Below, in pieces: positions 1 through 64,000 of a DNA stretch of 64,000 nt (position 1 is the stretch's first letter; every line of letters begins with the position of its first letter). The notes beneath the pieces are model-generated. The model did no database searches. It was not told the origin of the DNA and saw nothing but the letters and a program-made list of their open reading frames with translations. The position numbers were made by a program, and so were the translations under genes. This stretch comes from Taxawa tesnikishii (nom. ined.) (taxonomy: Eukaryota; Ascomycota; Dothideomycetes; Dothideales): positions 62,001-126,000 of the forward strand of contig JAPDRO010000030.1 in assembly GCA_030247885.1 (NCBI GenBank), read 5' to 3'.

Positions 1-1760
1 TAGTATTTACCCTTATAGCTAGGGATCTAGAGGCCCTTTAATATTATCCTCTAGTAGTTATAAGTGTTACTTTTATAACGTTTTCTAAACCTTTCTATAT
101 ATATACTAGTATAAAGTAATTAACTAGCTAGCCTACGTAAATAAATATCTTACTTACTTACTTAGCTAGTTTCTTTATAGCCTTATTAATATACCCTCTA
201 CGTACTTAATTAGTCTTAAAGCTTATAGTTATACTCTTTTTCGAAGTATAGTATAATTCTACTATTTCCTTAAAATAACTATTATTAGTTATAGAGCCTA
301 TAATCCCTTAATAACTAATCTTTTTATTTAAGAACTTCTTAGTTACCTTTATAATCTTTATAAAGTCTCTAAAAGTAGCCGGATTCTTACTATTTAACTA
401 TGCCTTTTAATATACCTTTTCCGACATAAAGGGTACTAGTTTACGTAATAGTAAAGACGCTCGTTCGACTATATTTATATACTTATTTAGTACTCTCTTT
501 TATAGAACCTAGAAGTACTAATAGTATCCTTTCTAGTTCTCTAAAGTTTTACCTTTTTAATCCTTAGCCTTCTTATAAAGAGTAGCTAGTATAAACTTAG
601 TATTCCTTAAATAGTTAATATTATTCTTTTAGTACTTTCGGAGAATTTTTCTCTTTAAACTAGTTTATTTCCTATTTATATAGGAATCTAAAGACTAAAT
701 AAATTTAGTAAGTCCTTTATTTATATACTAAGGAAGAGATTTAATAGACTTCTCTAAAATAGTAAAGTTATTAATATATTACTCTTCTTAGTCTTTAATA
801 AACTAAGTAATATTACTACTAGTAAACCTTAGAGATCTAGTAATATTTAGCCCTAGTAAGTTACTACTAGTAATAAGGCGACGGAGATCTCTAATAAATA
901 AGCCTTACCTTCTACTTATACTAATAAATACCTAAATAGGAGTAGTAAGTTAAACTATAGTAAAAGTAGTCGTAGTTTTACCTTAGCTATTACTAAGAGT
1001 ATAAATAGCTTAACTATTAGACGAGGATATTTCTATAACTAGTAAAAGCTTAGAATTACTATCTAAAGTAAGTCTAGGAATATTATTATAAGTATTAAAT
1101 AGTATAGAATCCTCGTCGAACTAGTGTCTTTTATTAGTAATATAAAAGGTACTAAACGCTTCTTCTTTTCTAAAAGTAATACTTTAAGTAACGTTCTTAA
1201 ATATAGTAAGTTCCGTAGATATTATAGCGTAGTAATAATAATATAGTTTCCGTTATAGTAAAATTTCTAATATTATCTTTAGTAGATAAATATAAATCTT
1301 TATCTAAAGTAATACTATCGTCTCTATCTTTTATAGTAGCTTAGTACCCTATACTTTATTTTTAATTTCCGATAAGGTTTATCTCTAATATAAGTATACC
1401 CTAGTATTTATATAGTTCTCGTATTTTTAGATCTAACTAGGCCTTCGATATTACTTACTCTTATAAGTACGCCTTCGACTCCTTTAATTTAGATACGCTC
1501 CGATTTTAAAATAGAAAGCCTTAAGACGCTAGTTATATAATACCTTATAAGGGTTCCTTATATATTATATTACTAATATAGGAGCTATTTCTAGCCTTTG
1601 AGGTCCTTCGTATCGTCGTAAATACGCGAGTAGTTAAAGGAGTTAATCGTCCTCCTAGTATTAATTAGAACCTTTACTATTCTCTTACTACTTTACGTAC
1701 TTCTTTTATTAACTATTTCCTTAAGGGCTTTGTTTTTCCCCTAGTATAGTTACTAAAAAA
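1..1760 (-). mobile_element. AT-rich fossil DNA, probably interior of an LTR retroelement
   Basis: This is extremely AT-rich DNA with almost no CpA or TpG, so it is heavily RIP-mutated. It directly abuts the LTR-like block at 1761-1987. Read on the minus strand, a stretch near 420-450 resembles a gag-type zinc knuckle, which would suit the gag end of an element starting at that LTR and running off the left edge. The element is broken throughout. The family is not determined and the assignment is weak. Confidence 0.35.
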
Positions 1761-1987
1761 TATAGTAAGGAGAACCCTATATTAGGTTAAGTTAAGACTA
1801 TAAAAGGTAGCTACGTAAGTAGTAATAGAAATAGTAGTTAGTAAGATATAAGATAAGAATAAGATATAAAAAGAATAGTTATTAATTAAATAAGTAACTA
1901 TCTTATATGCGGACTAAATAAGTAAAAATTAAAGGTAGCTTTTACGTAACTAATAACTTATAACTATCTAGTAGCTACCCTACTATA
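1761..1987. repeat. LTR-like block of a second retroelement family (227 bp)
   Basis: It matches the 224-bp insert at 63391-63614 (opposite orientation) along its whole length, and both ends are of the TATA type expected from RIP-mutated TG...CA termini. It is inserted in a family F2 transposon fossil, whose sequence resumes at 1988. Whether it is a solo LTR or one end of an element running left cannot be settled inside this window. Confidence 0.6.
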
Positions 1988-2531
1988 ATAGTATTATAAC
2001 TTATCGTATTAAAGTACGCGCTCTCGATTTAACGAGTTTAAATACTTATAATTTCTAAATAATAAGTCTTAAAGTAATTAAGCTACTTCTTACTAATTAG
2101 TTAAGGAGAAAGTTATAAAGTCCTTAATAACTAGACGCGTTTACGTTAGATTTCTTTAACTATTTATACTACTAGGGTAAGTAAAGCTAAAAAGCTAGTA
2201 CGTATAAGACGTATAATCTATCGAATTAATATCTTTTCTTTTACGTTTAAAAGGATCTACTTAGATTCGTATACTATAAAGCGTAAAGTTTATTTAATTA
2301 TATAATTATATAGAGTATTATAAGGAATATTATATACGTTAGTAGCCTTATAAATAAAAGGGTATTACTTATCTTTTAAAGTATAAAGTATATTCTAAAT
2401 ATTAACTTCTATATAAACTAGTTTACTAGTTATAAAAGTACTTATAACGAGTAATAGTAAAGGTAAAAGATTAAAGGGTTACGTTTTAATAATTTACTAC
2501 TTTACTTAGTTTATTACCTCGTAGTTTACGT
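1988..2531 (-). mobile_element. Family F2 pogo-like transposon fossil, terminal 544 bp
   Basis: It aligns with the last 544 bp of the complete F2 copy at 16245-18093 (from 17550 to its end) and ends in the RIP-altered F2 terminus next to TA. The rest of the element lies beyond the LTR insertion to the left. It is itself inserted at a TA inside the reverse F1 fossil that continues at 2534. Confidence 0.75.
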
Positions 2532-2533
2532 TA

Positions 2534-4050
2534 TACTTTCTTTTACGACTACGCTACTTTATTAACGCCTTAATTAACTTCCGAAGACTTGTAATTTCCC
2601 TTATTTATAACTCTAATTTATAACTTATAATAGCTACGCCTTTAGTAAGCGAATTTATAGTTTATAAAAGAGGTAAGATAAGCAAATCTTTATATAGTTA
2701 TATACGCTTATAAACTAGCGTTATTTACGCCTTTATTTCCTTTAAATTAGCTAGTATTTTAAACTCCTATAAAGTAACTTTTAATAGTACGAGTATTAGC
2801 GTACGAAGTATTATATTAAGCTTCGATAGTATTTACTCTAAGTCGTAAGGAACTAAACTAGCGCCTTTAAAGTTTACTAAGATATTTTCCTTTATAATCG
2901 CCTTATTAAAAGTAATATAAAAGGCTAGTAAGAAGGCTTTTTCTTAACTTATATAGTAGAGTACTATAACTAGCTATTAATCTCTACGTTATATACTTAC
3001 TTTAAGGGGTAAAATAGCCTATATTAAGTAGCTATAATAAGTATAATAAGTATAAGAGTATATAAAGAATAATAATCTTTTATTCTTTATAATAGTTATA
3101 GAAATTATAACTACTATAACTCTTATAACTATTTATAATTAGTAAGTAATATATACTTACTTAACGCGCCTTTATATACGCGTTAAAGTACTTTAACTAC
3201 TTTAAAGTAAGCTTATTTATCGTTTAGTTATTAGTACTAGTTTTAATTACTTAATCGCGAGGTAGGCCGACGTACTAGCTTAATATAAGGACCTTACTAC
3301 TAAAGATAACGAAAGGTAAAATAACTTACTTAGTAGCGTAAATACCTTAGATAATTATAACTTACTTCTAGTTACTTAGTTATATCTTTTAGAATTACTT
3401 TATTTCTTAGAGCCTATAAAGACTATTTAAGCGTTAATTATACTTATTATAAACCTAGACTTATTAAAGTTATATATATCTTTATCTAAGATATTATACT
3501 TCTTCTTTATCTTTTAACTAACTTAAACTAGAGCGTTATAATGCGTACGTCTTCGTTTAAGGCTTACTAATAATCGTATAAATAACTATATTAAAGCTTA
3601 ACTTCCTTAGTACGCGTCTTAAACTTATCTACTTAGTACTTACTAATAGGTCCTTTACTATATATAGTAAGTAAATCGTTAGCTATTTCTTTTACTATAG
3701 TCTTTATAGTACTTATTTCTTATAAGTTTAACTTAAGTATATATACTACTATTACTTCCTCTTTTATTTTCTTTAGCTTCTTTAAGTTAAACTTATAGTT
3801 ATATTATACGAGCTTTTTATCGCGTAATTATCTTAGTATTATTTAGGGGATATTATATACCTTAGACGCGTATTTTATACTATTAAGAGAAGTTACTTAA
3901 GTAGCCTTAATAGTAAGGTATAATATACCTTTATTATAAGTAAATTACGCGTTATATCGTAATAGTATTATTATAATAGTTTATAATAGTTACGATATTA
4001 GTAAGGGGTAGCTACTTAGTAGAAAGTAGCTACTTAGTAATAAAATATGT
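2534..4050 (-). mobile_element. Family F1 pogo-like transposon fossil, reverse, 1517-bp part
   Basis: It carries the same sequence as the F1 copies at 25232-27076 and 38002-39846 but in the opposite direction, ending at 4050 with an ACGT-type terminus followed by TA. F1 is 1845 bp, so about 328 bp should lie to the left of the F2 insertion and outside or beyond the LTR element. It is heavily RIP-mutated with stops in every frame. Confidence 0.75.
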
Positions 4051-4052
4051 TA

Positions 4053-4518
4053 AGCCTTGAATTAATTAAGTTAAGACTTACTAATTAGTTAAGGAGAAAG
4101 TAATAGTCTCTTTAATAACTATATATATACGCGTTAGATTTCCTTAGCTATTTATATAATTAATATAAGTAAAGTAAAAAAGCTAATATATATAAGATAT
4201 ATAATTTATTAAACTAAAGTCTTTTCTTTTATATTTAAAAGGATTTATTACAATTTACGCGTAATAGCGCGTAAAGTTTAGCTAGCTATACGATTATATA
4301 AAGTATAATAAGGTATATTAAATACGTAAGTAGTAATTTATATCTTTATAAATTCTTTTTATTTAAGGTAGAAATAGTATTTTAAATATTAGCCTTAGTA
4401 TAAGATAGTTTATTAGGCATAAGAGTATCTATTACTTATAGTAGTAAGATTAGAAGGTAAGAAGGTTACATTTCGGTAGTATACTACCCCGTCTAGTGCA
4501 TTACCCCGCGGTTTACGT
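4053..4518 (-). mobile_element. Family F2 fossil, terminal 466 bp
   Basis: The sequence resumes F2 at the point matching about 17627 of the copy at 16245-18093 and runs to the clean F2 terminus (GCGGTTTACGT) with TA at 4519-4520. The reverse F1 fossil to its left is inserted at a TA in this element. Confidence 0.7.
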
Positions 4519-4520
4519 TA

Positions 4521-4620
4521 CCCGACTTAGACTAATTTTCTGCTTCTAAGGGCTTCTAGTTACCTAAAGAAGTTTAAGTGATTAATACCCCTACCTAATT
4601 TGTTACCCCGCGGACTACGT
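4521..4620. mobile_element. Terminal stub of a diverged pogo-like element
   Basis: It ends CCCCGCGGACTACGT followed by TA, related to but distinct from the F2 terminus. A GGGGTA motif is repeated with an 18-bp period on the minus strand, as in the other element ends here. It marks the left border of the gene island. Confidence 0.5.
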
Positions 4621-4622
4621 TA

Positions 4623-4869
4623 ACAATATCACTCCAACAACGCCCTCGCACTATCTCGCCAGTCCATTGATTAATCATAACATTCGTCCACCCTCTACAC
4701 CTTCTACAAGGCCCTCTCTCATGAAACCCCGATCACGAACCCAAATCATGCCCCCGCCCCCCTTTCCACCCATTCTCTCCCTTCATCCAACCCTCCCCTC
4801 GCTTCGCTCAGTTCCCTCACTACATCCACAAAGCGCCCACCCTTTGTAAGGTTGGACTGTACATAATGA
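4623..4869. other. No recognised feature
   Basis: GC-normal sequence rich in CCT/CCC tracts. I see no convincing coding frame. Confidence 0.4.
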
Positions 4870-5900
4870 TCATATTTCCATCGCATCGAATATTGCGCCG
4901 AAGATCCCAATGGCTGAGAGCACTTGAGGCAAATCTCGGAATAGTCGGAATCGAGGGTCGAAGTTGTCCCAATGTCGGAAGCCAAGGTAGTCGGTGAACC
5001 CATCAGCAAGTACCAAGATTCCCGCGAGCCACGGAAGGGCAGTAGGAGACACTATAGTTTTCAACAGCGCATTCACAAACGTGATAGCCCCAAGGATGTT
5101 CTTGTGATAACTGTAGCATGGGACCAGGGTGGTCGACAGGCACCAAAAAATCCGTGCGCAAGAGTAAGGCAGAACACGGCAGCATTGGTATAGGGCATTG
5201 CAGCTGAGCGGAAATGTGGCCCGTATTCGGGATCGTCATTGTCGTGTATTTCGAGCAGAGTCTTTGCAATAACCTCAAACTGAAATTGCGGGGCCAGTAG
5301 AGAGGATTGTTGTGCGGTAGAATCTCTTCCATGTGTCTCTGTTGAACTAACGGCTTCGTATTGTGCAAGGGAAGCGGTGCCTTCGTCTAAGCTTGTGTTG
5401 GCACTAACGTCAGAGTTGGCAGACTGCCGCCGTCGTTCTACCATCGTTACTTCAACATATCTTAAAAGCTCAAGGGGCAACGTGGATCGGGGACTCTTCC
5501 GGGAAAGTATAGCACCAGCCCGGCTACACAAAATCAAATGCAGCATAGCGAAACGATCGCGAGCCAGGGTGCCAGGATCAACCGGTTCGAAGTATCTCCG
5601 AATCCTCCATGAGAGAGTTGCTTCTAGTAGCAAAATAACTGCAAGGACCAATAGCGATGTCAATCGAAGTTCAAAAGGACCAAGACAAGTAGCCAGGACC
5701 GTAGCGCCAATGAGGATCAGTGATGTTTCCAATATCTCTGCTTGGATCAAGCGGCCGAGAAGCTGAGCATGCCGCACAACCTGTTCAGCATTTGGCCGCT
5801 CGACAACCCAGATGTTTTCATCCTCCTCATTCCGTCGCCTAAAATTGACGTCACTTTGCCTTGACCATATGCAATTATCTTGTACTACTCGATGAGCGCA
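4870..5900 (-). pseudogene. Unrecognised membrane protein gene, incomplete or broken
   Basis: A minus-strand frame is open from about 5900 to 5073 without any ATG; the apparent start at 5777 is a GTG. It codes for a charged stretch, then two hydrophobic segments (LILIGATVLATCLG and LLVLAVILLL), then a polar middle part rich in Ser/Gln. A second frame, offset by one base, continues to a stop at 4870 with another hydrophobic segment (ALPWLAGILVLADG). The two could be joined by a 77-bp GTG...AAG intron in frame, or by a frameshift; neither is certain. The missing start codon implies upstream exons that I cannot place, or decay. I do not recognise the family. Confidence 0.4.
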
Positions 5901-7670
5901 TGATCAGATTATACTGCCATCTACTCTCCTAGGCTGAAGGCAGACTACATGCATAATTTAGGCCCCTTCCTGCTTACTGCTGCGGCTAAGCTGTACCGGA
6001 ACCAAGGAATAGAAGCTGAAGACACAACTAACACATCTATGTGTGGACGCCATACATCTGAAGACATATCTAGTAGACAAGGCTAAAGCGCCACAAATCT
6101 CCACCGTTGACTATACGCGAGACTAGTGAGCAAAGCGGAAAGCGTTGTGGGGTGCGGCTCGCCCCGTGCCGTTTCGGAACTCCTTGCATTCCAAGCTGCA
6201 AGGCTGAGCCGCAATTTGGCAAAACAAGTGGATACAACAACGAGCGCGAGGCGTGGAAGCGGCATAGATTTTGTTGTAAAGGGACGCAAGCCACACGTCC
6301 ACAGCTGAAGAAAGGCGTCTGAGTTTCACTATCACCTGCATGCTAGGAAGTTGCTCGTACACCACATTGAATAAGGGGTTTCCCTTTTGGTTCGATTTAT
6401 GGACATGAACGAGCGCTTTCGCGTAGCGTATGCGTCGCCCACGCGGACCTCCGTTACTGCTAGCGCTCGTGCTTTGCGGCACACTGCATCCAGTCTGACG
6501 CTGTGGCGCACCCTTTGCGCGTGACTCCTCTCCTGCACCGAGGATACAGGACGGTTCACCGGCTGCTTCACCGCCTACCCATCGTTTCAGGATATGCCTG
6601 CGTATGTTTCGATTAACGTATACAACGAGGTTAGTCAGTAGTAGGTATAGTACTAGAACCTTCAGGTCTTGTTCCGTCCTCTTCCCTGTTGGCATCTTTG
6701 CTGCGGTGATTAAGCATACGCCGAATCCGAAACAAAGTGGGCAGAACTGACGCTGAAATTTGGATGTAAGGCGAGCGATCCGTAGGGTTCGCTGGATCAA
6801 GATAGAGGCTGCCCAACTGTAGCTTGTGTGCGTTGAGACTTCTTGCAAAACCAGATAGGTACGTTTCTAATTGAGGTTCATGATCTGTCAATACTTGTCA
6901 GGCGGTCGACTTAGTTCGATATTCCCGATGGACAGTCTTCCAAAACTTCGGCAAGGGTAGTTATGAAATTGCAGCGACGGGTAGCGAATATAGGCCCCTT
7001 GAATAGTAGCAGAGCAAGGAAAGAGATGTACTAGACTGCGGTGTAACGGTAAGGGCTTAAAGCGTCTTAACAGCTTCAAAGCGTTCTTAGAACAACCGTA
7101 ATATCCTAGAGCAGTTTTGATGCATCGACAGATTTAACTCTATGACCCAAACAACCACCGCCGGAGCTAGACGTGGTCTTAGGCCCTTACCGCGGTGCAG
7201 AGACGAGTATGTACCACTTAAGCAATACGACTATATCCGTCCACCTAGTGCTTTGAAACTCGCGTAGGGCGTACTCATCTTCCTAGTAGTATCTAGTCTC
7301 GGCATTGTGGAAGGGACTGGTTCTAGTTTGCACGTAGACGAGAAAGTCGGACGCGGCAAATGCACTATCTTCCACACTCCGCTCTATGTCTACGCGCAGA
7401 TCGTTTTCCTAGACCTCCCATTTAGCGGTCAAAGTACACCACGCTTGATTCTACGTGTCGGAAATTGCTATCTCGACCGAAGGAAAACGTAGGGTAAGTA
7501 CGGCTACGCCTAAACCACTAACGACGCATCTATGCCTAGCCGCCGCTTGCCTTATGTCCAATTGTGGCATTCTGTCGCATCGTCGCAGCTTAAGTCGTAC
7601 TAGCGTCGAATTGCAGAGCTGTTATGCATGGTAGAAGCGACCATTCACTAGCTAATGGTGTTATAGGCCC
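5901..7670. other. Island DNA without a recognisable gene
   Basis: GC-normal sequence with only short frames. The longest (6123-6848, minus) begins with TTG and has a composition unlike protein. A minus-strand frame at 6631-6891 has plausible amino-acid content but no ATG and may be a stray exon. No repeats or RNA genes were recognised. Confidence 0.4.
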
Positions 7671-8690
7671 TTACTCCGCGGTCCGTTTGCTCCCCACTCG
7701 GGGCTCGTCATGAGCATTAACATCGCCAAGCTCCCGCATTACCGGATGATCTAGAGCTTGCTCCGCCGTGCACCGAGCGTAGGTAGACGCATCCAATATT
7801 CTAGATATCAAATGCTCCGCCGACTCTCGTAAAGACCCCGCCAACTTTTGTTGGATAGAATGATGCTAAAGTCTGGCTTTGGCTTATATATCTATTAATT
7901 TCTCCATGTTTACTCTAGGGTCTGCTGGGAATCCGCGCCATGGATTCTAGGCGCGCTTCCAGCTAAGACGACCGATGAGGATCTCGTAGGCGACGCAGCT
8001 AAGAGTCCATATGTCGACTAGTTTGCCATACGATGAGTGTTTTATTTCCATCTCCGGTACAGAATAGCTAACTATGCCGCCGAAGCCGAGCGATGAATCG
8101 ATCCAGTCTAGAGGGCTGTCGGAATGGACACGCATAGCTTGACCCAGGTCCAAAATGGCTGCTTATGGGGGTCCTGAGAGACTACGCCAAGGTTTGGTGG
8201 TTTGATATCTCGGTGCACATAGCCTTTACTATGCAACGCGGTAAGACCCTTCAACACTTACTTAATGAGAATGAGGCGCTTTCGCGATTCCTACGGACTA
8301 GAAGGTTGTGTGAGAGTCAATCTGTACCAATCGTACTAGGCTAATAAAGTCCAGACCAGGTACACTTCGGCGTGGCTTGTCGCAAAAGCTATACAGCTTC
8401 TCAGGGTCGATGAGTTCCTTGAACCGAAGGACGTCTCTAGCATCCGTTGATGTCCTTGTACAGTTAGACTTCAGTCAAACTTTTTCTGCCTATGTCCGGC
8501 TTTTGAAGCTAAGTCGTTTGAAAGCTGCCATTGTGCCATCTGAGTGGGATGCAGCGTGTATGAGGGTCTGTTTACTACCTTCTCCGGCTGTACTACGAAG
8601 TGTCCATTCGCCGAGTTTTGTGTCAGCGTCTGATGGGGTCGCAGATGTGAGACGATGGGGCGTAGGAGCGTGAAGGCAATCCTAGAAGTA
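7671..8690 (-). pseudogene. Serine/threonine protein kinase pseudogene
   Basis: The minus strand codes, in order, for a glycine-loop-like GEGS stretch and a lysine (AAFKRL) near 8570-8500, the catalytic loop HRDIKPPN near 8200, a DLG triad (normally DFG) near 8150, an APE-like PEME with DIWTLSCVAYEIL near 8050-7980, and the C-lobe motif ARCTAEQALDHP near 7760, ending at a TAA at 7671-7673. This is the order of a protein kinase domain that would phosphorylate Ser/Thr. The frame changes between the catalytic loop and the DLG segment, and several stops interrupt the N-lobe and C-lobe, so it is dead. No start codon can be chosen. Confidence 0.75.
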
Positions 8691-9059
8691 AGCTTTTAGT
8701 TCTGCTTCGAAGCTCTCTTTGGCCTTGGCTATAGACTGGATGGTGTAGTTGAACCTATAACGAAGGGTTCCGAAGTGTAGGATTTGCGAGGGTTTGTCTA
8801 GCGCCCTCCGCGCGCCATAGTGCAGCTCCTAGTCGCTAACAGCCAAGGAGCGCATAGCTGTAACGCAAAACATGCCAGAAGGCCTGTCAAATGAGAATGA
8901 TTCCGACGTATGCCGCTTCGTCTCGTTCTATCAAGTGAGAGTAAAAGATCGACACCGATGGGTGAAGCTATCACATTTGCTGCCTGCAGCTCGTCCGGCG
9001 CGCCAACCTACAAGTTGATACTTCAGAGTAGTTTGCAACGAGAACATATAGCAACCTGT
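8691..9059. other. No recognised feature
   Basis: GC-normal spacer between the kinase relic and the next minus-strand frame. Nothing recognisable on either strand. Confidence 0.4.
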
Positions 9060-9446
9060 TCAGATCATAGTGGCTGAGGAAGGTGACGCATCGCGCTCTG
9101 CATCGGTTGTGGAGCTAAAGCTTGGGCTGCATGACGTTGAGTGAAGACGATTCTGTTGATCATCTATGATCATAAAAGCGCGATGGTACCGGTATTCCCT
9201 AGACTGATCCAAGACAGCGTCGCACACTTGACTGAAAGCTTGTCTTGCCTCGTCGTTGAGAAGTGTAAGTCTGGCAAAGTCGTGCTTCGGCCGCAGTGTA
9301 TCCAGTGTAGCGACGTCGGGAAGTGGGAGTGGCGACTGTGACTGCTCTTCAGCCAGCGCCTGCATGTCGTCGACAGCAGACGAAGCATCTTGCTGCGTGT
9401 TTGGCTGGGTGTCGCCGCCGACATTGGCAAAGACGTTGTGGTCCAT
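9060..9446 (-). CDS. Hypothetical 128-residue protein
   Basis: An ATG-started frame on the minus strand reading MDHNVFANVGGD at its start, acidic and Gln/Ser-rich, with a more structured central part (LLNDEARQAFSQVCDAVLDQ). It has no signal peptide or membrane segment. The composition is plausible for a small nuclear or cytoplasmic protein, but I recognise no domain, and it could equally be one exon of a larger or decayed gene. Confidence 0.35.
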   Translation of the reverse strand: MDHNVFANVGGDTQPNTQQDASSAVDDMQALAEEQSQSPLPLPDVATLDTLRPKHDFARLTLLNDEARQAFSQVCDAVLDQSREYRYHRAFMIIDDQQNRLHSTSCSPSFSSTTDAERDASPSSATMI

Positions 9447-9740
9447 TTCTCTGCGCGCTGTTACACATTAGCATTGGCGTGACCGCGATAGGCTTTGCAA
9501 GACTGTCAAGGCGAGTAAACGGTGAAATGCGACATAGAATGATCCTGACGAGGCCACAGCTTGGCTTGTTTCTGGTGTTGGCAGGACCCATCAGGAGCCA
9601 GATGTGCTGCCTGCTACTAGTATCATGATCTCATCTGTTCCTGACAGCCGCCCCGCGACTCACACCTCCGCTACCGGCAATCATGCGCTCCTGGCCACGC
9701 CAGTGCCTAACGGACAGATGACACCCGCCGCCAAGCGACC

Positions 9741-10601
9741 ATGGCGACTGAATACCATCTCGACACCCCCTCACCGCTGTTACCAAAGGCCCCCAAACCA
9801 CCAACATTGCCGTCCTTGACCGAAACCAACGATGCGCCATCCGCAACCACACCGCCTTCCGCACCCTCCTCTCCCGCCCTCCTGACGCCGTCGCCTCTGC
9901 TCTCCCCGGGCGCATACATGGCCCAGCTGTCATCAACAAACGCACCAGAATACTCTCGTCTATAGCCTCCGTCTCGCCCAGCACCAATCAAAGATCCGCA
10001 GCGCCTGTCTCACAGCGACCTCGTCACCTACTTCGCTTCGCTACTGACTGCACCCGCCAACGTCGTCGACTATCATGACGCGGATTTTGGGAAGAAGGTA
10101 CGCTTAGCCTTCAACGTGTCAAGAGTGCGACAGGCTGTTCGGGAGAGCAAATACGGCAAAGAGACTGCAACACGTTGGAAGCGTGGGTTCATGCCCATGG
10201 AAGAGCGCAAGGCGTATGCGGAAAGGCAGAAGAAGGTTCTGGAGATGTACGATGCCGGTCTCACAGATAGCTCAGAAAGCGAAAGCGATGAGGACAGGCT
10301 GGCCAAAAGTGAAAACAAGTCGCTCGTGGAAATCGATGAACCGTCGCATACAAACACCAAAGGGCACGCCATGACCACGGCCTCCGCAACGGGATTACAA
10401 ACACCAAGGTCAGCAGGCTCATCGCAGGATCATAAGGCTGCGGCAGTGATGTCACATCCGCCGGAGCCCCGAGGTCAGAAGCGATCATACTCCGCGCTAG
10501 AATGGGAAGATGATAAGGGTGTCTCCCCGAAAAGGGTGCGAAAGTTCATTCATCTATCTAGACGCCACGACTGGAGCCACCATGGAGGCTCCGCAGTATG
10601 A
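9741..10601 (+). pseudogene. Hypothetical Pro-rich/basic protein with one internal TAG
   Basis: One reading frame runs from the ATG at 9741 (good context, gaccATGG) to a stop at 10601, interrupted only by a TAG at 9963-9965. The first 74 codons are Pro/Ser/Thr-rich. The part after the TAG contains a predicted globular stretch (SDLVTYFASLLTAPANVVDY), a basic helix (EERKAYAERQKKVLEMYDAG), an acidic serine patch (SSESESDEDR) and a C-terminal basic motif (PKRVRK) that could be a nuclear signal. A CAG-to-TAG change, which is a CpA-to-TpA transition of the RIP type, would account for the stop; a 53-bp intron over the TAG would leave the wrong frame. Function unknown. Confidence 0.5.
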
Positions 10602-10868
10602 TACCTGTTCACTGTCAGAATATGCCATCCGCCGCTTCGCCTCTAACCACAACAAAGTTGTAATTAGTTTGGCATCCTGCGCAGTATGTTCCCCCATGGT
10701 ACGCAGACCCTAGGATATATACTTTATCCCAGACTGCCCCTCACTGTATTCTACAGGAATGTTCACCTCTTGGCGTGGGGCAGTGTCCCTCCCATAATCT
10801 CCCCACGCGCTTTCGTTCACGTCGCGTCGTCCACGTCCCTCTAGTCTCTATTACAAAACTCACGGATT
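10602..10868. other. No recognised feature
   Basis: Short GC-normal spacer downstream of the Pro-rich relic; nothing recognised. Confidence 0.4.
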
Positions 10869-11020
10869 GTTTAGCTGTCCTCCTCTCTGCGACAGGGCGG
10901 CGCTAACCCATATCTTGGCACTAAGGCGACTGACCAACCCCCAACCGTAAGGACGGCGGCATGATGGATAAGGGATCCAGGAAGGACGACAACACTAGCT
11001 GTCTTCATGGTGGTAACATT
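10869..11020. repeat. Diverged dispersed repeat, copy A
   Basis: This stretch aligns with 47186-47345 in the same orientation over about 150 bp, sharing blocks such as GCGGCGCT, GCGGCATGAT and AGCTGTC, with many differences between them. The minus-strand translations of both copies are also weakly alike. It may be a remnant of an old mobile element or of a duplicated gene. Confidence 0.45.
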
Positions 11021-11194
11021 GACGAGGATGACAACGTAACCGAGCCGAGAAATGGGAATTGAGAAGCTCTTGCGGACAAAACGAGGGCCGATGACATCCA
11101 TGTGTTGTTGACCTCAGATTGACGAGAATTTCTTGTACACGGCGCGCAAAGGGGAGGAGGGGGACCCTTTGTGTGAAACGGAACACGTTCGCTG

Positions 11195-11585
11195 ATGGAA
11201 AAGGTTCGCTACAGTTTCTTCCTCAATGCCGGCTCCATGCTCATGCGTTCGTCCCTAGAGACGCTGGAATTCGTTAACCGAGTCCGCGAGTACGGCGAAG
11301 CAAAACAAGGACTCTCGGAACAAGACTGCATGCGCGACGCGATTGAATTGGGTTACGAAACAACAGAATCTGGTCGGAGCGGCCTAGCAGGCTAGGCAAG
11401 CCAACACGTAAAATTCCTTCCTTAGGGCAAGACCAACGCGTTTCCGGAAGAGATTTAGTGCGTTGATGGCGACGACGGCGTATAGAGACCAGGCATCCTT
11501 GCAATACACTTTGCAGGTGCGTAGGCGCACGTTCAGGATGAGGATCCCACCGGGTCCTTGATAAGGAGTTATGCAAATCGTATCA
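11195..11585 (+). pseudogene. GT34 (galactosyl/mannosyltransferase) C-terminal relic
   Basis: The frame contains FFLNAGSMLMRSSLETLEFVN with a following LSEQDCMRDAI, then a second block (NAFPEEI, then GILAIHFAGA and AHVQDEDPTG). These are the conserved C-terminal blocks of the GMA12/MNN10 family, GT34, which are Golgi type II transferases that add galactose or mannose to glycans. The two blocks lie in different frames, and the second holds three TAG stops, at least two of them where the family has Trp, so TGG-to-TAG changes are likely. The N-terminal membrane anchor and the DxD region are not found upstream. Confidence 0.7.
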
Positions 11586-11718
11586 AAGGACTTGTTCATG
11601 GTCTAAAGAGGTTCGGCATTTAATACAACAAGAGATTAATCCTGTGGTTTTTTGGACATGACGCAAGGTGACCATGACTAGTAGCTATGAACCAATCGAG
11701 TGATGACAAAGAACAGGT

Positions 11719-12541
11719 TCATCCTGCGTACTTTGAGTGCCATACGCCCCCGCTCAAACTGCTGTCCTTATCGCGAGCCTGCTCGATCTCATCCTCTTTC
11801 ATCTCCCTCAAGAGTCCGGTCTGTGGGACGCCACCGGTTACGACAGCACTAAGGACCTCCTTGGTGAAACCCAGCGTACCGACTTGGGCTTTCCAGTAAG
11901 AGATGTCTGCACCACAATGTCAACATTTGGAGATGGCTGCTAAGCTCACAGAGGCAATACGTACACTTGGCCTGGATCTCGATGAGCTTCATCCTTGGGT
12001 CTTCGGGCTTCCCATTGTGTACGCCGTCTCCGAGATCACCAAACCAGGAACTCGCGGCCCTGCTCCAAACTTTTTCGATCCTTGGGTCGTCGTTGCTGCT
12101 CGTCACGGCCTTGCCAGTGATGGAAACCCAGTCTTGGTTGCTGCTGTCCTGGAAGGTGATTGTAACTGCGCCTGGGTTCTTCTCGATGTCGTTGAACTTT
12201 TGACTGTGTGCATTAGCGAGGAAGAGGAAGTCTGGTCCCGTGCGCTTGGCGACTGCCATAGAGCGATGGACAGGTCCTGTGCCCTCGCGGAGAGTGCCTA
12301 GGAGGCAGACCTTGAGCTTGTCGGCAATGGCATAAAAGTCTTCAAACTTCTTGTCGGTTGTAACGTCATTGTCCCATTGCTTCGCGACGGACGGGTCGGT
12401 CTTCGAATTGACCTCGTGTGTAGTTAGTTGCTCAGGCATCGCGAAGGCAGATGTAGTTGAGAAAGGGCGAAGAGGCTTGGTTGCAAGTGCTGAGAAGATT
12501 GCGGATGGGATGGCTGGAGTAAGTCTTAGAGGAGTGAGCAT
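11719..12541 (-). CDS. bli-3: BLI-3-like FMN-binding (pyridoxamine-phosphate-oxidase fold) protein
   Basis: complement(join(11719..11906,11965..12541)), 254 residues. The intron (11907-11964, 58 bp) has a canonical GTACGT donor and CAG acceptor and restores the family sequence KYISYWK. Conserved blocks are SVAKQWDND, KFEDFYAIADKLK, LGTLREGTGPVHRSMAVAKR, FLFLANAHSQKF, QDWVSITGKA and WFGDLGDGVHNGKPEDPR, all typical of the fungal blue-light-inducible BLI-3/general stress protein 26 group with a split-barrel FMN fold. The first 34 residues (MLTPLRLTPAIP..., ending RPFSTTSAFA) lack acidic residues and look like a mitochondrial presequence; starts at 12595 (longer) or at the MPEQ codon near 12439 (short, cytosolic) are alternatives. 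This is the only host gene in the window that appears whole. A redox or stress role is inferred from the family. Confidence 0.85.
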
Positions 12542-13444
12542 TGCGTGGCTTGCTTTATGTGCTCGGCGGATACATGCAACACAAGGGTTATGCATGCCGT
12601 GAAAACTCAAAGGTTTCGTAGCTTTGTTTAATCGGGCCAATTTATCGAAGATGGTAGGGTACGTCCTCCGTCGATGGGGAGATGGCGATAGGCGAGAGTG
12701 TTGGATCGCTGCGGCCACAGGTCATAGGTCATAGCTCCGATCCCACCATTCGCACGTGGCGTGAACCCCGCTTTCCCCTGCATGATATGATGCTGGGAGG
12801 GCCTGGCTAGATGGTTTAGGTGGGAAGCGCGGGGGCGGAGGGCAATACATGCGGGGTCGCGGATTCACCGGCGCGGACGTGGCTTAGGCTAGGGTCGGAC
12901 AGCGTCTCGTAGCCGTGAATCTTGCAAACTAGCACTACATACCCCCTGTAAGATTTAGTATACCCAGACGACCGGACCGGCCGTTGCAGAGCAGAGAACG
13001 GCACGGAGCCAGAAATACCACCGTCAATTCTCAACCAACCCGTCCCACGACGAGTGAGACTGACGATGAGGCCACGCCGAGAGACGGCCAAGCGCTGGAC
13101 AGCATCACCGTGGCCCAACATCCGTCGTGAACCAAGTTCTCTGTGACGGACTGTCACACGTCACCACGGACTCCACCCTTCTCCAACGGGCATATGTCAC
13201 CGTCCTGTTGCCCTCAGCTCGTGAGCCCCTTACTATCTTTCTAGAACGAGCCTAAGACGATGAGTTGCCTCACTTTTGTACGCAGCGAGCGCTTTACGAA
13301 GTCCGTGAGCGTCCGTCAAAATCTAATAGCTAGATAGCTTTCGTGTTTGCTAACATCTTCATTGAGCTGCATTTACTAACCTCTTGGCCTATATCGTAAC
13401 GCCGAGCCCACTAACGCCGTACATCTCTGCGGGTTCTAATCCTT
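12542..13444. other. Upstream region of the bli-3-like gene; nothing else recognised
   Basis: About 900 bp of GC-normal DNA. The open stretch at 12542-12718 has no usable upstream ATG except 12595. A minus-strand frame at 12816-13157 has no family resemblance. It presumably holds the promoter of the minus-strand gene, but I see no defined motif. Confidence 0.4.
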
Positions 13445-14026
13445 CCTCTTCGTAACTTACTCCAATTCCTGCTCTTTACGTCCACATTTACAAACATGGT
13501 GATTGCCGGCGTCGCAGACGCTAACCAAGGCGGCCAAATTGCTAACATCATGTTTATGCTAAACCTTATCTTCTGCGGTATTCTCGTGGGGCCTTCTTCC
13601 TTACTACGCTTCTAGTTCTTCATGTATCGTGTCTTACCTTTGACATACCTCATAAGCGGCATGCTGTCCACAGGCGTGGCTAACACTTACACGCGATGCG
13701 CCGACATTGAACTCTTGCGCTTCGACAGCTCAACCAACCAGACCTGCCAACAATTGATGAGCGCTTGGATCAACGGTACCGACGGTCAGCCCGGCGCTGG
13801 CGGGTACTCTTCCGATTCCGCCGCCACTTCCAACTGCGGGTACTGCACCTACGATGACACGAACGTTTTCCTGCAGCAAGTAGTCATCTCGTACGGTGAT
13901 GCATAGCGTAACTTTGGAATTTTGTGGGTGTACATAATCTTCAACGTCGCCGCAGCGATTCTGATCTACTGGCTTACGAGGGTACTGAAGAAGACCAAGA
14001 CGAGGGAAGTGGACAACAAAGAATGA
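13445..14026 (+). pseudogene. PDR-type ABC transporter, C-terminal relic
   Basis: One frame reads FTSTFTNMVIAGVADANQGG, LIFCGILVGPSSL, FFMYRVLPLTYLISGMLSTG, a Cys-containing extracellular loop (TCQQLMSAWING, SNCGYCTYDDTN), RNFGI and WVYIIFNVAAAILIYWLTR, ending KTREVDNKE and TGA at 14024-14026. This is the last membrane domain of a pleiotropic drug resistance (ABCG full-size) pump of the plasma membrane. TAG codons at 13613-13615 and 13904-13906 stand exactly where the family has Trp (FWIFMYRV and DAWRNFG), so both look like TGG-to-TAG changes. The nucleotide-binding domains and the rest of the protein are missing upstream. Confidence 0.85.
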
Positions 14027-15017
14027 ACGATTCTACTGAAATGTTTGTGGGATCGGTACCAGATGGGACTCGTGAGGGTGCACCCGGAAAGAAGAAGACC
14101 GGGTCGATGGTAGCCCAACACTCGAGAAATGCACGCGGTTTTGTTGCCGTTTCCGTGACCGAGGTAGACGTCTTGGTTCCAGTGAGCTTTGGACCCAAGA
14201 CGCCTCGCTTCCAGAACCTCTCACCGTGCACGCACTTGTAGCTGTTCTCCGGCGGATCCTCAACCAACCCTACGCCCACCTGTCGACTTCTTTTGATGTC
14301 AAGAACATCGCTATCAAGTAACCTTTTGGCAAGAAAGTCTCCCTCACCAGCCATCGAGCCTACCGTGTGCGCATTGTGCTCGTGGTCTCAGAGGGGCGAG
14401 GCACTATAATAGTAAGAGGATGGTTGGACTACAAGTGAAGGCTTTGCATTTCACCCTCCCGCTGGCCATGGCTGCCGCATGCGAAGCTGCTCATGGCACG
14501 ATGAGTGTAGGCTTGGCATCTGGTAAGTCGAGCAGAGGTAACCAAAAGGGAGAGCGGATACGCACGTGATGATGAGGGTCTGTTTACGGCCTTTGCTACC
14601 AACTACAATTGGACAGCAATCGCGATGCTTTCGACGCCACAGCAGAACAAGTATCAATAACTCCAACGAGAAAGTGACAAGGAACGGGGACGGGGCACAG
14701 TAATCGCAGACGGGCCGATGCCCGGAGACGAAACGTCTTGGAATTGGTGGCCGCAGCTAATATGGAAACCCAGCGCGGCCATCTGTTTGAGAGAAGGAAA
14801 ATGGGCGTCGTTGCTATTGCTAGAAGCATCAGAACGTGTACATGTCCACGGTCGATACACCGATTTGACCCAACGTCGCCGCGTTTGCGCTCTGTAGGAT
14901 GAAAGGCTAACAACATACATAGACGTACTGTCGTTCTCAACGCAATCGAGATCCCTGGATGACAAAGGTCAAAAATCTCGTCGCCCAGCAATTGGCAAGA
15001 CTAGCAAGTCCGCTGCT
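14027..15017. other. Spacer without recognisable gene
   Basis: GC-normal DNA between the ABC transporter relic and the P450 relic, which converge. The open frames at 14451-14991 (minus) and 13974-14354 (minus) show no protein-like blocks. Confidence 0.4.
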
Positions 15018-16171
15018 CTAGATGTTCTCCACATCCTTCCTGGGCAGCAACTTGCAGTAAGCCGGAGGCAGGACGAGATGAGCGGTAGAGTCCAGCTCTT
15101 TGCGGTGCTGAGCATGAGGGTCAGGCTGGCCGTCTTTGTCGCAGAGGCTCCATTTGTACATGGCGAGCGCATACGCCACAATCATGGCCTACTGGACTTT
15201 GGCCCAGCGCATGCCCACACACGGTCTGAAGCCTTGGCCCCAACCGAGGTCTAGTGACAAGCCAACGAATCAGTCTCAGCCGCCTGCTTAACCTCGTTGT
15301 AGATTTTCTCTTGCTAGTTAGTATGTATGGCCATGATGTTGAGGAGTTGACCGGCAATGGCGTGCGCATTGGCGGACGTGATGAAGACTGTGCCGAAAAA
15401 GGATTCTATCATGAAGTCCTTCCTGTCCTTTAGGTCAATTATCATCTGCACGGGATCGTTTCTGCGAGGAGCACCGGGCTTCAGGCGCTTGTTCACCAAC
15501 TCGGTCGTGACGCTTTGATGACCGTAGCGTGTGAGACGGCGCTTGAGGTATGGCAGTGTTAGCAGTCAGGGCAAGCTCACGTTATAGGCGCTATAGGTAT
15601 GCATGCAAGAATCCATGGGGTCCACAAAGCGTTTCCATCGCTCAAGATTTTCCAAGACCTCATCGATCAAGAAGACTCGACAGTTTCGCTTGGAAACGGT
15701 TGGCCATATGGCGGCAACATACATGACTCTAGATGGGTTATCGGCCAGAAGAGCTTGCGCGCCGCCGAGCCCGAGATGCCGACTACATGGCGCTGACCAA
15801 GCCAGAAACTAAAGTTTCTAGTGCTAGACTCCTTAACAGCACCCTGCCAAAACGACCTGCGGCTGGTTGTTGGCGCCGGCTGCAGATGTATTGACCATAC
15901 AAAGCACCACTTGCCATTGACGGACGAATCCCAACAAACTTATCAGCAGAGTTGTGTCTGACGTGAGCTTGGGCGCTTGCTTGTGGACTCTGGGCTTCCA
16001 GAATGCTGAGGCGAGGAAGGTGACGACGGCCACAGCGAGGGTAGTAAGCCCAAGGTCTACTGGTGACGGGGTGCCTTTCGAGTTCAAGAGGGTAGCCACA
16101 AGGGGGATCACTGTCGTGCGCATGGCAGCGGGTCCGACCGCAGTCGAGGTTCCTTTGGAGTAAAAATCCAT
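15018..16171 (-). pseudogene. Cytochrome P450 pseudogene with internal deletion
   Basis: On the minus strand the gene starts with ATG at 16171 (MDFYSKGTSTAVGP), followed by an N-terminal membrane anchor (DLGLTTLAVAVVTFLASAFW) and LGFVRQWQ. Later blocks in shifting frames are [25 protein letters not shown] with an I-helix-like AHAIAGQLLNIMAIHTN, and finally LGWGQGFRPCVGMRWAKVQ containing the heme-ligand Cys (FxxGxRxCxG type), ending PRKDVENI and TAG at 15018-15020. The ExxR helix and neighbouring 100-150 residues are missing, the length is about two thirds of a normal gene, and at least one in-frame TAG follows the heme motif near 15190 where a Gln is usual. It would have been a microsomal monooxygenase; the substrate is unknown. 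Confidence 0.8.
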
Positions 16172-16244
16172 CCTTCTAAACAAAGGGTTCAGATGTGCTA
16201 CTTGTAGCTTCGAGAATCTTTAATTTTTAACGCTAACTTTACTA

Positions 16245-18093
16245 ACGTAAACCGCGGGGTAATGCACTAGACGGGGTAATACACTACCGAAACGCGTACT
16301 TCTTAGATTTAACTACTATCTATAAACTATAATAACGATATAGTTAGAATCTAAGTCGCTATATATACTTTTAAGTACTTTATCTTCCTTATCCTTAAGT
16401 ACTTCCTTAATTGTACGCTTACGTAATTATCTATATAGCTTTTTAGCGGCCGAATTTACTTTTATTACCTTTACTATCTTAAGTACTTTTTAAGTACTAA
16501 ATATAAACCTTTTCTTTAATATAACTTACTTACTTTTCTTTCGAGTCTTTTATATATTAAGAAACTCTTACTATTCTTTTAGTTACTTTTATAAGGTAAC
16601 GTTCTTACTATATATTATTTTAGTAAAGTAACTTATTTACTTTATATAGTACTTTATTAAAAAAGGTAAGTTTTATATAGCTTTAATAACTAAGTTAAGC
16701 GCTACGTTTACTTCGCGTAACTTAGTCTTATTTAATAGTAAGTTATTAAGTAGTAAAAGGTTTAAATTAAGTTATTATAAAAGTATATAAGGTTATTAAT
16801 TTACTAGAGTTAACTTCGTAAGTAGCTTATTAAGTACTATTATAAGACTTAGAGGCTAAAGGCTAGCGCCTTTTTATCTACTAAGGATATTATATTTAGT
16901 AAGCGCCTTATCTTTTACTTAGATATATATCTCTATTTATTCTACGCGTAATATATAGCTAAAATCGACTTATAAAGCGGCGTTTGTTTCTAAAGCTAGT
17001 ATATACTTTAGTAATATAAATACCCTAATATTAAGTAGCTAAAATATATATAAATAATAAAGTAATAAGATAAGTAAGTCGATTATATTCTCTATATAGA
17101 AGGCGATTACTTTTACTATTATATAGTTACTATAACTATTTATAATTAATATTCTTTATATTATAAAGTTATTAGACTACGTTAAGGGTTCGAAAATAGT
17201 AGTTAATTACTATAAACTATAACTATCGGACGTCTAGCTACTATTACTAGTTAAAAACCTCTAGTCTAGAGGTATATATATAAGTACTTAGGTAGTATTA
17301 GTATACTTAGCCTTAAAGATAATTAAGGGTAATATAGCTTCCCTAGTAGTACTTATATACTTAATCGTAGTTATTTACTCTTAATAGCTTATAATTACCT
17401 TTTAGCTAGATACCTTATATACGTTAATAAGAGCTCTCGATAACTAGCTTACTTTAATTATAAAGTTAAACTCGTTTATATTATAGACGCGCTTTAGAAG
17501 ATAGTTATATTTTATAAAAAGCTTTATTACTATATTAAACTACCTCTTTATAGCGTTATAACTTATTATATTAAAGTACGTACTATTAATCTAACGAGTC
17601 TAAATACTTATAATCTCTAGATAATAAGTCTTAAAGTAATTAAGTTAATACTTACTAATTAGTCGAGGAGATAGTAGTAGTTTCTTTAATAGTTATATAT
17701 ATATACGTCGGATTTCCTTAGCTATTTATATAACTAACGTAAGCGAAGTAGGAAAGCTAGTATGTATAAGACGTATAATTTATTAGACTAAAGTCTTTTC
17801 TTTTACGTTTAAAAGGATTTATTACGATTTACGTACTATTACGCGTAAAGTTTAGCTAACTATATAATTACGTAAAGTATAATAAGATATATTAAACGTA
17901 TAAGTAGCGGCTCGTATCTTTATAAATTCCTTTTTATTTAAGGTAGAAATAGCGTTTTAAATATTAGCCTTAATATAAGATAGTTTATTAAGTATAAGAG
18001 TATTTATTACTTATAGTAGTAAGATTTAAAGGTAAGAAAGTTATGTTTTAGTAATATACTACTCCGTCTAGTATATTACCTTGCGGTTTATAT
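16245..18093 (-). mobile_element. Family F2 pogo-like transposon fossil, complete length 1849 bp
   Basis: It begins ACGTAAACCGCGGGG, ends with the RIP-altered complement and is flanked by TA (16243-16244 and 18094-18095). The terminal repeat contains CGGGGTAAT twice, 17 bp apart. The transposase is on the minus strand: near 17160-17020 the translation keeps the shape of the pogo DDE_1 core (a stretch matching the LLxxDGHxSH block, then IENIIDLLILL, then the xLxPLDV block in altered form). Stops occur throughout through C-to-T and G-to-A changes. A second copy of identical length lies at 20437-22285. Confidence 0.85.
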
Positions 18094-18095
18094 TA

Positions 18096-18849
18096 TAGAT
18101 ATATATATTAAATAAGCCCCTCGGTAACCCTAACTTTAATATATAAAATAATACGTTAGAAATTTAAGACTATAAATATCTTTAATAAATCTATAATTTC
18201 TTAACTAATAGTTTATTTAAATAAAAACTATATAAGTAAAAGTTATAGTATATTTAACTATCTATAACTTTTATATATAAAGTTAAGTTTATAAAGGCTT
18301 TATTTAAAAGTTATAAGCATTTTAAAAAGTAACTAGTTTTTAAGAAAATTCGTAATCTTAACCTTAAGTAATAAGTTAATAACTCTTTTATATTAGAAAA
18401 TTTATATATAAAAGTTATAGTATAACTAATTATCTTTAACTTTTATATATAAAGTTAAGTCTATAAATGTTTTATTATTAAATTATACGCGTTTAAAAGT
18501 AACTAGTTTTAGTAACAATAAGCGGCTATTTATAGACTTTTACTAAGGTATTATATAATGCGCAAGAGTCTTTTTAAATAAACATAGGCGTAATATTACT
18601 AAAGGCTCGCGTACGCTTTTTATCCTTATTAAATAATAGTTTAATAACTACGTAGTTATAAAACGGCGACTATAAACGCTTTCTATAAACACGCGATAGT
18701 ACCTACTTATAATATATAGTAAATATAGTTTTTTACTAACTAGTTATAAGCTAGTATATATACTTAATCTCGGGATATTATCTTTCTTTACTTACTTAGT
18801 TATAACTAATAGGATATAATACTATATTATAGTAAGTAAAGGTTATATT
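18096..18849. repeat. RIP-mutated DNA with a two-unit imperfect tandem repeat
   Basis: Two related units start near 18236 and 18409 (period about 173 bp). Each contains the arms AAAAGTTATA and TATAACTTTT around a short spacer, so each can form a hairpin. Otherwise this is AT-rich DNA of unknown origin between an F2 copy and the HET relic. Confidence 0.45.
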
Positions 18850-19900
18850 TTTAACTTTAAAGTAGTAGCTAAAAAAGGACTAAAGCGTACGACTTTCTTA
18901 CTATTATTAAACTATAATATAAACTATATTACTAAACGATATAGACTCTTTCTTAACTATACGTAATCGACGGTAAACTTTAGACGAGCTTAAGAATACT
19001 ACTACTTAACTAATCTTAAAAAGGCGAAGACTTTATCTCTTAAGTTACTATAATTTATATTTCTATATACCTTAACTAAATTTATTAGTTATTAAGCGCC
19101 TTTATCCTTCGCGTAATATATTAAACGGTTGGTATTAGAGAATAAGCGTCTATCTTTATTTAAGGTATAAGTAGCGAAACTAGATATTCTTTACTAATCT
19201 TTTTCTTTAAATACTTTAGTAGTCGCTTCCTTCTTTAGTATATTACTAAGAGTTCCTTAATATAAGGAAGAATAGTATATTTCGTAGTTTACGTTTCTTA
19301 TAATATACTTTTTATTTCCTAATATATTAACGTACTATTAGTAGTATTATTCTATATATACTACGTTATTTAGCCTTAATTAAGATTACCTATTAGCTAA
19401 ATATCGAAGGTATTCTTACTTAATCTTATATAAACTAAATCGTATAATTAACTTCGTTAATACTAAGATTTCTTATATAATCTATAATTAGTACTAGTAC
19501 GTATAGTTATAAAGTAAATATAATAATACTTTTACTAAAGGAATTTCGTTATTATAATATTATAAGTAACTCTATAGCTATTAGTTATTCCTTAAACGTT
19601 TAAGGGATTTAAAAGTAGCGAAAGTATTTAACTCGACCTTTACCTTAAGTTCCCTAAGTTATATAATAGTATACTTTACCCTCGTATAAATATTATATAT
19701 AAGTAGAATCTATATAACTTTCTTAGCGTCGTTTTCCTAGTTAATATAAATAGTATTTATCTAAATATATTAAGACTACTCGCCTTAGTTACTTCTATAT
19801 ATTAACTTTAAGAACTTTTAAAGGTTAAGTTATAACTAAAGAGAATCGCTCGTTATAATATTCGTTTATTTTTGTTTTCTAATTTATATAAGCTAGTTCG
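18850..19900 (-). pseudogene. HET-domain (heterokaryon incompatibility) gene relic, heavily RIP-mutated
   Basis: Read on the minus strand, three blocks in the right order survive: near 19775-19715 a segment reading IYINQENDAKKV, matching the HET core CINQ..D..EK; near 19530-19470 a segment ending LQIIQEI, matching the WIIQE block; and near 19050-19015 a segment NLRDKVFAFL, matching the (D)PRDKVYALLGL block, followed by FTVDY. Such proteins trigger a cell-death reaction when unlike hyphae fuse. Stops fill all frames and the base composition equals that of the flanking transposon fossils. Ends are not defined. It lies between two F2 copies. RIP needs duplicated DNA, so another copy of this gene probably existed. 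Confidence 0.6.
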
Positions 19901-20434
19901 ACTTCTTACTTTCCTTTCTTTATTTATAAGATAAAGTCGCAAAATTAGGAGCTAAATCTAAATTAAATACCTCGAGAAAGAATATAAGTAAAGGCGAAGA
20001 TTTCTTTTCTTCTTTAACCTTTCCTAGAATATAAGAAGCTATTAGATAAGTTAATCTTAATAGTCGAATTTAACTAGGGTAAAGACTATAATATTAATAT
20101 AAGAAACTAAAATACTACGACTTCCCTCGATTTTAAATCTTAATTATCGAGAGTAACTAGTACGTAATAGTTATATTAGAGAGAGTATAGTTATATAACG
20201 TATAAGTAGAAAAGGAAATTTCGAGGCTATAAAGTTTTAAAAAGCTTTAAGGGAAATACTAAAGAAGAAGGAGTCTATTAACTTTACTTAAGTAAATATT
20301 AAGTTACAAATTACTTTACTCTTATATCGCCTTTATAACTAAGGCAAAGTAGCTATAGTAGACTAGTATATTAATAAGGTTACTTTATATAGTTACGATT
20401 ATAATATATAAATAGTAAAAGTAAAGTTATTTAA
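19901..20434. other. AT-rich mutated DNA next to the HET relic
   Basis: It has the same CpA/TpG-poor composition. It could include the start of the HET gene on the minus strand, but no block is recognisable. Confidence 0.35.
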
Positions 20435-20436
20435 TA

Positions 20437-22285
20437 ACGTAAATCGCGGGGTAATATACTAGACGGAGTAATATACTACTAAAATACGCGCTTTTTAAAT
20501 TTAACTACTATCTACGAACTATAATAATAATATAGTTAGAATCTAAGTTACTATATATACTTTTAAGTACTTTATTTTCCTTATCCTTAAGTACTTCCTT
20601 AATTGTACGCTTACGTAATTATCTATATAGCTTTTTAGCAGCCGAATTTACTTTTATTACCTTTACTATCTTAAGTACTTTTTAAGTATTAAATACGAAC
20701 TTTTCCTTTAATATAACTTACTTACTTTTCTTTTAAGTCTTTCGTATATTAAGAAGCTCTTACTACTCTTTTAGTTACTTTTATAAGGTAATATTCTTAT
20801 TATATATTATTTTAGTAAAGCGACTTATTTACTTTATATAGCGCTTTACTAAAGAAGGTAAGTTCTACGTAGCTTTAATAGCTAAGTTAAGTACTATATT
20901 TACTTCGCGTAACTTAGTTCTATTTAGTAGTAAGCTATTAAGTAGTAAAAGGTTTAAATTAGGTTATTATAGAAGTATATAAAGTTATTAATTTACTAGA
21001 GTTAACTTCGTAAGTAGTTTATTAAGTACTATTATAAGACTTAGAAGCTAAAGGCTAACGCCTTTCTATTTACTAAGAATATTATATTTAGTAAGTACCT
21101 TATCCCTTACTTAGATATATATTTCTATTTATTTTATGCGTAATATACGGCCGAAATCGACTCGTAGGGTAGTATTAGTTTCTAAAGTTAGCGCTTACTT
21201 TAGTAGTATAAATACCTTAATATTAAGTAACTAAAGTATATATAAATAGTAAAGTAGTAAAATAAGTAAGTCGATTATATTTTCTATATAAAAGGTAATT
21301 ACTTTTACTATTATATAGCTACTATAACTATCTATAATTAGTATTCTTTATATTATAGAGTTATTAAGCTATATTAAGGGTTCGAAAATAGTAGTTAGTT
21401 ACTATAAACTATAACTATCAAATATTTAGCTACTACTACTAGTTAAGAACTTCTAGTCTAGAGGTATATATATAAGTACCTAGGCGGTATTAGTATACTT
21501 AGCCTTAAAGATAATTAAGGGTAATATAACTTCCTTAATAGTACTTATATACTTAATTATAATTATCTACTTTTAATAGCTTATAATTACCTTTTAGCTA
21601 AATACTTCCTATACGTTAATAAGAACTCTTAACGACTAGCTTACTTTAACTATAAAGCTAGACTCGTCTATATTATAGACGCGCTCTAAAGGATAGTTAT
21701 ATTTTATAAAAAGCTTCGTTACTATATTAAATTACTTCTTTATAGCGTTATAACTTATTATATTAAAGTATATACTATCGATTTAACGAGTCTAAATACT
21801 TATAATTTCTAGATAATAAGTCTTAAAGTAATTAAGCTAATACTCGCTAATCGGTTAAGGAAATAGTAGTAGTTTCTTTAATAACTATACGCGTACGCGT
21901 CGGATTTCTTTAGCTATTTATATAACTAATATAAGCGAAGTAGAAAAGCTAGTATATATAAGACGTATAATTTATTAGACTAAAGTCTTTTCTTTTACGT
22001 TTAAAAGGATTTATTACGATTTACGTACTATTACGCGTAAAGTTTAACTAGCTATATAATTACGTAGAGTATAATAAAGTATATTAAACGTATAAGTAGT
22101 AGCTTATATCTTCGTAAATTCCTTTTTATTTAAGGTAGAGATAGCGTTTTAAATATTAGCTTTAGTATAAGATAGTTTATTAGGCGTAAGAGTATCTATT
22201 ACTTATAGTAGTAAGATTTAAAGGTAAGAAGGTTATATTTTAGTAGTATACTACCTTATCTAGTATATTACCCCGCGGTTTACGT
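20437..22285 (-). mobile_element. Family F2 pogo-like transposon fossil, second complete copy (1849 bp)
   Basis: It has the same ends as the copy at 16245 (ACGTAAATCGCGGGG at left, CCCCGCGGTTTACGT at right), TA on both sides (20435-20436, 22286-22287) and the same length. The two copies differ mainly by C/T and G/A transitions. The minus-strand transposase remnant is in the same place and is dead. Confidence 0.85.
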
Positions 22286-22287
22286 TA

Positions 22288-22614
22288 ATATAATAAAGGA
22301 CATTTAAAGTTCCTTCCTTAAAGTCGACATTTTTATTATAATAAATAAATAGAGTAATATTTATAATAGTATTTCTAAAGTAGTAAAATAAGTTTATTAC
22401 TTTTATTTCGTCTTATTTTTAACCTTCCTATAAGTTACTAATTCTAATAAAAGTATTAAAATAATATCTTAAAGTAATATAAGGACTTTTTTAACTTTTC
22501 AAATATTATAAATTATTTACTTATTTTTAAAATTAGACTAAGACTTAATATATTATACTAAATAAGTAAAAGCTAAGTAATATATATAAATAATTAAAAG
22601 TCTTCCTTATTATA
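22288..22614. other. AT-rich mutated DNA
   Basis: No recognisable coding block. It ends with AAAGTCTTCCTTATTATA (22597-22614) after a TA, which resembles the terminus of family F4 at 22813 and may be the tip of another element into which the old F1 copy was inserted. Confidence 0.4.
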
Positions 22615-22812
22615 ACGTATTTTATTATCGAGTAACTATTATTACTAAGTAGTTACTTCTTACTAATATTATAACTATTATAGACTATTACCTTCGTATT
22701 ATAATACTATATAAAAAGACACTTTAACTTATAGTATTATTTAAAAGTATTACTATTATTTAAATCTACTATTTCTATAATATAAGTACGCGTATTATAG
22801 TTAGTCTTACTA

Positions 22813-24940
22813 GAAGTCTTCCCTACTATATATATAGACCTACTACGTATAACGCGTTTTATATAATAATAATTAACGCTTATTTTAAGATAACTTACTT
22901 AAAATAATAAATATAAATAAAGTAATTACTAAGTTACGTATCTCTAACTCTCCGAATATAGTTACTATAGTAGTAAAGTATAAACTTATTAGATTAACTC
23001 TCTAGAGAAAATAAAAGGGTATTACTACTAATAAAAGCTAAGCTATTAAAGATTTTAAGTTCCTAAACTAGTAATAAAAATAGTAGCTTTTACTATATAT
23101 TAAATAGCTATATAATCGATACCTTCTACTTATATTAGTAATCGTAGCTAAGATAGCTACTTAGCTTAGTAAAAGAGCTCCTAAGTATAACTAGTATTTA
23201 AGGTTTATTAAGAAGTATAAGGATAGGCTAGACTCTTAATATCTTAATAGTTTAGACTTAAAAAGGTATTAAGTTAACTTCGTAGCTTTCTTTAAGCGCT
23301 ATTTCTTTATTATTAGTAAGAAAATAAATAAGTATTAGATACTACTTAAGAATACTTATAATATAAATAAGAAGGACTTTCTTCTTAAAAGGATTACTAA
23401 GGCTAAACGAATTTTTCTAAGAGACTTATAAGTATCTTAAAAGCTTCTTAAAGCTAACTAAGATAAATTAAGAGAGTAAATTATAGTTATAACTACGATA
23501 TATATAAATAGAATAGCTTTACCTTCTCTCTTAATTTATAATAGTACTTTTAGCTTTATTTAAGACTTATAAGTCTAAGACTTTAATTCTAATAAATACT
23601 AAGCTTAGTTTACTTCTTTACTAAGTAGCTAGACTTTTAATAAAACTAGTTTTAAGTAGCTAGAAGACTTATTTAATAAGAAAACCTAAGATAAAGTAAG
23701 GAGAAATTAAAGGCTATTATTTATTAATAGTTATAAATCTTATATAACTTTAAAGTTCCTTAAATAGACTTAGTAGTATAAGATCCTTATTACTATATAT
23801 CCTCCTTACTTTATATATAGACTATAGCCTCTAGATATTAGTTACTTCGCTCTTTTAGCTACTTATTATAGCTAGCTACTTAAATAGTAAACTAGGCTCT
23901 TAAAAGGCTAAATAAAAATAACTAAGAGAAATTTCTTTAAGTACTTTTATTTAGTATAATATAAGGCCTTTATAAATAAGAATATTACTTCTAACTAAAG
24001 TAAGACTAGCCTATTCCCTTTAACTTTACTTTAGTACTTAATAAGCTTAAGCTAAAGAACTAAAGAAAACTAATACTAAGAGAATTAAGTAAAGGAATAT
24101 TAAGTAATCCTTTTACTTACTAAGACTCTCCTTTTAGTATAAGGAAGCTAAGAGTAATTATTAATAAGATAGTAAATAGGAAGACTAAGAAAGTTATTAA
24201 GAGGCTTAGTAATAATCTTTAAAAGAGTAGGGTAAAGGCTACGCTTAAGAGGCTTAGTAAGTAGTAAGTAATAAAGGCTCTAAGATATAAGAAAAAAAGA
24301 GGAAGTATAGTAAGAAGTTAATTAAGTAGTTTAGAACTAATAAGGACTTTAAAGTAATTCTTTTTAGCCCTAGTAAGGTAAGGGCTACTCTTAAGCTTTA
24401 AGACTAAAAGGAATAAGAAAAGAAGTAAAAGAAAGAAAATAGAAAGTAGAGAGCTTAAGAGAAAACTATTAAGAAAGTTAAGAAAGAGTAGGAGGCTTAA
24501 AAGAAGTATAATAGTAAAGTTATAACTTAAGTTACTTATAAGGCTTCTAAGGCTTTAAAGAAGGCTTAAAGGAAAGTAAAGAAAGTAGCTAGAAAGACTT
24601 AGAAATAAGCTAAGTTAAAGCTAAAGGCTTAAAATAAGAAGTTAAAAGGAAGACTAAGGAAGTAATAAGTACTTATAAAGCCTATAGTTATAGAGGAACC
24701 TCTAAGTACTTTAGAAGTACTAAAATAGCTTAAGTTAAAGTTAGGGAAAACTATTTATATACTAGTATACTTATTAGAATAAAACTTATTAGAATAATTA
24801 AATATTAATTTAAAAATACGTAGCTTAAATCTTATTTTATACTAATCTATATAGCTAGTAGAATTAATTAATAAATTGAAGAATTAGTAAGCTTTATTTA
24901 TTATACGTAATAAGTCTATATATATAGTAGGAAAGACTTT
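22813..24940 (+). mobile_element. Family F4 pogo-like transposon fossil (2128 bp)
   Basis: Terminal repeats begin GAAGTCTTCCCTACTATA and are inverted at the right end (mutated to ...GGAAAGACTTT), with TA duplicated at 22811-22812 and 24941-24942. CCTACTA occurs twice, 17 bp apart, inside the end. The plus-strand translation near 23720-23850 keeps the DDE_1 core (RLLF..SYKSYIT for the DGHxSH block, then PPYF.YRL.PLDISYFALLATYYS), and the last 500 bp code for a Lys-rich, coiled-coil-like tail. It is inserted in the old F1 copy and is itself RIP-mutated with many stops. Confidence 0.8.
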
Positions 24941-25231
24941 TATAATATTTATAGTACTTTTACGCGCGTACTTTCTTCGTAAGTTATTTAGTATTTTCCT
25001 TACTACTACTATTCTTTTAAGTTATTAAATCTTATATATTACTTACTATTAAGCTCTCTTCTATTTAAATATACTTTCTTTTATAATTATACTATTTTAT
25101 TAATACTTTAATCGACTTCTAAAGACTTATAATTTCCCTTATTTATAACTCTAATTTATAACTTATAATAACTATACCTTTAGTAAGTAAATTTATAGCT
25201 TATAAAAAGGTAAAATAAGTAAATCCTTATA

Positions 25232-27076
25232 ACGTGTTTTATTACTAAGCGGTCTACTATTACTAAGCAGTTCGCCCTTACTAACATCGCGACTATTATA
25301 GACTATTATAATAATACCTTTATAACGTAACGCGTAATTAACTTATAACGAAGGTATACTATACCTTACTATTAAGGCTACCTAAGTAACTCCTCCTAAT
25401 AGCTAAAGATACGTATCTAAGGTATTCGACGTCCCTCGAATAACTCTAAAACGACGACATAATAGAAAGCTTATAACGCGACTATAAGCCTAACTTAAAG
25501 AAACTATAAAAGATAAAGAAAGAGGCGATAGTAGTACGTATACTCGAGTTAGACTCGCGAGGAATAGGCGCTATAAAGACTATAGTAAAAGAAATAACTA
25601 ATAATTTACTAGCTACGCGTAGTAAAGGGCCTATTAGTAAGTACTAGGTAAATAGGTTTAAGACGCGTACTAAGGAAGTTAAGCTTTAATATAGTTATTT
25701 ATACGATTATTAGTAAGCCTTAAACGAAGACGTACGCATTATAACGCTCTAGTTTAAGTTAGTTAAAAAGATAAAGAAGAAGTATAATATCTTAGATAAA
25801 GATATATATAACTTTAATAAGTCTAGGTTTATAATAAGTATAATTAACGCTTAAATAGTCTTTATAGGCTTTAAGAAACGAAGTAATCTTAAAAGGTATA
25901 GCTAAGTAACTAGGAGTAAGTTACAATTATCTAAGGTATTTACGTTACTAGGTAGACTATCTTACCCTTCGTTATCTTTAGTAGTAAGGTCCTTATATTA
26001 AGCTAGTACGTAGACTTACCTTGCGACTAAGTACTTAAGACTAGCGCTAATAGCTAGACGACGAATAAGCTTACTTTAAAGTAGTTAAAGTACTTTAACG
26101 CGTATATAAAGGCGTATTAAGTAAGTATATATTACCTACTAATTATAGACGGCTACGAGAGTTATAATAGTTACGACTTCTATAACTACTATAAAGAATA
26201 AAAGATTATTATTCTTTATATACCCTTATACTTATTATACTTATTATAGTCGCTTAATATAGGCTATTTTACCCCTTAAAGTAAGTATATAACGCGGAGA
26301 TTAATAGCTAGTTATAGTACTTTACTATATAAGTTAAGAAAGAAGCCTTCCTACTAGCCTTTTATATCGCTTTCGATAAGGCGATTATAAAGGATAATAT
26401 CTAAGTAAGCTTTAAAGGCGCTAGTTTAGTTCCTTATAACTTAAAGTAAGTACTATTAAAGCTTAACGTAGTACTTCGTACGCTAATACTTATACTATTA
26501 GAGGTTACCCTATAGGAGTCTAAAATACTAGCTAATCTAAAGGAAATAAAGGCGTAAATAACGCTAGTTTACGAGCGTATATAACTATATAGAGATTCGC
26601 CTATTTCGCCTCTTTTATAGGCTATAAATTTACTTACTAAAGGCATAGTAATTATAAGTTATAAATTAGAGTTATAGACAAGGGAAATTGCAAGTCTTTA
26701 GAAGTCGATTAAGGCGTTAATAGAGTAGCGTAATTATAAAAGAAAGTATATTCGAATAAAGGAGAGTCTTATAATAAGTAACGTATAGGATTTAATAGTT
26801 AATAAGGACAATAGTAGTAACGAGGGTACTACCTAGCTTATAAAGAGAGTACGTACGTAGAGGTACTATAAATATTATAGTAAGACTAGCTATAATACGC
26901 GTACTTATACTATAGAAATAGTAGATCTAGATAATAGCGATACTTCTAAATAGTACTATAAACTAGAGTATATTTTTATATAGTATTATAGTACGGAGGT
27001 AATAGTCTATAATAGTCGCGATATTAGTAAGGGCGAACTACTTAGTAATAGTAGACTACTTAGTAATAAAATACGT
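25232..27076 (+). mobile_element. Family F1 pogo-like fossil, complete length 1845 bp, inserted in another F1 copy
   Basis: It starts ACGTGTTTTATTACTAAG and ends with the inverted copy, flanked by TA (25230-25231, 27077-27078). ATTACTAAGC is repeated with an 18-bp period in the end. Near 26150-26260 the plus-strand frame keeps DGYESYNSYDFYNYYKE and downstream altered LQPLD sequence, the pogo/Fot1 DDE_1 signature. It is the least mutated F1 copy at its tips. In size it resembles the Fot1-type elements Molly and Pixie known from Parastagonospora nodorum, but I could not compare sequences. Confidence 0.85.
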
Positions 27077-27919
27077 TATAGTTATATTTACTTATAAACT
27101 AGTATTATTTACGCTTTTATTTCCTTTAAGTTAACTAGTATTTTAAACTCTTATAAAGTAGTTTCTAATAGTACGAATATTAGCGTATAAAGTACTACGT
27201 TAAGCTTTAATAATACTTACTTTAAGTTATAAGGAACTAATCTAGCGCCTCTAAAGTTTACTTAGATATTATCCCTTATAATTACTTTATTAAAAGTAAT
27301 ATAAAAGGCTAGTAAGAAGGCTTCTTTCTTAACTTATATAATAAAGTACTATAACTAGCTATTAATCTTTGCGTTATATACTTACTTTAAGGGAGTAAAA
27401 TAGCTTATATTAAGTAACTATAATAAATATAACGAGTATAAAAGTATATAAAGAATAATAATCTTTTATTCTTTATAGTAATTATAAAAGTCGTAACTAT
27501 TATAACTCTTATAGCCGTCTATAATTAATAGGTAATATATACTTACTTAACGTACCTTTATATACGTATTAAAGTACTTTAACTACTTTAAAGTAAGCTT
27601 ATTTATTATCTAGCTATTAGCGCTAGTCTTAAGTACTTAGTCGCAAAGTAAGTCTATATACTAGCTTAATATAAGGACCTTACTACTAAAGATAATAAAG
27701 AATAAAATAGCTTACTTAATAGCGTAAATACCTTAGATAATTATAACTTACTTCTAGTTACTTAACTATACCTTTTTAAGATTACTTTATTTCTTAAAGC
27801 TTATAAAGACTATTTAAGCGTTAATTATACTTATTATAAAGCCTATCTTATTAAAGTTATATATATCTTCGTTTAAGATATTATACTTTTTCTTTATCTT
27901 TTTAACTAGTTTAAACTAG

Positions 27920-30900
27920 TATTACGAGTAGTTACGTAACGCCTAGGACTTACTTACGAAGCGAACTCGTTTTACTTATAAGGGAGCTTAAGGCCTCTCC
28001 TTAGAGAAAGATAATAATTAGTCTCTACTATAATCTACTAAGTCCTAGCGTTTTATACGTTACTATAAATTACCCTTATAATTCTAATTATTCTACTTTA
28101 GTAGTAGCTTATAAAACCTAATAAACGGTATAATAATAGCCGACGTTAAGGTATAAGTAAGTTAAATAAAACCTAATAGTAAAACGTAAGGAAAACTAGT
28201 CTTTATATTATAAGTTACCTTAGTAAAACGCCTTATAAAAGTATATATAAAGTAGACTTATTTAAACTAAGAAGAAGAGTTAAGGTAATTAGAGATTAGT
28301 AATAATATCTAGTAGTACTACGCTACTAGTACTACGCTTATAGCTTCCCTATATAAAGATAGTAAGTTACGAGGCTTATAAAAGGAAAAAGAAAAGGAAT
28401 AACTAAGGATAATAAATAATACTATAAGTAAAGTAACCTCGCGAATAGATACTAATAGTAGCGCGTCGTCGGATTCTATATAAACTACCCCTAGCGCGCC
28501 GAGATTCTTTATTAAAGTAAAGGAGTTAACTCCCTTTTTAGGGAAGACCCTTAAAGAAGTACGTACCTTTATATACGCCCTAGATATTACTTACTTAATA
28601 AATCCTTATTATTTTACTATAAATAAGTCGATGATCTTATATAATATTATATACCTTACTAGCGAGGTAGTGAAAAAGTAGTACTAGTAATATAGCGTAA
28701 ATAAGCTAAGTACTTATAATTAGTTTAAGGCTTTCTACGTAGACTTTATTAAGGATCTAGTAAATTACGCCCTTACTATAGCCTATTAGTATAACGTAGT
28801 AAAATAGATAAAATACTAAATAGTAGCTAGTTTTACTTCTTATTTAACTACGCTAAAAGATTAGATATTTACTTATATAAAGGCGTAGTATATATAATAC
28901 TTACTTACTAAGTTATAGCCTAAACTTCGCCTATTAATTATAAAGTATAATACTCTTCTAGATATAAGATAAGAGCTAATTTCTTTAGTAACTTATATAG
29001 AGATAACTAACGACTAACTTAGTAGTAGTATATACTTACTTTATAAGTAACTCTCTATAAGAAGATTAAATTCCTAAGGCCTAGTAAAGAGGCCTTAGTA
29101 AGATAACCTATATATATATACCTTATCTATAGCTACGCCTTGCCTATATATCGAAAGTAACTAGAAAATATTCGTACCTTTAAGTAAAGTAAAGTACTAT
29201 AATTATTATAAGAAAGAATATTACTCTTAGGACTATAAAGTCCTAAGGAAAGAAAAGGCTAAAAGTAACCTTACTATACGTAAGGTTACTACTAATAAAC
29301 TAGCGCCGAGGTATATAGGAAAAGGGAAGAAGTTAGTAAAGAACTAACGTTAGACTTTCTTTACTTTCTAGTCTAAGTATAACTTATAGTCTCCTTACGA
29401 GGTAAAGTTATTATACTTTGTAGTTATATAAAGACTACCTTTTTACTAGACGACGCTACTAACTATAATATCGTCTTATAAGCTTTCGTATTATAATATA
29501 ATTTAGCCTTATAATAAAGTGCGAACCTTTTAAAACTAAAATCCTTCTAGAGTCTAAGAGTATTTTACTATAAAGTATATAAGTTACGTATTCGAATTAC
29601 TAACTCTATTAAAGCTAAAAAGGAAACAAATTTCCTATATTATATAATAGAAGTAAAGGAACTACTAGTAATCCTAGGAAGGCTATAGTAATATTAAGAA
29701 AGTATTATCGTCGATTTAAGTATAAATCGCTAGCGCTATAGTATTACTTATAGCGTCTACTAGATCTTAAATTCTAACTAGTTTATATAAGACTATAAGG
29801 AAAAGCCTTAAGTCTTTACTATTCTCTATATAACTATTATAAGTTTACGTAAATATTTACGTAAAAGTCTACGTAAAGAGCTACGTAAAGAGTCCTATAA
29901 GGAGGCCTTACTTTTAGAAGTTATAAATCTAGAGGCTATTTTTAACTATAAGGATATAGCGAACCTTTTACGACTTAAAGGAATAATATATATAATTAAC
30001 TTAGTAGAAAGTAAAGAGTTACCCTTTTAGCCCTTATATAACCTTTCCGAGAGGGAGTTAAAGATATTCTAAAATTACTTAGCTACTACTTAAGTAAATA
30101 GCTAAATCTAGTAATTCGAGTTTATAGTAAGTACGCTAATCTTATTTATTCCGAAGAAGGATAAGAGTATAAAGCTATATATTAACTATAAAGGTCTTAA
30201 TAAGATTACTATTAAGAATTACTATTTACTACTTCTAATTAGTTAGACTTTAAATCGACTTAATAGCGCGTAGTAGTTTTTTAAGTTAGACTTAAAAGAT
30301 ACTTACTATTATATACTAATTAGGCGAGGTAATAAGTAGAAGACTACGTTTCGTACGTACTATAAATACTTCGAGTATCTAGTTATACTATTTAGCTTAA
30401 CTAATACCCTAGTAACATTTTAAGCTTATATTAATAAAGTATTAGTAGGTTTAGTAAACGTCTCCTATATAGTATATTTAGATAATATACTTATTTATAG
30501 TACTATAAGGGAAGAGTATATAAAATACTTACGAGCTATATTAGAACGACTAAGGAAGTATATACTATTTATAAGTTAAAAGAAGTATAAATTCTTCGTA
30601 TATTAAGTAGAGTTCCTTAGTTTTATTATAAGTCGTAAAGGCGTCGTAATAAATAAGAGTAAAGTATATACTATTAAGAAATAATTAGCCTTAAAAACGA
30701 TTTATAATATATAATAGTTCCTAGGGTTTACTAACTTTTATTAACGGTTTATTAAGAACTACTCGAGGAAGGTAACTACGTTAACTAAGTTACTAAAGAG
30801 TAGTTATAAGAGTAGGAGATTAGGGCCTATTTAGTAGACTAACTCCGAGGAGGAGGCGTTTTATACGTTAAAAATAGCGTTTATAAAAGCCCTTATTTTA

Positions 30901-33900
30901 GTATACTATAACTTAATAGTACGCTTATAACTTAAAAGTAATACGTTAAAGTTTGCCCTAAGAGTAATACTTTCTTAGTTACTACTAGACCGTAATAGTA
31001 GTAAGAACTAGTACTTAATCGCATTTTAGTCTCGGAAAATAATTCCGATAAAGTAAAATTATAAAGTATATAATTAGGAATTACTAGTTATAATAGTAGC
31101 CTTTAAGTATTAGTACTACTACCTCGAAGGAGCTTTATACTCGATTTAAGTACTATTAAATTATAATAATCTAAAGGGTTTTATAAAGATAAAGTAACTT
31201 AATAGAAAGTAAGCTAAATAAGCTATTACTTTATTTACTTTTAATTTTATAATCGAGTATTAAGTAAGGAAGCTAAATCCTACTAATATACTATTAAGGC
31301 GCTCGGACTATAATATAAGGAAAGATACGACGAGTTATCTCCTCCTTATACTATAGTATAAGCTTATAATCCTAGAGGAGCGAAGCGATAATATAAGTAA
31401 ATTACTATTAGTTTAACGAGTTACTATAATAGTTATAAATACTCTAAAAAAGTATTATAAGAATAAAGTTAAACTCTTATTAAAAAAGGCCTTAACTAGT
31501 TACTCTTTACTTAAGAAGTAGTATAAGAGAGACGTCTCTAAAGTACTAATATAGTACTAAGTTTACTTAAAATTACTATAACTATAGTTAGTATAGTAAA
31601 AAACCTTTAAAATAATCCCTAGCTAAAAGTTAAGAATATAATCCTTATACTTCTTTTAGAAGACCCCTTAGCTTAAAAGTATAAGGACTTCGTAATTGCG
31701 AGCTACTAGTAAGTTACTAGTAGTATAGCTACGTAATACTAAAAGGAAACTTCTTATATAAAGAAAATTCTCTCTATATACTTAAAGATAACGTATTACG
31801 CGTATAGGTATTATATATATACTATAATAATACGCTAGTAAGCTACTTTACTAGAAAAAGACTATTACCTTACTAGAGAGGAAGTACTACTAATTATCTT
31901 TATAAGTAAATATAGCCGAGTATATACGTATATACGAGGTATATTAGAGGACGAAAGTAAAGCGTTACTAGTCTTATAGTAAGCTTACTTCCTTACTATA
32001 TCCTATAGGGCTATAGTAGGAACTATTTATAAACTTTATTATAAACTTATTACTAAGTAAAAGAGGTAAAAGCGTCTATAATACGATCCTTATTATTATT
32101 AATCGCTATATAAAGATAGTAAAGTATATTGCTATAAATAAGACTTATATAATATTAAATATACTCGATCTTATAATAAATTACGTAGTTAGCTAGTATA
32201 GTATACTATTTAATATTATATTAAATAGAAGTTCTATATTTATAAGTACGTTTTAGTTAGACTTTTACTACGTAGTATACGTAACTCGAAGACTTAGTAT
32301 AGCGTTTTACTTATAAATAAATAAGTAAATAGAGAGATAAAATTAGACGCTAAAGTAATACTTACGCTATTACTATAATAATAAGTAAGTAGACTAGGTA
32401 AAATAGCTACTATTAGTAGAGTTTACTTATAATAATAGTAAGTACTTTACTACTTATATAAGCCCCTTCTACGCCCTTTATAAATATAATCTAAAACTTT
32501 ATATAGAGGCTTAAAACGAGCCTAAGAAAGGAGGAGTACTAGTAGTTATAAAACGAGTTTAGTAACTAAAGAAAGAGCGCGTAGTACTAAAGGAGCGCTA
32601 GAGACGCGTATTTAAAGCGAATAGTAAAGCGTATAATAAACGATACTAGTTAAAAATATATAGAGTTAGAGATATAGTAATACTAGTAACTAGAAATCTC
32701 CGACTTAATAAGCTAAATAAGAAGCTTTTATATAAGTTTATAAGGCCCTTTAAGGTACTTACTACTATCGGATTATAGGCGTACTACCTAGTACTCTTAT
32801 TAGTATATAGAATCTATAATATCTTCTACGTATTCTTCCTCGAAGTATATTATAAGTAAGATAATAGCGAACTAGTAGAGGAGCTACTATTACTTAACCT
32901 TATAAAAGGTAAATAGAAGTATAAGGTAAAACTAATACTAGACTAGAAAATAAGAAAGGAAATTAAATTCTTCCTTATAAAATAGAAAGGCTAACTAAAG
33001 GAATATAACAAATAAGTACTAGAGAATAATATAGGAAACTTATAAGATAAAATAGTTACCTACGAGGTATAGAGAAGACGTAAGCGAAGAAGAAAAAAAG
33101 AAGCTAATAAATATTAGTTAGAAAAGGTAAACTAATAGCGAGTTATAGTTATAATAAAAGCGAAGCATAAATAAGAAAGGAAAGGCTTATAGACTCTTTA
33201 CTCCTAAAATTTATTATTATTTCTTATTATATAGTAGGAAGTACTATAAAGGCGACTCGAAGGCGCTATAATAGTATATCGACTTTATAGAGGCTATAAG
33301 GTACGAGTCCCTAATTTCTTATTTCTTAAACCTTTATCTTAAAACCCTCTACCTTAGAATCCTTCTTAACTATAAGGGTAAGAGTAGTAAGGGTAAAGCG
33401 CTAGAGAAATACTAGTAGTTAGTAAGTATAGCGAAAGCGAAATATAGTTATATATACTTTAAATATACCTAGAAACTTAGCTATATAAGCCTCTATATTC
33501 TTAAGAGTAAAGTAAATATAAGTTACTTCCTTATAGTAAGTTAAGTTTAAGAACTATAACCTAGTAATAATACGATAGTACTTTAGAGGAATATCGCCCG
33601 AGATCTTATTATAATTATACTACTAGGTATTAAGGGTAATAGTAGTAGTAACTTAAGCTTAAGTTAAAACTTCCTTTAACTTTATAATATTCTCCTCCTT
33701 AGTACTACTAATATAGCGGAGTTTTACTAGCTTCTCGTAGGCGACGTATACCTTATTAATAACTAGGAAGAGCTAAGAGTTAATTATAGCTATATAGGAC
33801 TTATAAGCCTAGATATAATAAGAGTACTTATACGTAGTTATAAGGTTATAATCTACGTTATATTTATTACTTATTCGAAGTATTAGTAAGTTATATACGC

Positions 33901-34477
33901 GTCGCGTATTAAGGATAATACCTTTAATAACTATATAAATTACATAGCGCTTATAAGTATTTTATTTAAGCTAAACGTCTAGATTAAAGAAGGTAGCGTA
34001 TAAGGTAACTACTAGTAATAAGGAAGTAATATTACTCTTACTTACTAGTATAGTTAGTTAAGCTAAAATTAGGCGCTTAAATAAGGTCTTAGGAAGTATA
34101 ATAACTAGTAGCGTATAAGTAGATTAATAGTAGTATATAAGTAAGTAAATAATATCGCGTAAGCGTATCGCTACTTCTATTAGCTAAGAATCTTATAGTA
34201 TTATTATTTAGGCAAAATACGTAACGCTAATATTAGCTCGTAGGGCTCCTATATAATATTAGCGCTAAGTTAAAGTAACGCTATAAGCTAGGATAACTCG
34301 CCTAGGGGAGGGTAGTTATTATAAGTAGTTACATAACGCCTAGGACTTACTTATAAAGTAAACTCGTCTTACTTATAAGGGAACTCGAGGCTTCCCCTTA
34401 AAGAAAGATAATAATTAGTCTCTACTATAATCTACTAAGTCTTAGCGTTTTATACGTTACTATAAACTACCCTTATA
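27920..34477 (+). mobile_element. Ty3/Gypsy chromovirus-type LTR retrotransposon fossil (6558 bp)
   Basis: Two 161-bp LTRs (27920-28080 and 34317-34477) with TA..TA tips, as expected from RIP-altered TG..CA, and a 5-bp target duplication ACTAG (27915-27919, 34478-34482). Recognisable parts in order on the plus strand: gag with a zinc-knuckle-like stretch (about 28300-29300), reverse transcriptase (about 30170-30700), RNase H (about 30830-31250), integrase (about 31700-32800) and a chromodomain-like segment (about 32900-33040), so it belongs to the chromoviruses. It is broken in all frames with dozens of RIP-type changes. It is older than the Y element and younger than the old F1 copy that it interrupts. 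Confidence 0.85.
33041..34316. other. Extra 1.2-kb stretch between chromodomain and 3' LTR of the Gypsy fossil
   Basis: The interior continues for about 1.27 kb after the chromodomain before the 3' LTR, and the second Gypsy copy has the same stretch (about 55553-56840). This is long for a simple 3' untranslated region. Antisense frames look somewhat more protein-like than sense frames, but I recognise no family. Confidence 0.4.
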
Positions 34478-34636
34478 ACTAGAGTATTATAATACGTACG
34501 TCTTCGTTTAAGGCTTACTAATAATTATATAAACGACTACGTTAAAGCTTAACTTCCTTAGTATATATCTTAAACCTATTTACTTAGTACTTACTAATTA
34601 GTCCTTTACTACGCGTAGTAAGTAGATTATTAGTTA

Positions 34637-36483
34637 ACGTGTTTCACAAGTAAGTCGGCCACCCAAGTGAGTCGGCCACCTCGCGAAACTAGAACACCTG
34701 CGCAGCAACATTGCGCAATGCCTCAACAACGCAACGTGCAATACACCTACACTGAAGGAGATATATACCTTGCTATCTCTGATATTACATCCAAGCAAAT
34801 TCAAAGCGAGAGACGCGCTGCAGCAGTATATACTGTGCCTCGATCAACGCTGCAAGACCGACGCGCTGGACGGCGCTCTCGACGCGACTACGAGCCGAAA
34901 TCAAAGCGCCTTACAAAACTAGAAGAGGAGGTGATAGTACAGCGTGTGCTAGACGAGAGTCTACGTGGCGTACCGCCCTCGAAGGGAAACATACGAGATA
35001 TGGCGGATAAACTGCTAGGAGAGCGTGATGGGAAGCCTGTTGGCAAGAACTGGGTTGACAACTTCATTAAGCGTACGCCTGAGCTACGAACGCGATGGAG
35101 CCGTCCGTACGATCGCCAGCGAGCTGCCTGCGAGGATCCGGCGGTTATCCAGCCCTGGTTCGCGCTTGTTCAGTCAATGAAGGCGAAGTATGGTATCTCA
35201 GATGAGGACACCTACAACTTTGATGAATCTGGCTTTCTAATGGGCAAGATATCGTCTCAGCTAGTTGTTACAGGCTCAGAGAAACCTGGTAAACAGAAGA
35301 AACTACAGCCTGGCGATCGCGAGTGGGTTACCTTGGTACAAGGCGTCGGGGCTACGGGGCGCGTTATCCCACCCTTCATCATCTTCGCAGGCAAGGTCCT
35401 TATCTCAACCTGGTTCAACGATCTACCTCGTGACTGGATTGTTGAGGTCTCCTCTACTGGCTGGACTAACAACAAGCTCGCGCTCGCGTGGCTTAAGCAC
35501 TTCGATGCGCATACGAAGGCTTATACTGTTGGGGCATATAGGCTGCTTATTATTGACGGCCACGAGAGCCACTGCTCGGTCGAATTCCAGGATTACTGTA
35601 AGGAGAACAACATTATAGCTCTCTGTATGCCTCCACACTCCTCGCACCTACTGCAGCCACTTGACGTCGTCTGCTACTCGCTGCTAAAGCGCCTGTATGG
35701 CGACGAGATCTCAGCCTTGGCACGCAGTCGCGTTTACTATATCACGAAAGAAACCTTCCTAACTGCCTTTAAAGCAGCTTTTAAGAAGGCGTTCACACAG
35801 GAGAATGTCTGCGCAGGGTTTCGAGGCGCTGGGCTAGTCCCATACAACCCAGAGGCTGTGTTATCGAAGCTGGATGTAAGGCTGCGTACGCCAACGCCGC
35901 CTGCACCAGGTACAGTCGAATGGGAGGCGAAAACACCGCGCAACGCCAGCGAAATAGAGGCGCAGTCAACGCTAATTCGAAATCGCATGCAAAAACATCA
36001 GGGGTCTCCAGCAAGCTCTTTGGATGAGCAGGTTAGGCAGCTGACCAAGGGCGCTCAGCAGATAGCGCATGAGATGGTGTTAATGCGCGAAGAAACAGCG
36101 CGTCTGCGAGACGCAATTGAGGCGGCCACAAAGCGCAAGAGCCGCAAAAGGCAATACGTACGGGCAGAGGAGACTCTAACAGTAGGTGAGGTAGCTGATC
36201 TGGTCGCTGCCAAGGAGGGTAGCAGTGGTAATGACGGCGAGAAGGCTGCGAAGAGGGTGCGCGTAGAGCGGCGTTGCGGCCGTTGCGGCGAGACTGGGCA
36301 TAACTCCCGCACCTGTAAAGTAGAAATAGAGGATGCAGAAGATAGCGACGTTTCTGAATAATTATATACTGTTCTATAGACTGCTGTAAAGTGTTGTAGT
36401 GTTGCGCAATGTTGCTGCGCAAGCGTTCTAGTTTCGTGAGGTGGCCGACTCACTTGGGTGGCCGACTCACTTGTGAAACACGT
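34637..36483 (+). mobile_element. Intact pogo/Fot1-type DNA transposon Y, copy 1 (1847 bp)
   Basis: Terminal inverted repeats of 82 bp (34637-34718 and 36402-36483) differ at four positions, all transitions, and begin ACGTGTTTCACAAGT. TA is duplicated at 34635-34636 and 36484-36485. The end contains AAGTRAGTCGGCCACC twice, 17 bp apart. The interior is one uninterrupted transposase gene. Unlike everything around it, it has normal CpA/TpG content and no sign of RIP. It is inserted in the old F1 fossil. The second copy is at 60121-61967. Confidence 0.95.
34718..36361 (+). CDS. Pogo/Fot1-type transposase with C-terminal zinc knuckle, 547 residues
   Basis: The first ATG (34718) opens the frame with MPQQRNVQYTYTEGD; the longer frame from 34667 begins with GTG inside the terminal repeat and is not a eukaryotic start. 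Domains in order: N-terminal Psq-type helix-turn-helix (about residues 10-50), CENP-B/Tc5-type DNA-binding domain (about 63-123, ending KNWVDNFIKRTPEL), DDE_1 catalytic core with Asp169 (FDESGF), Asp280 (DGHESH) and Asp316 (LQPLD), a D-D-35-D spacing, then a charged coiled-coil-like tail (about 440-500) and a CCHC zinc knuckle at residues 520-533 (CX2CX4HX4C). All three catalytic Asp are present and there are no stops, so the enzyme looks functional for cut-and-paste transposition at TA in the nucleus. The A of the start codon is the last base of the terminal repeat. Confidence 0.93.
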   Translation: MPQQRNVQYTYTEGDIYLAISDITSKQIQSERRAAAVYTVPRSTLQDRRAGRRSRRDYEPKSKRLTKLEEEVIVQRVLDESLRGVPPSKGNIRDMADKLLGERDGKPVGKNWVDNFIKRTPELRTRWSRPYDRQRAACEDPAVIQPWFALVQSMKAKYGISDEDTYNFDESGFLMGKISSQLVVTGSEKPGKQKKLQPGDREWVTLVQGVGATGRVIPPFIIFAGKVLISTWFNDLPRDWIVEVSSTGWTNNKLALAWLKHFDAHTKAYTVGAYRLLIIDGHESHCSVEFQDYCKENNIIALCMPPHSSHLLQPLDVVCYSLLKRLYGDEISALARSRVYYITKETFLTAFKAAFKKAFTQENVCAGFRGAGLVPYNPEAVLSKLDVRLRTPTPPAPGTVEWEAKTPRNASEIEAQSTLIRNRMQKHQGSPASSLDEQVRQLTKGAQQIAHEMVLMREETARLRDAIEAATKRKSRKRQYVRAEETLTVGEVADLVAAKEGSSGNDGEKAAKRVRVERRCGRCGETGHNSRTCKVEIEDAEDSDVSE

Positions 36484-36850
36484 TATTTCTTTTATTATAG
36501 TCTTTATAGCGCTTATTTCTTACGTATTTAACTCGAGTATATATACTACTATTACCTCTTTTTCTATCCTTTATAACTTCTTTAAATTAAGCTTATAATC
36601 GCGTTATATAAGCTTTTATTACGTCGTTATCTTAGTATTATTTAGGGGACATTAAATACTTTAAATATATATTTTATACTATTAAGAAAGGTTACCTAGG
36701 TAGCCTTAATAATAAGGTATAATATACCTTTATTATAAGTTAATTATATATTACATTATAGTAGTATTATTATAATAGTCTAAAATAGTTATAATATTAG
36801 TAAGAAGTAATTACTTAGTAATAGTAGTTGCTTAGTAATAAAACATGTTA

Positions 36851-38001
36851 TATACTTTTATAATAATCTAATTTAGACCTTTTATTACTTAATAACTTAC
36901 TATTAAATAGTACTAAGCTACGTAAAGTAAACGCGCTATTTAATTCTATAATTAAGGCGATTTAGAATGTTTTATTTCTATAATACCTTAGTAAAAGTAT
37001 ACGTATAAATTTACGTAATATATTAGCTAAAATAATACTTTATTAATTTAACTATTACTATAGTATTATAAACTTATACTCTTATTATAATATTATATAA
37101 TAAATGTCGTAATACTAAGATCTTACTAGCTATAAGAAATTAAATTATTAAAATAGTTATTACTAGTATACTATAATATTAAATACGTAAGATCTTTAAC
37201 TTTATAACTAGTACTATTAATACTACTATTAAAAGGTCCTCTTAATAACTATATAGTATCTCTAAATCTCGTATAAGTTATTTATAAGCTTATATAAAGC
37301 GTATAAAGCGTATAATTATATATTATATACGTAAATATTTATTTTATAATTATAGCTAGCTTTTAAAGGATTTCTAGTTAAATTATAGTTATATTATAGT
37401 CTATTAAGTTTTAAAGGACTAAAGTATTAAGGATTAAATTACTAAGAAAAAACCTTTATTATTAGAAGTCTTAGTTAAAAGGAAAAGAAAATAGTATAAA
37501 TTATATAAAGACTAAAGTATTAAAGACTAGCTAAAAGTTATCTTTTTAAATAAGTACTTTATAAAGTATAAATCTAGTAAACTAGCTACTTATATATAGC
37601 GTATTACTAGTTAAGTATACTAGAAAGATAAGGTTTAACTATTTAATAAGAGTAAGGGTATACGTATAATAATATAGGTTAGTATATATAGTAACTATAA
37701 GACTAAATTAATTATTATACGTAGGGATATAAAGTTAAAGATATAAAAGTACTTAGTAAACTTAGATATTAATACTCTTACTATAGGCCTACTTCCTATG
37801 TATTATAAGGACTTACTATTTTAGTAAGATAATACTTAAATATATATAGCTAAAAAGATAGTAACTTTTTTAGAAAGGAAAGTATTAAACTAATAAAAGA
37901 CTAGCTTATATACTTACTAGATTTAAACTCTATTAAGTATATATAAACTATACTCAAAAAGTAACTCTTTTAGCTATATTCTAGTATAAATTTATAGAGT
38001 A
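36851..38001 (+). mobile_element. Tc1/mariner-type (DDE_3) transposon fossil
   Basis: The plus-strand translation near 37790-37980 keeps the order of the Tc1 core: SKLR.., then QDN.QIYIAKK (the QDNAxxHTAKK block with the second acid), then a segment matching the Y.PDLNPIE block. The left tip may be AAAGTCTTCC at 22597, separated from this part by the old F1 insertion. The right part is interrupted by the F1 copy at 38002. Heavily RIP-mutated, dead; ends uncertain. Confidence 0.55.
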
Positions 38002-39846
38002 ACATATTTTATTACTAAGTAGTTTACTATTACTAAGTAGTTTACTCTTATTAATATTATAATTATTATAAACTATTATAATAATACCTTTATAATATAA
38101 CGCGTAATTAACTTATAATAAAAGTATATTATACTTTACTATTAAGGCTACTTAAGTAACTCTTCTTAATAGTTAAAGATACGTATTTAAGGTATTTAAT
38201 ATTCCTTAAATAACTCTAAAACGACGACGTAATAGAAAGCTTATATAATATAACTATAAGCCTAACTTAAAGAAGTTATAAAAGATAAAGGAAAAGGTAA
38301 TAATAGTACGTATACTCGAGTTAAACTTACGAGAAATAAGTACTATAAGAACTATAGTAAAAAAATAGCTAATAATTTACTAGCTATATATAATAAAGAG
38401 CCTATTAGTAAGTACTAAGTAAATAAGTTTAAGATATATACTAAGGAAGTTAAGCTTTAACGTAGTTATTTATATAATTATTAGCGAGCCTTAAACGAAG
38501 ACGTACATATTATAATACTCTAGTTTAAACTAGTTAAAAAGATAAAGAAAAAGTATAATATCTTAAACGAAGATATATATAACTTTAATAAGATAAGCTT
38601 TATAATAAGTATAATTAACGCTTAAATAGTCTTTATAGACTCTAAGAAACGAAGTAATTCTAAAAGATATAGCTAAGTAACTAAGAGTAAGTTATAATTA
38701 TTTAAGGTATTTACATTATTAAGTAAGTTATCTTACTCTTTACTATCTTTAGTAATAAGGTCCTTATATTAAGCTAGTATATAAACTTACTTTATAAATA
38801 AGTACTTAAGACTAGTACTAATAGTTAGATAATAAATAAGCTTACTTTAAAGTAGTTAAAGTACTTTAACGCGTATATAAAGGCGGTTAAGTAAATATAT
38901 ACTACCTACTAATTATAGATAGTTACGAGAGTTATAATAGTTACGACTTTTATAACTACTATAAAGAATAAAAGATTATTATTCTTTATATACTCTTATA
39001 CTTATTATACTTATTATAGCTACTTAACGTAGGCTATTTTACCCCTTAAAGTAAGTATATAATGCGGAAATTAATAGCTAGTTATAGTACTTTATTACGT
39101 AAGTTAAGAAAGAAGCCTTCTTACTAGTCTTTTATATTACTTTTAATAAGGTAGTTATAAAGAATAATATCTAAGTAAACTTTAGAGGCGCTAGATTAGT
39201 TCCTTATAACTTAGAGTAAGTACTATTAAAGCTTAACGTAGTACTTTATACGCTAATACTTATACTATTAGAAGTTACCTTATAAGAGTCTAAAATACTA
39301 GCTAATTTAAAGGAAATAAAAGCGTAAATAACGCTAGTTTACGAGCGTATATAACTATATAAAGATTTACCTATTTTACTTCTTTTATAAGCTATAAATT
39401 TACTTACTAAAGGTATAGTTATTATAAGTTATAAATTAGAGTTATAAATAAGGAAAATCGCAAGTCTTTAGAAGTTAATTAAGGCGTTAATAAAGTAACG
39501 TAATTATAAAAGAAAGTATATTTAAATAGAGAAAAGTCTTATAGTAAGTAATATATAGGATTTAATAGTTAATAAAGATAATAGTAATAATAAGAGTATT
39601 AAATAACTTATAAAGAAAATATATACGTAAAGGTACTATAAATATTATAGTAAGACTAGCTATAATACGCGTACTTATATTATAGAAATAGTAGATTTAA
39701 ATAATAGTAATACTTTTAAATAGTACTATAAGTTAAAGTATATTTTTATATAGTATTATAATATAGAGGTAATAGTCTATAATAGTTATAATATTAGTAA
39801 GGGCGAACCGCTTAGTAATAGTAGACTACTTAGTAATAAAATACGT
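38002..39846 (+). mobile_element. Family F1 pogo-like fossil, complete length 1845 bp
   Basis: Same structure and exactly the same length as the copy at 25232, with TA on both sides (38000-38001, 39847-39848). The left tip is mutated to ACATATTTTATTACTAAG and the right tip is close to the consensus. Transposase remnant on the plus strand with many RIP stops. Confidence 0.85.
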
Positions 39847-39848
39847 TA

Positions 39849-40420
39849 ATAATAATAACTTTATATATAAAAGAATAAAAGATACTCTTATATATACTTA
39901 AAATTATATTAGTAGTAATATAATATATAACTATATTATAAAGTATAGTAAATAGACTTTAAGCTTACCTTTAAAATAATAGCTAGTATACTATATACTA
40001 AAGAAAATTACTATTTTTAAGTTACTATATAAACTTCTAAGATTTAAATTATTTTATACTTAGTTTACTAGTTAATTACTAGTATTATAAGTATAAAGTA
40101 TAAAGTAATATATTAGAGAGTAAGCTTCTAAATTTAAAGGATTTATTAAAGGGTAAGTTTATATTTAATATAAAAGAAATACTTAAGATAATAAAGGTAA
40201 TTAAAGCGAATTTATTAACTAAAAAGCTATGTAAATAACTACGTAAGTATTTAATTAAAGAAGTAGTAAGAGAGAAAGAAGAAGAAGTAGCCGAAAATAT
40301 ATCTAGTAACTTAGATTTTAACTATATTATTATTACGACACGTAGATAGTAATTAAATCCGCGAAGGTAGTGAGTTAGTAGTTAACTACCCCACCTGGTT
40401 AACTACCCCGCGGTTTACGT
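39849..40420. mobile_element. Right part of a further pogo-like element (family F3)
   Basis: It ends at 40420 with a non-mutated terminus, CCCCGCGGTTTACGT, then TA. On the minus strand the end contains GGGGTAGTTAAC twice, 17 bp apart. The last 150 bp of the plus strand look Lys/Glu-rich, as in a transposase tail. The left part was not found and is presumably beyond the F1 insertion or lost. Confidence 0.5.
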
Positions 40421-40422
40421 TA

Positions 40423-40947
40423 TATTTATAGCGAGAACGTGCGGGGTTGACTTACTAATACAATTGTTGGCCTGATCCGAGAAATAGTGTGCACAACGCA
40501 ATGCAAGTCGAACGGACCGTATGAGAGCCCTCTTGGTTATTGACCCTGTCCCGCTCCTGCTGAAGGCTTCGCTCTATTCATCGGAGGGTGCTTAAGCGCG
40601 TACTAAGCATAGACGAATACCGACTACTAATCACCAATGGAGTAACAAGACTATTGGCACGACGAACTTGGTAGTGTACTAGTAGCACCATCCCTGCCAG
40701 TTAGGCCGAGGCCGTGTGCGTACTCCAACCGACTGCTACGCAGCGGTACCTTTGCACTTGAAGGAAAGGTAGTGATGAGGTTGGTTTGCCACCGCCATCG
40801 AATATGTTCCCTCCTTCTCATTTGCTTCATATGCGAGCTATACCACGTCTTTTTCGGGCAGGAAGAGTTTTTCATCCTGTCTGTTGCAGTACTCAGGTTC
40901 GAATGCGAAAGCTTCCGCACCCTTCTGAATCTTGAAGACACCGAAAG
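40423..40947. other. GC-normal spacer upstream of the Ppo relic
   Basis: It starts abruptly at the end of the AT-rich block. The frames at 40651-40941 (minus) and 40772-41113 (plus) show no protein blocks. It may contain the former promoter of the oxygenase gene. Confidence 0.4.
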
Positions 40948-43900
40948 ATGCCGTGCGCTCGGTCATTCCTCTCCGCCCTTTTGTGCTCTGCACTTATCTC
41001 GGCGGACCCGTGGCCGTACGATCGTTATCATAGCCAAAAACACAAGACTGTGTCGTTTCAAGCCAATCGCTCCCTGCCAGAGTTCGACTCCCAACCGGAT
41101 GATCTATTTGTAGCCTGGCTTCACGGCGTCATAGGCAGCCACTCAGAGTTGCAACTCGCCTTCAAAAACGAAACCATCCGGTCACACGTCACATCGATAG
41201 ACGAGCTTATTAACCATCTCGCCGTTCCGGACTCTGAGTCATAGCCACTGGAAAAGGGCTCGCTGTTCGGACCAATCCTTCCAAACTTCCCTCACCAGGA
41301 GGCCACACAGCTGTTCGAACACCTAGGATATCCTTTGGACCCTCGCTGCACGGTTGACCGAAACTGGTGGTAATACCGGACTCATGATAGATCGTGCAAT
41401 TGGCTTAAGAAAGACGAGACCTATGAAGGGGCGATCGGATCCGCGAAAGCGCGTGACTATAGCTAGCACTATTATGCTGACGGTATCTTAAAGCCCAGAG
41501 AGGGGCCTAATCCGCGGGCTGTTAGCAATGCGTTCTTCAAGAGGAAGAAAGCGTTGTATTATGAGCACACCCCGCTACTGTTGAGGATAATCGAAGTAAG
41601 ACGATACCGAATGTTCCTCTCGCTTCGTTCGCCTCGAGCCGACCCACACTGATACTGCAAAACAGTTCATCATGCACGATGTTACGTACAATTAAGATTC
41701 TACTAGCGAGTTCATTGATGTCGGTATGCTAGAAGATGAGAAGGATTTCTATCCCAATACGACACTGCGAGTATGGCGGACCGCAGCGGTTCCAGGTACT
41801 GGCTCGTCTAAGGAAAATCCCCGCGAAAACATCAACATGGCAACCACCTAGCTCGACATCTCATCTCTATACAGAAATACGCCCGAAGTTGCTAGCGCAC
41901 TGCACTCTTTTTCCAGTGGCAAGCTCCTCACGCAACAAGTTTAGACGCGTGGTACCAACGCCAAAAGTTCCTATCTCCCCTACAATTCCATGAACGTGCC
42001 CACTCGCACTAGGCCCGGGGTAGATGTTAAGACGTTGTTCGCGGGTGGTGATCCCCGAACCAATGAGGATTGGATGATGCTAGGCGTTTACACTCTGTTA
42101 TTAAGGGAGCATAACAGGTTGTGCGATATTCTCGCCAAACAACACCCCGAATATGATGCCGAGAAGATCTACCAGACAATCCGACTAGTCATATCAGCTA
42201 AATACGCTTTGATGGCCAATTCATACTAGATGGCCTACTAGACGGACAAGATGCCTTGGCCGCGCGATGATGGTATGGAATGAGACTACAAGGTTCTCTA
42301 ATGTTACTAACCCTGCCCCCTGGCTTCCCTTTATATCGACAGATGTACGGAGAGAGTGCGCTGAAGATCAATCCGGCAAACACTTACCCGTAGCCGCTGG
42401 TCACCAAGAGAGGCAAACATATAGTAGTCTCTGCGGAGATGGCTGTAATTCATCGCTTTCATGAGTTCAACATATCAAGCTTCCCGATTAAGGACGCCGC
42501 CAACAACACCCTTTGGGAGCAGGACTTGTTTAGGACAGGGTTCAATGCAAGTGGGTTTCTTCAGACCGGCCTTGAGAACGTGCTCCGCGGCATAGTCGCA
42601 TCTCATATCCCAAATTTCAAGCGCGGTGTAGACGAGAACTTCCGTACGGCTAGCGTTTACCGAGGCTAACCGTTTGATGTGGCAACATGGAGCATTATTC
42701 ACGAGCGTGAACAAGGTTTACCAACTTTCAACAACTATTTTCGAGCGTACAATGCAGAGGGTAAGTATTGCGCTAGAGGGGATACCTGATGAGACGGTTA
42801 CTAACCGACTTGCAGATCCGAATGTTGAAGTGCCCATACGTGAGCGTTTCGAGGACTTCTCGTCCGACCCGGAAATGGTAGATAACTTGAAGAAGCTATA
42901 TATCTCGCCGGACGACGTCGACCTCGTTGTCGGGATTTAGCTCGATAAAGAGATGTTCCCCGGTACTACTATGCCAAAAATTTGCTCTCATCATCTCTCT
43001 ATTTAGTCTCTTCGGGATGGGCAACTCGGATAGGTTCTCGATCGGTTTTAGTATGATGCGCTGTTTCCTCGTCGATAAGCCATGAGACTATTATCTAAGC
43101 AATGCTCTAGAGGAGCTTCTCTGGGCCCCCAAGAAGGTTCCCGGATTCCCTAATTTCCGCTTTTACGACACTTTCTGGATCAAAGAGCTCGACCTCCAAG
43201 CCCACGGGGCGAACCTGCTCTAGAGGTTGATTACGGAAAACAGTGAGATTAATTGCGTACGGCATTCGCCTCTGTTTCCGGCCGATCCCATCACAAACCC
43301 AATCCTTTGCTCCTTACCGAAAGCAAGTCCTAATGTCAAAGGACTCCTCTTCACTGGCTTGGAACTCGTACTTTCACTCGTTAGACAGAGACGCACAAAG
43401 CTCATGGTCTCCGCTATTGCTGTAGTTCTTGCGATCGTCGCTTTTACATAGTTGAAGAAAAACCATCGCCCTCTAGTACTAAGTGGCTAGCCTGTTCTTA
43501 GCAACGCCATAGCCTTTCAGAAAGACTTAAAGATACTCCTTCTAAGTGGCTTCCAGAAGTACGGCGCCACACTATCGAAAGCTTTTAGCATTAAGCTTGC
43601 ATTACTTACGCACTTTGTTATGACGTAGCCTGCTAACCTTGAGCTCATGAAAGAAGACGATGCTTACGAAGTGAAGTTTAGCCTCTACTGCTTCTTGCAA
43701 GCCATCAACTTCGCCATGATCACGAAGAAGGAGAATTTTGAGTCGGACCTCTACACGAAGATAATTCGCATGCATCTGAGCGACCTAGCCACTATCGTCG
43801 CTTTTGGAAAGGTCATGGAAGACGCGGCGAAGCTATATATCTCGACGAACCCACTTGTAGCAACAGGGTCATCGCGTCAATACGACAGCTTGGACGAATA

Positions 43901-44906
43901 TTTCGCCAAGTATATCACGTTTATCGTCTCTAGGTGCGTAGTTGGGCCGAGTGGCTATGACAACAGCGAGTTACTAGAAACCTTCTAGCAATTCAATGAT
44001 CATGCTGTAAAAGCTATGGGCATCTCTTCCTTGTTCCCTTATGCTTTTAGTTCCTGGCAGCTTTCGACGTGAATAAGGACTTCAAGACCGTTCGCAGCGT
44101 GCTTGGTCCTACAATTGCGGCTACTCGAAGAAGGGAGAAGGCTCATGGGACCTCGGTTGCGGATGTTGAGCCCCAATCCTTGCGTTTCATTATAGACGTT
44201 GAAGATAATTATAGGCGTGTTACTAGTAAGCTGGGTCATTTCAGTTCTTTATAAGCATGCGAACTACACCATTAACATCTCTGAATCATTCGTCAGATCT
44301 CATAGCTATTGTCGTCTGGGGCGGCCTCGTTAATCTCCAATTAACCCTCACGTCGACGATCCTCGACATTATCAACTAGCCTGGCCTACAAGACAGCGTT
44401 ATCTCCTCATCACTATTGGCCAACACCTCCAACCTCGACACCTTCTCCCCGAAACCCGGATGGGCTACCCTGCGCAGCGCAATGTTTGAATCTATAAGAC
44501 TCTATGGCCCAATTACCGGACCCGCGCGTATCTGCTCGGAAGCTATTGCGCTGCCCTCGGACCCCTGGCAGACTCTGCCGAAAGGTACTGTGGCGACGCT
44601 GTCGGCGTACTGGACGCACCGCCGGCGTCTGCGTGGGGAGCAAACGCTGCTAGCTAGCATCACGAGCGGTTTTTGGAGAAGGAGCCGCCCATCGGGGAGG
44701 TAGCATTTGTAACGTGGGGGCTCAAGGGCCCGCATACCTGCCCAGGTAGATGGTTCGCGCAGGCGGCGATTTAGATGCTTGTCAAGGTGTTGTTGGATAC
44801 TTATGCGTTTGAACCCGAGCGGGTGCTGCGAGATGAGGAGAAGTACACCTATTCTGCAGGGAATGTTAGTAGAAGGCAAGTAAGGACGACTGTATATAAG
44901 AGATAA
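40948..44906 (+). pseudogene. Psi-factor-producing (Ppo/linoleate diol synthase type) dioxygenase-P450 fusion, broken
   Basis: Blocks along 4 kb follow the family order: an N-terminal part from ATG 40948 (SLPEFDSQPDDLFVAWLHGVI), DVKTLFAGGDPRTNEDWMM and LREHNRLCDILAKQHP (41990-42229; heme peroxidase domain), RFHEFNISSFPIKD and LENVLRGIVASHIPNFKRGVDE (42439-42670), EVPIRERFEDFSSDPEMVDNLKK, then the P450 part with NFAMITKKENFESDLYTKIIR (43647-43988), ExxR as FESIR near 44490 and the heme block CPGRWFAQAA near 44740, ending at TAA 44904-44906. The enzyme would oxygenate linoleic acid and isomerise the hydroperoxide to oxylipins that control sporulation. Many stops and frame changes, mostly TAG or TAA at Trp or Gln sites, make it dead. 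The heme Cys is still encoded. Intron positions cannot be told from frame changes. Confidence 0.85.
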
Positions 44907-45090
44907 GATGAAGGGGGCTAGTTCATATGACTCTATGGACGTATTGCATGACTCTTTCAAACGACAAACGAGACACAATAATGTTACGTGCTACGTATAC
45001 CCTACTAAACTGCTACTTTGATAGACACGTCCGCTTAGCGGAACTAAGTATAAGGATTCGATATAAGTTGCTTGGCTATTTAGTACTGTA
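44907..45090. other. Short spacer
   Basis: Sequence after the stop of the Ppo relic up to the TA next to the F2 stub. Nothing recognised. Confidence 0.4.
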
Positions 45091-45184
45091 ACGTCAACCG
45101 CGGGGTAATATACTAGACGGGATAGTATATTATCAAAACGCGCGCTTCTTAAATTTAACTACTATCTACGAACTACGATGATAA
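45091..45184 (-). mobile_element. Family F2 terminal stub (94 bp)
   Basis: It starts ACGTCAACCGCGGGG right after TA and follows F2 for about 94 bp, to GAACTACGATGATAAC, then stops abruptly at GC-normal DNA. It may be the scar of a truncated element or of a breakpoint. Confidence 0.75.
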
Positions 45185-45234
45185 CCTAGAGACAAACAAC
45201 AAAGGCAACGAGTAAGACTACTTCCTAAAGTCCT

Positions 45235-47093
45235 TCACGCAATGTCCACAGCTACCTTGCTTGTCCGGGGCAGGATCTGGGCAATGTCGTGCGTGGTTTC
45301 ATAGAAGCATATGCTGACTGCATTAAGGGAGCAATCTCTTGGGCCATTGAAGTAGTGCAGTCGCCCGCCCTTCGAAAACGTTCTTGATTGTGGAGAGTCG
45401 GATCGTTTTTCAAGACTGCGTGTAAGTATGCGAAGGTCCGGGCCGCATCGCTGCAGGTACAAAGCAATGGTCGTTGCTGTGGAATAGTGCCGGTACGCTA
45501 GCAGTCTCGCTAATAGGTCATGGTTATTCCAGAATGCTGCGCAAGCCGTATTCCATCCCGATATCAGGAAGGACCATTTCCGATAGCTTTGGTTGATAAG
45601 GGGCTTTTGTTCCTTCTCGGGAGCACGGAGTGTTGTGTAGGCGTCATGTTGGGCAGGAAAATAAGATCCCTAGAGAGCATTTTCTCGCTTCCCTAGTATG
45701 TCGCTTATCGCGAATGGATTAGGAGTAGGTCATGCGGCACTGGTGCGGAAACATCCACATTCATGCCTGTCGACATCACGACATCTATCGACTCCTGATT
45801 AGGGGCGCGGCTAAGCATGATAGACTGTGCGTCAACTCCAGCAACTGTCGGGATGTATGATTGAGAGACGTTCCCGCTTCCGCGTCCCATCCGCTACCTC
45901 CGCTGAGCAGCGGCGACGGCCTTCTCTGGCTTGTTGCTATGTCCCCTTCGAGGTGTGCAACAGATGAGTAGGTCTTGGTAGCCGGCTCGTTGGCCAAAAC
46001 CGTCGAAAAGCGCGCCTATAGAATCGCAGCTTAGGATTCCCTGAGGAGATGGCGCCCGATCGGTCGAGAGCCCGCAAAGGAGGTATAACCTCCATCTCGC
46101 TTTTGACTCGGGTATCCGCTCTGACCTTGGTATCATCGATGCCAGACGGTTGACGTAAGCCCTTAATAGCGTCGTCTGCTGAGGCCAAGGCTGGTGAGAA
46201 CCTCACCGGACAGGGATATGGTTCGTTGTATCTGTTGAAAAGAATACATTATATACTAAACGCTCCCTCATTAGTGATGCTGATGCAGTAATGAAATGAG
46301 CCTTGCTTGTCAGCCTCGACCCTGCGATGGTGTTTTCGGTTTCGGAGAGTGATGGTCAATGCCCACCAATTCCCACCGTTCGTCATTGGTAGAGTGGAAA
46401 GCAGGAAGTTCATGTACATAACCCTGTCAGTGTAGCCACGCCATGAGCTCGACTCGGTGAATTCACCAGGACGCGCACCATTGTACGGCAACGCCAGGTT
46501 CGCAAAGTGGAGCTGAAGCTCACTCTGAGAGGTTTGAACTCCTGTTCGTTGCAAGTCCATACTAAGTAGAGCAGATGTTTGATCACCGGTACAGAAGCAA
46601 GAGGCTTCGAGCGTGCCTTGATTGATACTTCAAGTCCCGGTAACGACCATTTCACGAACTGACATCAATCAGTAAAAATAGCATGATTGTTAGAAGGGAG
46701 TGCGTGCTTGTCTCATAGCTTGCTCCTCCTTTCTCGTGTAAATCTGATCCGCACGTAGCTTGCCAAGAAGCATAGCCCACGAGTTGTTAAGCGCTTTCCG
46801 CGTGAGTTTGTCGTCAGATCGTCTTTGCTTCTGAGGAAGCGATCAGAGAGATAGTCCAACATGGTCAAGCAGAGGTGCTGTCCGGAAGACTCTGTCTTCT
46901 TCTACACGTGGAACACAATGAGCGAAAGCGTTCAATGGAATTAGTTGATCAAGCACTCACTCAATCCATTCTTTGATCACCTATCTACCATTTGGTAAGG
47001 CATCGCAGCCGAGCGATCCTCGACAGGCATACCACGCTTCCCTCTGGAAGCAGCACTCCTTGCAAGTGCTGTGAGGTCAGCGAAGTTAGCCAT
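45235..47093 (-). pseudogene. Unrecognised multi-exon gene, probably broken
   Basis: Protein-like stretches in changing minus-strand frames run from a possible ATG at 47093 (MANFADLTALARSAASRGKRG) down to about 45240. Readable parts are RTAPLLDHVG and KALNNSWAMLLGKLRADQIY near 46880-46740, LQLHFANLALPYNG, YTDRVMYMNFLLSTLPMTNG and WWALTITLRNRKHHRRV (46530-46310), GNVSQSYIPTVAGVDAQSIM near 45870, and YRKWSFLISGWNTACAAFWN and ARLLAYRHYSTAT near 45580-45470. Frame changes may be introns (one GTGAGT..TAG candidate near 46960-46900), but several stops lack splice signals. I do not recognise the family. Confidence 0.45.
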
Positions 47094-47185
47094 CGATCTG
47101 GCACAACGCAATGCAGGATACGGGGAAAGAGCGAAGGAGAATATAGGCAAGGCGCGTAAACGGAAGGACGACTTACACGTCATCT
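47094..47185. other. Spacer upstream of the unrecognised gene
   Basis: Short GC-normal stretch, possible promoter of the minus-strand gene. No motif identified. Confidence 0.3.
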
Positions 47186-47345
47186 AGCTGGCACTCTCTT
47201 TGAGAGAGTGCGGCGCTGAGCCATTTATTGGCATCGAGGGAAACGGCCAACTCGTACCGCCTGCTTGTAAGAGCAGCGGCATGATAAAGACGGGATGCAG
47301 GAAACAGGGAGGACGGTCACAGCTGTCGGGGTGGTTCTGATTCAG
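47186..47345. repeat. Diverged dispersed repeat, copy B
   Basis: It aligns with 10869-11020 in the same orientation over about 150 bp and contains a short local inverted repeat (ACTCTCTTTGAGAGAGT at 47194-47210). Origin unknown. Confidence 0.45.
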
Positions 47346-49014
47346 ACCGCAACATGGTTGTGACCAAGCCAGGAAGTGGGAAACGGGAGACGGGAAGCGC
47401 CGGCGGGAAAACATTTCTCCCGGGGTCAGATCATGTCTGTCCCTGTCCCGGATTCCGAATCACCACGCGCGTGGCCTCCGAAGGAAGCGGTTGCAGAGCG
47501 ACGGTAGCTGGATGGTACTTTTCGAACTCTCCGCCGTCCTCCGCCGTCTCGCACAGGGTGCTCATTCTCGGCGTCGCACCGAAGAAACACGTTGTTGCAT
47601 GCGGTCAGTCTGAAGGCATCCAGTCTTTGTCATACTCCCGAACTCGAGCTTACTCTTTCTCCATCTGTACCCGTATGCCAATCCCAACCCATAGCTTTCG
47701 GGAAGCTTAACTATCGTTTCACTAGATCCGCCTACAGCCGAGCAGCTGTTGAGCACGTGACAGCTGATTACTCAGCTGCCGAAAGATAGTCATTGAGCCG
47801 CCTTCTCATACGTGATTGTTCTCAACACCTTACCAGACCCACCTACACAGCGAACAGCGAGCATTTGGGTGCTGGCGTTTCTCTTTGCTTTGTTCCGAAT
47901 AATGTCTCCTCCTATCGTTTATTCATCGCTCTCGCTCGTGGATTGCTCTCTACGGCAGGAAGATTTGCTAGACTCTTTATGCAGTGTTCTTGGCTCGTTG
48001 TGCATGAGACATGACTGTCACGTGAAGTTGAAACCCTCGGTCGAAAAGTTCTCGGAAGTCCGAGACTTACATGTTATAAATCAAACATACATTTCGTATA
48101 GAGCTGGTATGGACCCTGAGTTTGACTTTCTCCGGTGCACATCTGAAGAGGTTGGTTGCTCACGTCTGTGCCGAGCAAAACTGTATATTTACCCTGGAGA
48201 GATCGATCCCTGATATAAGTTTAGAGATCTCCAGCTTGATCTCGATCTTTGACGCATCGTACGGCAGCATACGGCTGCGGCTAGCCCACCCTGTAATCGC
48301 TGTCAACGCCAGCAAGGGCTGTCGGGCAGTGACATGGCACATAGCCAGCAATGCCGATAGTCAGCTGGCGTCATCTTCAGAGTTGTGAGCTGTCTTTCCC
48401 TCCTTGTCATCCGGGACTATGCATACTATCTTCATTCTATCTCTTGAGTGCTTCCAGATCTGTTTTTCAGCTTATTATATCGGTTTTGCGTTTTCATCAG
48501 CTCAGCATGAGACGCAGAAAACTTGCTCCCACGAACGATTAGATGACTCTCAGCTTCCCGAAGCATCGCAAAGAGAACAGGGTTAGATATAACACCCATG
48601 AGAGCCTTCTAAGACAAGAGCCTAAAAGCTAAGGAAACCACCAATGACCGCACAATCTACTTAGCTGTGCAGTCTACTGCTCCGCACTGTAGTAACACAA
48701 AGTTGATTCGGACTCAGAATCATAGACATGAGCTTAGTAGCTTACCAAAAGCCGTATCAAAACACTAAGACGTCTTAGCCGATTTGAAAACACTAAAGAG
48801 ATCACCCCTACCTGTCCCCATGTGGCACTTGCAAGAGGACAAAACAACTAAGAAGACAGGGACGCGAGCTGTAACACTAGAGTCATGTGATGGATCACGT
48901 GAACGAGAAACTGACCTTACAGGAGCAACTTAAGGGTAGGCCGCGCACAGCCAAAAACGATTTCATTCTCAGCTTCTTGAGACGAAACACTAGTCTGACT
49001 GGAAGAGAGCAATC
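47346..49014. other. GC-normal DNA without recognised genes
   Basis: Frames at 47354-47710, 47812-48213 and 48122-48388 (plus) are uninterrupted for 88 to 133 codons but show no family resemblance, and the one at 47812 starts with GTG. AAAACACTAA occurs twice near 48750-48800. Nothing else is supported. Confidence 0.4.
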
Positions 49015-50860
49015 CCTTATCTACTAGCTACTATTTGTTCTTTATTATAGCGTATATAGACGCGTTATCTTGAACGAATTCTTTATCTAGCCTCTACATA
49101 GTAAGTAGTTAGCTTTGAAGAAACTTAATATAAGGGCTAGCGAAGTATCTATACTTTTTACCCTAAGAATTACGCTCTAAATAACTAGATATCTTATTTT
49201 GTCATGATATCTCGAGATACTGATACTTCTTTTGACTAAAACCTCACTTAAGTAAGTACTTATTATTCTAGATAACCATATCCTATTGTTTTAGATCTTA
49301 TCTCTATATGCTTCAACTTATAGTAGCCTCTTTCTAGCTATATTAAGTATAAGCTCAAACCTTTATTTTTAAGTCTATCTATAGATACGATATGGTTTTA
49401 GGATAACCTTAGAAGTAGTATTACTAAAGTTAAAGCTGACCCACTATTTTAGCTCTTTTTATTCAAGTTCTAGCTCTTTTTATATAGTATGAATTCTATA
49501 TTTATTATCGTAGTTTATATAGATATGTAGCTTACCTTTACAAAATTTTGAGGTACTATATAGTTATATTACTACTAGTTAGATAGTATTGTATATGATA
49601 GACTTTATAATACCTATACGAGTTTTAACTATACGAGTTCATACCTTATCCTAGTGATAATTCCATACGTATAAGGTAGAAGTCTAGGTCTTCTTAAGCG
49701 ACTTCTACTCTTGAAAGAGCGTTATAAAGTACATAGTTAATCTATAGGTCTTACTTAGATAGTAGCTATCTATTACGATAAAAGAAGTTACGTTTTACTA
49801 TCTAAAAAGTTCCTCGTAGGAACTACATTGTAATAATAGATATATAGTTTAAAACCTAGTATACTACCTATTTACTATAGTTATATCCTCTACCCTCTTA
49901 CTTATACGATTTATCTAGGTATCTTTTATATACTACTAAACTTATAGCTAATACTCTATAAGAGCCTTACTAATAGTTTCCGTCTAGTTGTTTCTATCTT
50001 TACGTGGTTATAATACTATAGGGTATTACTATAGGAGCAAATATTAGGAATAGTACTAGAGGTACTCAAGAGAGTCTAGATCTAGCGAGTATTATAGCTA
50101 GTTTATAACGTGTCGTATACTAGATCCTTAGAACTATGCTATAGTCTTCTTTATACGGTATATGGCCGCGTCGTCTTACATAAATAGTACGTCTAGCATT
50201 TATATAGTAGGTAGTTATCCTCCTTAACCTTAACATAGCTATTAGCTAAATACTAATACTCCTTAGCCTTCAGATCATACTCCATAATAACTGGATATAA
50301 GACGCTATTACCCTAGTAGGTAGTCTATACTGTTACTAAGTTTCTTCGATGTAAGTTTATATCATCTTACTTTACTACTTCTACTATAGATTTCCCAAAG
50401 TCTATTCGAGTTCTAAACTACTTTTACGCTCAAGTATATACTTGTTACTCTAGCTAACTATTCCCTACTATTATAAGGTTTGTTCTCTACAGTATCTAGC
50501 CTATAGTAGCTTCTCGTATGCTACTTTGCATATAGAATACAGGTTCTTTCTACATAGCTATAGAAACATTATAATAGTACTACTATTGAGTTATAGACTA
50601 AGCTATTATCAAAGGTTGCTATACTTCAATCCTGGCTCTTTTTGTAAAGTGCGTACAATTTTCTGTGTATCACATAGTTTATGGGTATGTAGCCCTCTAG
50701 ATGTTCGCTATGATGTACCGTATAGTTGTATCGTTAGCTTTTAGATAGTGTCTCCCATAGTAGACTTCGCAACGCTGGTATAGCCCTAAGCTCTACGTTA
50801 TGAACTACTAGCTAAAACCATACTAATAACAGTTCGACGCGTATAAGGTAAAACATCAGG
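49015..50860 (-). mobile_element. Tc1/mariner-type (DDE_3) transposon fossil, truncated
   Basis: Moderately AT-rich and RIP-mutated, though less than the other blocks. On the minus strand the translation near 49480-49030 reads FSNTTSKVILKPYR, then FVQDNASIYA, the second catalytic block of Tc1-like transposases (normally QDNAxxHTA). The following PDLNPIE block is missing, because the sequence changes to GC-normal DNA at about 49015, so the 3' part is lost. The HTH part should lie towards 50500; ends were not identified. Confidence 0.55.
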
Positions 50861-53150
50861 TCTTTTTGAATAACTCCCATTGTTTGGAGAGAGTTCTAAG
50901 GTATGTAGTTGATCCATGATTGTTGATTGGAAACCAGCTATCCATTGCGACACGAAAAGACGCGTTCCACTGTCCGCAGGTTTATGGGGTGTCTCTTTAT
51001 GGGCAAGTCGAAGCGTCAGTTGAATAAAAGAGAACTTTGACGATGATGAATAGTCACGTCGTGTGCGGGAAGGGGGTGGAAATCGCTAGTCGACGCGTTG
51101 AACACCCCAAGTTTTGTTCGCGAACTTGTGACATGGTCTCGTGATACGTCACGTGGACCAACCCTGGATCTGCCCTTTTGTTTCGCTGCTGTGTGTCAAA
51201 TGCAGTCGCTCGCTGTTTTCGTGAACCTAATATATACATCTTTGGGCGGACCGGTCCAATAGCTTCGAGATTGGTTTAACAGTCGAGTGACCAAAAACTA
51301 GAATGACGGAAGAGAGTTGACGATTTCGTAGCTATATCCTAGTTCAGCCATAAAGATGAATGCCTGTCAACATATCTTTTCTCTGCCGTGCTCTTAATCC
51401 CTATATAAAGGGTGCGAAGAAGTAGCTTAGCGTTCTGTAGGCTGTGGTGATTGACTTTCATGCTAGCCCAGCGCAGTCACCTTCACTCTTCCAAGATTCT
51501 TCCATCCACGAAACGGGTCTCTCCGGAGTAATGTCCCGGAGCCAGTGTGTCCAGACGATGTTACCGGACAGAATAGTTTACTCGATAACTCCGGCAGATC
51601 GCACCGGAACCCCTTCATAAGCTTCACAACCTGACTCAAGAATTGGTTATCTTGCTTCGGAAACCAACATGATGGATACAGGTTGTTGAGTAAGTCCACG
51701 CTTTGCGTTTCCAGCGTTTCTCGACTTGAAAAAGAGGACAAAGGCGAATTTGTTCGAGGAGCCAGAACACTCGATTGCATGGTGATACAGCGTAGACTCC
51801 CCATCGCATAGCCTCAAGACCAATTTCGGTCTTGGCAAACGGATGAAGAGGGTGAACTCACCTTTGATAGTTGGTAATCCATCATTTTGTTCCTCGGAGT
51901 TCTTACTGGCATTTGCAGCACCCCGGTGGCCCTATCTCGCCTCTAGCCAGACAGCCCAGATGTATGATGCACGATGGTCGTGCCCAACAGGCATAGAGCC
52001 GCAAAGGGTTCGCCTGCATTTTCCATCTCCATGACTTGATAATGCAAGGATTACTTGGTCGCAGGGCGGCTGCCAAGAACGCTATCCTATAGAAGAAGCA
52101 ACCGTACCTACTCGCAACATCCAGGAAAGGTCATCATTTCCGCACAACTCAAGCCACTCGTGGGGCCATGGCGCTGAGACACATCGACTTTTTCTCCTTG
52201 ATCGAGTAAGACCTCGTCCTAGAGTTCGTCGCAGGCTTGATCTCGGTACGAACATGAGGGAATAGCTCAGACACGTCCGTATGCGCGCCTGTGACAGCGG
52301 CCTTGGAAGTTCGGGCGAGGTGTTAATTTATGTCCTCGAGAAGGCACGTCTGTATGTGCCTGACAGCGGGACTAATACAGACGCTCACCGGCTGGGAGGT
52401 GACTGTTTGGATCCGAGTGACAGTCAGCTTGCGATGTCAGATTAGCAGACGACAAGAAGTTCATCGCATTGTTGCAGCTGAGATAGCCTGAGTGGGTTAC
52501 ATTTATGAGTATGAGGAGCGGCTATGGTCACACCGAAAACCCATTCGGTTCCATAGCAAGCTGAAACCACGCGGAGAGCGCTCGCCAACGAGATCAGGCA
52601 GGTCTGCCTAGGCTCGTTCGTTCATGTGCGTATGTGCTACCCTTTCCTAGGACTGTCCTCACTTGTGGGAGACTCTTGATTGTTCCTAGCCATTTATCCT
52701 GGTATAGACCCATCACAGTCAAGGTAGTTGTTCTGCGCACTGATGCAGTTGCGCTTTTTGTGACCTGAGAATACTAAGTCCGAATACTCGGATCGTTGAC
52801 ATGCCACGGAGCGTGGTAAGATCGGCGGTCCTACTTGAGGTATTGCTGTCTTAACTCCACACATAGATCAGGACCGTGTAGCGAAGCTCCTGGTTGAGCA
52901 ATCGCGTGACGCTACTTGCTGTCTGACAGGTTGCGGCAGTGTCGATCTCTCAACGGTTTGGGATCGACGCATCCTTGCTCGTCATCGAGGACGTGGAGCA
53001 TCCGCGCCGTTTTCGGCTCGGTCCCTAGCTCTCCCCGTGACACCAAGCTTTTGGCTACCTAAGGCTACCTAAGAATAGCCTCATTAGCGCTGTAGCAGGT
53101 CCTAGTGTCTCACTCTAGGCGACAGCCTCAATTAATCGATTATCTACTAG
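50861..53150. other. GC-normal DNA, no supported gene
   Basis: The only frame with reasonable composition is 51463-51804 (minus, ATG start, 113 codons, MGSLRCITMQSSVL), which matches nothing I know. 52035-53110 has no frame over 60 codons. Near 53057-53076 GGCTACCTAA occurs twice in tandem. At about 53150 the DNA becomes AT-rich. Confidence 0.4.
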
Positions 53151-53277
53151 ACCGGTCTTAGATACTACCCTTTACTATTAAGTATATTATCTAAAGACCT
53201 TATACTATTTTACTTATATAACTACCTTATATAATTACTAAAAATTAATTTACTTATACTTAACTAATATTAGTATA
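53151..53277. other. AT-rich border
   Basis: Short AT-rich stretch leading to the TA (53276-53277) next to the F1 copy. Confidence 0.4.
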
Positions 53278-55125
53278 ATATATTTTATTACTAAGTAGTC
53301 TACTATTACTAAGCGGTTCGCCCTTACTTATATCGCAACTATTATAAACTATTATAATAATACCTTTATAATATAACGCGTAATTAACTTATAATAAAGG
53401 TATATTATACCTTATTATTAAGGTTACTTAAGTAACCTTTCCTAATAGTTAAAGATATATATTTAAGGTATTTAACGTCCCTTAAATAACCCTAAAATAA
53501 TGACGTAATAAAAAGCTTATATAATATAATTATAAGCTTAACTTAAAGAAGTTATAAAAAATAAAGAAAGAAGTAATAGTAGTATATATACTCGAGTTAA
53601 ACTTACGAGAAATAAGCGCTATAAGGACTATAATAAAAGAAATAGCTAATAATTTACTAGCTATACGTAGTAAAGGGCTTATTAGTAAGTACTAAGTAAA
53701 TAAGTTTAAGATATATACTAAGGAAGTTAAGCTTTAACGTAGTTATTTATACGATTGTTAGTAAGCCTTAAATAAAGACGTACGTATTATAATACTCTAG
53801 TTTAAGCTAGTTAAGAAGATAAAGAAAAAGTATAATATCCTAGATAAAGATATATATAACTTTAATAAGATAGACTTTATAATAAGTATAATTAACGCTT
53901 AAATAGTCTTTATAAGCTCTAAGAAATAAAGTAATTCTAAAAGGTATAGCTAAGTAACTAAGAGTAAGTTACAATTATCTAAGGTATTTATACTACTAAG
54001 TAAACTATCTTACTCTTTATTATCTTTAGTAGTAAGGTCCTTATATTAAGTTAGTACGTAGACTTACCTTATAATTAAGTACTTAAGACTAGCGCTAATA
54101 GTTTAACGATAAATAAGCTTACTCTAAAGTAGTTAAAGTACTTTAATACGTATATAAAGGTACATTAAGTAAGTATATACTACCTACTAATTATAGATAG
54201 TTATAAGAGTTATAATAGTTATAACTTCTATAACTATTATAAAGAATAGAAGATTATTATTCTTTATATACTCTTATACTTATTATACTTATTATAGTTA
54301 CTTAATATAAGCTATTTTACTTCCTTAAAGTAAGTATATAACGCGGAAATTAATAACTAATTATAGTACTCTACTACGTAAGTTAAGAAAGAGGCCTTCT
54401 TACTAGCCTTTTATATTACTTTTAATAAGGTAATTATAAAGGATAATATCTAAGTAAGCTTTAAAAGTGCTAGATTAGTTCCCTATAACTTAGAGTAAGT
54501 ACTATTAAAGCTTAATATAATACTTCGTACGCTAATACTTATACTATTAGAAGTTACCTTATAAGAGTCTAAAATACTAGCTAATCTAAAGGAAATAAAG
54601 GCGTAAATAACGCTAGTTTACGAGCGTATATAACTATATAGAAATTCGCTTATCTTACTTCTTTTATAAGCTATAAATTTGCTTACTAAAGGTATAGCTA
54701 TTATAAGTTATAAATTAGAGTTATAAATAAGGGAAATCGTAAGTCTTTAGAAGTTAATTAAAGCGTTAATAAAGTAGTATAGTTATAAAAGAAAGTATAT
54801 TTAAATAGAGGAAAGTCTTATAATAAGTAATATATAGGATTTAATAGTTAATAAGGATAATAGTAGTAATAAGGGTACTAAATAGCTTACAAAGAAGATA
54901 TATATATAAAGGTACTATAAACATTATAGTAAGACTAGCTATAATACGCGTACTTATACTATAAAAATAATAAATCTAGATAATAGTAATACTTTTAAAT
55001 AGTACTATAAACTAGAGTATATTTTTATATAATATTATAATATAGAGGTAATAGTCTATAATAGTCGCGATATTAGTAAGAGCAAACCGCTTAGTAATAG
55101 TAAATTACTCGGTAATAAAACACGT
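53278..55125 (+). mobile_element. Family F1 pogo-like fossil (1848 bp)
   Basis: The left tip is mutated to ATATATTTTATTAC and the right tip reads GTAATAAAACACGT; TA is present on both sides (55126-55127 at right). It is 3 bp longer than the other three F1 copies, so there are small length changes. Transposase remnant on the plus strand, many RIP stops. Confidence 0.83.
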
Positions 55126-55127
55126 TA

Positions 55128-55392
55128 TTTATTCTTTAATTGCTAAGTTTCCGTAAATATTAATAGTTATATATACTAGGAGTAGTTATATTTAAGAAGT
55201 CTAATAAAGATTATAGTCTAATTAACTTAATTTATTTACTTTTCTTTTACTAAGTATAAGTACTTATTTATATAGTTATTTCTTCTTATATTTACTAGTT
55301 ACTACTTAATAAGATAATTAGTAAAACGAACTAGATACTAGCCTTATATTAAGACTATAAGTTTATAATATACCTTAGATACTAGTAAATAT
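55128..55392. other. AT-rich DNA between F1 and Gypsy fossils
   Basis: 265 bp of CpA/TpG-poor DNA, nothing recognised. Confidence 0.4.
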
Positions 55393-58300
55393 ATTATAAG
55401 GGTAATTTATAGTAATATATAAAACGCTAAAACTTAGTAAATTATAGTAAAAACTAATTATTATCTTTCTCTAGGGGGCCTCGAGCTCCCTTATAAGTAG
55501 GACGAGTTTACTTTATAAGTAAGTTCTAAGCGTTACGTAACTACTCGTAATAATTACCTTCCTTCTAAGTAAACTATCTCGACTTATAGCGTTACTTTAA
55601 CTTAGCGCTAACGTTACGTAGGGACCCTATAAGCTAATATCGGCGTTACGTATTTTACCTAAATAATAATACTATAGGATTCTTAACTAATAAGAGTAGT
55701 AATATACTTACGTAATACTATTTACTTACTTATATACTACCGTCGATTTACTTACGCGCTATTAACTATTATACCTCTTAAGACCTTATTTAAGCGCTTA
55801 ATCTTAACTTAACTAATTATACTAGTAAGTAAGAGTAATATTACTTCCTTACTATTAGTAGCTACTTTACGTACTACTTCTTCTAATTTAAATATTTAAC
55901 TTAAATAAAATACTTATAAGCGCTATATAATCTATATAGTTACTAAAGGTATTATTCCTAATACGCGACGTATATATAACTTACTAACGCTTTAAATAAG
56001 TAATAAATATAACGCGAATTATAACCTTATAACTACACGTAAGTACTCTTATTATATTTAGGCTTATAAGCTCTATATAGCTATTATTAACCCTTAGCTC
56101 TTCCTAGTTATTAATAAGGCGTATATCGCTTATAAGAAGCTAGTAAAGCTTTACTATATTAATAGTATTAAGGAGGAGGATATTATAAAGTTAAAGGAAG
56201 TTTTAACTTAAACTTAAGTTACTACTACTATTACCCTTAATACTTAGTAGTATAATTATAATAAGGTCTTAAGCGATATTCCTTTAAAGTACTATTATAC
56301 TATTACTAGTTTATAGTCTTTAAACTTAACTTACTATAAAAAGGTAATTTATACTTACTTTACTCTTAAGAATATAAAAGCTTATATAGCTAAGTTCCTA
56401 GGTATATTTAAGGTATATATAACTATGTTTTACTTCTATTACGCTTACTAACTACTAGTATTTCTTTAGCGCTTTACCCTCGCTACTTTTACCTTTATAG
56501 TTAAGAAGGATTTTAAGGTAAAAAGTTTTAAGATAAAAGTTTAAGAAATAGGAAATTAAGGACTTATACCTTATAGCCTTTATAAAGTCGGTATATTATT
56601 ATAGCGCCTTCGAGTCGTCTTTATAGTACTTCCTATTATATAATAAGAAATAATAATAAATTTTAAGAGTAAAGAGCCTACGAGTCCTTTTTTCCTTACT
56701 TATACTTTACTTTTATTATAATTATAACTTACTATTAGTTTACTTCCTCTAGCTAATATTTATTAGTTTCTTTTTCTTCTTCTTTATTTATATTTCTTTT
56801 ATACTTTATAAGTAGCTATCTTATCTTATAAGTTTTTATATTATCCTTTAGTACTTATTTATTATATTCCTTTAGTTAGCCTTTCTATTTTATAAGGAAA
56901 AATTTAATTTCCTTTCTTATTTTTTAGTCTAATATTAGTTCTACCTTATACTTTTATTTACTTTTTATAAGGTCGAGTAATAGTAGCTCCTTTACTAGTT
57001 TGCTATTATTTTACTTATAATATACTTCGAAGAGAAATATATAGAAGATATTATAGATTCTATATACTAATAAGAATACTAGGTAATACGCTTATAATTC
57101 GATAGTAGTAAGTACCTTAAAGGGTCTTATAAACTTATATAAGAGCTTCTTATTTAGTTCGTTAAGCCGGAGATTTCTAGTTACTAATATTATTATATCT
57201 TTAACTTTATATATCTTTAGCTAATATCGTTTATTATATACTTTACTACTTACTTTAAATACGCGTCTCTAGTACTCCTTTAGCGCTACGCGCTCTTCCT
57301 TTAGTTATTAAACTCGTTTTATAACTACTAGTACTTCTCCTTTTCTAAGCTTATTTCGAGCCTTTATATAAAGTTTTAAATTATATTTATAAAGGGCGTA
57401 AAAGGGGCTTATATAAGTCGTAGGGTACTTATTATTATTATAAGTAAACTCTACTAATAGTAGTTATTTTACTTAGTCTACTTACTTATTACTGTAGTAA
57501 TAGCGTAAGTATTACTTTAGCGTCTAATTTTATTTCTTTATTTACCTATCTATTTATAAGTAAAACGCTATATTAAGCCTTTAAGTTATATATACTACGT
57601 AGTAAAAGTCTAACTAGAATATACTTATAAATATAAAACTTCTATTTAATATAATACTAAATAGTATACTATACTAGCTAACTATATAGTTTATTACGAG
57701 ATCGAGTATATTTAATATTATATAAGTCTTATTTATAGTAATATACTTTACTATCTTTATATAGTAATTAATAATAGTAAGGATTATATTATAGATACTT
57801 TTACCTTTTTTACTTAGTAGTAAGTTAGTAATAAAGTCTATAGATAGTTCCTACTATAGCCCTATAAAATATAATAAGGAAGTAAGCTTACTATAAAGCT
57901 AGTAACGCTTTACTTTTATCTTCTAATATACCTTATATATATATATATACTTAGCTATATTTACTCGTAGAAATAACTAGTAGTACTTCCTCTTTAGTAA
58001 GGTAATAGTCTTTTCTTTACTAAAGTAGCCTACTAGCGTATTATCGTAATATATACGTAATACTTATACGCGTAATACGTTATCTTTAAATATATAAAGA
58101 GAATTATCTTTATATAAGAAGTTTCCTTTTAGTATTATATAGTTACGCTATTAGTAGCTTACTAGTAGCTCGTAGTTACGGGGTCTTTATACTTTTAAGC
58201 TAAGGGGTCTTTTAAAAGAAGTATAAGAATTATATCTTTAACTTTTAGCTAGGGATTATCTTAAGGGTTTTTACTATAATAATTATAACTATAGCGATTT

Positions 58301-60120
58301 TAAGTAAACTTAGTATTATATTAGTACTTTAAAAACGTTTCTCTTACGCTACTTTTTAAGTAAGGAGTAACTAGTTAAGGCCTTTTCTTAATAAGAGTTT
58401 AATCTTATCTTTATAATACTTTTTTAAGGTATTTATAGCTATTATAGTAACTCGTTAAATTAACGGTAATTTACTTATATTATTACTTTGCCCCTCTAGG
58501 GCTACTAGCTTATACTATAGTATAGGGAGGAGATAACTTATCGTATCTTCCCTTATATTATAGTCTAAGTACCTCGATAGTATATTAGTAGGATTTAACT
58601 TCCTTACTTAATACTTAATTATAAAATCGAAAGTAAATAAAGTAATAGCTTATTTAACTTACCTTCTATTAAGTTACTTTATCTTTATAAAACCCTTTAA
58701 GTTATTATAATTTAATAGTACTTAAATTAAGTACGAGGCTCCTTTAAAGTAGTAGCGCTAATACTTAAATGCTACTACTATAGCTAGTAATTCCTAATTA
58801 TATACTTTATAATTTTACTCTATTAGAATTATCTTTTAAAACTAAAATATAATTAAGTACTAGTTCCTACTACTATTATAGTCTAGTAGTAACTAAGAAA
58901 GTATTACCCTTAAAGTAAACTTTAATACGTTACTTTTAAACTATAGGTATACTACTAAGTTATAATATATTAAAATAGAAGCTTTCGTAAACGCTATTTT
59001 TAATATATAAAACGCTTCCTCCTCGGAGTTAGTTTACTAAATAGGCCCTAATTTCCTACTCTTATAACTACCCTTTAGTAACTTAGTTAACGTAGTTACC
59101 TTCTTTAAGTAGTTCTTAATAAACTATTAATAAAAGTTAGTAAACCCTAGAAACTATTATATATTATAAATCGTTTTTAAAGTTAACTATTTCTTAATAG
59201 CGCGTACCTTACTCTTATTTATTACGACGCCTTTATAGCTTATAATAAAACTAAAGAATTCTACTTAATATATAAAGAATTCGTATTTCTTTTAGCTTAT
59301 AAATAGTATATACTTCCTTAGTTACTTTAATATAACTCGTAGGTACTCTATATACTCTTTCCTTATAATACTATAAATAAGTATATTATTTAAATATACT
59401 ATATAAGAGACGTCTACTAAACTTACTAATACTTTATTAATATAAGCTTAGAATATTACTAGGGTATTAGTTAAGCGAAATAGTATAACTAAATACTCGA
59501 AGTATTTATAATATATATAGAATATAATCTTCTACTTATCGCCTTACTTAATTAGTATATAATAGTAAGTATCTTTTAAGTTTAACTTAAAAACTACTAC
59601 GCGCTACTAAGTTAATTTAAAGTCTTACTAATTAGAGGTAGTAAATAGCGATTTTTAATAGTAATCTTATTAAGACCTTTATAGTTAACGTATAGCCTTA
59701 CGCTCCTATCCTTCTTTAAAATAAATAAAATCGGCGTACTTACTATAAACTCGAATTATTAAATTTAACTATTTACCTAAGTAGTAGCTAAGTAATTTTA
59801 AAGTATCTTTAACTCCCTCTTAAAAGGTTATATAAAGGCTAAAAGGGTAGCTTCTTACCTTTTATTAAGTTAATTATATACGTTACTCCTTCGAGTCGTA
59901 AAAGGTTTACTATATCCTTATAGTTAAAAATATCCTCTAAATTTGTAACCTTTAAAAGTAAGGCCTCCTTATAAGACTCCTTACGTAACTCTTTATATAG
60001 ACTTTTACGTAAATCTTTACGTAAACTTATAATAGTTATATAGAAAATAGTAAAGACTTAAGGCTTTCCCTTATAGTCTTATATAAACTAGTTAAAGTCT
60101 AAGATCTAGTAGATACTATA

Positions 60121-61967
60121 ACGTGTTTCACAAGTAAGTCGGCCACCCAAGTGAGTCGGCCACCTCGCGAAACTAGAACACCTGCGCAGCAACATTGCGC
60201 AATGCCTCAACAACGCAACGTGCAATACACCTACACTGAAGGAGATATATACCTTGCTATCTCTGATATTACATCCAAGCAAATTCAAAGCGAGAGACGC
60301 GCTGCAGCAGTATATACTGTGCCCCGATCAACGCTGCAAGACCGACGCGCTGGACGGCGCTCTCGACGCGACTACGAGCCGAAATCAAAGCGCCTTACAA
60401 AACTAGAAGAGGAGGTGATAGTACAGCGTGTGCTAGACGAGAGTCTACGTGGCGTACCGCCCTCGAAGGGAAACATACGAGATATGGCGGATAAACTGCT
60501 AGGAGAGCGTGATGGGAAGCCTGTTGGCAAGAACTGGGTTGACAACTTCATTAAGCGTACGCCTGAGCTACGAACGCGATGGAGCCGTCCGTACGATCGC
60601 CAGCGAGCTGCCTGCGAGGATCCGGCGGTTATCCAGCCCTGGTTCGCGCTTGTTCAGTCAATGAAGGCGAAGTATGGTATCTCAGATGAGGACACCTACA
60701 ACTTTGATGAATCTGGCTTTCTAATGGGCAAGATATCGTCTCAGCTAGTTGTTACAGGCTCAGAGAAACCTGGTAAACAGAAGAAACTACAGCCTGGCGA
60801 TCGCGAGTGGGTTACCTTGGTACAAGGCGTCGGGGCTACGGGGCGCGTTATCCCACCCTTCATCATCTTCGCAGGCAAGGTCCTTATCTCAACCTGGTTC
60901 AACGATCTACCTCGTGACTGGATTGTTGAGGTCTCCTCTACTGGCTGGACTAACAACAAGCTCGCGCTCGCGTGGCTTAAGCACTTCGATGCGCATACGA
61001 AGGCTTATACTGTTGGGGCATATAGGCTGCTTATTATTGACGGCCACGAGAGCCACTGCTCGGTCGAATTCCAGGATTACTGTAAGGAGAACAACATTAT
61101 AGCTCTCTGTATGCCTCCACACTCCTCGCACCTACTGCAGCCACTTGACGTCGTCTGCTACTCGCTGCTAAAGCGCCTGTATGGCGACGAGATCTCAGCC
61201 TTGGCACGCAGTCGCGTTTACTATATCACGAAAGAAACCTTCCTAACTGCCTTTAAAGCAGCTTTTAAGAAGGCGTTCACACAGGAGAATGTCTGCGCAG
61301 GGTTTCGAGGCGCTGGGCTAGTCCCATACAACCCAGAGGCTGTGTTATCGAAGCTGGATGTAAGGCTGCGTACGCCAACGCCGCCTGCACCAGGTACAGT
61401 CGAATGGGAGGCGAAAACACCGCGCAACGCCAGCGAAATAGAGGCGCAGTCAACGCTAATTCGAAATCGCATGCAAAAACATCAGGGGTCTCCAGCAAGC
61501 TCTTTGGATGAGCAGGTTAGGCAGCTGACCAAGGGCGCTCAGCAGATAGCGCATGAGATGGTGTTAATGCGCGAAGAAACAGCGCGTCTGCGAGACGCAA
61601 TTGAGGCGGCCACAAAGCGCAAGAGCCGCAAAAGGCAATACGTACGGGCAGAGGAGACTCTAACAGTAGGTGAGGTAGCTGATCTGGTCGCTGCCAAGGA
61701 GGGTAGCAGTGGTAATGACGGCGAGAAGGCTGCGAAGAGGGTGCGCGTAGAGCGGCGTTGCGGCCGTTGCGGCGAGACTGGGCATAACTCCCGCACCTGT
61801 AAAGTAGAAATAGAGGATGCAGAAGATAGCGACGTTTCTGAATAATTATATACTGTTCTATAGACTGCTGTAAAGTGTTGTAGTGTTGCGCAATGTTGCT
61901 GCGCAAGCGTTCTAGTTTCGTGAGGTGGCCGACTCACTTGGGTGGCCGACTCACTTGTGAAACACGT
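60121..61967 (+). mobile_element. Intact pogo/Fot1-type DNA transposon Y, copy 2 (1847 bp)
   Basis: Identical in structure to the copy at 34637: 82-bp inverted repeats (60121-60202 and 61886-61967), TA at 60119-60120 and 61968-61969. The only base difference I found is C at 60324 against T at 34840, a silent Pro codon change. It is inserted between the reverse transcriptase and gag parts of the RIP-mutated Gypsy fossil. Confidence 0.95.
60202..61845 (+). CDS. Pogo/Fot1-type transposase, second copy, 547 residues
   Basis: The protein is identical to that encoded at 34718-36361: helix-turn-helix and CENP-B-type DNA-binding domains, DDE_1 core with Asp169, Asp280 and Asp316, and a C-terminal CCHC knuckle at 520-533. 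The start is again the first ATG, with its A as last base of the terminal repeat. No stop or shift, so the enzyme should be as functional as its twin. The surrounding Gypsy fossil is on the other strand, and no host promoter is visible, so transcription would have to start within the element's end. Confidence 0.93.
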   Translation: MPQQRNVQYTYTEGDIYLAISDITSKQIQSERRAAAVYTVPRSTLQDRRAGRRSRRDYEPKSKRLTKLEEEVIVQRVLDESLRGVPPSKGNIRDMADKLLGERDGKPVGKNWVDNFIKRTPELRTRWSRPYDRQRAACEDPAVIQPWFALVQSMKAKYGISDEDTYNFDESGFLMGKISSQLVVTGSEKPGKQKKLQPGDREWVTLVQGVGATGRVIPPFIIFAGKVLISTWFNDLPRDWIVEVSSTGWTNNKLALAWLKHFDAHTKAYTVGAYRLLIIDGHESHCSVEFQDYCKENNIIALCMPPHSSHLLQPLDVVCYSLLKRLYGDEISALARSRVYYITKETFLTAFKAAFKKAFTQENVCAGFRGAGLVPYNPEAVLSKLDVRLRTPTPPAPGTVEWEAKTPRNASEIEAQSTLIRNRMQKHQGSPASSLDEQVRQLTKGAQQIAHEMVLMREETARLRDAIEAATKRKSRKRQYVRAEETLTVGEVADLVAAKEGSSGNDGEKAAKRVRVERRCGRCGETGHNSRTCKVEIEDAEDSDVSE

Positions 61968-63390
61968 TAAGTAATATTATAGTACTAGTAATTTATACTT
62001 AAATCGATAATAATACCTTCTTAATACTACTATAGCCTTCCTAGGATTACTAGTAGTCCCTTTACTTTTATTACGTAATATAGGAAATCTATTTCCTTTT
62101 TAGCTTTAATAAAGTTAATAATTCGAATACGTAACTTATATACTTTATAGTAAAATACTCTTAAGTCTTAAAAGGATTCTAGTTTTAAAAAGTCTATACT
62201 TTATTATAAGGTTAAATTATATTATAATATAAAAGCTTATAAGATAATATTATAGTTAGTAGCGTCGTCTAGTAGAAAGGTAGTCTTTACGTAATTATAA
62301 AGCGTAACAACCTTACCTTATAAGGAAACTATAAGTTATACTTAGACTAAAAGGTAAAGGAAGTTTAACGTTAATTCTTTATTAACTTCCTTCCTTTTCT
62401 TATATACCTTAGCGCTAGTTTATTAGTAGTAACCTTACGTATAATAAGGCTACTTTTAGCCTTTTTTTCCTTAAAGCTTTATAGTTTTAAGAGTAATATC
62501 CTTTCTTATAATAATTATAGTACTTTACTTTACTTAAAAGTACGAATATTTTCTAGTTACTTTTAATATATAAGTAGGGTATAGCCGTAGATAAGGTATA
62601 TATATATAAGTTATCTTACTAAGGCCTCTTTACTAGGCCTTAGGAATTCGATCTTTTTATAAAAGGTTACTTATAGGGCGAGTATATATTACTACTAAGT
62701 TAGTTATTAGTTATCTTTATATAAGTTACTAAAGAGACTAGCTTTTATTTTATATTTAAAAGGGTATTATACTTTATAATTAATAAGTAAAGTTTAGATT
62801 ATAACTTAGTAAGTAAGTATTATATATACTACGCCTTTATATAAGTAGATATCTAGTCCTTTAGCGTAGTTAAATAAGAAGTAAAACTAGCTACTATTTA
62901 GTATTTTATCTATTTTACTACGTTATACTAATAAGTTATAATAAAAGTATAATTTACTAAATCCTTAATAAAGTCTATATAGAAAGTCTTAAACTAATTA
63001 TAAGTACTTAACTCGTCTACGCTATATTATTAGTATTACTTCTTCGTTACCTTACTAGTAAAGTATATAATACTATATAAAATCTTCGACTTATTTATAG
63101 TAAAATAATAAGGATTTATTAAGTAAGTAATATCTAGGGCGTATATAAAGGTATATACCTCTTTAAGGGTCTTCCTTAAAAGGAAGTTAACTCCTTTATC
63201 TTAATAAAGAACTTTAGTACGCTAGGAGTAGTTTATATAAAATCTATTAATATATTATTATTAGTATTTATCCTCGAAGTTACCTTGCTTATAGCGTTAT
63301 TTATTATCCTTAGATATTTCTCTTTTTCTTCTTCTTATAAGCCTTATAACTTACTATCTTTATATAGGAAGGCTATAAACGTAGCGCTAA

Positions 63391-63614
63391 TATAATAGAG
63401 TAGCTACTAGATAGTTATAAGTTGTTAATTACGTAAAAGTTACCTTTAATTCCTACTTATTTAGTCTATATATAAGATAGTTGCTTATTTAATTAATAAC
63501 TACTTTATTCTAGGTTTTACTATTATCTTATTATTTACTATTATTTCTATTACTACTTATATAGCTTCCTTTTATAGTTTTAACTTAACTTAATATAAAG
63601 TTCTCCCTATTATA
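63391..63614. repeat. Solo-LTR-like insert (224 bp) in the Gypsy fossil
   Basis: It begins TATAATAG and ends CTATTATA and is bounded by CTAA (63387-63390) and CTAG (63615-63618), a 4-bp target duplication with one RIP-type difference. The Gypsy copy at 27920 lacks it at the same place (near 28330). It matches 1761-1987 in reverse. A solo LTR fits best; a short non-autonomous element is possible. Confidence 0.65.
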
Positions 63615-64000
63615 CTAGTAGCGTAGCGCTACTAAATATTATTACTAATTTCTAGTTACCTTAGCTTTTCTTCTTAATTTAAACGAGTCTACTTTACGCG
63701 TACTTTCTTAAGGCGTTTTACTAGAGTAACTTATAATATAAGGACTAGTTTTCTTTACGTTTTACTATTAAGATTTATTTAACTTACTTACGCCTTAACG
63801 TTAACTATTATTATACTATCTATTAGGTTTTATAAGCTACTATTAGAGTAGAATAATTAGAATTATAAGGGTAGTTTATAGTAACGTATAAAATGCTAGG
63901 ACTTAGTAAATTATAATAGAAACTAATTATTATCTTTTTCTAAGGGGCCTTAAGTTTCCTTATAAGTAAGACGAGTTTACTTTATAAGTAAGTCCTAGGC

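Follow-up and report, generated by a model that had tools for sequence, protein, structure and literature searches.

Two un-RIPped copies of a transposon in the window

The window, a 64,000-nucleotide stretch of DNA, lies on a 266-kb contig (C24) that has telomeric repeats at both ends and is rich in RIPped DNA. It contains two un-RIPped copies of a pogo/Fot-type element, both on the forward strand and both 1847 bp long: copy A at 34637..36483 and copy B at 60121..61967. The two differ only at element position 204, where A has T and B has C; the resulting codons, CCT and CCC, both encode proline, and this silent T is private to copy A, which shows 99.95% identity to the 9 other copies, all at different sites. 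Each copy is bordered by a TA target duplication (left 34635..34636 and right partner 36484-36485 for A; left 60119..60120 and right partner 61968-61969 for B), and TA is present at both sides in all 33 copies aligned over positions 1-1847. In copy A, the left terminal inverted repeat (34637..34718, + strand, ~82 bp), which contains two AGTCGGCCAC motifs, matches the right one (36402..36483, - strand) at 78 of 82 positions, or at 86 of 100 when a longer end is compared. The repeats of copy B (60121..60202, + strand, and 61886..61967, - strand) are identical in sequence to those of copy A.

The transposase gene starts with an ATG at element position 82 in both copies and occupies 34718..36361, including the stop codon, in A and 60202..61845 in B, each on the + strand. 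The two encoded proteins, of 547 aa, are identical. They match the Pfam domain DDE_1 (E = 2.9e-26), and the N-terminal DNA-binding motifs HTH_psq and HTH_Tnp_Tc5 both score above the Pfam cut-off. The acidic triad is D169-D280-D316, which gives a DD35D spacing with 35 residues between the last two; D169, assigned as the first triad residue by a motif, precedes the DDE_1 match. A CCHC knuckle is found at aa 520, and a search of the transposase against solved structures returned no match at E 0.01. The sequence-only reading had described a pair of undamaged 1847-bp copies, one silent base apart, with open frames, the catalytic Asp residues and TA flanks, and each of these features is confirmed.

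Judged from its DDE_1 domain with DD35D spacing and its HTH motifs, which match the published description of Fot, the element is a member of the Fot family of the pogo superfamily. In the available text of PMC7386202, DD35D is the catalytic spacing of Fot, and pogo elements range from 1.2 to 5.2 kb. The FotC and FotD clades described there resemble this 1.8-kb element in HTH_psq plus HTH_Tnp_Tc5, DD35D, a TA duplication and medium-length terminal repeats, whereas most Fot elements in that text have TAA duplications. The TA duplication and terminal repeats of ~82-100 bp suggest a FotC-like element, a placement made from these characters and not from a tree.

Both copies are inserted in RIPped DNA. 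RIPped 2-kb stretches of the window have a (CA+TG)/(AC+GT) ratio of ~0.01-0.03, and the 150-bp flanks of A and B contain 0 CA/TG versus 13-24 AC/GT per side. An earlier claim that all surroundings are saturated with RIP thus holds for these immediate flanks but not for the window as a whole, because these indices class ~6-16 kb and 42-48 kb as un-RIPped, and 4-6 kb and 48-54 kb as mixed. Copy A has a GC content of 0.528, as compared to 0.349 for the window outside the elements; this gap is mostly an effect of RIP, and un-RIPped host DNA, at 0.515, is close to the element. RIPped paralogues of the host DNA preserve the empty sites, each with a single TA. That of copy B lies at 29449..30046 (- strand) and aligns over the junction without gaps for 598 bp at 89% identity. 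Two paralogues correspond to copy A, one at 53342..53802 (- strand; 87% identity over 461 bp, one gap) and one at 3511..3986 (+ strand; 82% identity over 478 bp, three gaps).

Young and RIPped copies across the genome

The sequence-only reading had proposed a genome-wide search with the element, and such a search, covering the 29.4 Mb and 34 contigs of one assembly, did recover further near-identical copies. At least 10 un-RIPped copies with 99.95-100% identity (L009-L018) are present on 9 contigs; these counts are lower bounds, as 40 of 110 and 40 of 188 candidates were scored. None of the 10 has a RIP-direction change at any of the 238 CpA/TpG sites. The flanks differ at every young copy, and L016-L018 contain single-base indels.

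All 10 burst copies are situated within RIPped DNA, and the 150-bp flanks of L009-L019 (11/11) have at most one CA/TG per side. RIP turns CpA into TpA and so creates more TA targets; TA density is 0.215 per bp in RIPped DNA versus 0.050 in un-RIPped DNA, a difference of ~4-fold. As the sole cause of landing in RIPped DNA, this density is too weak for 11/11, with values of 4e-6 to 7e-4 at an assumed RIPped fraction of 10-20%. The same test gives 0.04 at an assumed fraction of 40%. The fraction itself is poorly known, given that it comes from 20 hand-picked mid-contig samples that miss the chromosome ends; 0/20 are RIPped by the 500-bp-stretch criterion used on C2, and 1/20 has a low CpA index. 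Selection against genic insertions would produce the same pattern. Among the papers listed by a literature search on TA targeting into RIPped DNA, none was evidently on the topic, which is no proof of absence.

The same element also occurs at a minimum of 41 RIPped places, of which 23 (L025-L047) were read base by base and the remaining 18 were called RIPped solely because they are 86-90% identical to L041, itself a RIPped copy. L040, L042, L045 and L046 are partial and were excluded, leaving 19 full-length RIPped copies; L045 and L046 carry 58 and 25 transversions, an excess that points to more diverged lineages. In the full-length set, 95-99.6% of the 238 CpA/TpG sites are mutated, with 3-15 CA/TG left per copy. 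Summed over the 19, there are 8583 RIP-direction transitions versus 12 transversions, and the mean distance from the young copies is 0.63 transversions per 1847 bp. The changes are C-to-T at CpA, on both strands and in repeated DNA, as expected for a target of RIP. The low residual CA/TG suggests that RIP worked until recently, and the substitution counts show that the element was already resident and was repeatedly destroyed; it is not a newcomer.

Several un-RIPped relatives bear on the source of the burst. L019 (C16) is identical to L020 (C2). L021, on C7, is 98.5% identical and has un-RIPped flanks; compared with copy A, it has a light RIP-like load at 16 of 238 CpA/TpG sites (10 of the changes private, all on one strand), which indicates that RIP does not always saturate. 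Counted in transversions, the burst lies 0 away from L021 and 3-4 away from L020 and L022, both on C2; the tables of variants and distances exclude L024, another C2 copy that is un-RIPped but split. At transversion site 300, the burst groups with L021 and with 22 of the 23 RIPped copies read, not with C2, whereas its 3' part (sites 1134, 1528 and 1786) groups with L019/L020. Positions 355, 1528 and 1786 set the burst apart from most RIPped copies, and the nearest relatives of its 5' part are not those of its 3' part; a simple history with one source therefore fails. These comparisons point to a mosaic history for the burst element, to which no direction of descent is assigned.

Contig C2 and the RIP machinery

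C2 is 1.16 Mb long and has telomeric repeats at both ends. Of its sampled 500-bp stretches, 122/132 are un-RIPped and 10/132 are RIPped; 9 of these 10 fall in the last 8.5 kb, so that the right end is RIPped. No pogo-type match on C2 (0/33) has more than 2 stops, as compared to 34/50 elsewhere with at least 24 (Fisher 4e-11), in a set of 79 scored among 641 candidates, in which some rows represent fragments of the same element and distant RIPped C2 copies could be missed. C2 thus has un-RIPped transposable elements beside RIPped core ones, an arrangement of the Fusarium poae type. Deeper relatives of the element on C2 have 66-68% DNA identity. Un-RIPped copies of a second pogo family on C1 and C2 are identical over 1558 bp (0 differences), and C15 has a nearly identical one, with one gap. 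C2 also contains a near-unchanged repeat of a 2-kb segment that includes a beta-eliminating-lyase gene (3603 bits versus 3608 for the self-match). Elsewhere, subtelomeric repeats are nearly identical and un-RIPped at 40 or more places (40 of 51 candidates scored). In our analysis, C2 appears to be a supernumerary-like chromosome, nearly RIP-free where sampled and rich in un-RIPped pogo copies.

The RID-, DIM-2- and DNMT5-like genes appear to have intact frames; in the RID-like gene, a GTAAGT...CAG intron-like stretch spans an in-frame stop. The host's genes thus appear capable of RIP, a process that it has used to saturation. As regards the mating system, C21 carries an alpha-box gene and C1 a partial one, and the nine HMG-box matches all lie on contigs other than C21. 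DUF3435 (PF11917), sought as a sign of Starship carriage, gave no match, and the controls were equally silent, which makes the result uninformative.

Origin of the burst and known systems

We consider it very likely that this FotC-like, cut-and-paste pogo/Fot transposon underwent a recent burst after the last effective round of RIP. The element has stayed in the genome while bouts of jumping were each followed by RIP, leaving at least ~41 ruined places. One copy may then have escaped, or arisen anew through recombination with a related lineage, and been amplified in growth without an effective sexual cycle, with new copies entering TA sites of already RIPped DNA, where insertion probably does little harm. 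The pause in RIP would reflect a lack of recent meiosis, and the nearly RIP-free C2 may help the family stay alive. Movement after the last RIP round, as the sequence-only reading had it, is the most likely account of sites that are untouched in one set and almost all mutated in the other, but its "must" is slightly too strong, since other duplications are also un-RIPped. The un-RIPped state of the subtelomeres and C2 makes exemption from RIP, or idling of RIP, an alternative to recency alone. Current activity is possible, judging from the open frames, the intact ends, the clean empty paralogous sites and the identical sister pair on two contigs, and the transposase may be made now.

Survival of the family on C2, from which it would re-seed the RIPped chromosomes, is quite conceivable, although we lean slightly against it. 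The two telomeres, the few RIPped stretches and the lack of stop-riddled pogo-type matches on C2 argue for such a reservoir, as do the near-unchanged lyase repeat and the identical copies shared with C16 (L020/L019) and, for the second pogo family, with C1 and, nearly so, C15; the same core/supernumerary division of labour is described in the accessible portion of PMC4994206 for Fusarium poae. However, the stop counts come from a fraction of the candidates, among which distant RIPped C2 copies could have escaped notice, and the burst is closer to L021 on C7 than to the C2 copies, with only its 3' part placed with L019/L020. Direct origin of the burst from C2, expected from the stop counts, is weakened by these transversion distances and by site 300. 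Destruction by RIP of relatives off C2 biases any inferred direction. A more elaborate proposal, which we regard as speculative and rather less probable, is that RIP is compartmentalised and feeds its own transposon: the fourfold TA density would provide harmless landing pads, C2 and RIP-exempt chromosome ends an un-mutated refuge, and C2-type recombination part of the burst element, in a cycle from refuge to burst into RIPped DNA to destruction.

Permanent loss of RIP through a recent defect, with young duplications accumulating, seems improbable. It would account for several unrelated un-RIPped duplications (the pogo burst, the second pogo family, the subtelomeres and C2), but the RID-, DIM-2- and DNMT5-like frames look intact, and multi-copy subtelomeres may be homogenised or exempt from RIP. 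The GC difference between element and window, itself mostly a RIP effect, and the two undamaged copies could suggest a fresh horizontal arrival, which we judge very improbable: the 41 RIPped places of the same element lead us to reject recent introduction and leave the sequence-only suggestion of a recently introduced element unsupported, the more so as the 19 full-length ones are so close to the young copies, while relatives at 66-68% identity reside on C2 and the element's GC is near that of un-RIPped host DNA. The least credible explanation is an assembly or polishing artefact, in which a single real copy was duplicated or homogenised in silico. In its favour, the ten copies match almost letter for letter, and the indels in L016-L018 could be read errors; yet each copy has different flanks, A has its private silent base, and the 23 RIPped copies that were read are not homogenised. 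The A/B pair is not due to chance, and its origin by assembly duplication is unlikely, given the differing flanks and near-identical copies at 8 sites on 8 other contigs.

A transposon burst after RIP is an already known phenomenon, here well resolved. A single 1847-bp sequence exists both RIP-saturated and untouched, with almost no other mutations, which makes it a countable natural experiment: each copy directly shows the RIP dose it received, and the burst can be dated to after the last RIP round. Podospora crapaud, as described in the available part of PMC10787394, likewise falls bimodally into RIPped and un-RIPped copies, with few intermediates, and has burst anew after RIP; crapaud is an LTR retrotransposon, whereas the present element is a DNA transposon for which CpA saturation was counted copy by copy. 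The heavily RIPped genome and extra chromosomes of Cladosporium fulvum, in the text at hand of PMC10823647, resemble the RIP-rich C24, but its accessory chromosomes are more RIPped than the core, the opposite of C2. The closest parallel is Fusarium poae, for which the same portion of PMC4994206 (Vanheule et al. 2016) describes a RIPped core, RIP-free supernumerary DNA rich in transposable elements, exchange of element copies, as here, and DTF_Fot5-A elements that land in RIPped or low-GC DNA. Unlike that system, the present case involves a single contig with both telomeres in one assembly, and a burst that fewer transversions separate from a copy outside C2 than from the C2 copies. If C2 is dispensable, it would be another Fusarium poae-like RIP-free chromosome, a shelter for transposons and duplicated genes in a genome whose core is saturated with RIP.

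Structure and spread of the element

Copies A (34637-36483) and B (60121-61967) are each 1847 bp and differ only at element base 204, where the change is silent (CCT/CCC, Pro). All 14 other tabulated un-RIPped copies have C at this position, so the change in copy A is private. Both copies encode the same 547-aa protein from an ATG at element position 82, with Pfam domains DDE_1, HTH_Tnp_Tc5, and HTH_psq. Its acidic residues are D280 and D316, which are separated by 35 residues, and D169, which we take to be the third on the basis of its NFDESG motif. A CCHC knuckle lies at aa 520. The element ends are inverted repeats identical at 78/82 positions, with two AGTCGGCCAC motifs in each, and TA is found on both sides in 33/33 copies alignable over the full element length. 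These data bear out the sequence-only reading, which had described two undamaged 1847-bp copies with one silent C/T difference, perfect reading frames, all catalytic Asp residues, and TA duplications. In structure and protein the element matches the Fot family within the pogo superfamily, and its TA duplication and the length of its repeats suggest FotC (PMC7386202).

Recent activity had been expected to leave many near-identical, un-RIPped copies. A search of the assembly containing the window (29.37 Mb, 34 contigs) found at least 10 (L009-L018, the burst) at different sites on nine contigs, all 99.95-100% identical to copy A once single-base indels in L016-L018 are set aside. The full 547-aa frame is kept in 8/10. 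A 1-bp deletion at 348 breaks the frame in both L017 (C4:31406-33251) and L018 (C10:689447-691293), which occupy different sites. This suggests that a broken copy was mobilised in trans by the transposase of other copies, unless both copies carry the same read error in a run of GGG. L018 is seemingly nested in another copy of this element that has been RIPped. Outside the burst, L019 (on contig C16) and L020 (on C2) show no differences from each other and stand 9-10 sites apart from the burst, and L021 (C7), L022, and L023 (both C2) carry one or two stops.

RIP load of the copies and their host DNA

RIPped copies occupy at least 41 places (at least 40 among the matches listed in one search, plus one from another). 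In the burst, 0/238 CpA/TpG sites are altered, as compared to 95-99.6% on both strands in the 19 full-length RIPped copies. CpG comes next after CpA, from about 25% altered in the least RIPped copy to 63% in the most, followed by CpT and CpC at about 11-30%. Summed over the 19 copies, there are 8583 RIP-direction transitions versus 12 transversions. CpG sites in RIPped copies are mostly unchanged or fully converted to TA. Few TG or CA are left, 3-15 in each full-length copy and 46 in L045, a diverged partial copy, so RIP was still completing such sites until recently.

No full-length copy read has a RIP load between the 18/238 of L023, which is a 94% relative showing 24 transversions, and the 226/238 of L025. 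L021 has 16/238 CpA/TpG sites altered, and these make up 16/18 of its RIP-direction differences from copy A (binomial 1.4e-8); six are common to other un-RIPped copies and 10 are private, all on one strand. Given this bias and the private one-strand changes, a light RIP load seems to exist.

On average, 0.63 transversions separate the old RIPped copies from the young ones. The element was therefore already present in the genome and was ruined over a short period, which excludes a fresh arrival and contradicts the earlier suggestion that the element was recently introduced.

In chosen blocks of the window, RIPped DNA (30,000 bases) has a GC of 0.252, a (CA+TG)/(AC+GT) of 0.03, and a TA density of 0.215 per bp, versus 0.515, 1.11, and 0.050 per bp in un-RIPped DNA (16,000 bases). 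Of 500-bp stretches in the window, 72/128 are RIPped, and the 150 bp flanking copy A or copy B contain zero CA or TG. RIPped paralogues of the host DNA that lack the element lie in the same window, at 53342-53802 and 3511-3986 for copy A and at 29449-30046 for copy B; their alignments run through the junction and show one TA there, so the insertions postdate the spread of the host repeats. All 11 young copies (L009-L019) lie in RIPped DNA. Mid-contig samples from other contigs, at chosen positions that missed chromosome ends, are RIPped in 0/20 cases by the criterion used for C2 stretches and 1/20 by CpA index alone. The bias from TA density alone is too weak for 11/11 if the RIPped fraction is 10-20%; silent-chromatin targeting or the elimination of harmful insertions may contribute as well. 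The window contig, C24, is 266,415 bp with telomeric repeats at both ends (L055, L056) and may be a whole small chromosome.

Timing of the burst

Three DNA-methylase genes were found, and their names are presumptive, being given by motifs. L048 is RID-like, with an in-frame stop inside a GTAAGT...CAG stretch resembling an intron; L049 resembles DIM-2 and has an uninterrupted catalytic frame; and L050 is DNMT5-like, with an IBR match under the Pfam cut-off. Because RIP thus appears to be available to the fungus, the burst is most simply read as having occurred while the fungus grew with no effective sexual cycle. A mating-type alpha-box gene lies at C21:199314 (L051), and a second, partial alpha-box copy lies at C1:1665865 (L052).

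The sequence-only reading held that the copies must have moved after the last effective RIP round. The untouched sites of the burst agree with this order of events, but "must" is slightly too strong, mainly because some duplicated DNA was either homogenised after RIP or is exempt from it. A 1.1-kb subtelomeric stretch recurs in at least 40 places at about 99-100% identity (best 40 of 51 candidates scored), and the 35 of these 40 on contigs of known length all lie about 2.1 kb or less from an end. This near-identity implies no RIP there since the last copying or homogenisation. The ends read were those of C1, C2, C23, and C24 (L053 and L055-L058 among the loci), and the low-complexity first part of the stretch has a low CpA index of its own. 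The unit contains a frame resembling a telomere-linked helicase, which we take to be RecQ-type from its DECH motif. At its right end (L054), C2 has an AT-rich, RIPped sequence about 68% similar to the outer part of the subtelomeric stretch.

Contig C2 and comparison with other fungi

Both ends of C2 (1,163,921 bp) carry telomeric repeats. The first 1.5-2 kb on the left match ends of C1, C23, and C24 at 98.6-99.5% identity, so the contig very probably belongs to the same genome as the window. Of 132 sampled 500-bp stretches, 10 are RIPped; nine of these fall within the final 8.5 kb, and the other is at the left telomere. Among at least 83 pogo-type matches listed, which include pieces of elements (best 79 of 641 candidates scored), the 33 on C2 each have at most two stops, whereas 34/50 elsewhere have at least 24 (Fisher 4e-11 for the matches listed). 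C2 also holds un-RIPped pogo copies from more than one subfamily, further transposase frames (DDE_3, DDE_1), and a repeated, gene-bearing, un-RIPped 2-kb segment. A second pogo family (L079, L080, L081) has un-RIPped copies, the one on C2 being identical to that on C1 over 1558 bp and nearly identical, with one gap, to that on C15. Similar HMG-box matches over the same model range occur at C2:281597 and C12:1750122. Nearly without RIP where sampled, C2 looks like a RIP-free supernumerary chromosome. Together with the similar HMG-box matches, a G-alpha piece (L073, C2:1060001-1062000) with a 79% relative at C12:1576281 hints weakly that C2 comes in part from a C12-like chromosome.

The evidence on C2 feeding the burst is mixed. 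Transversions from the burst number 0 to L021 and 3-4 to the C2 copies L020 and L022. For the variant sites, two relatives on C2, L077 and L078 (66-68% identity), served as the outgroup. 300A is common to the burst, L021, and 22/23 RIPped copies, and 298G, 477C, and 556A are common to L019, L020, and L022. The burst is united with L019 and L020 by 1134T, 1528G, and 1786A, and it differs from L021 and most RIPped copies, which have 355G and 1528A. These sites are incompatible with one tree, indicating that the 5' and 3' parts of the burst element have different histories. C2-type and other copies probably exchanged sequence, in one direction or the other.

The finding of young un-RIPped copies in RIPped DNA is thus genuine and has a good explanation. 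Post-RIP bursts and a bimodal split into RIPped and un-RIPped copies are already known, for example from crapaud in Podospora (PMC10787394). What our analysis adds is a RIP record for each copy and a nearly RIP-free companion chromosome. In Fusarium poae (PMC4994206), Fot5-A elements consistently insert in RIPped or low-GC DNA, as the young copies do here, and a RIP-free supernumerary genome supplies transposons to the RIPped core, a likeness that extends to C2. In contrast, the accessory chromosomes of Cladosporium fulvum are described as more RIPped than the core ones (PMC10823647), whereas C2 is almost RIP-free.
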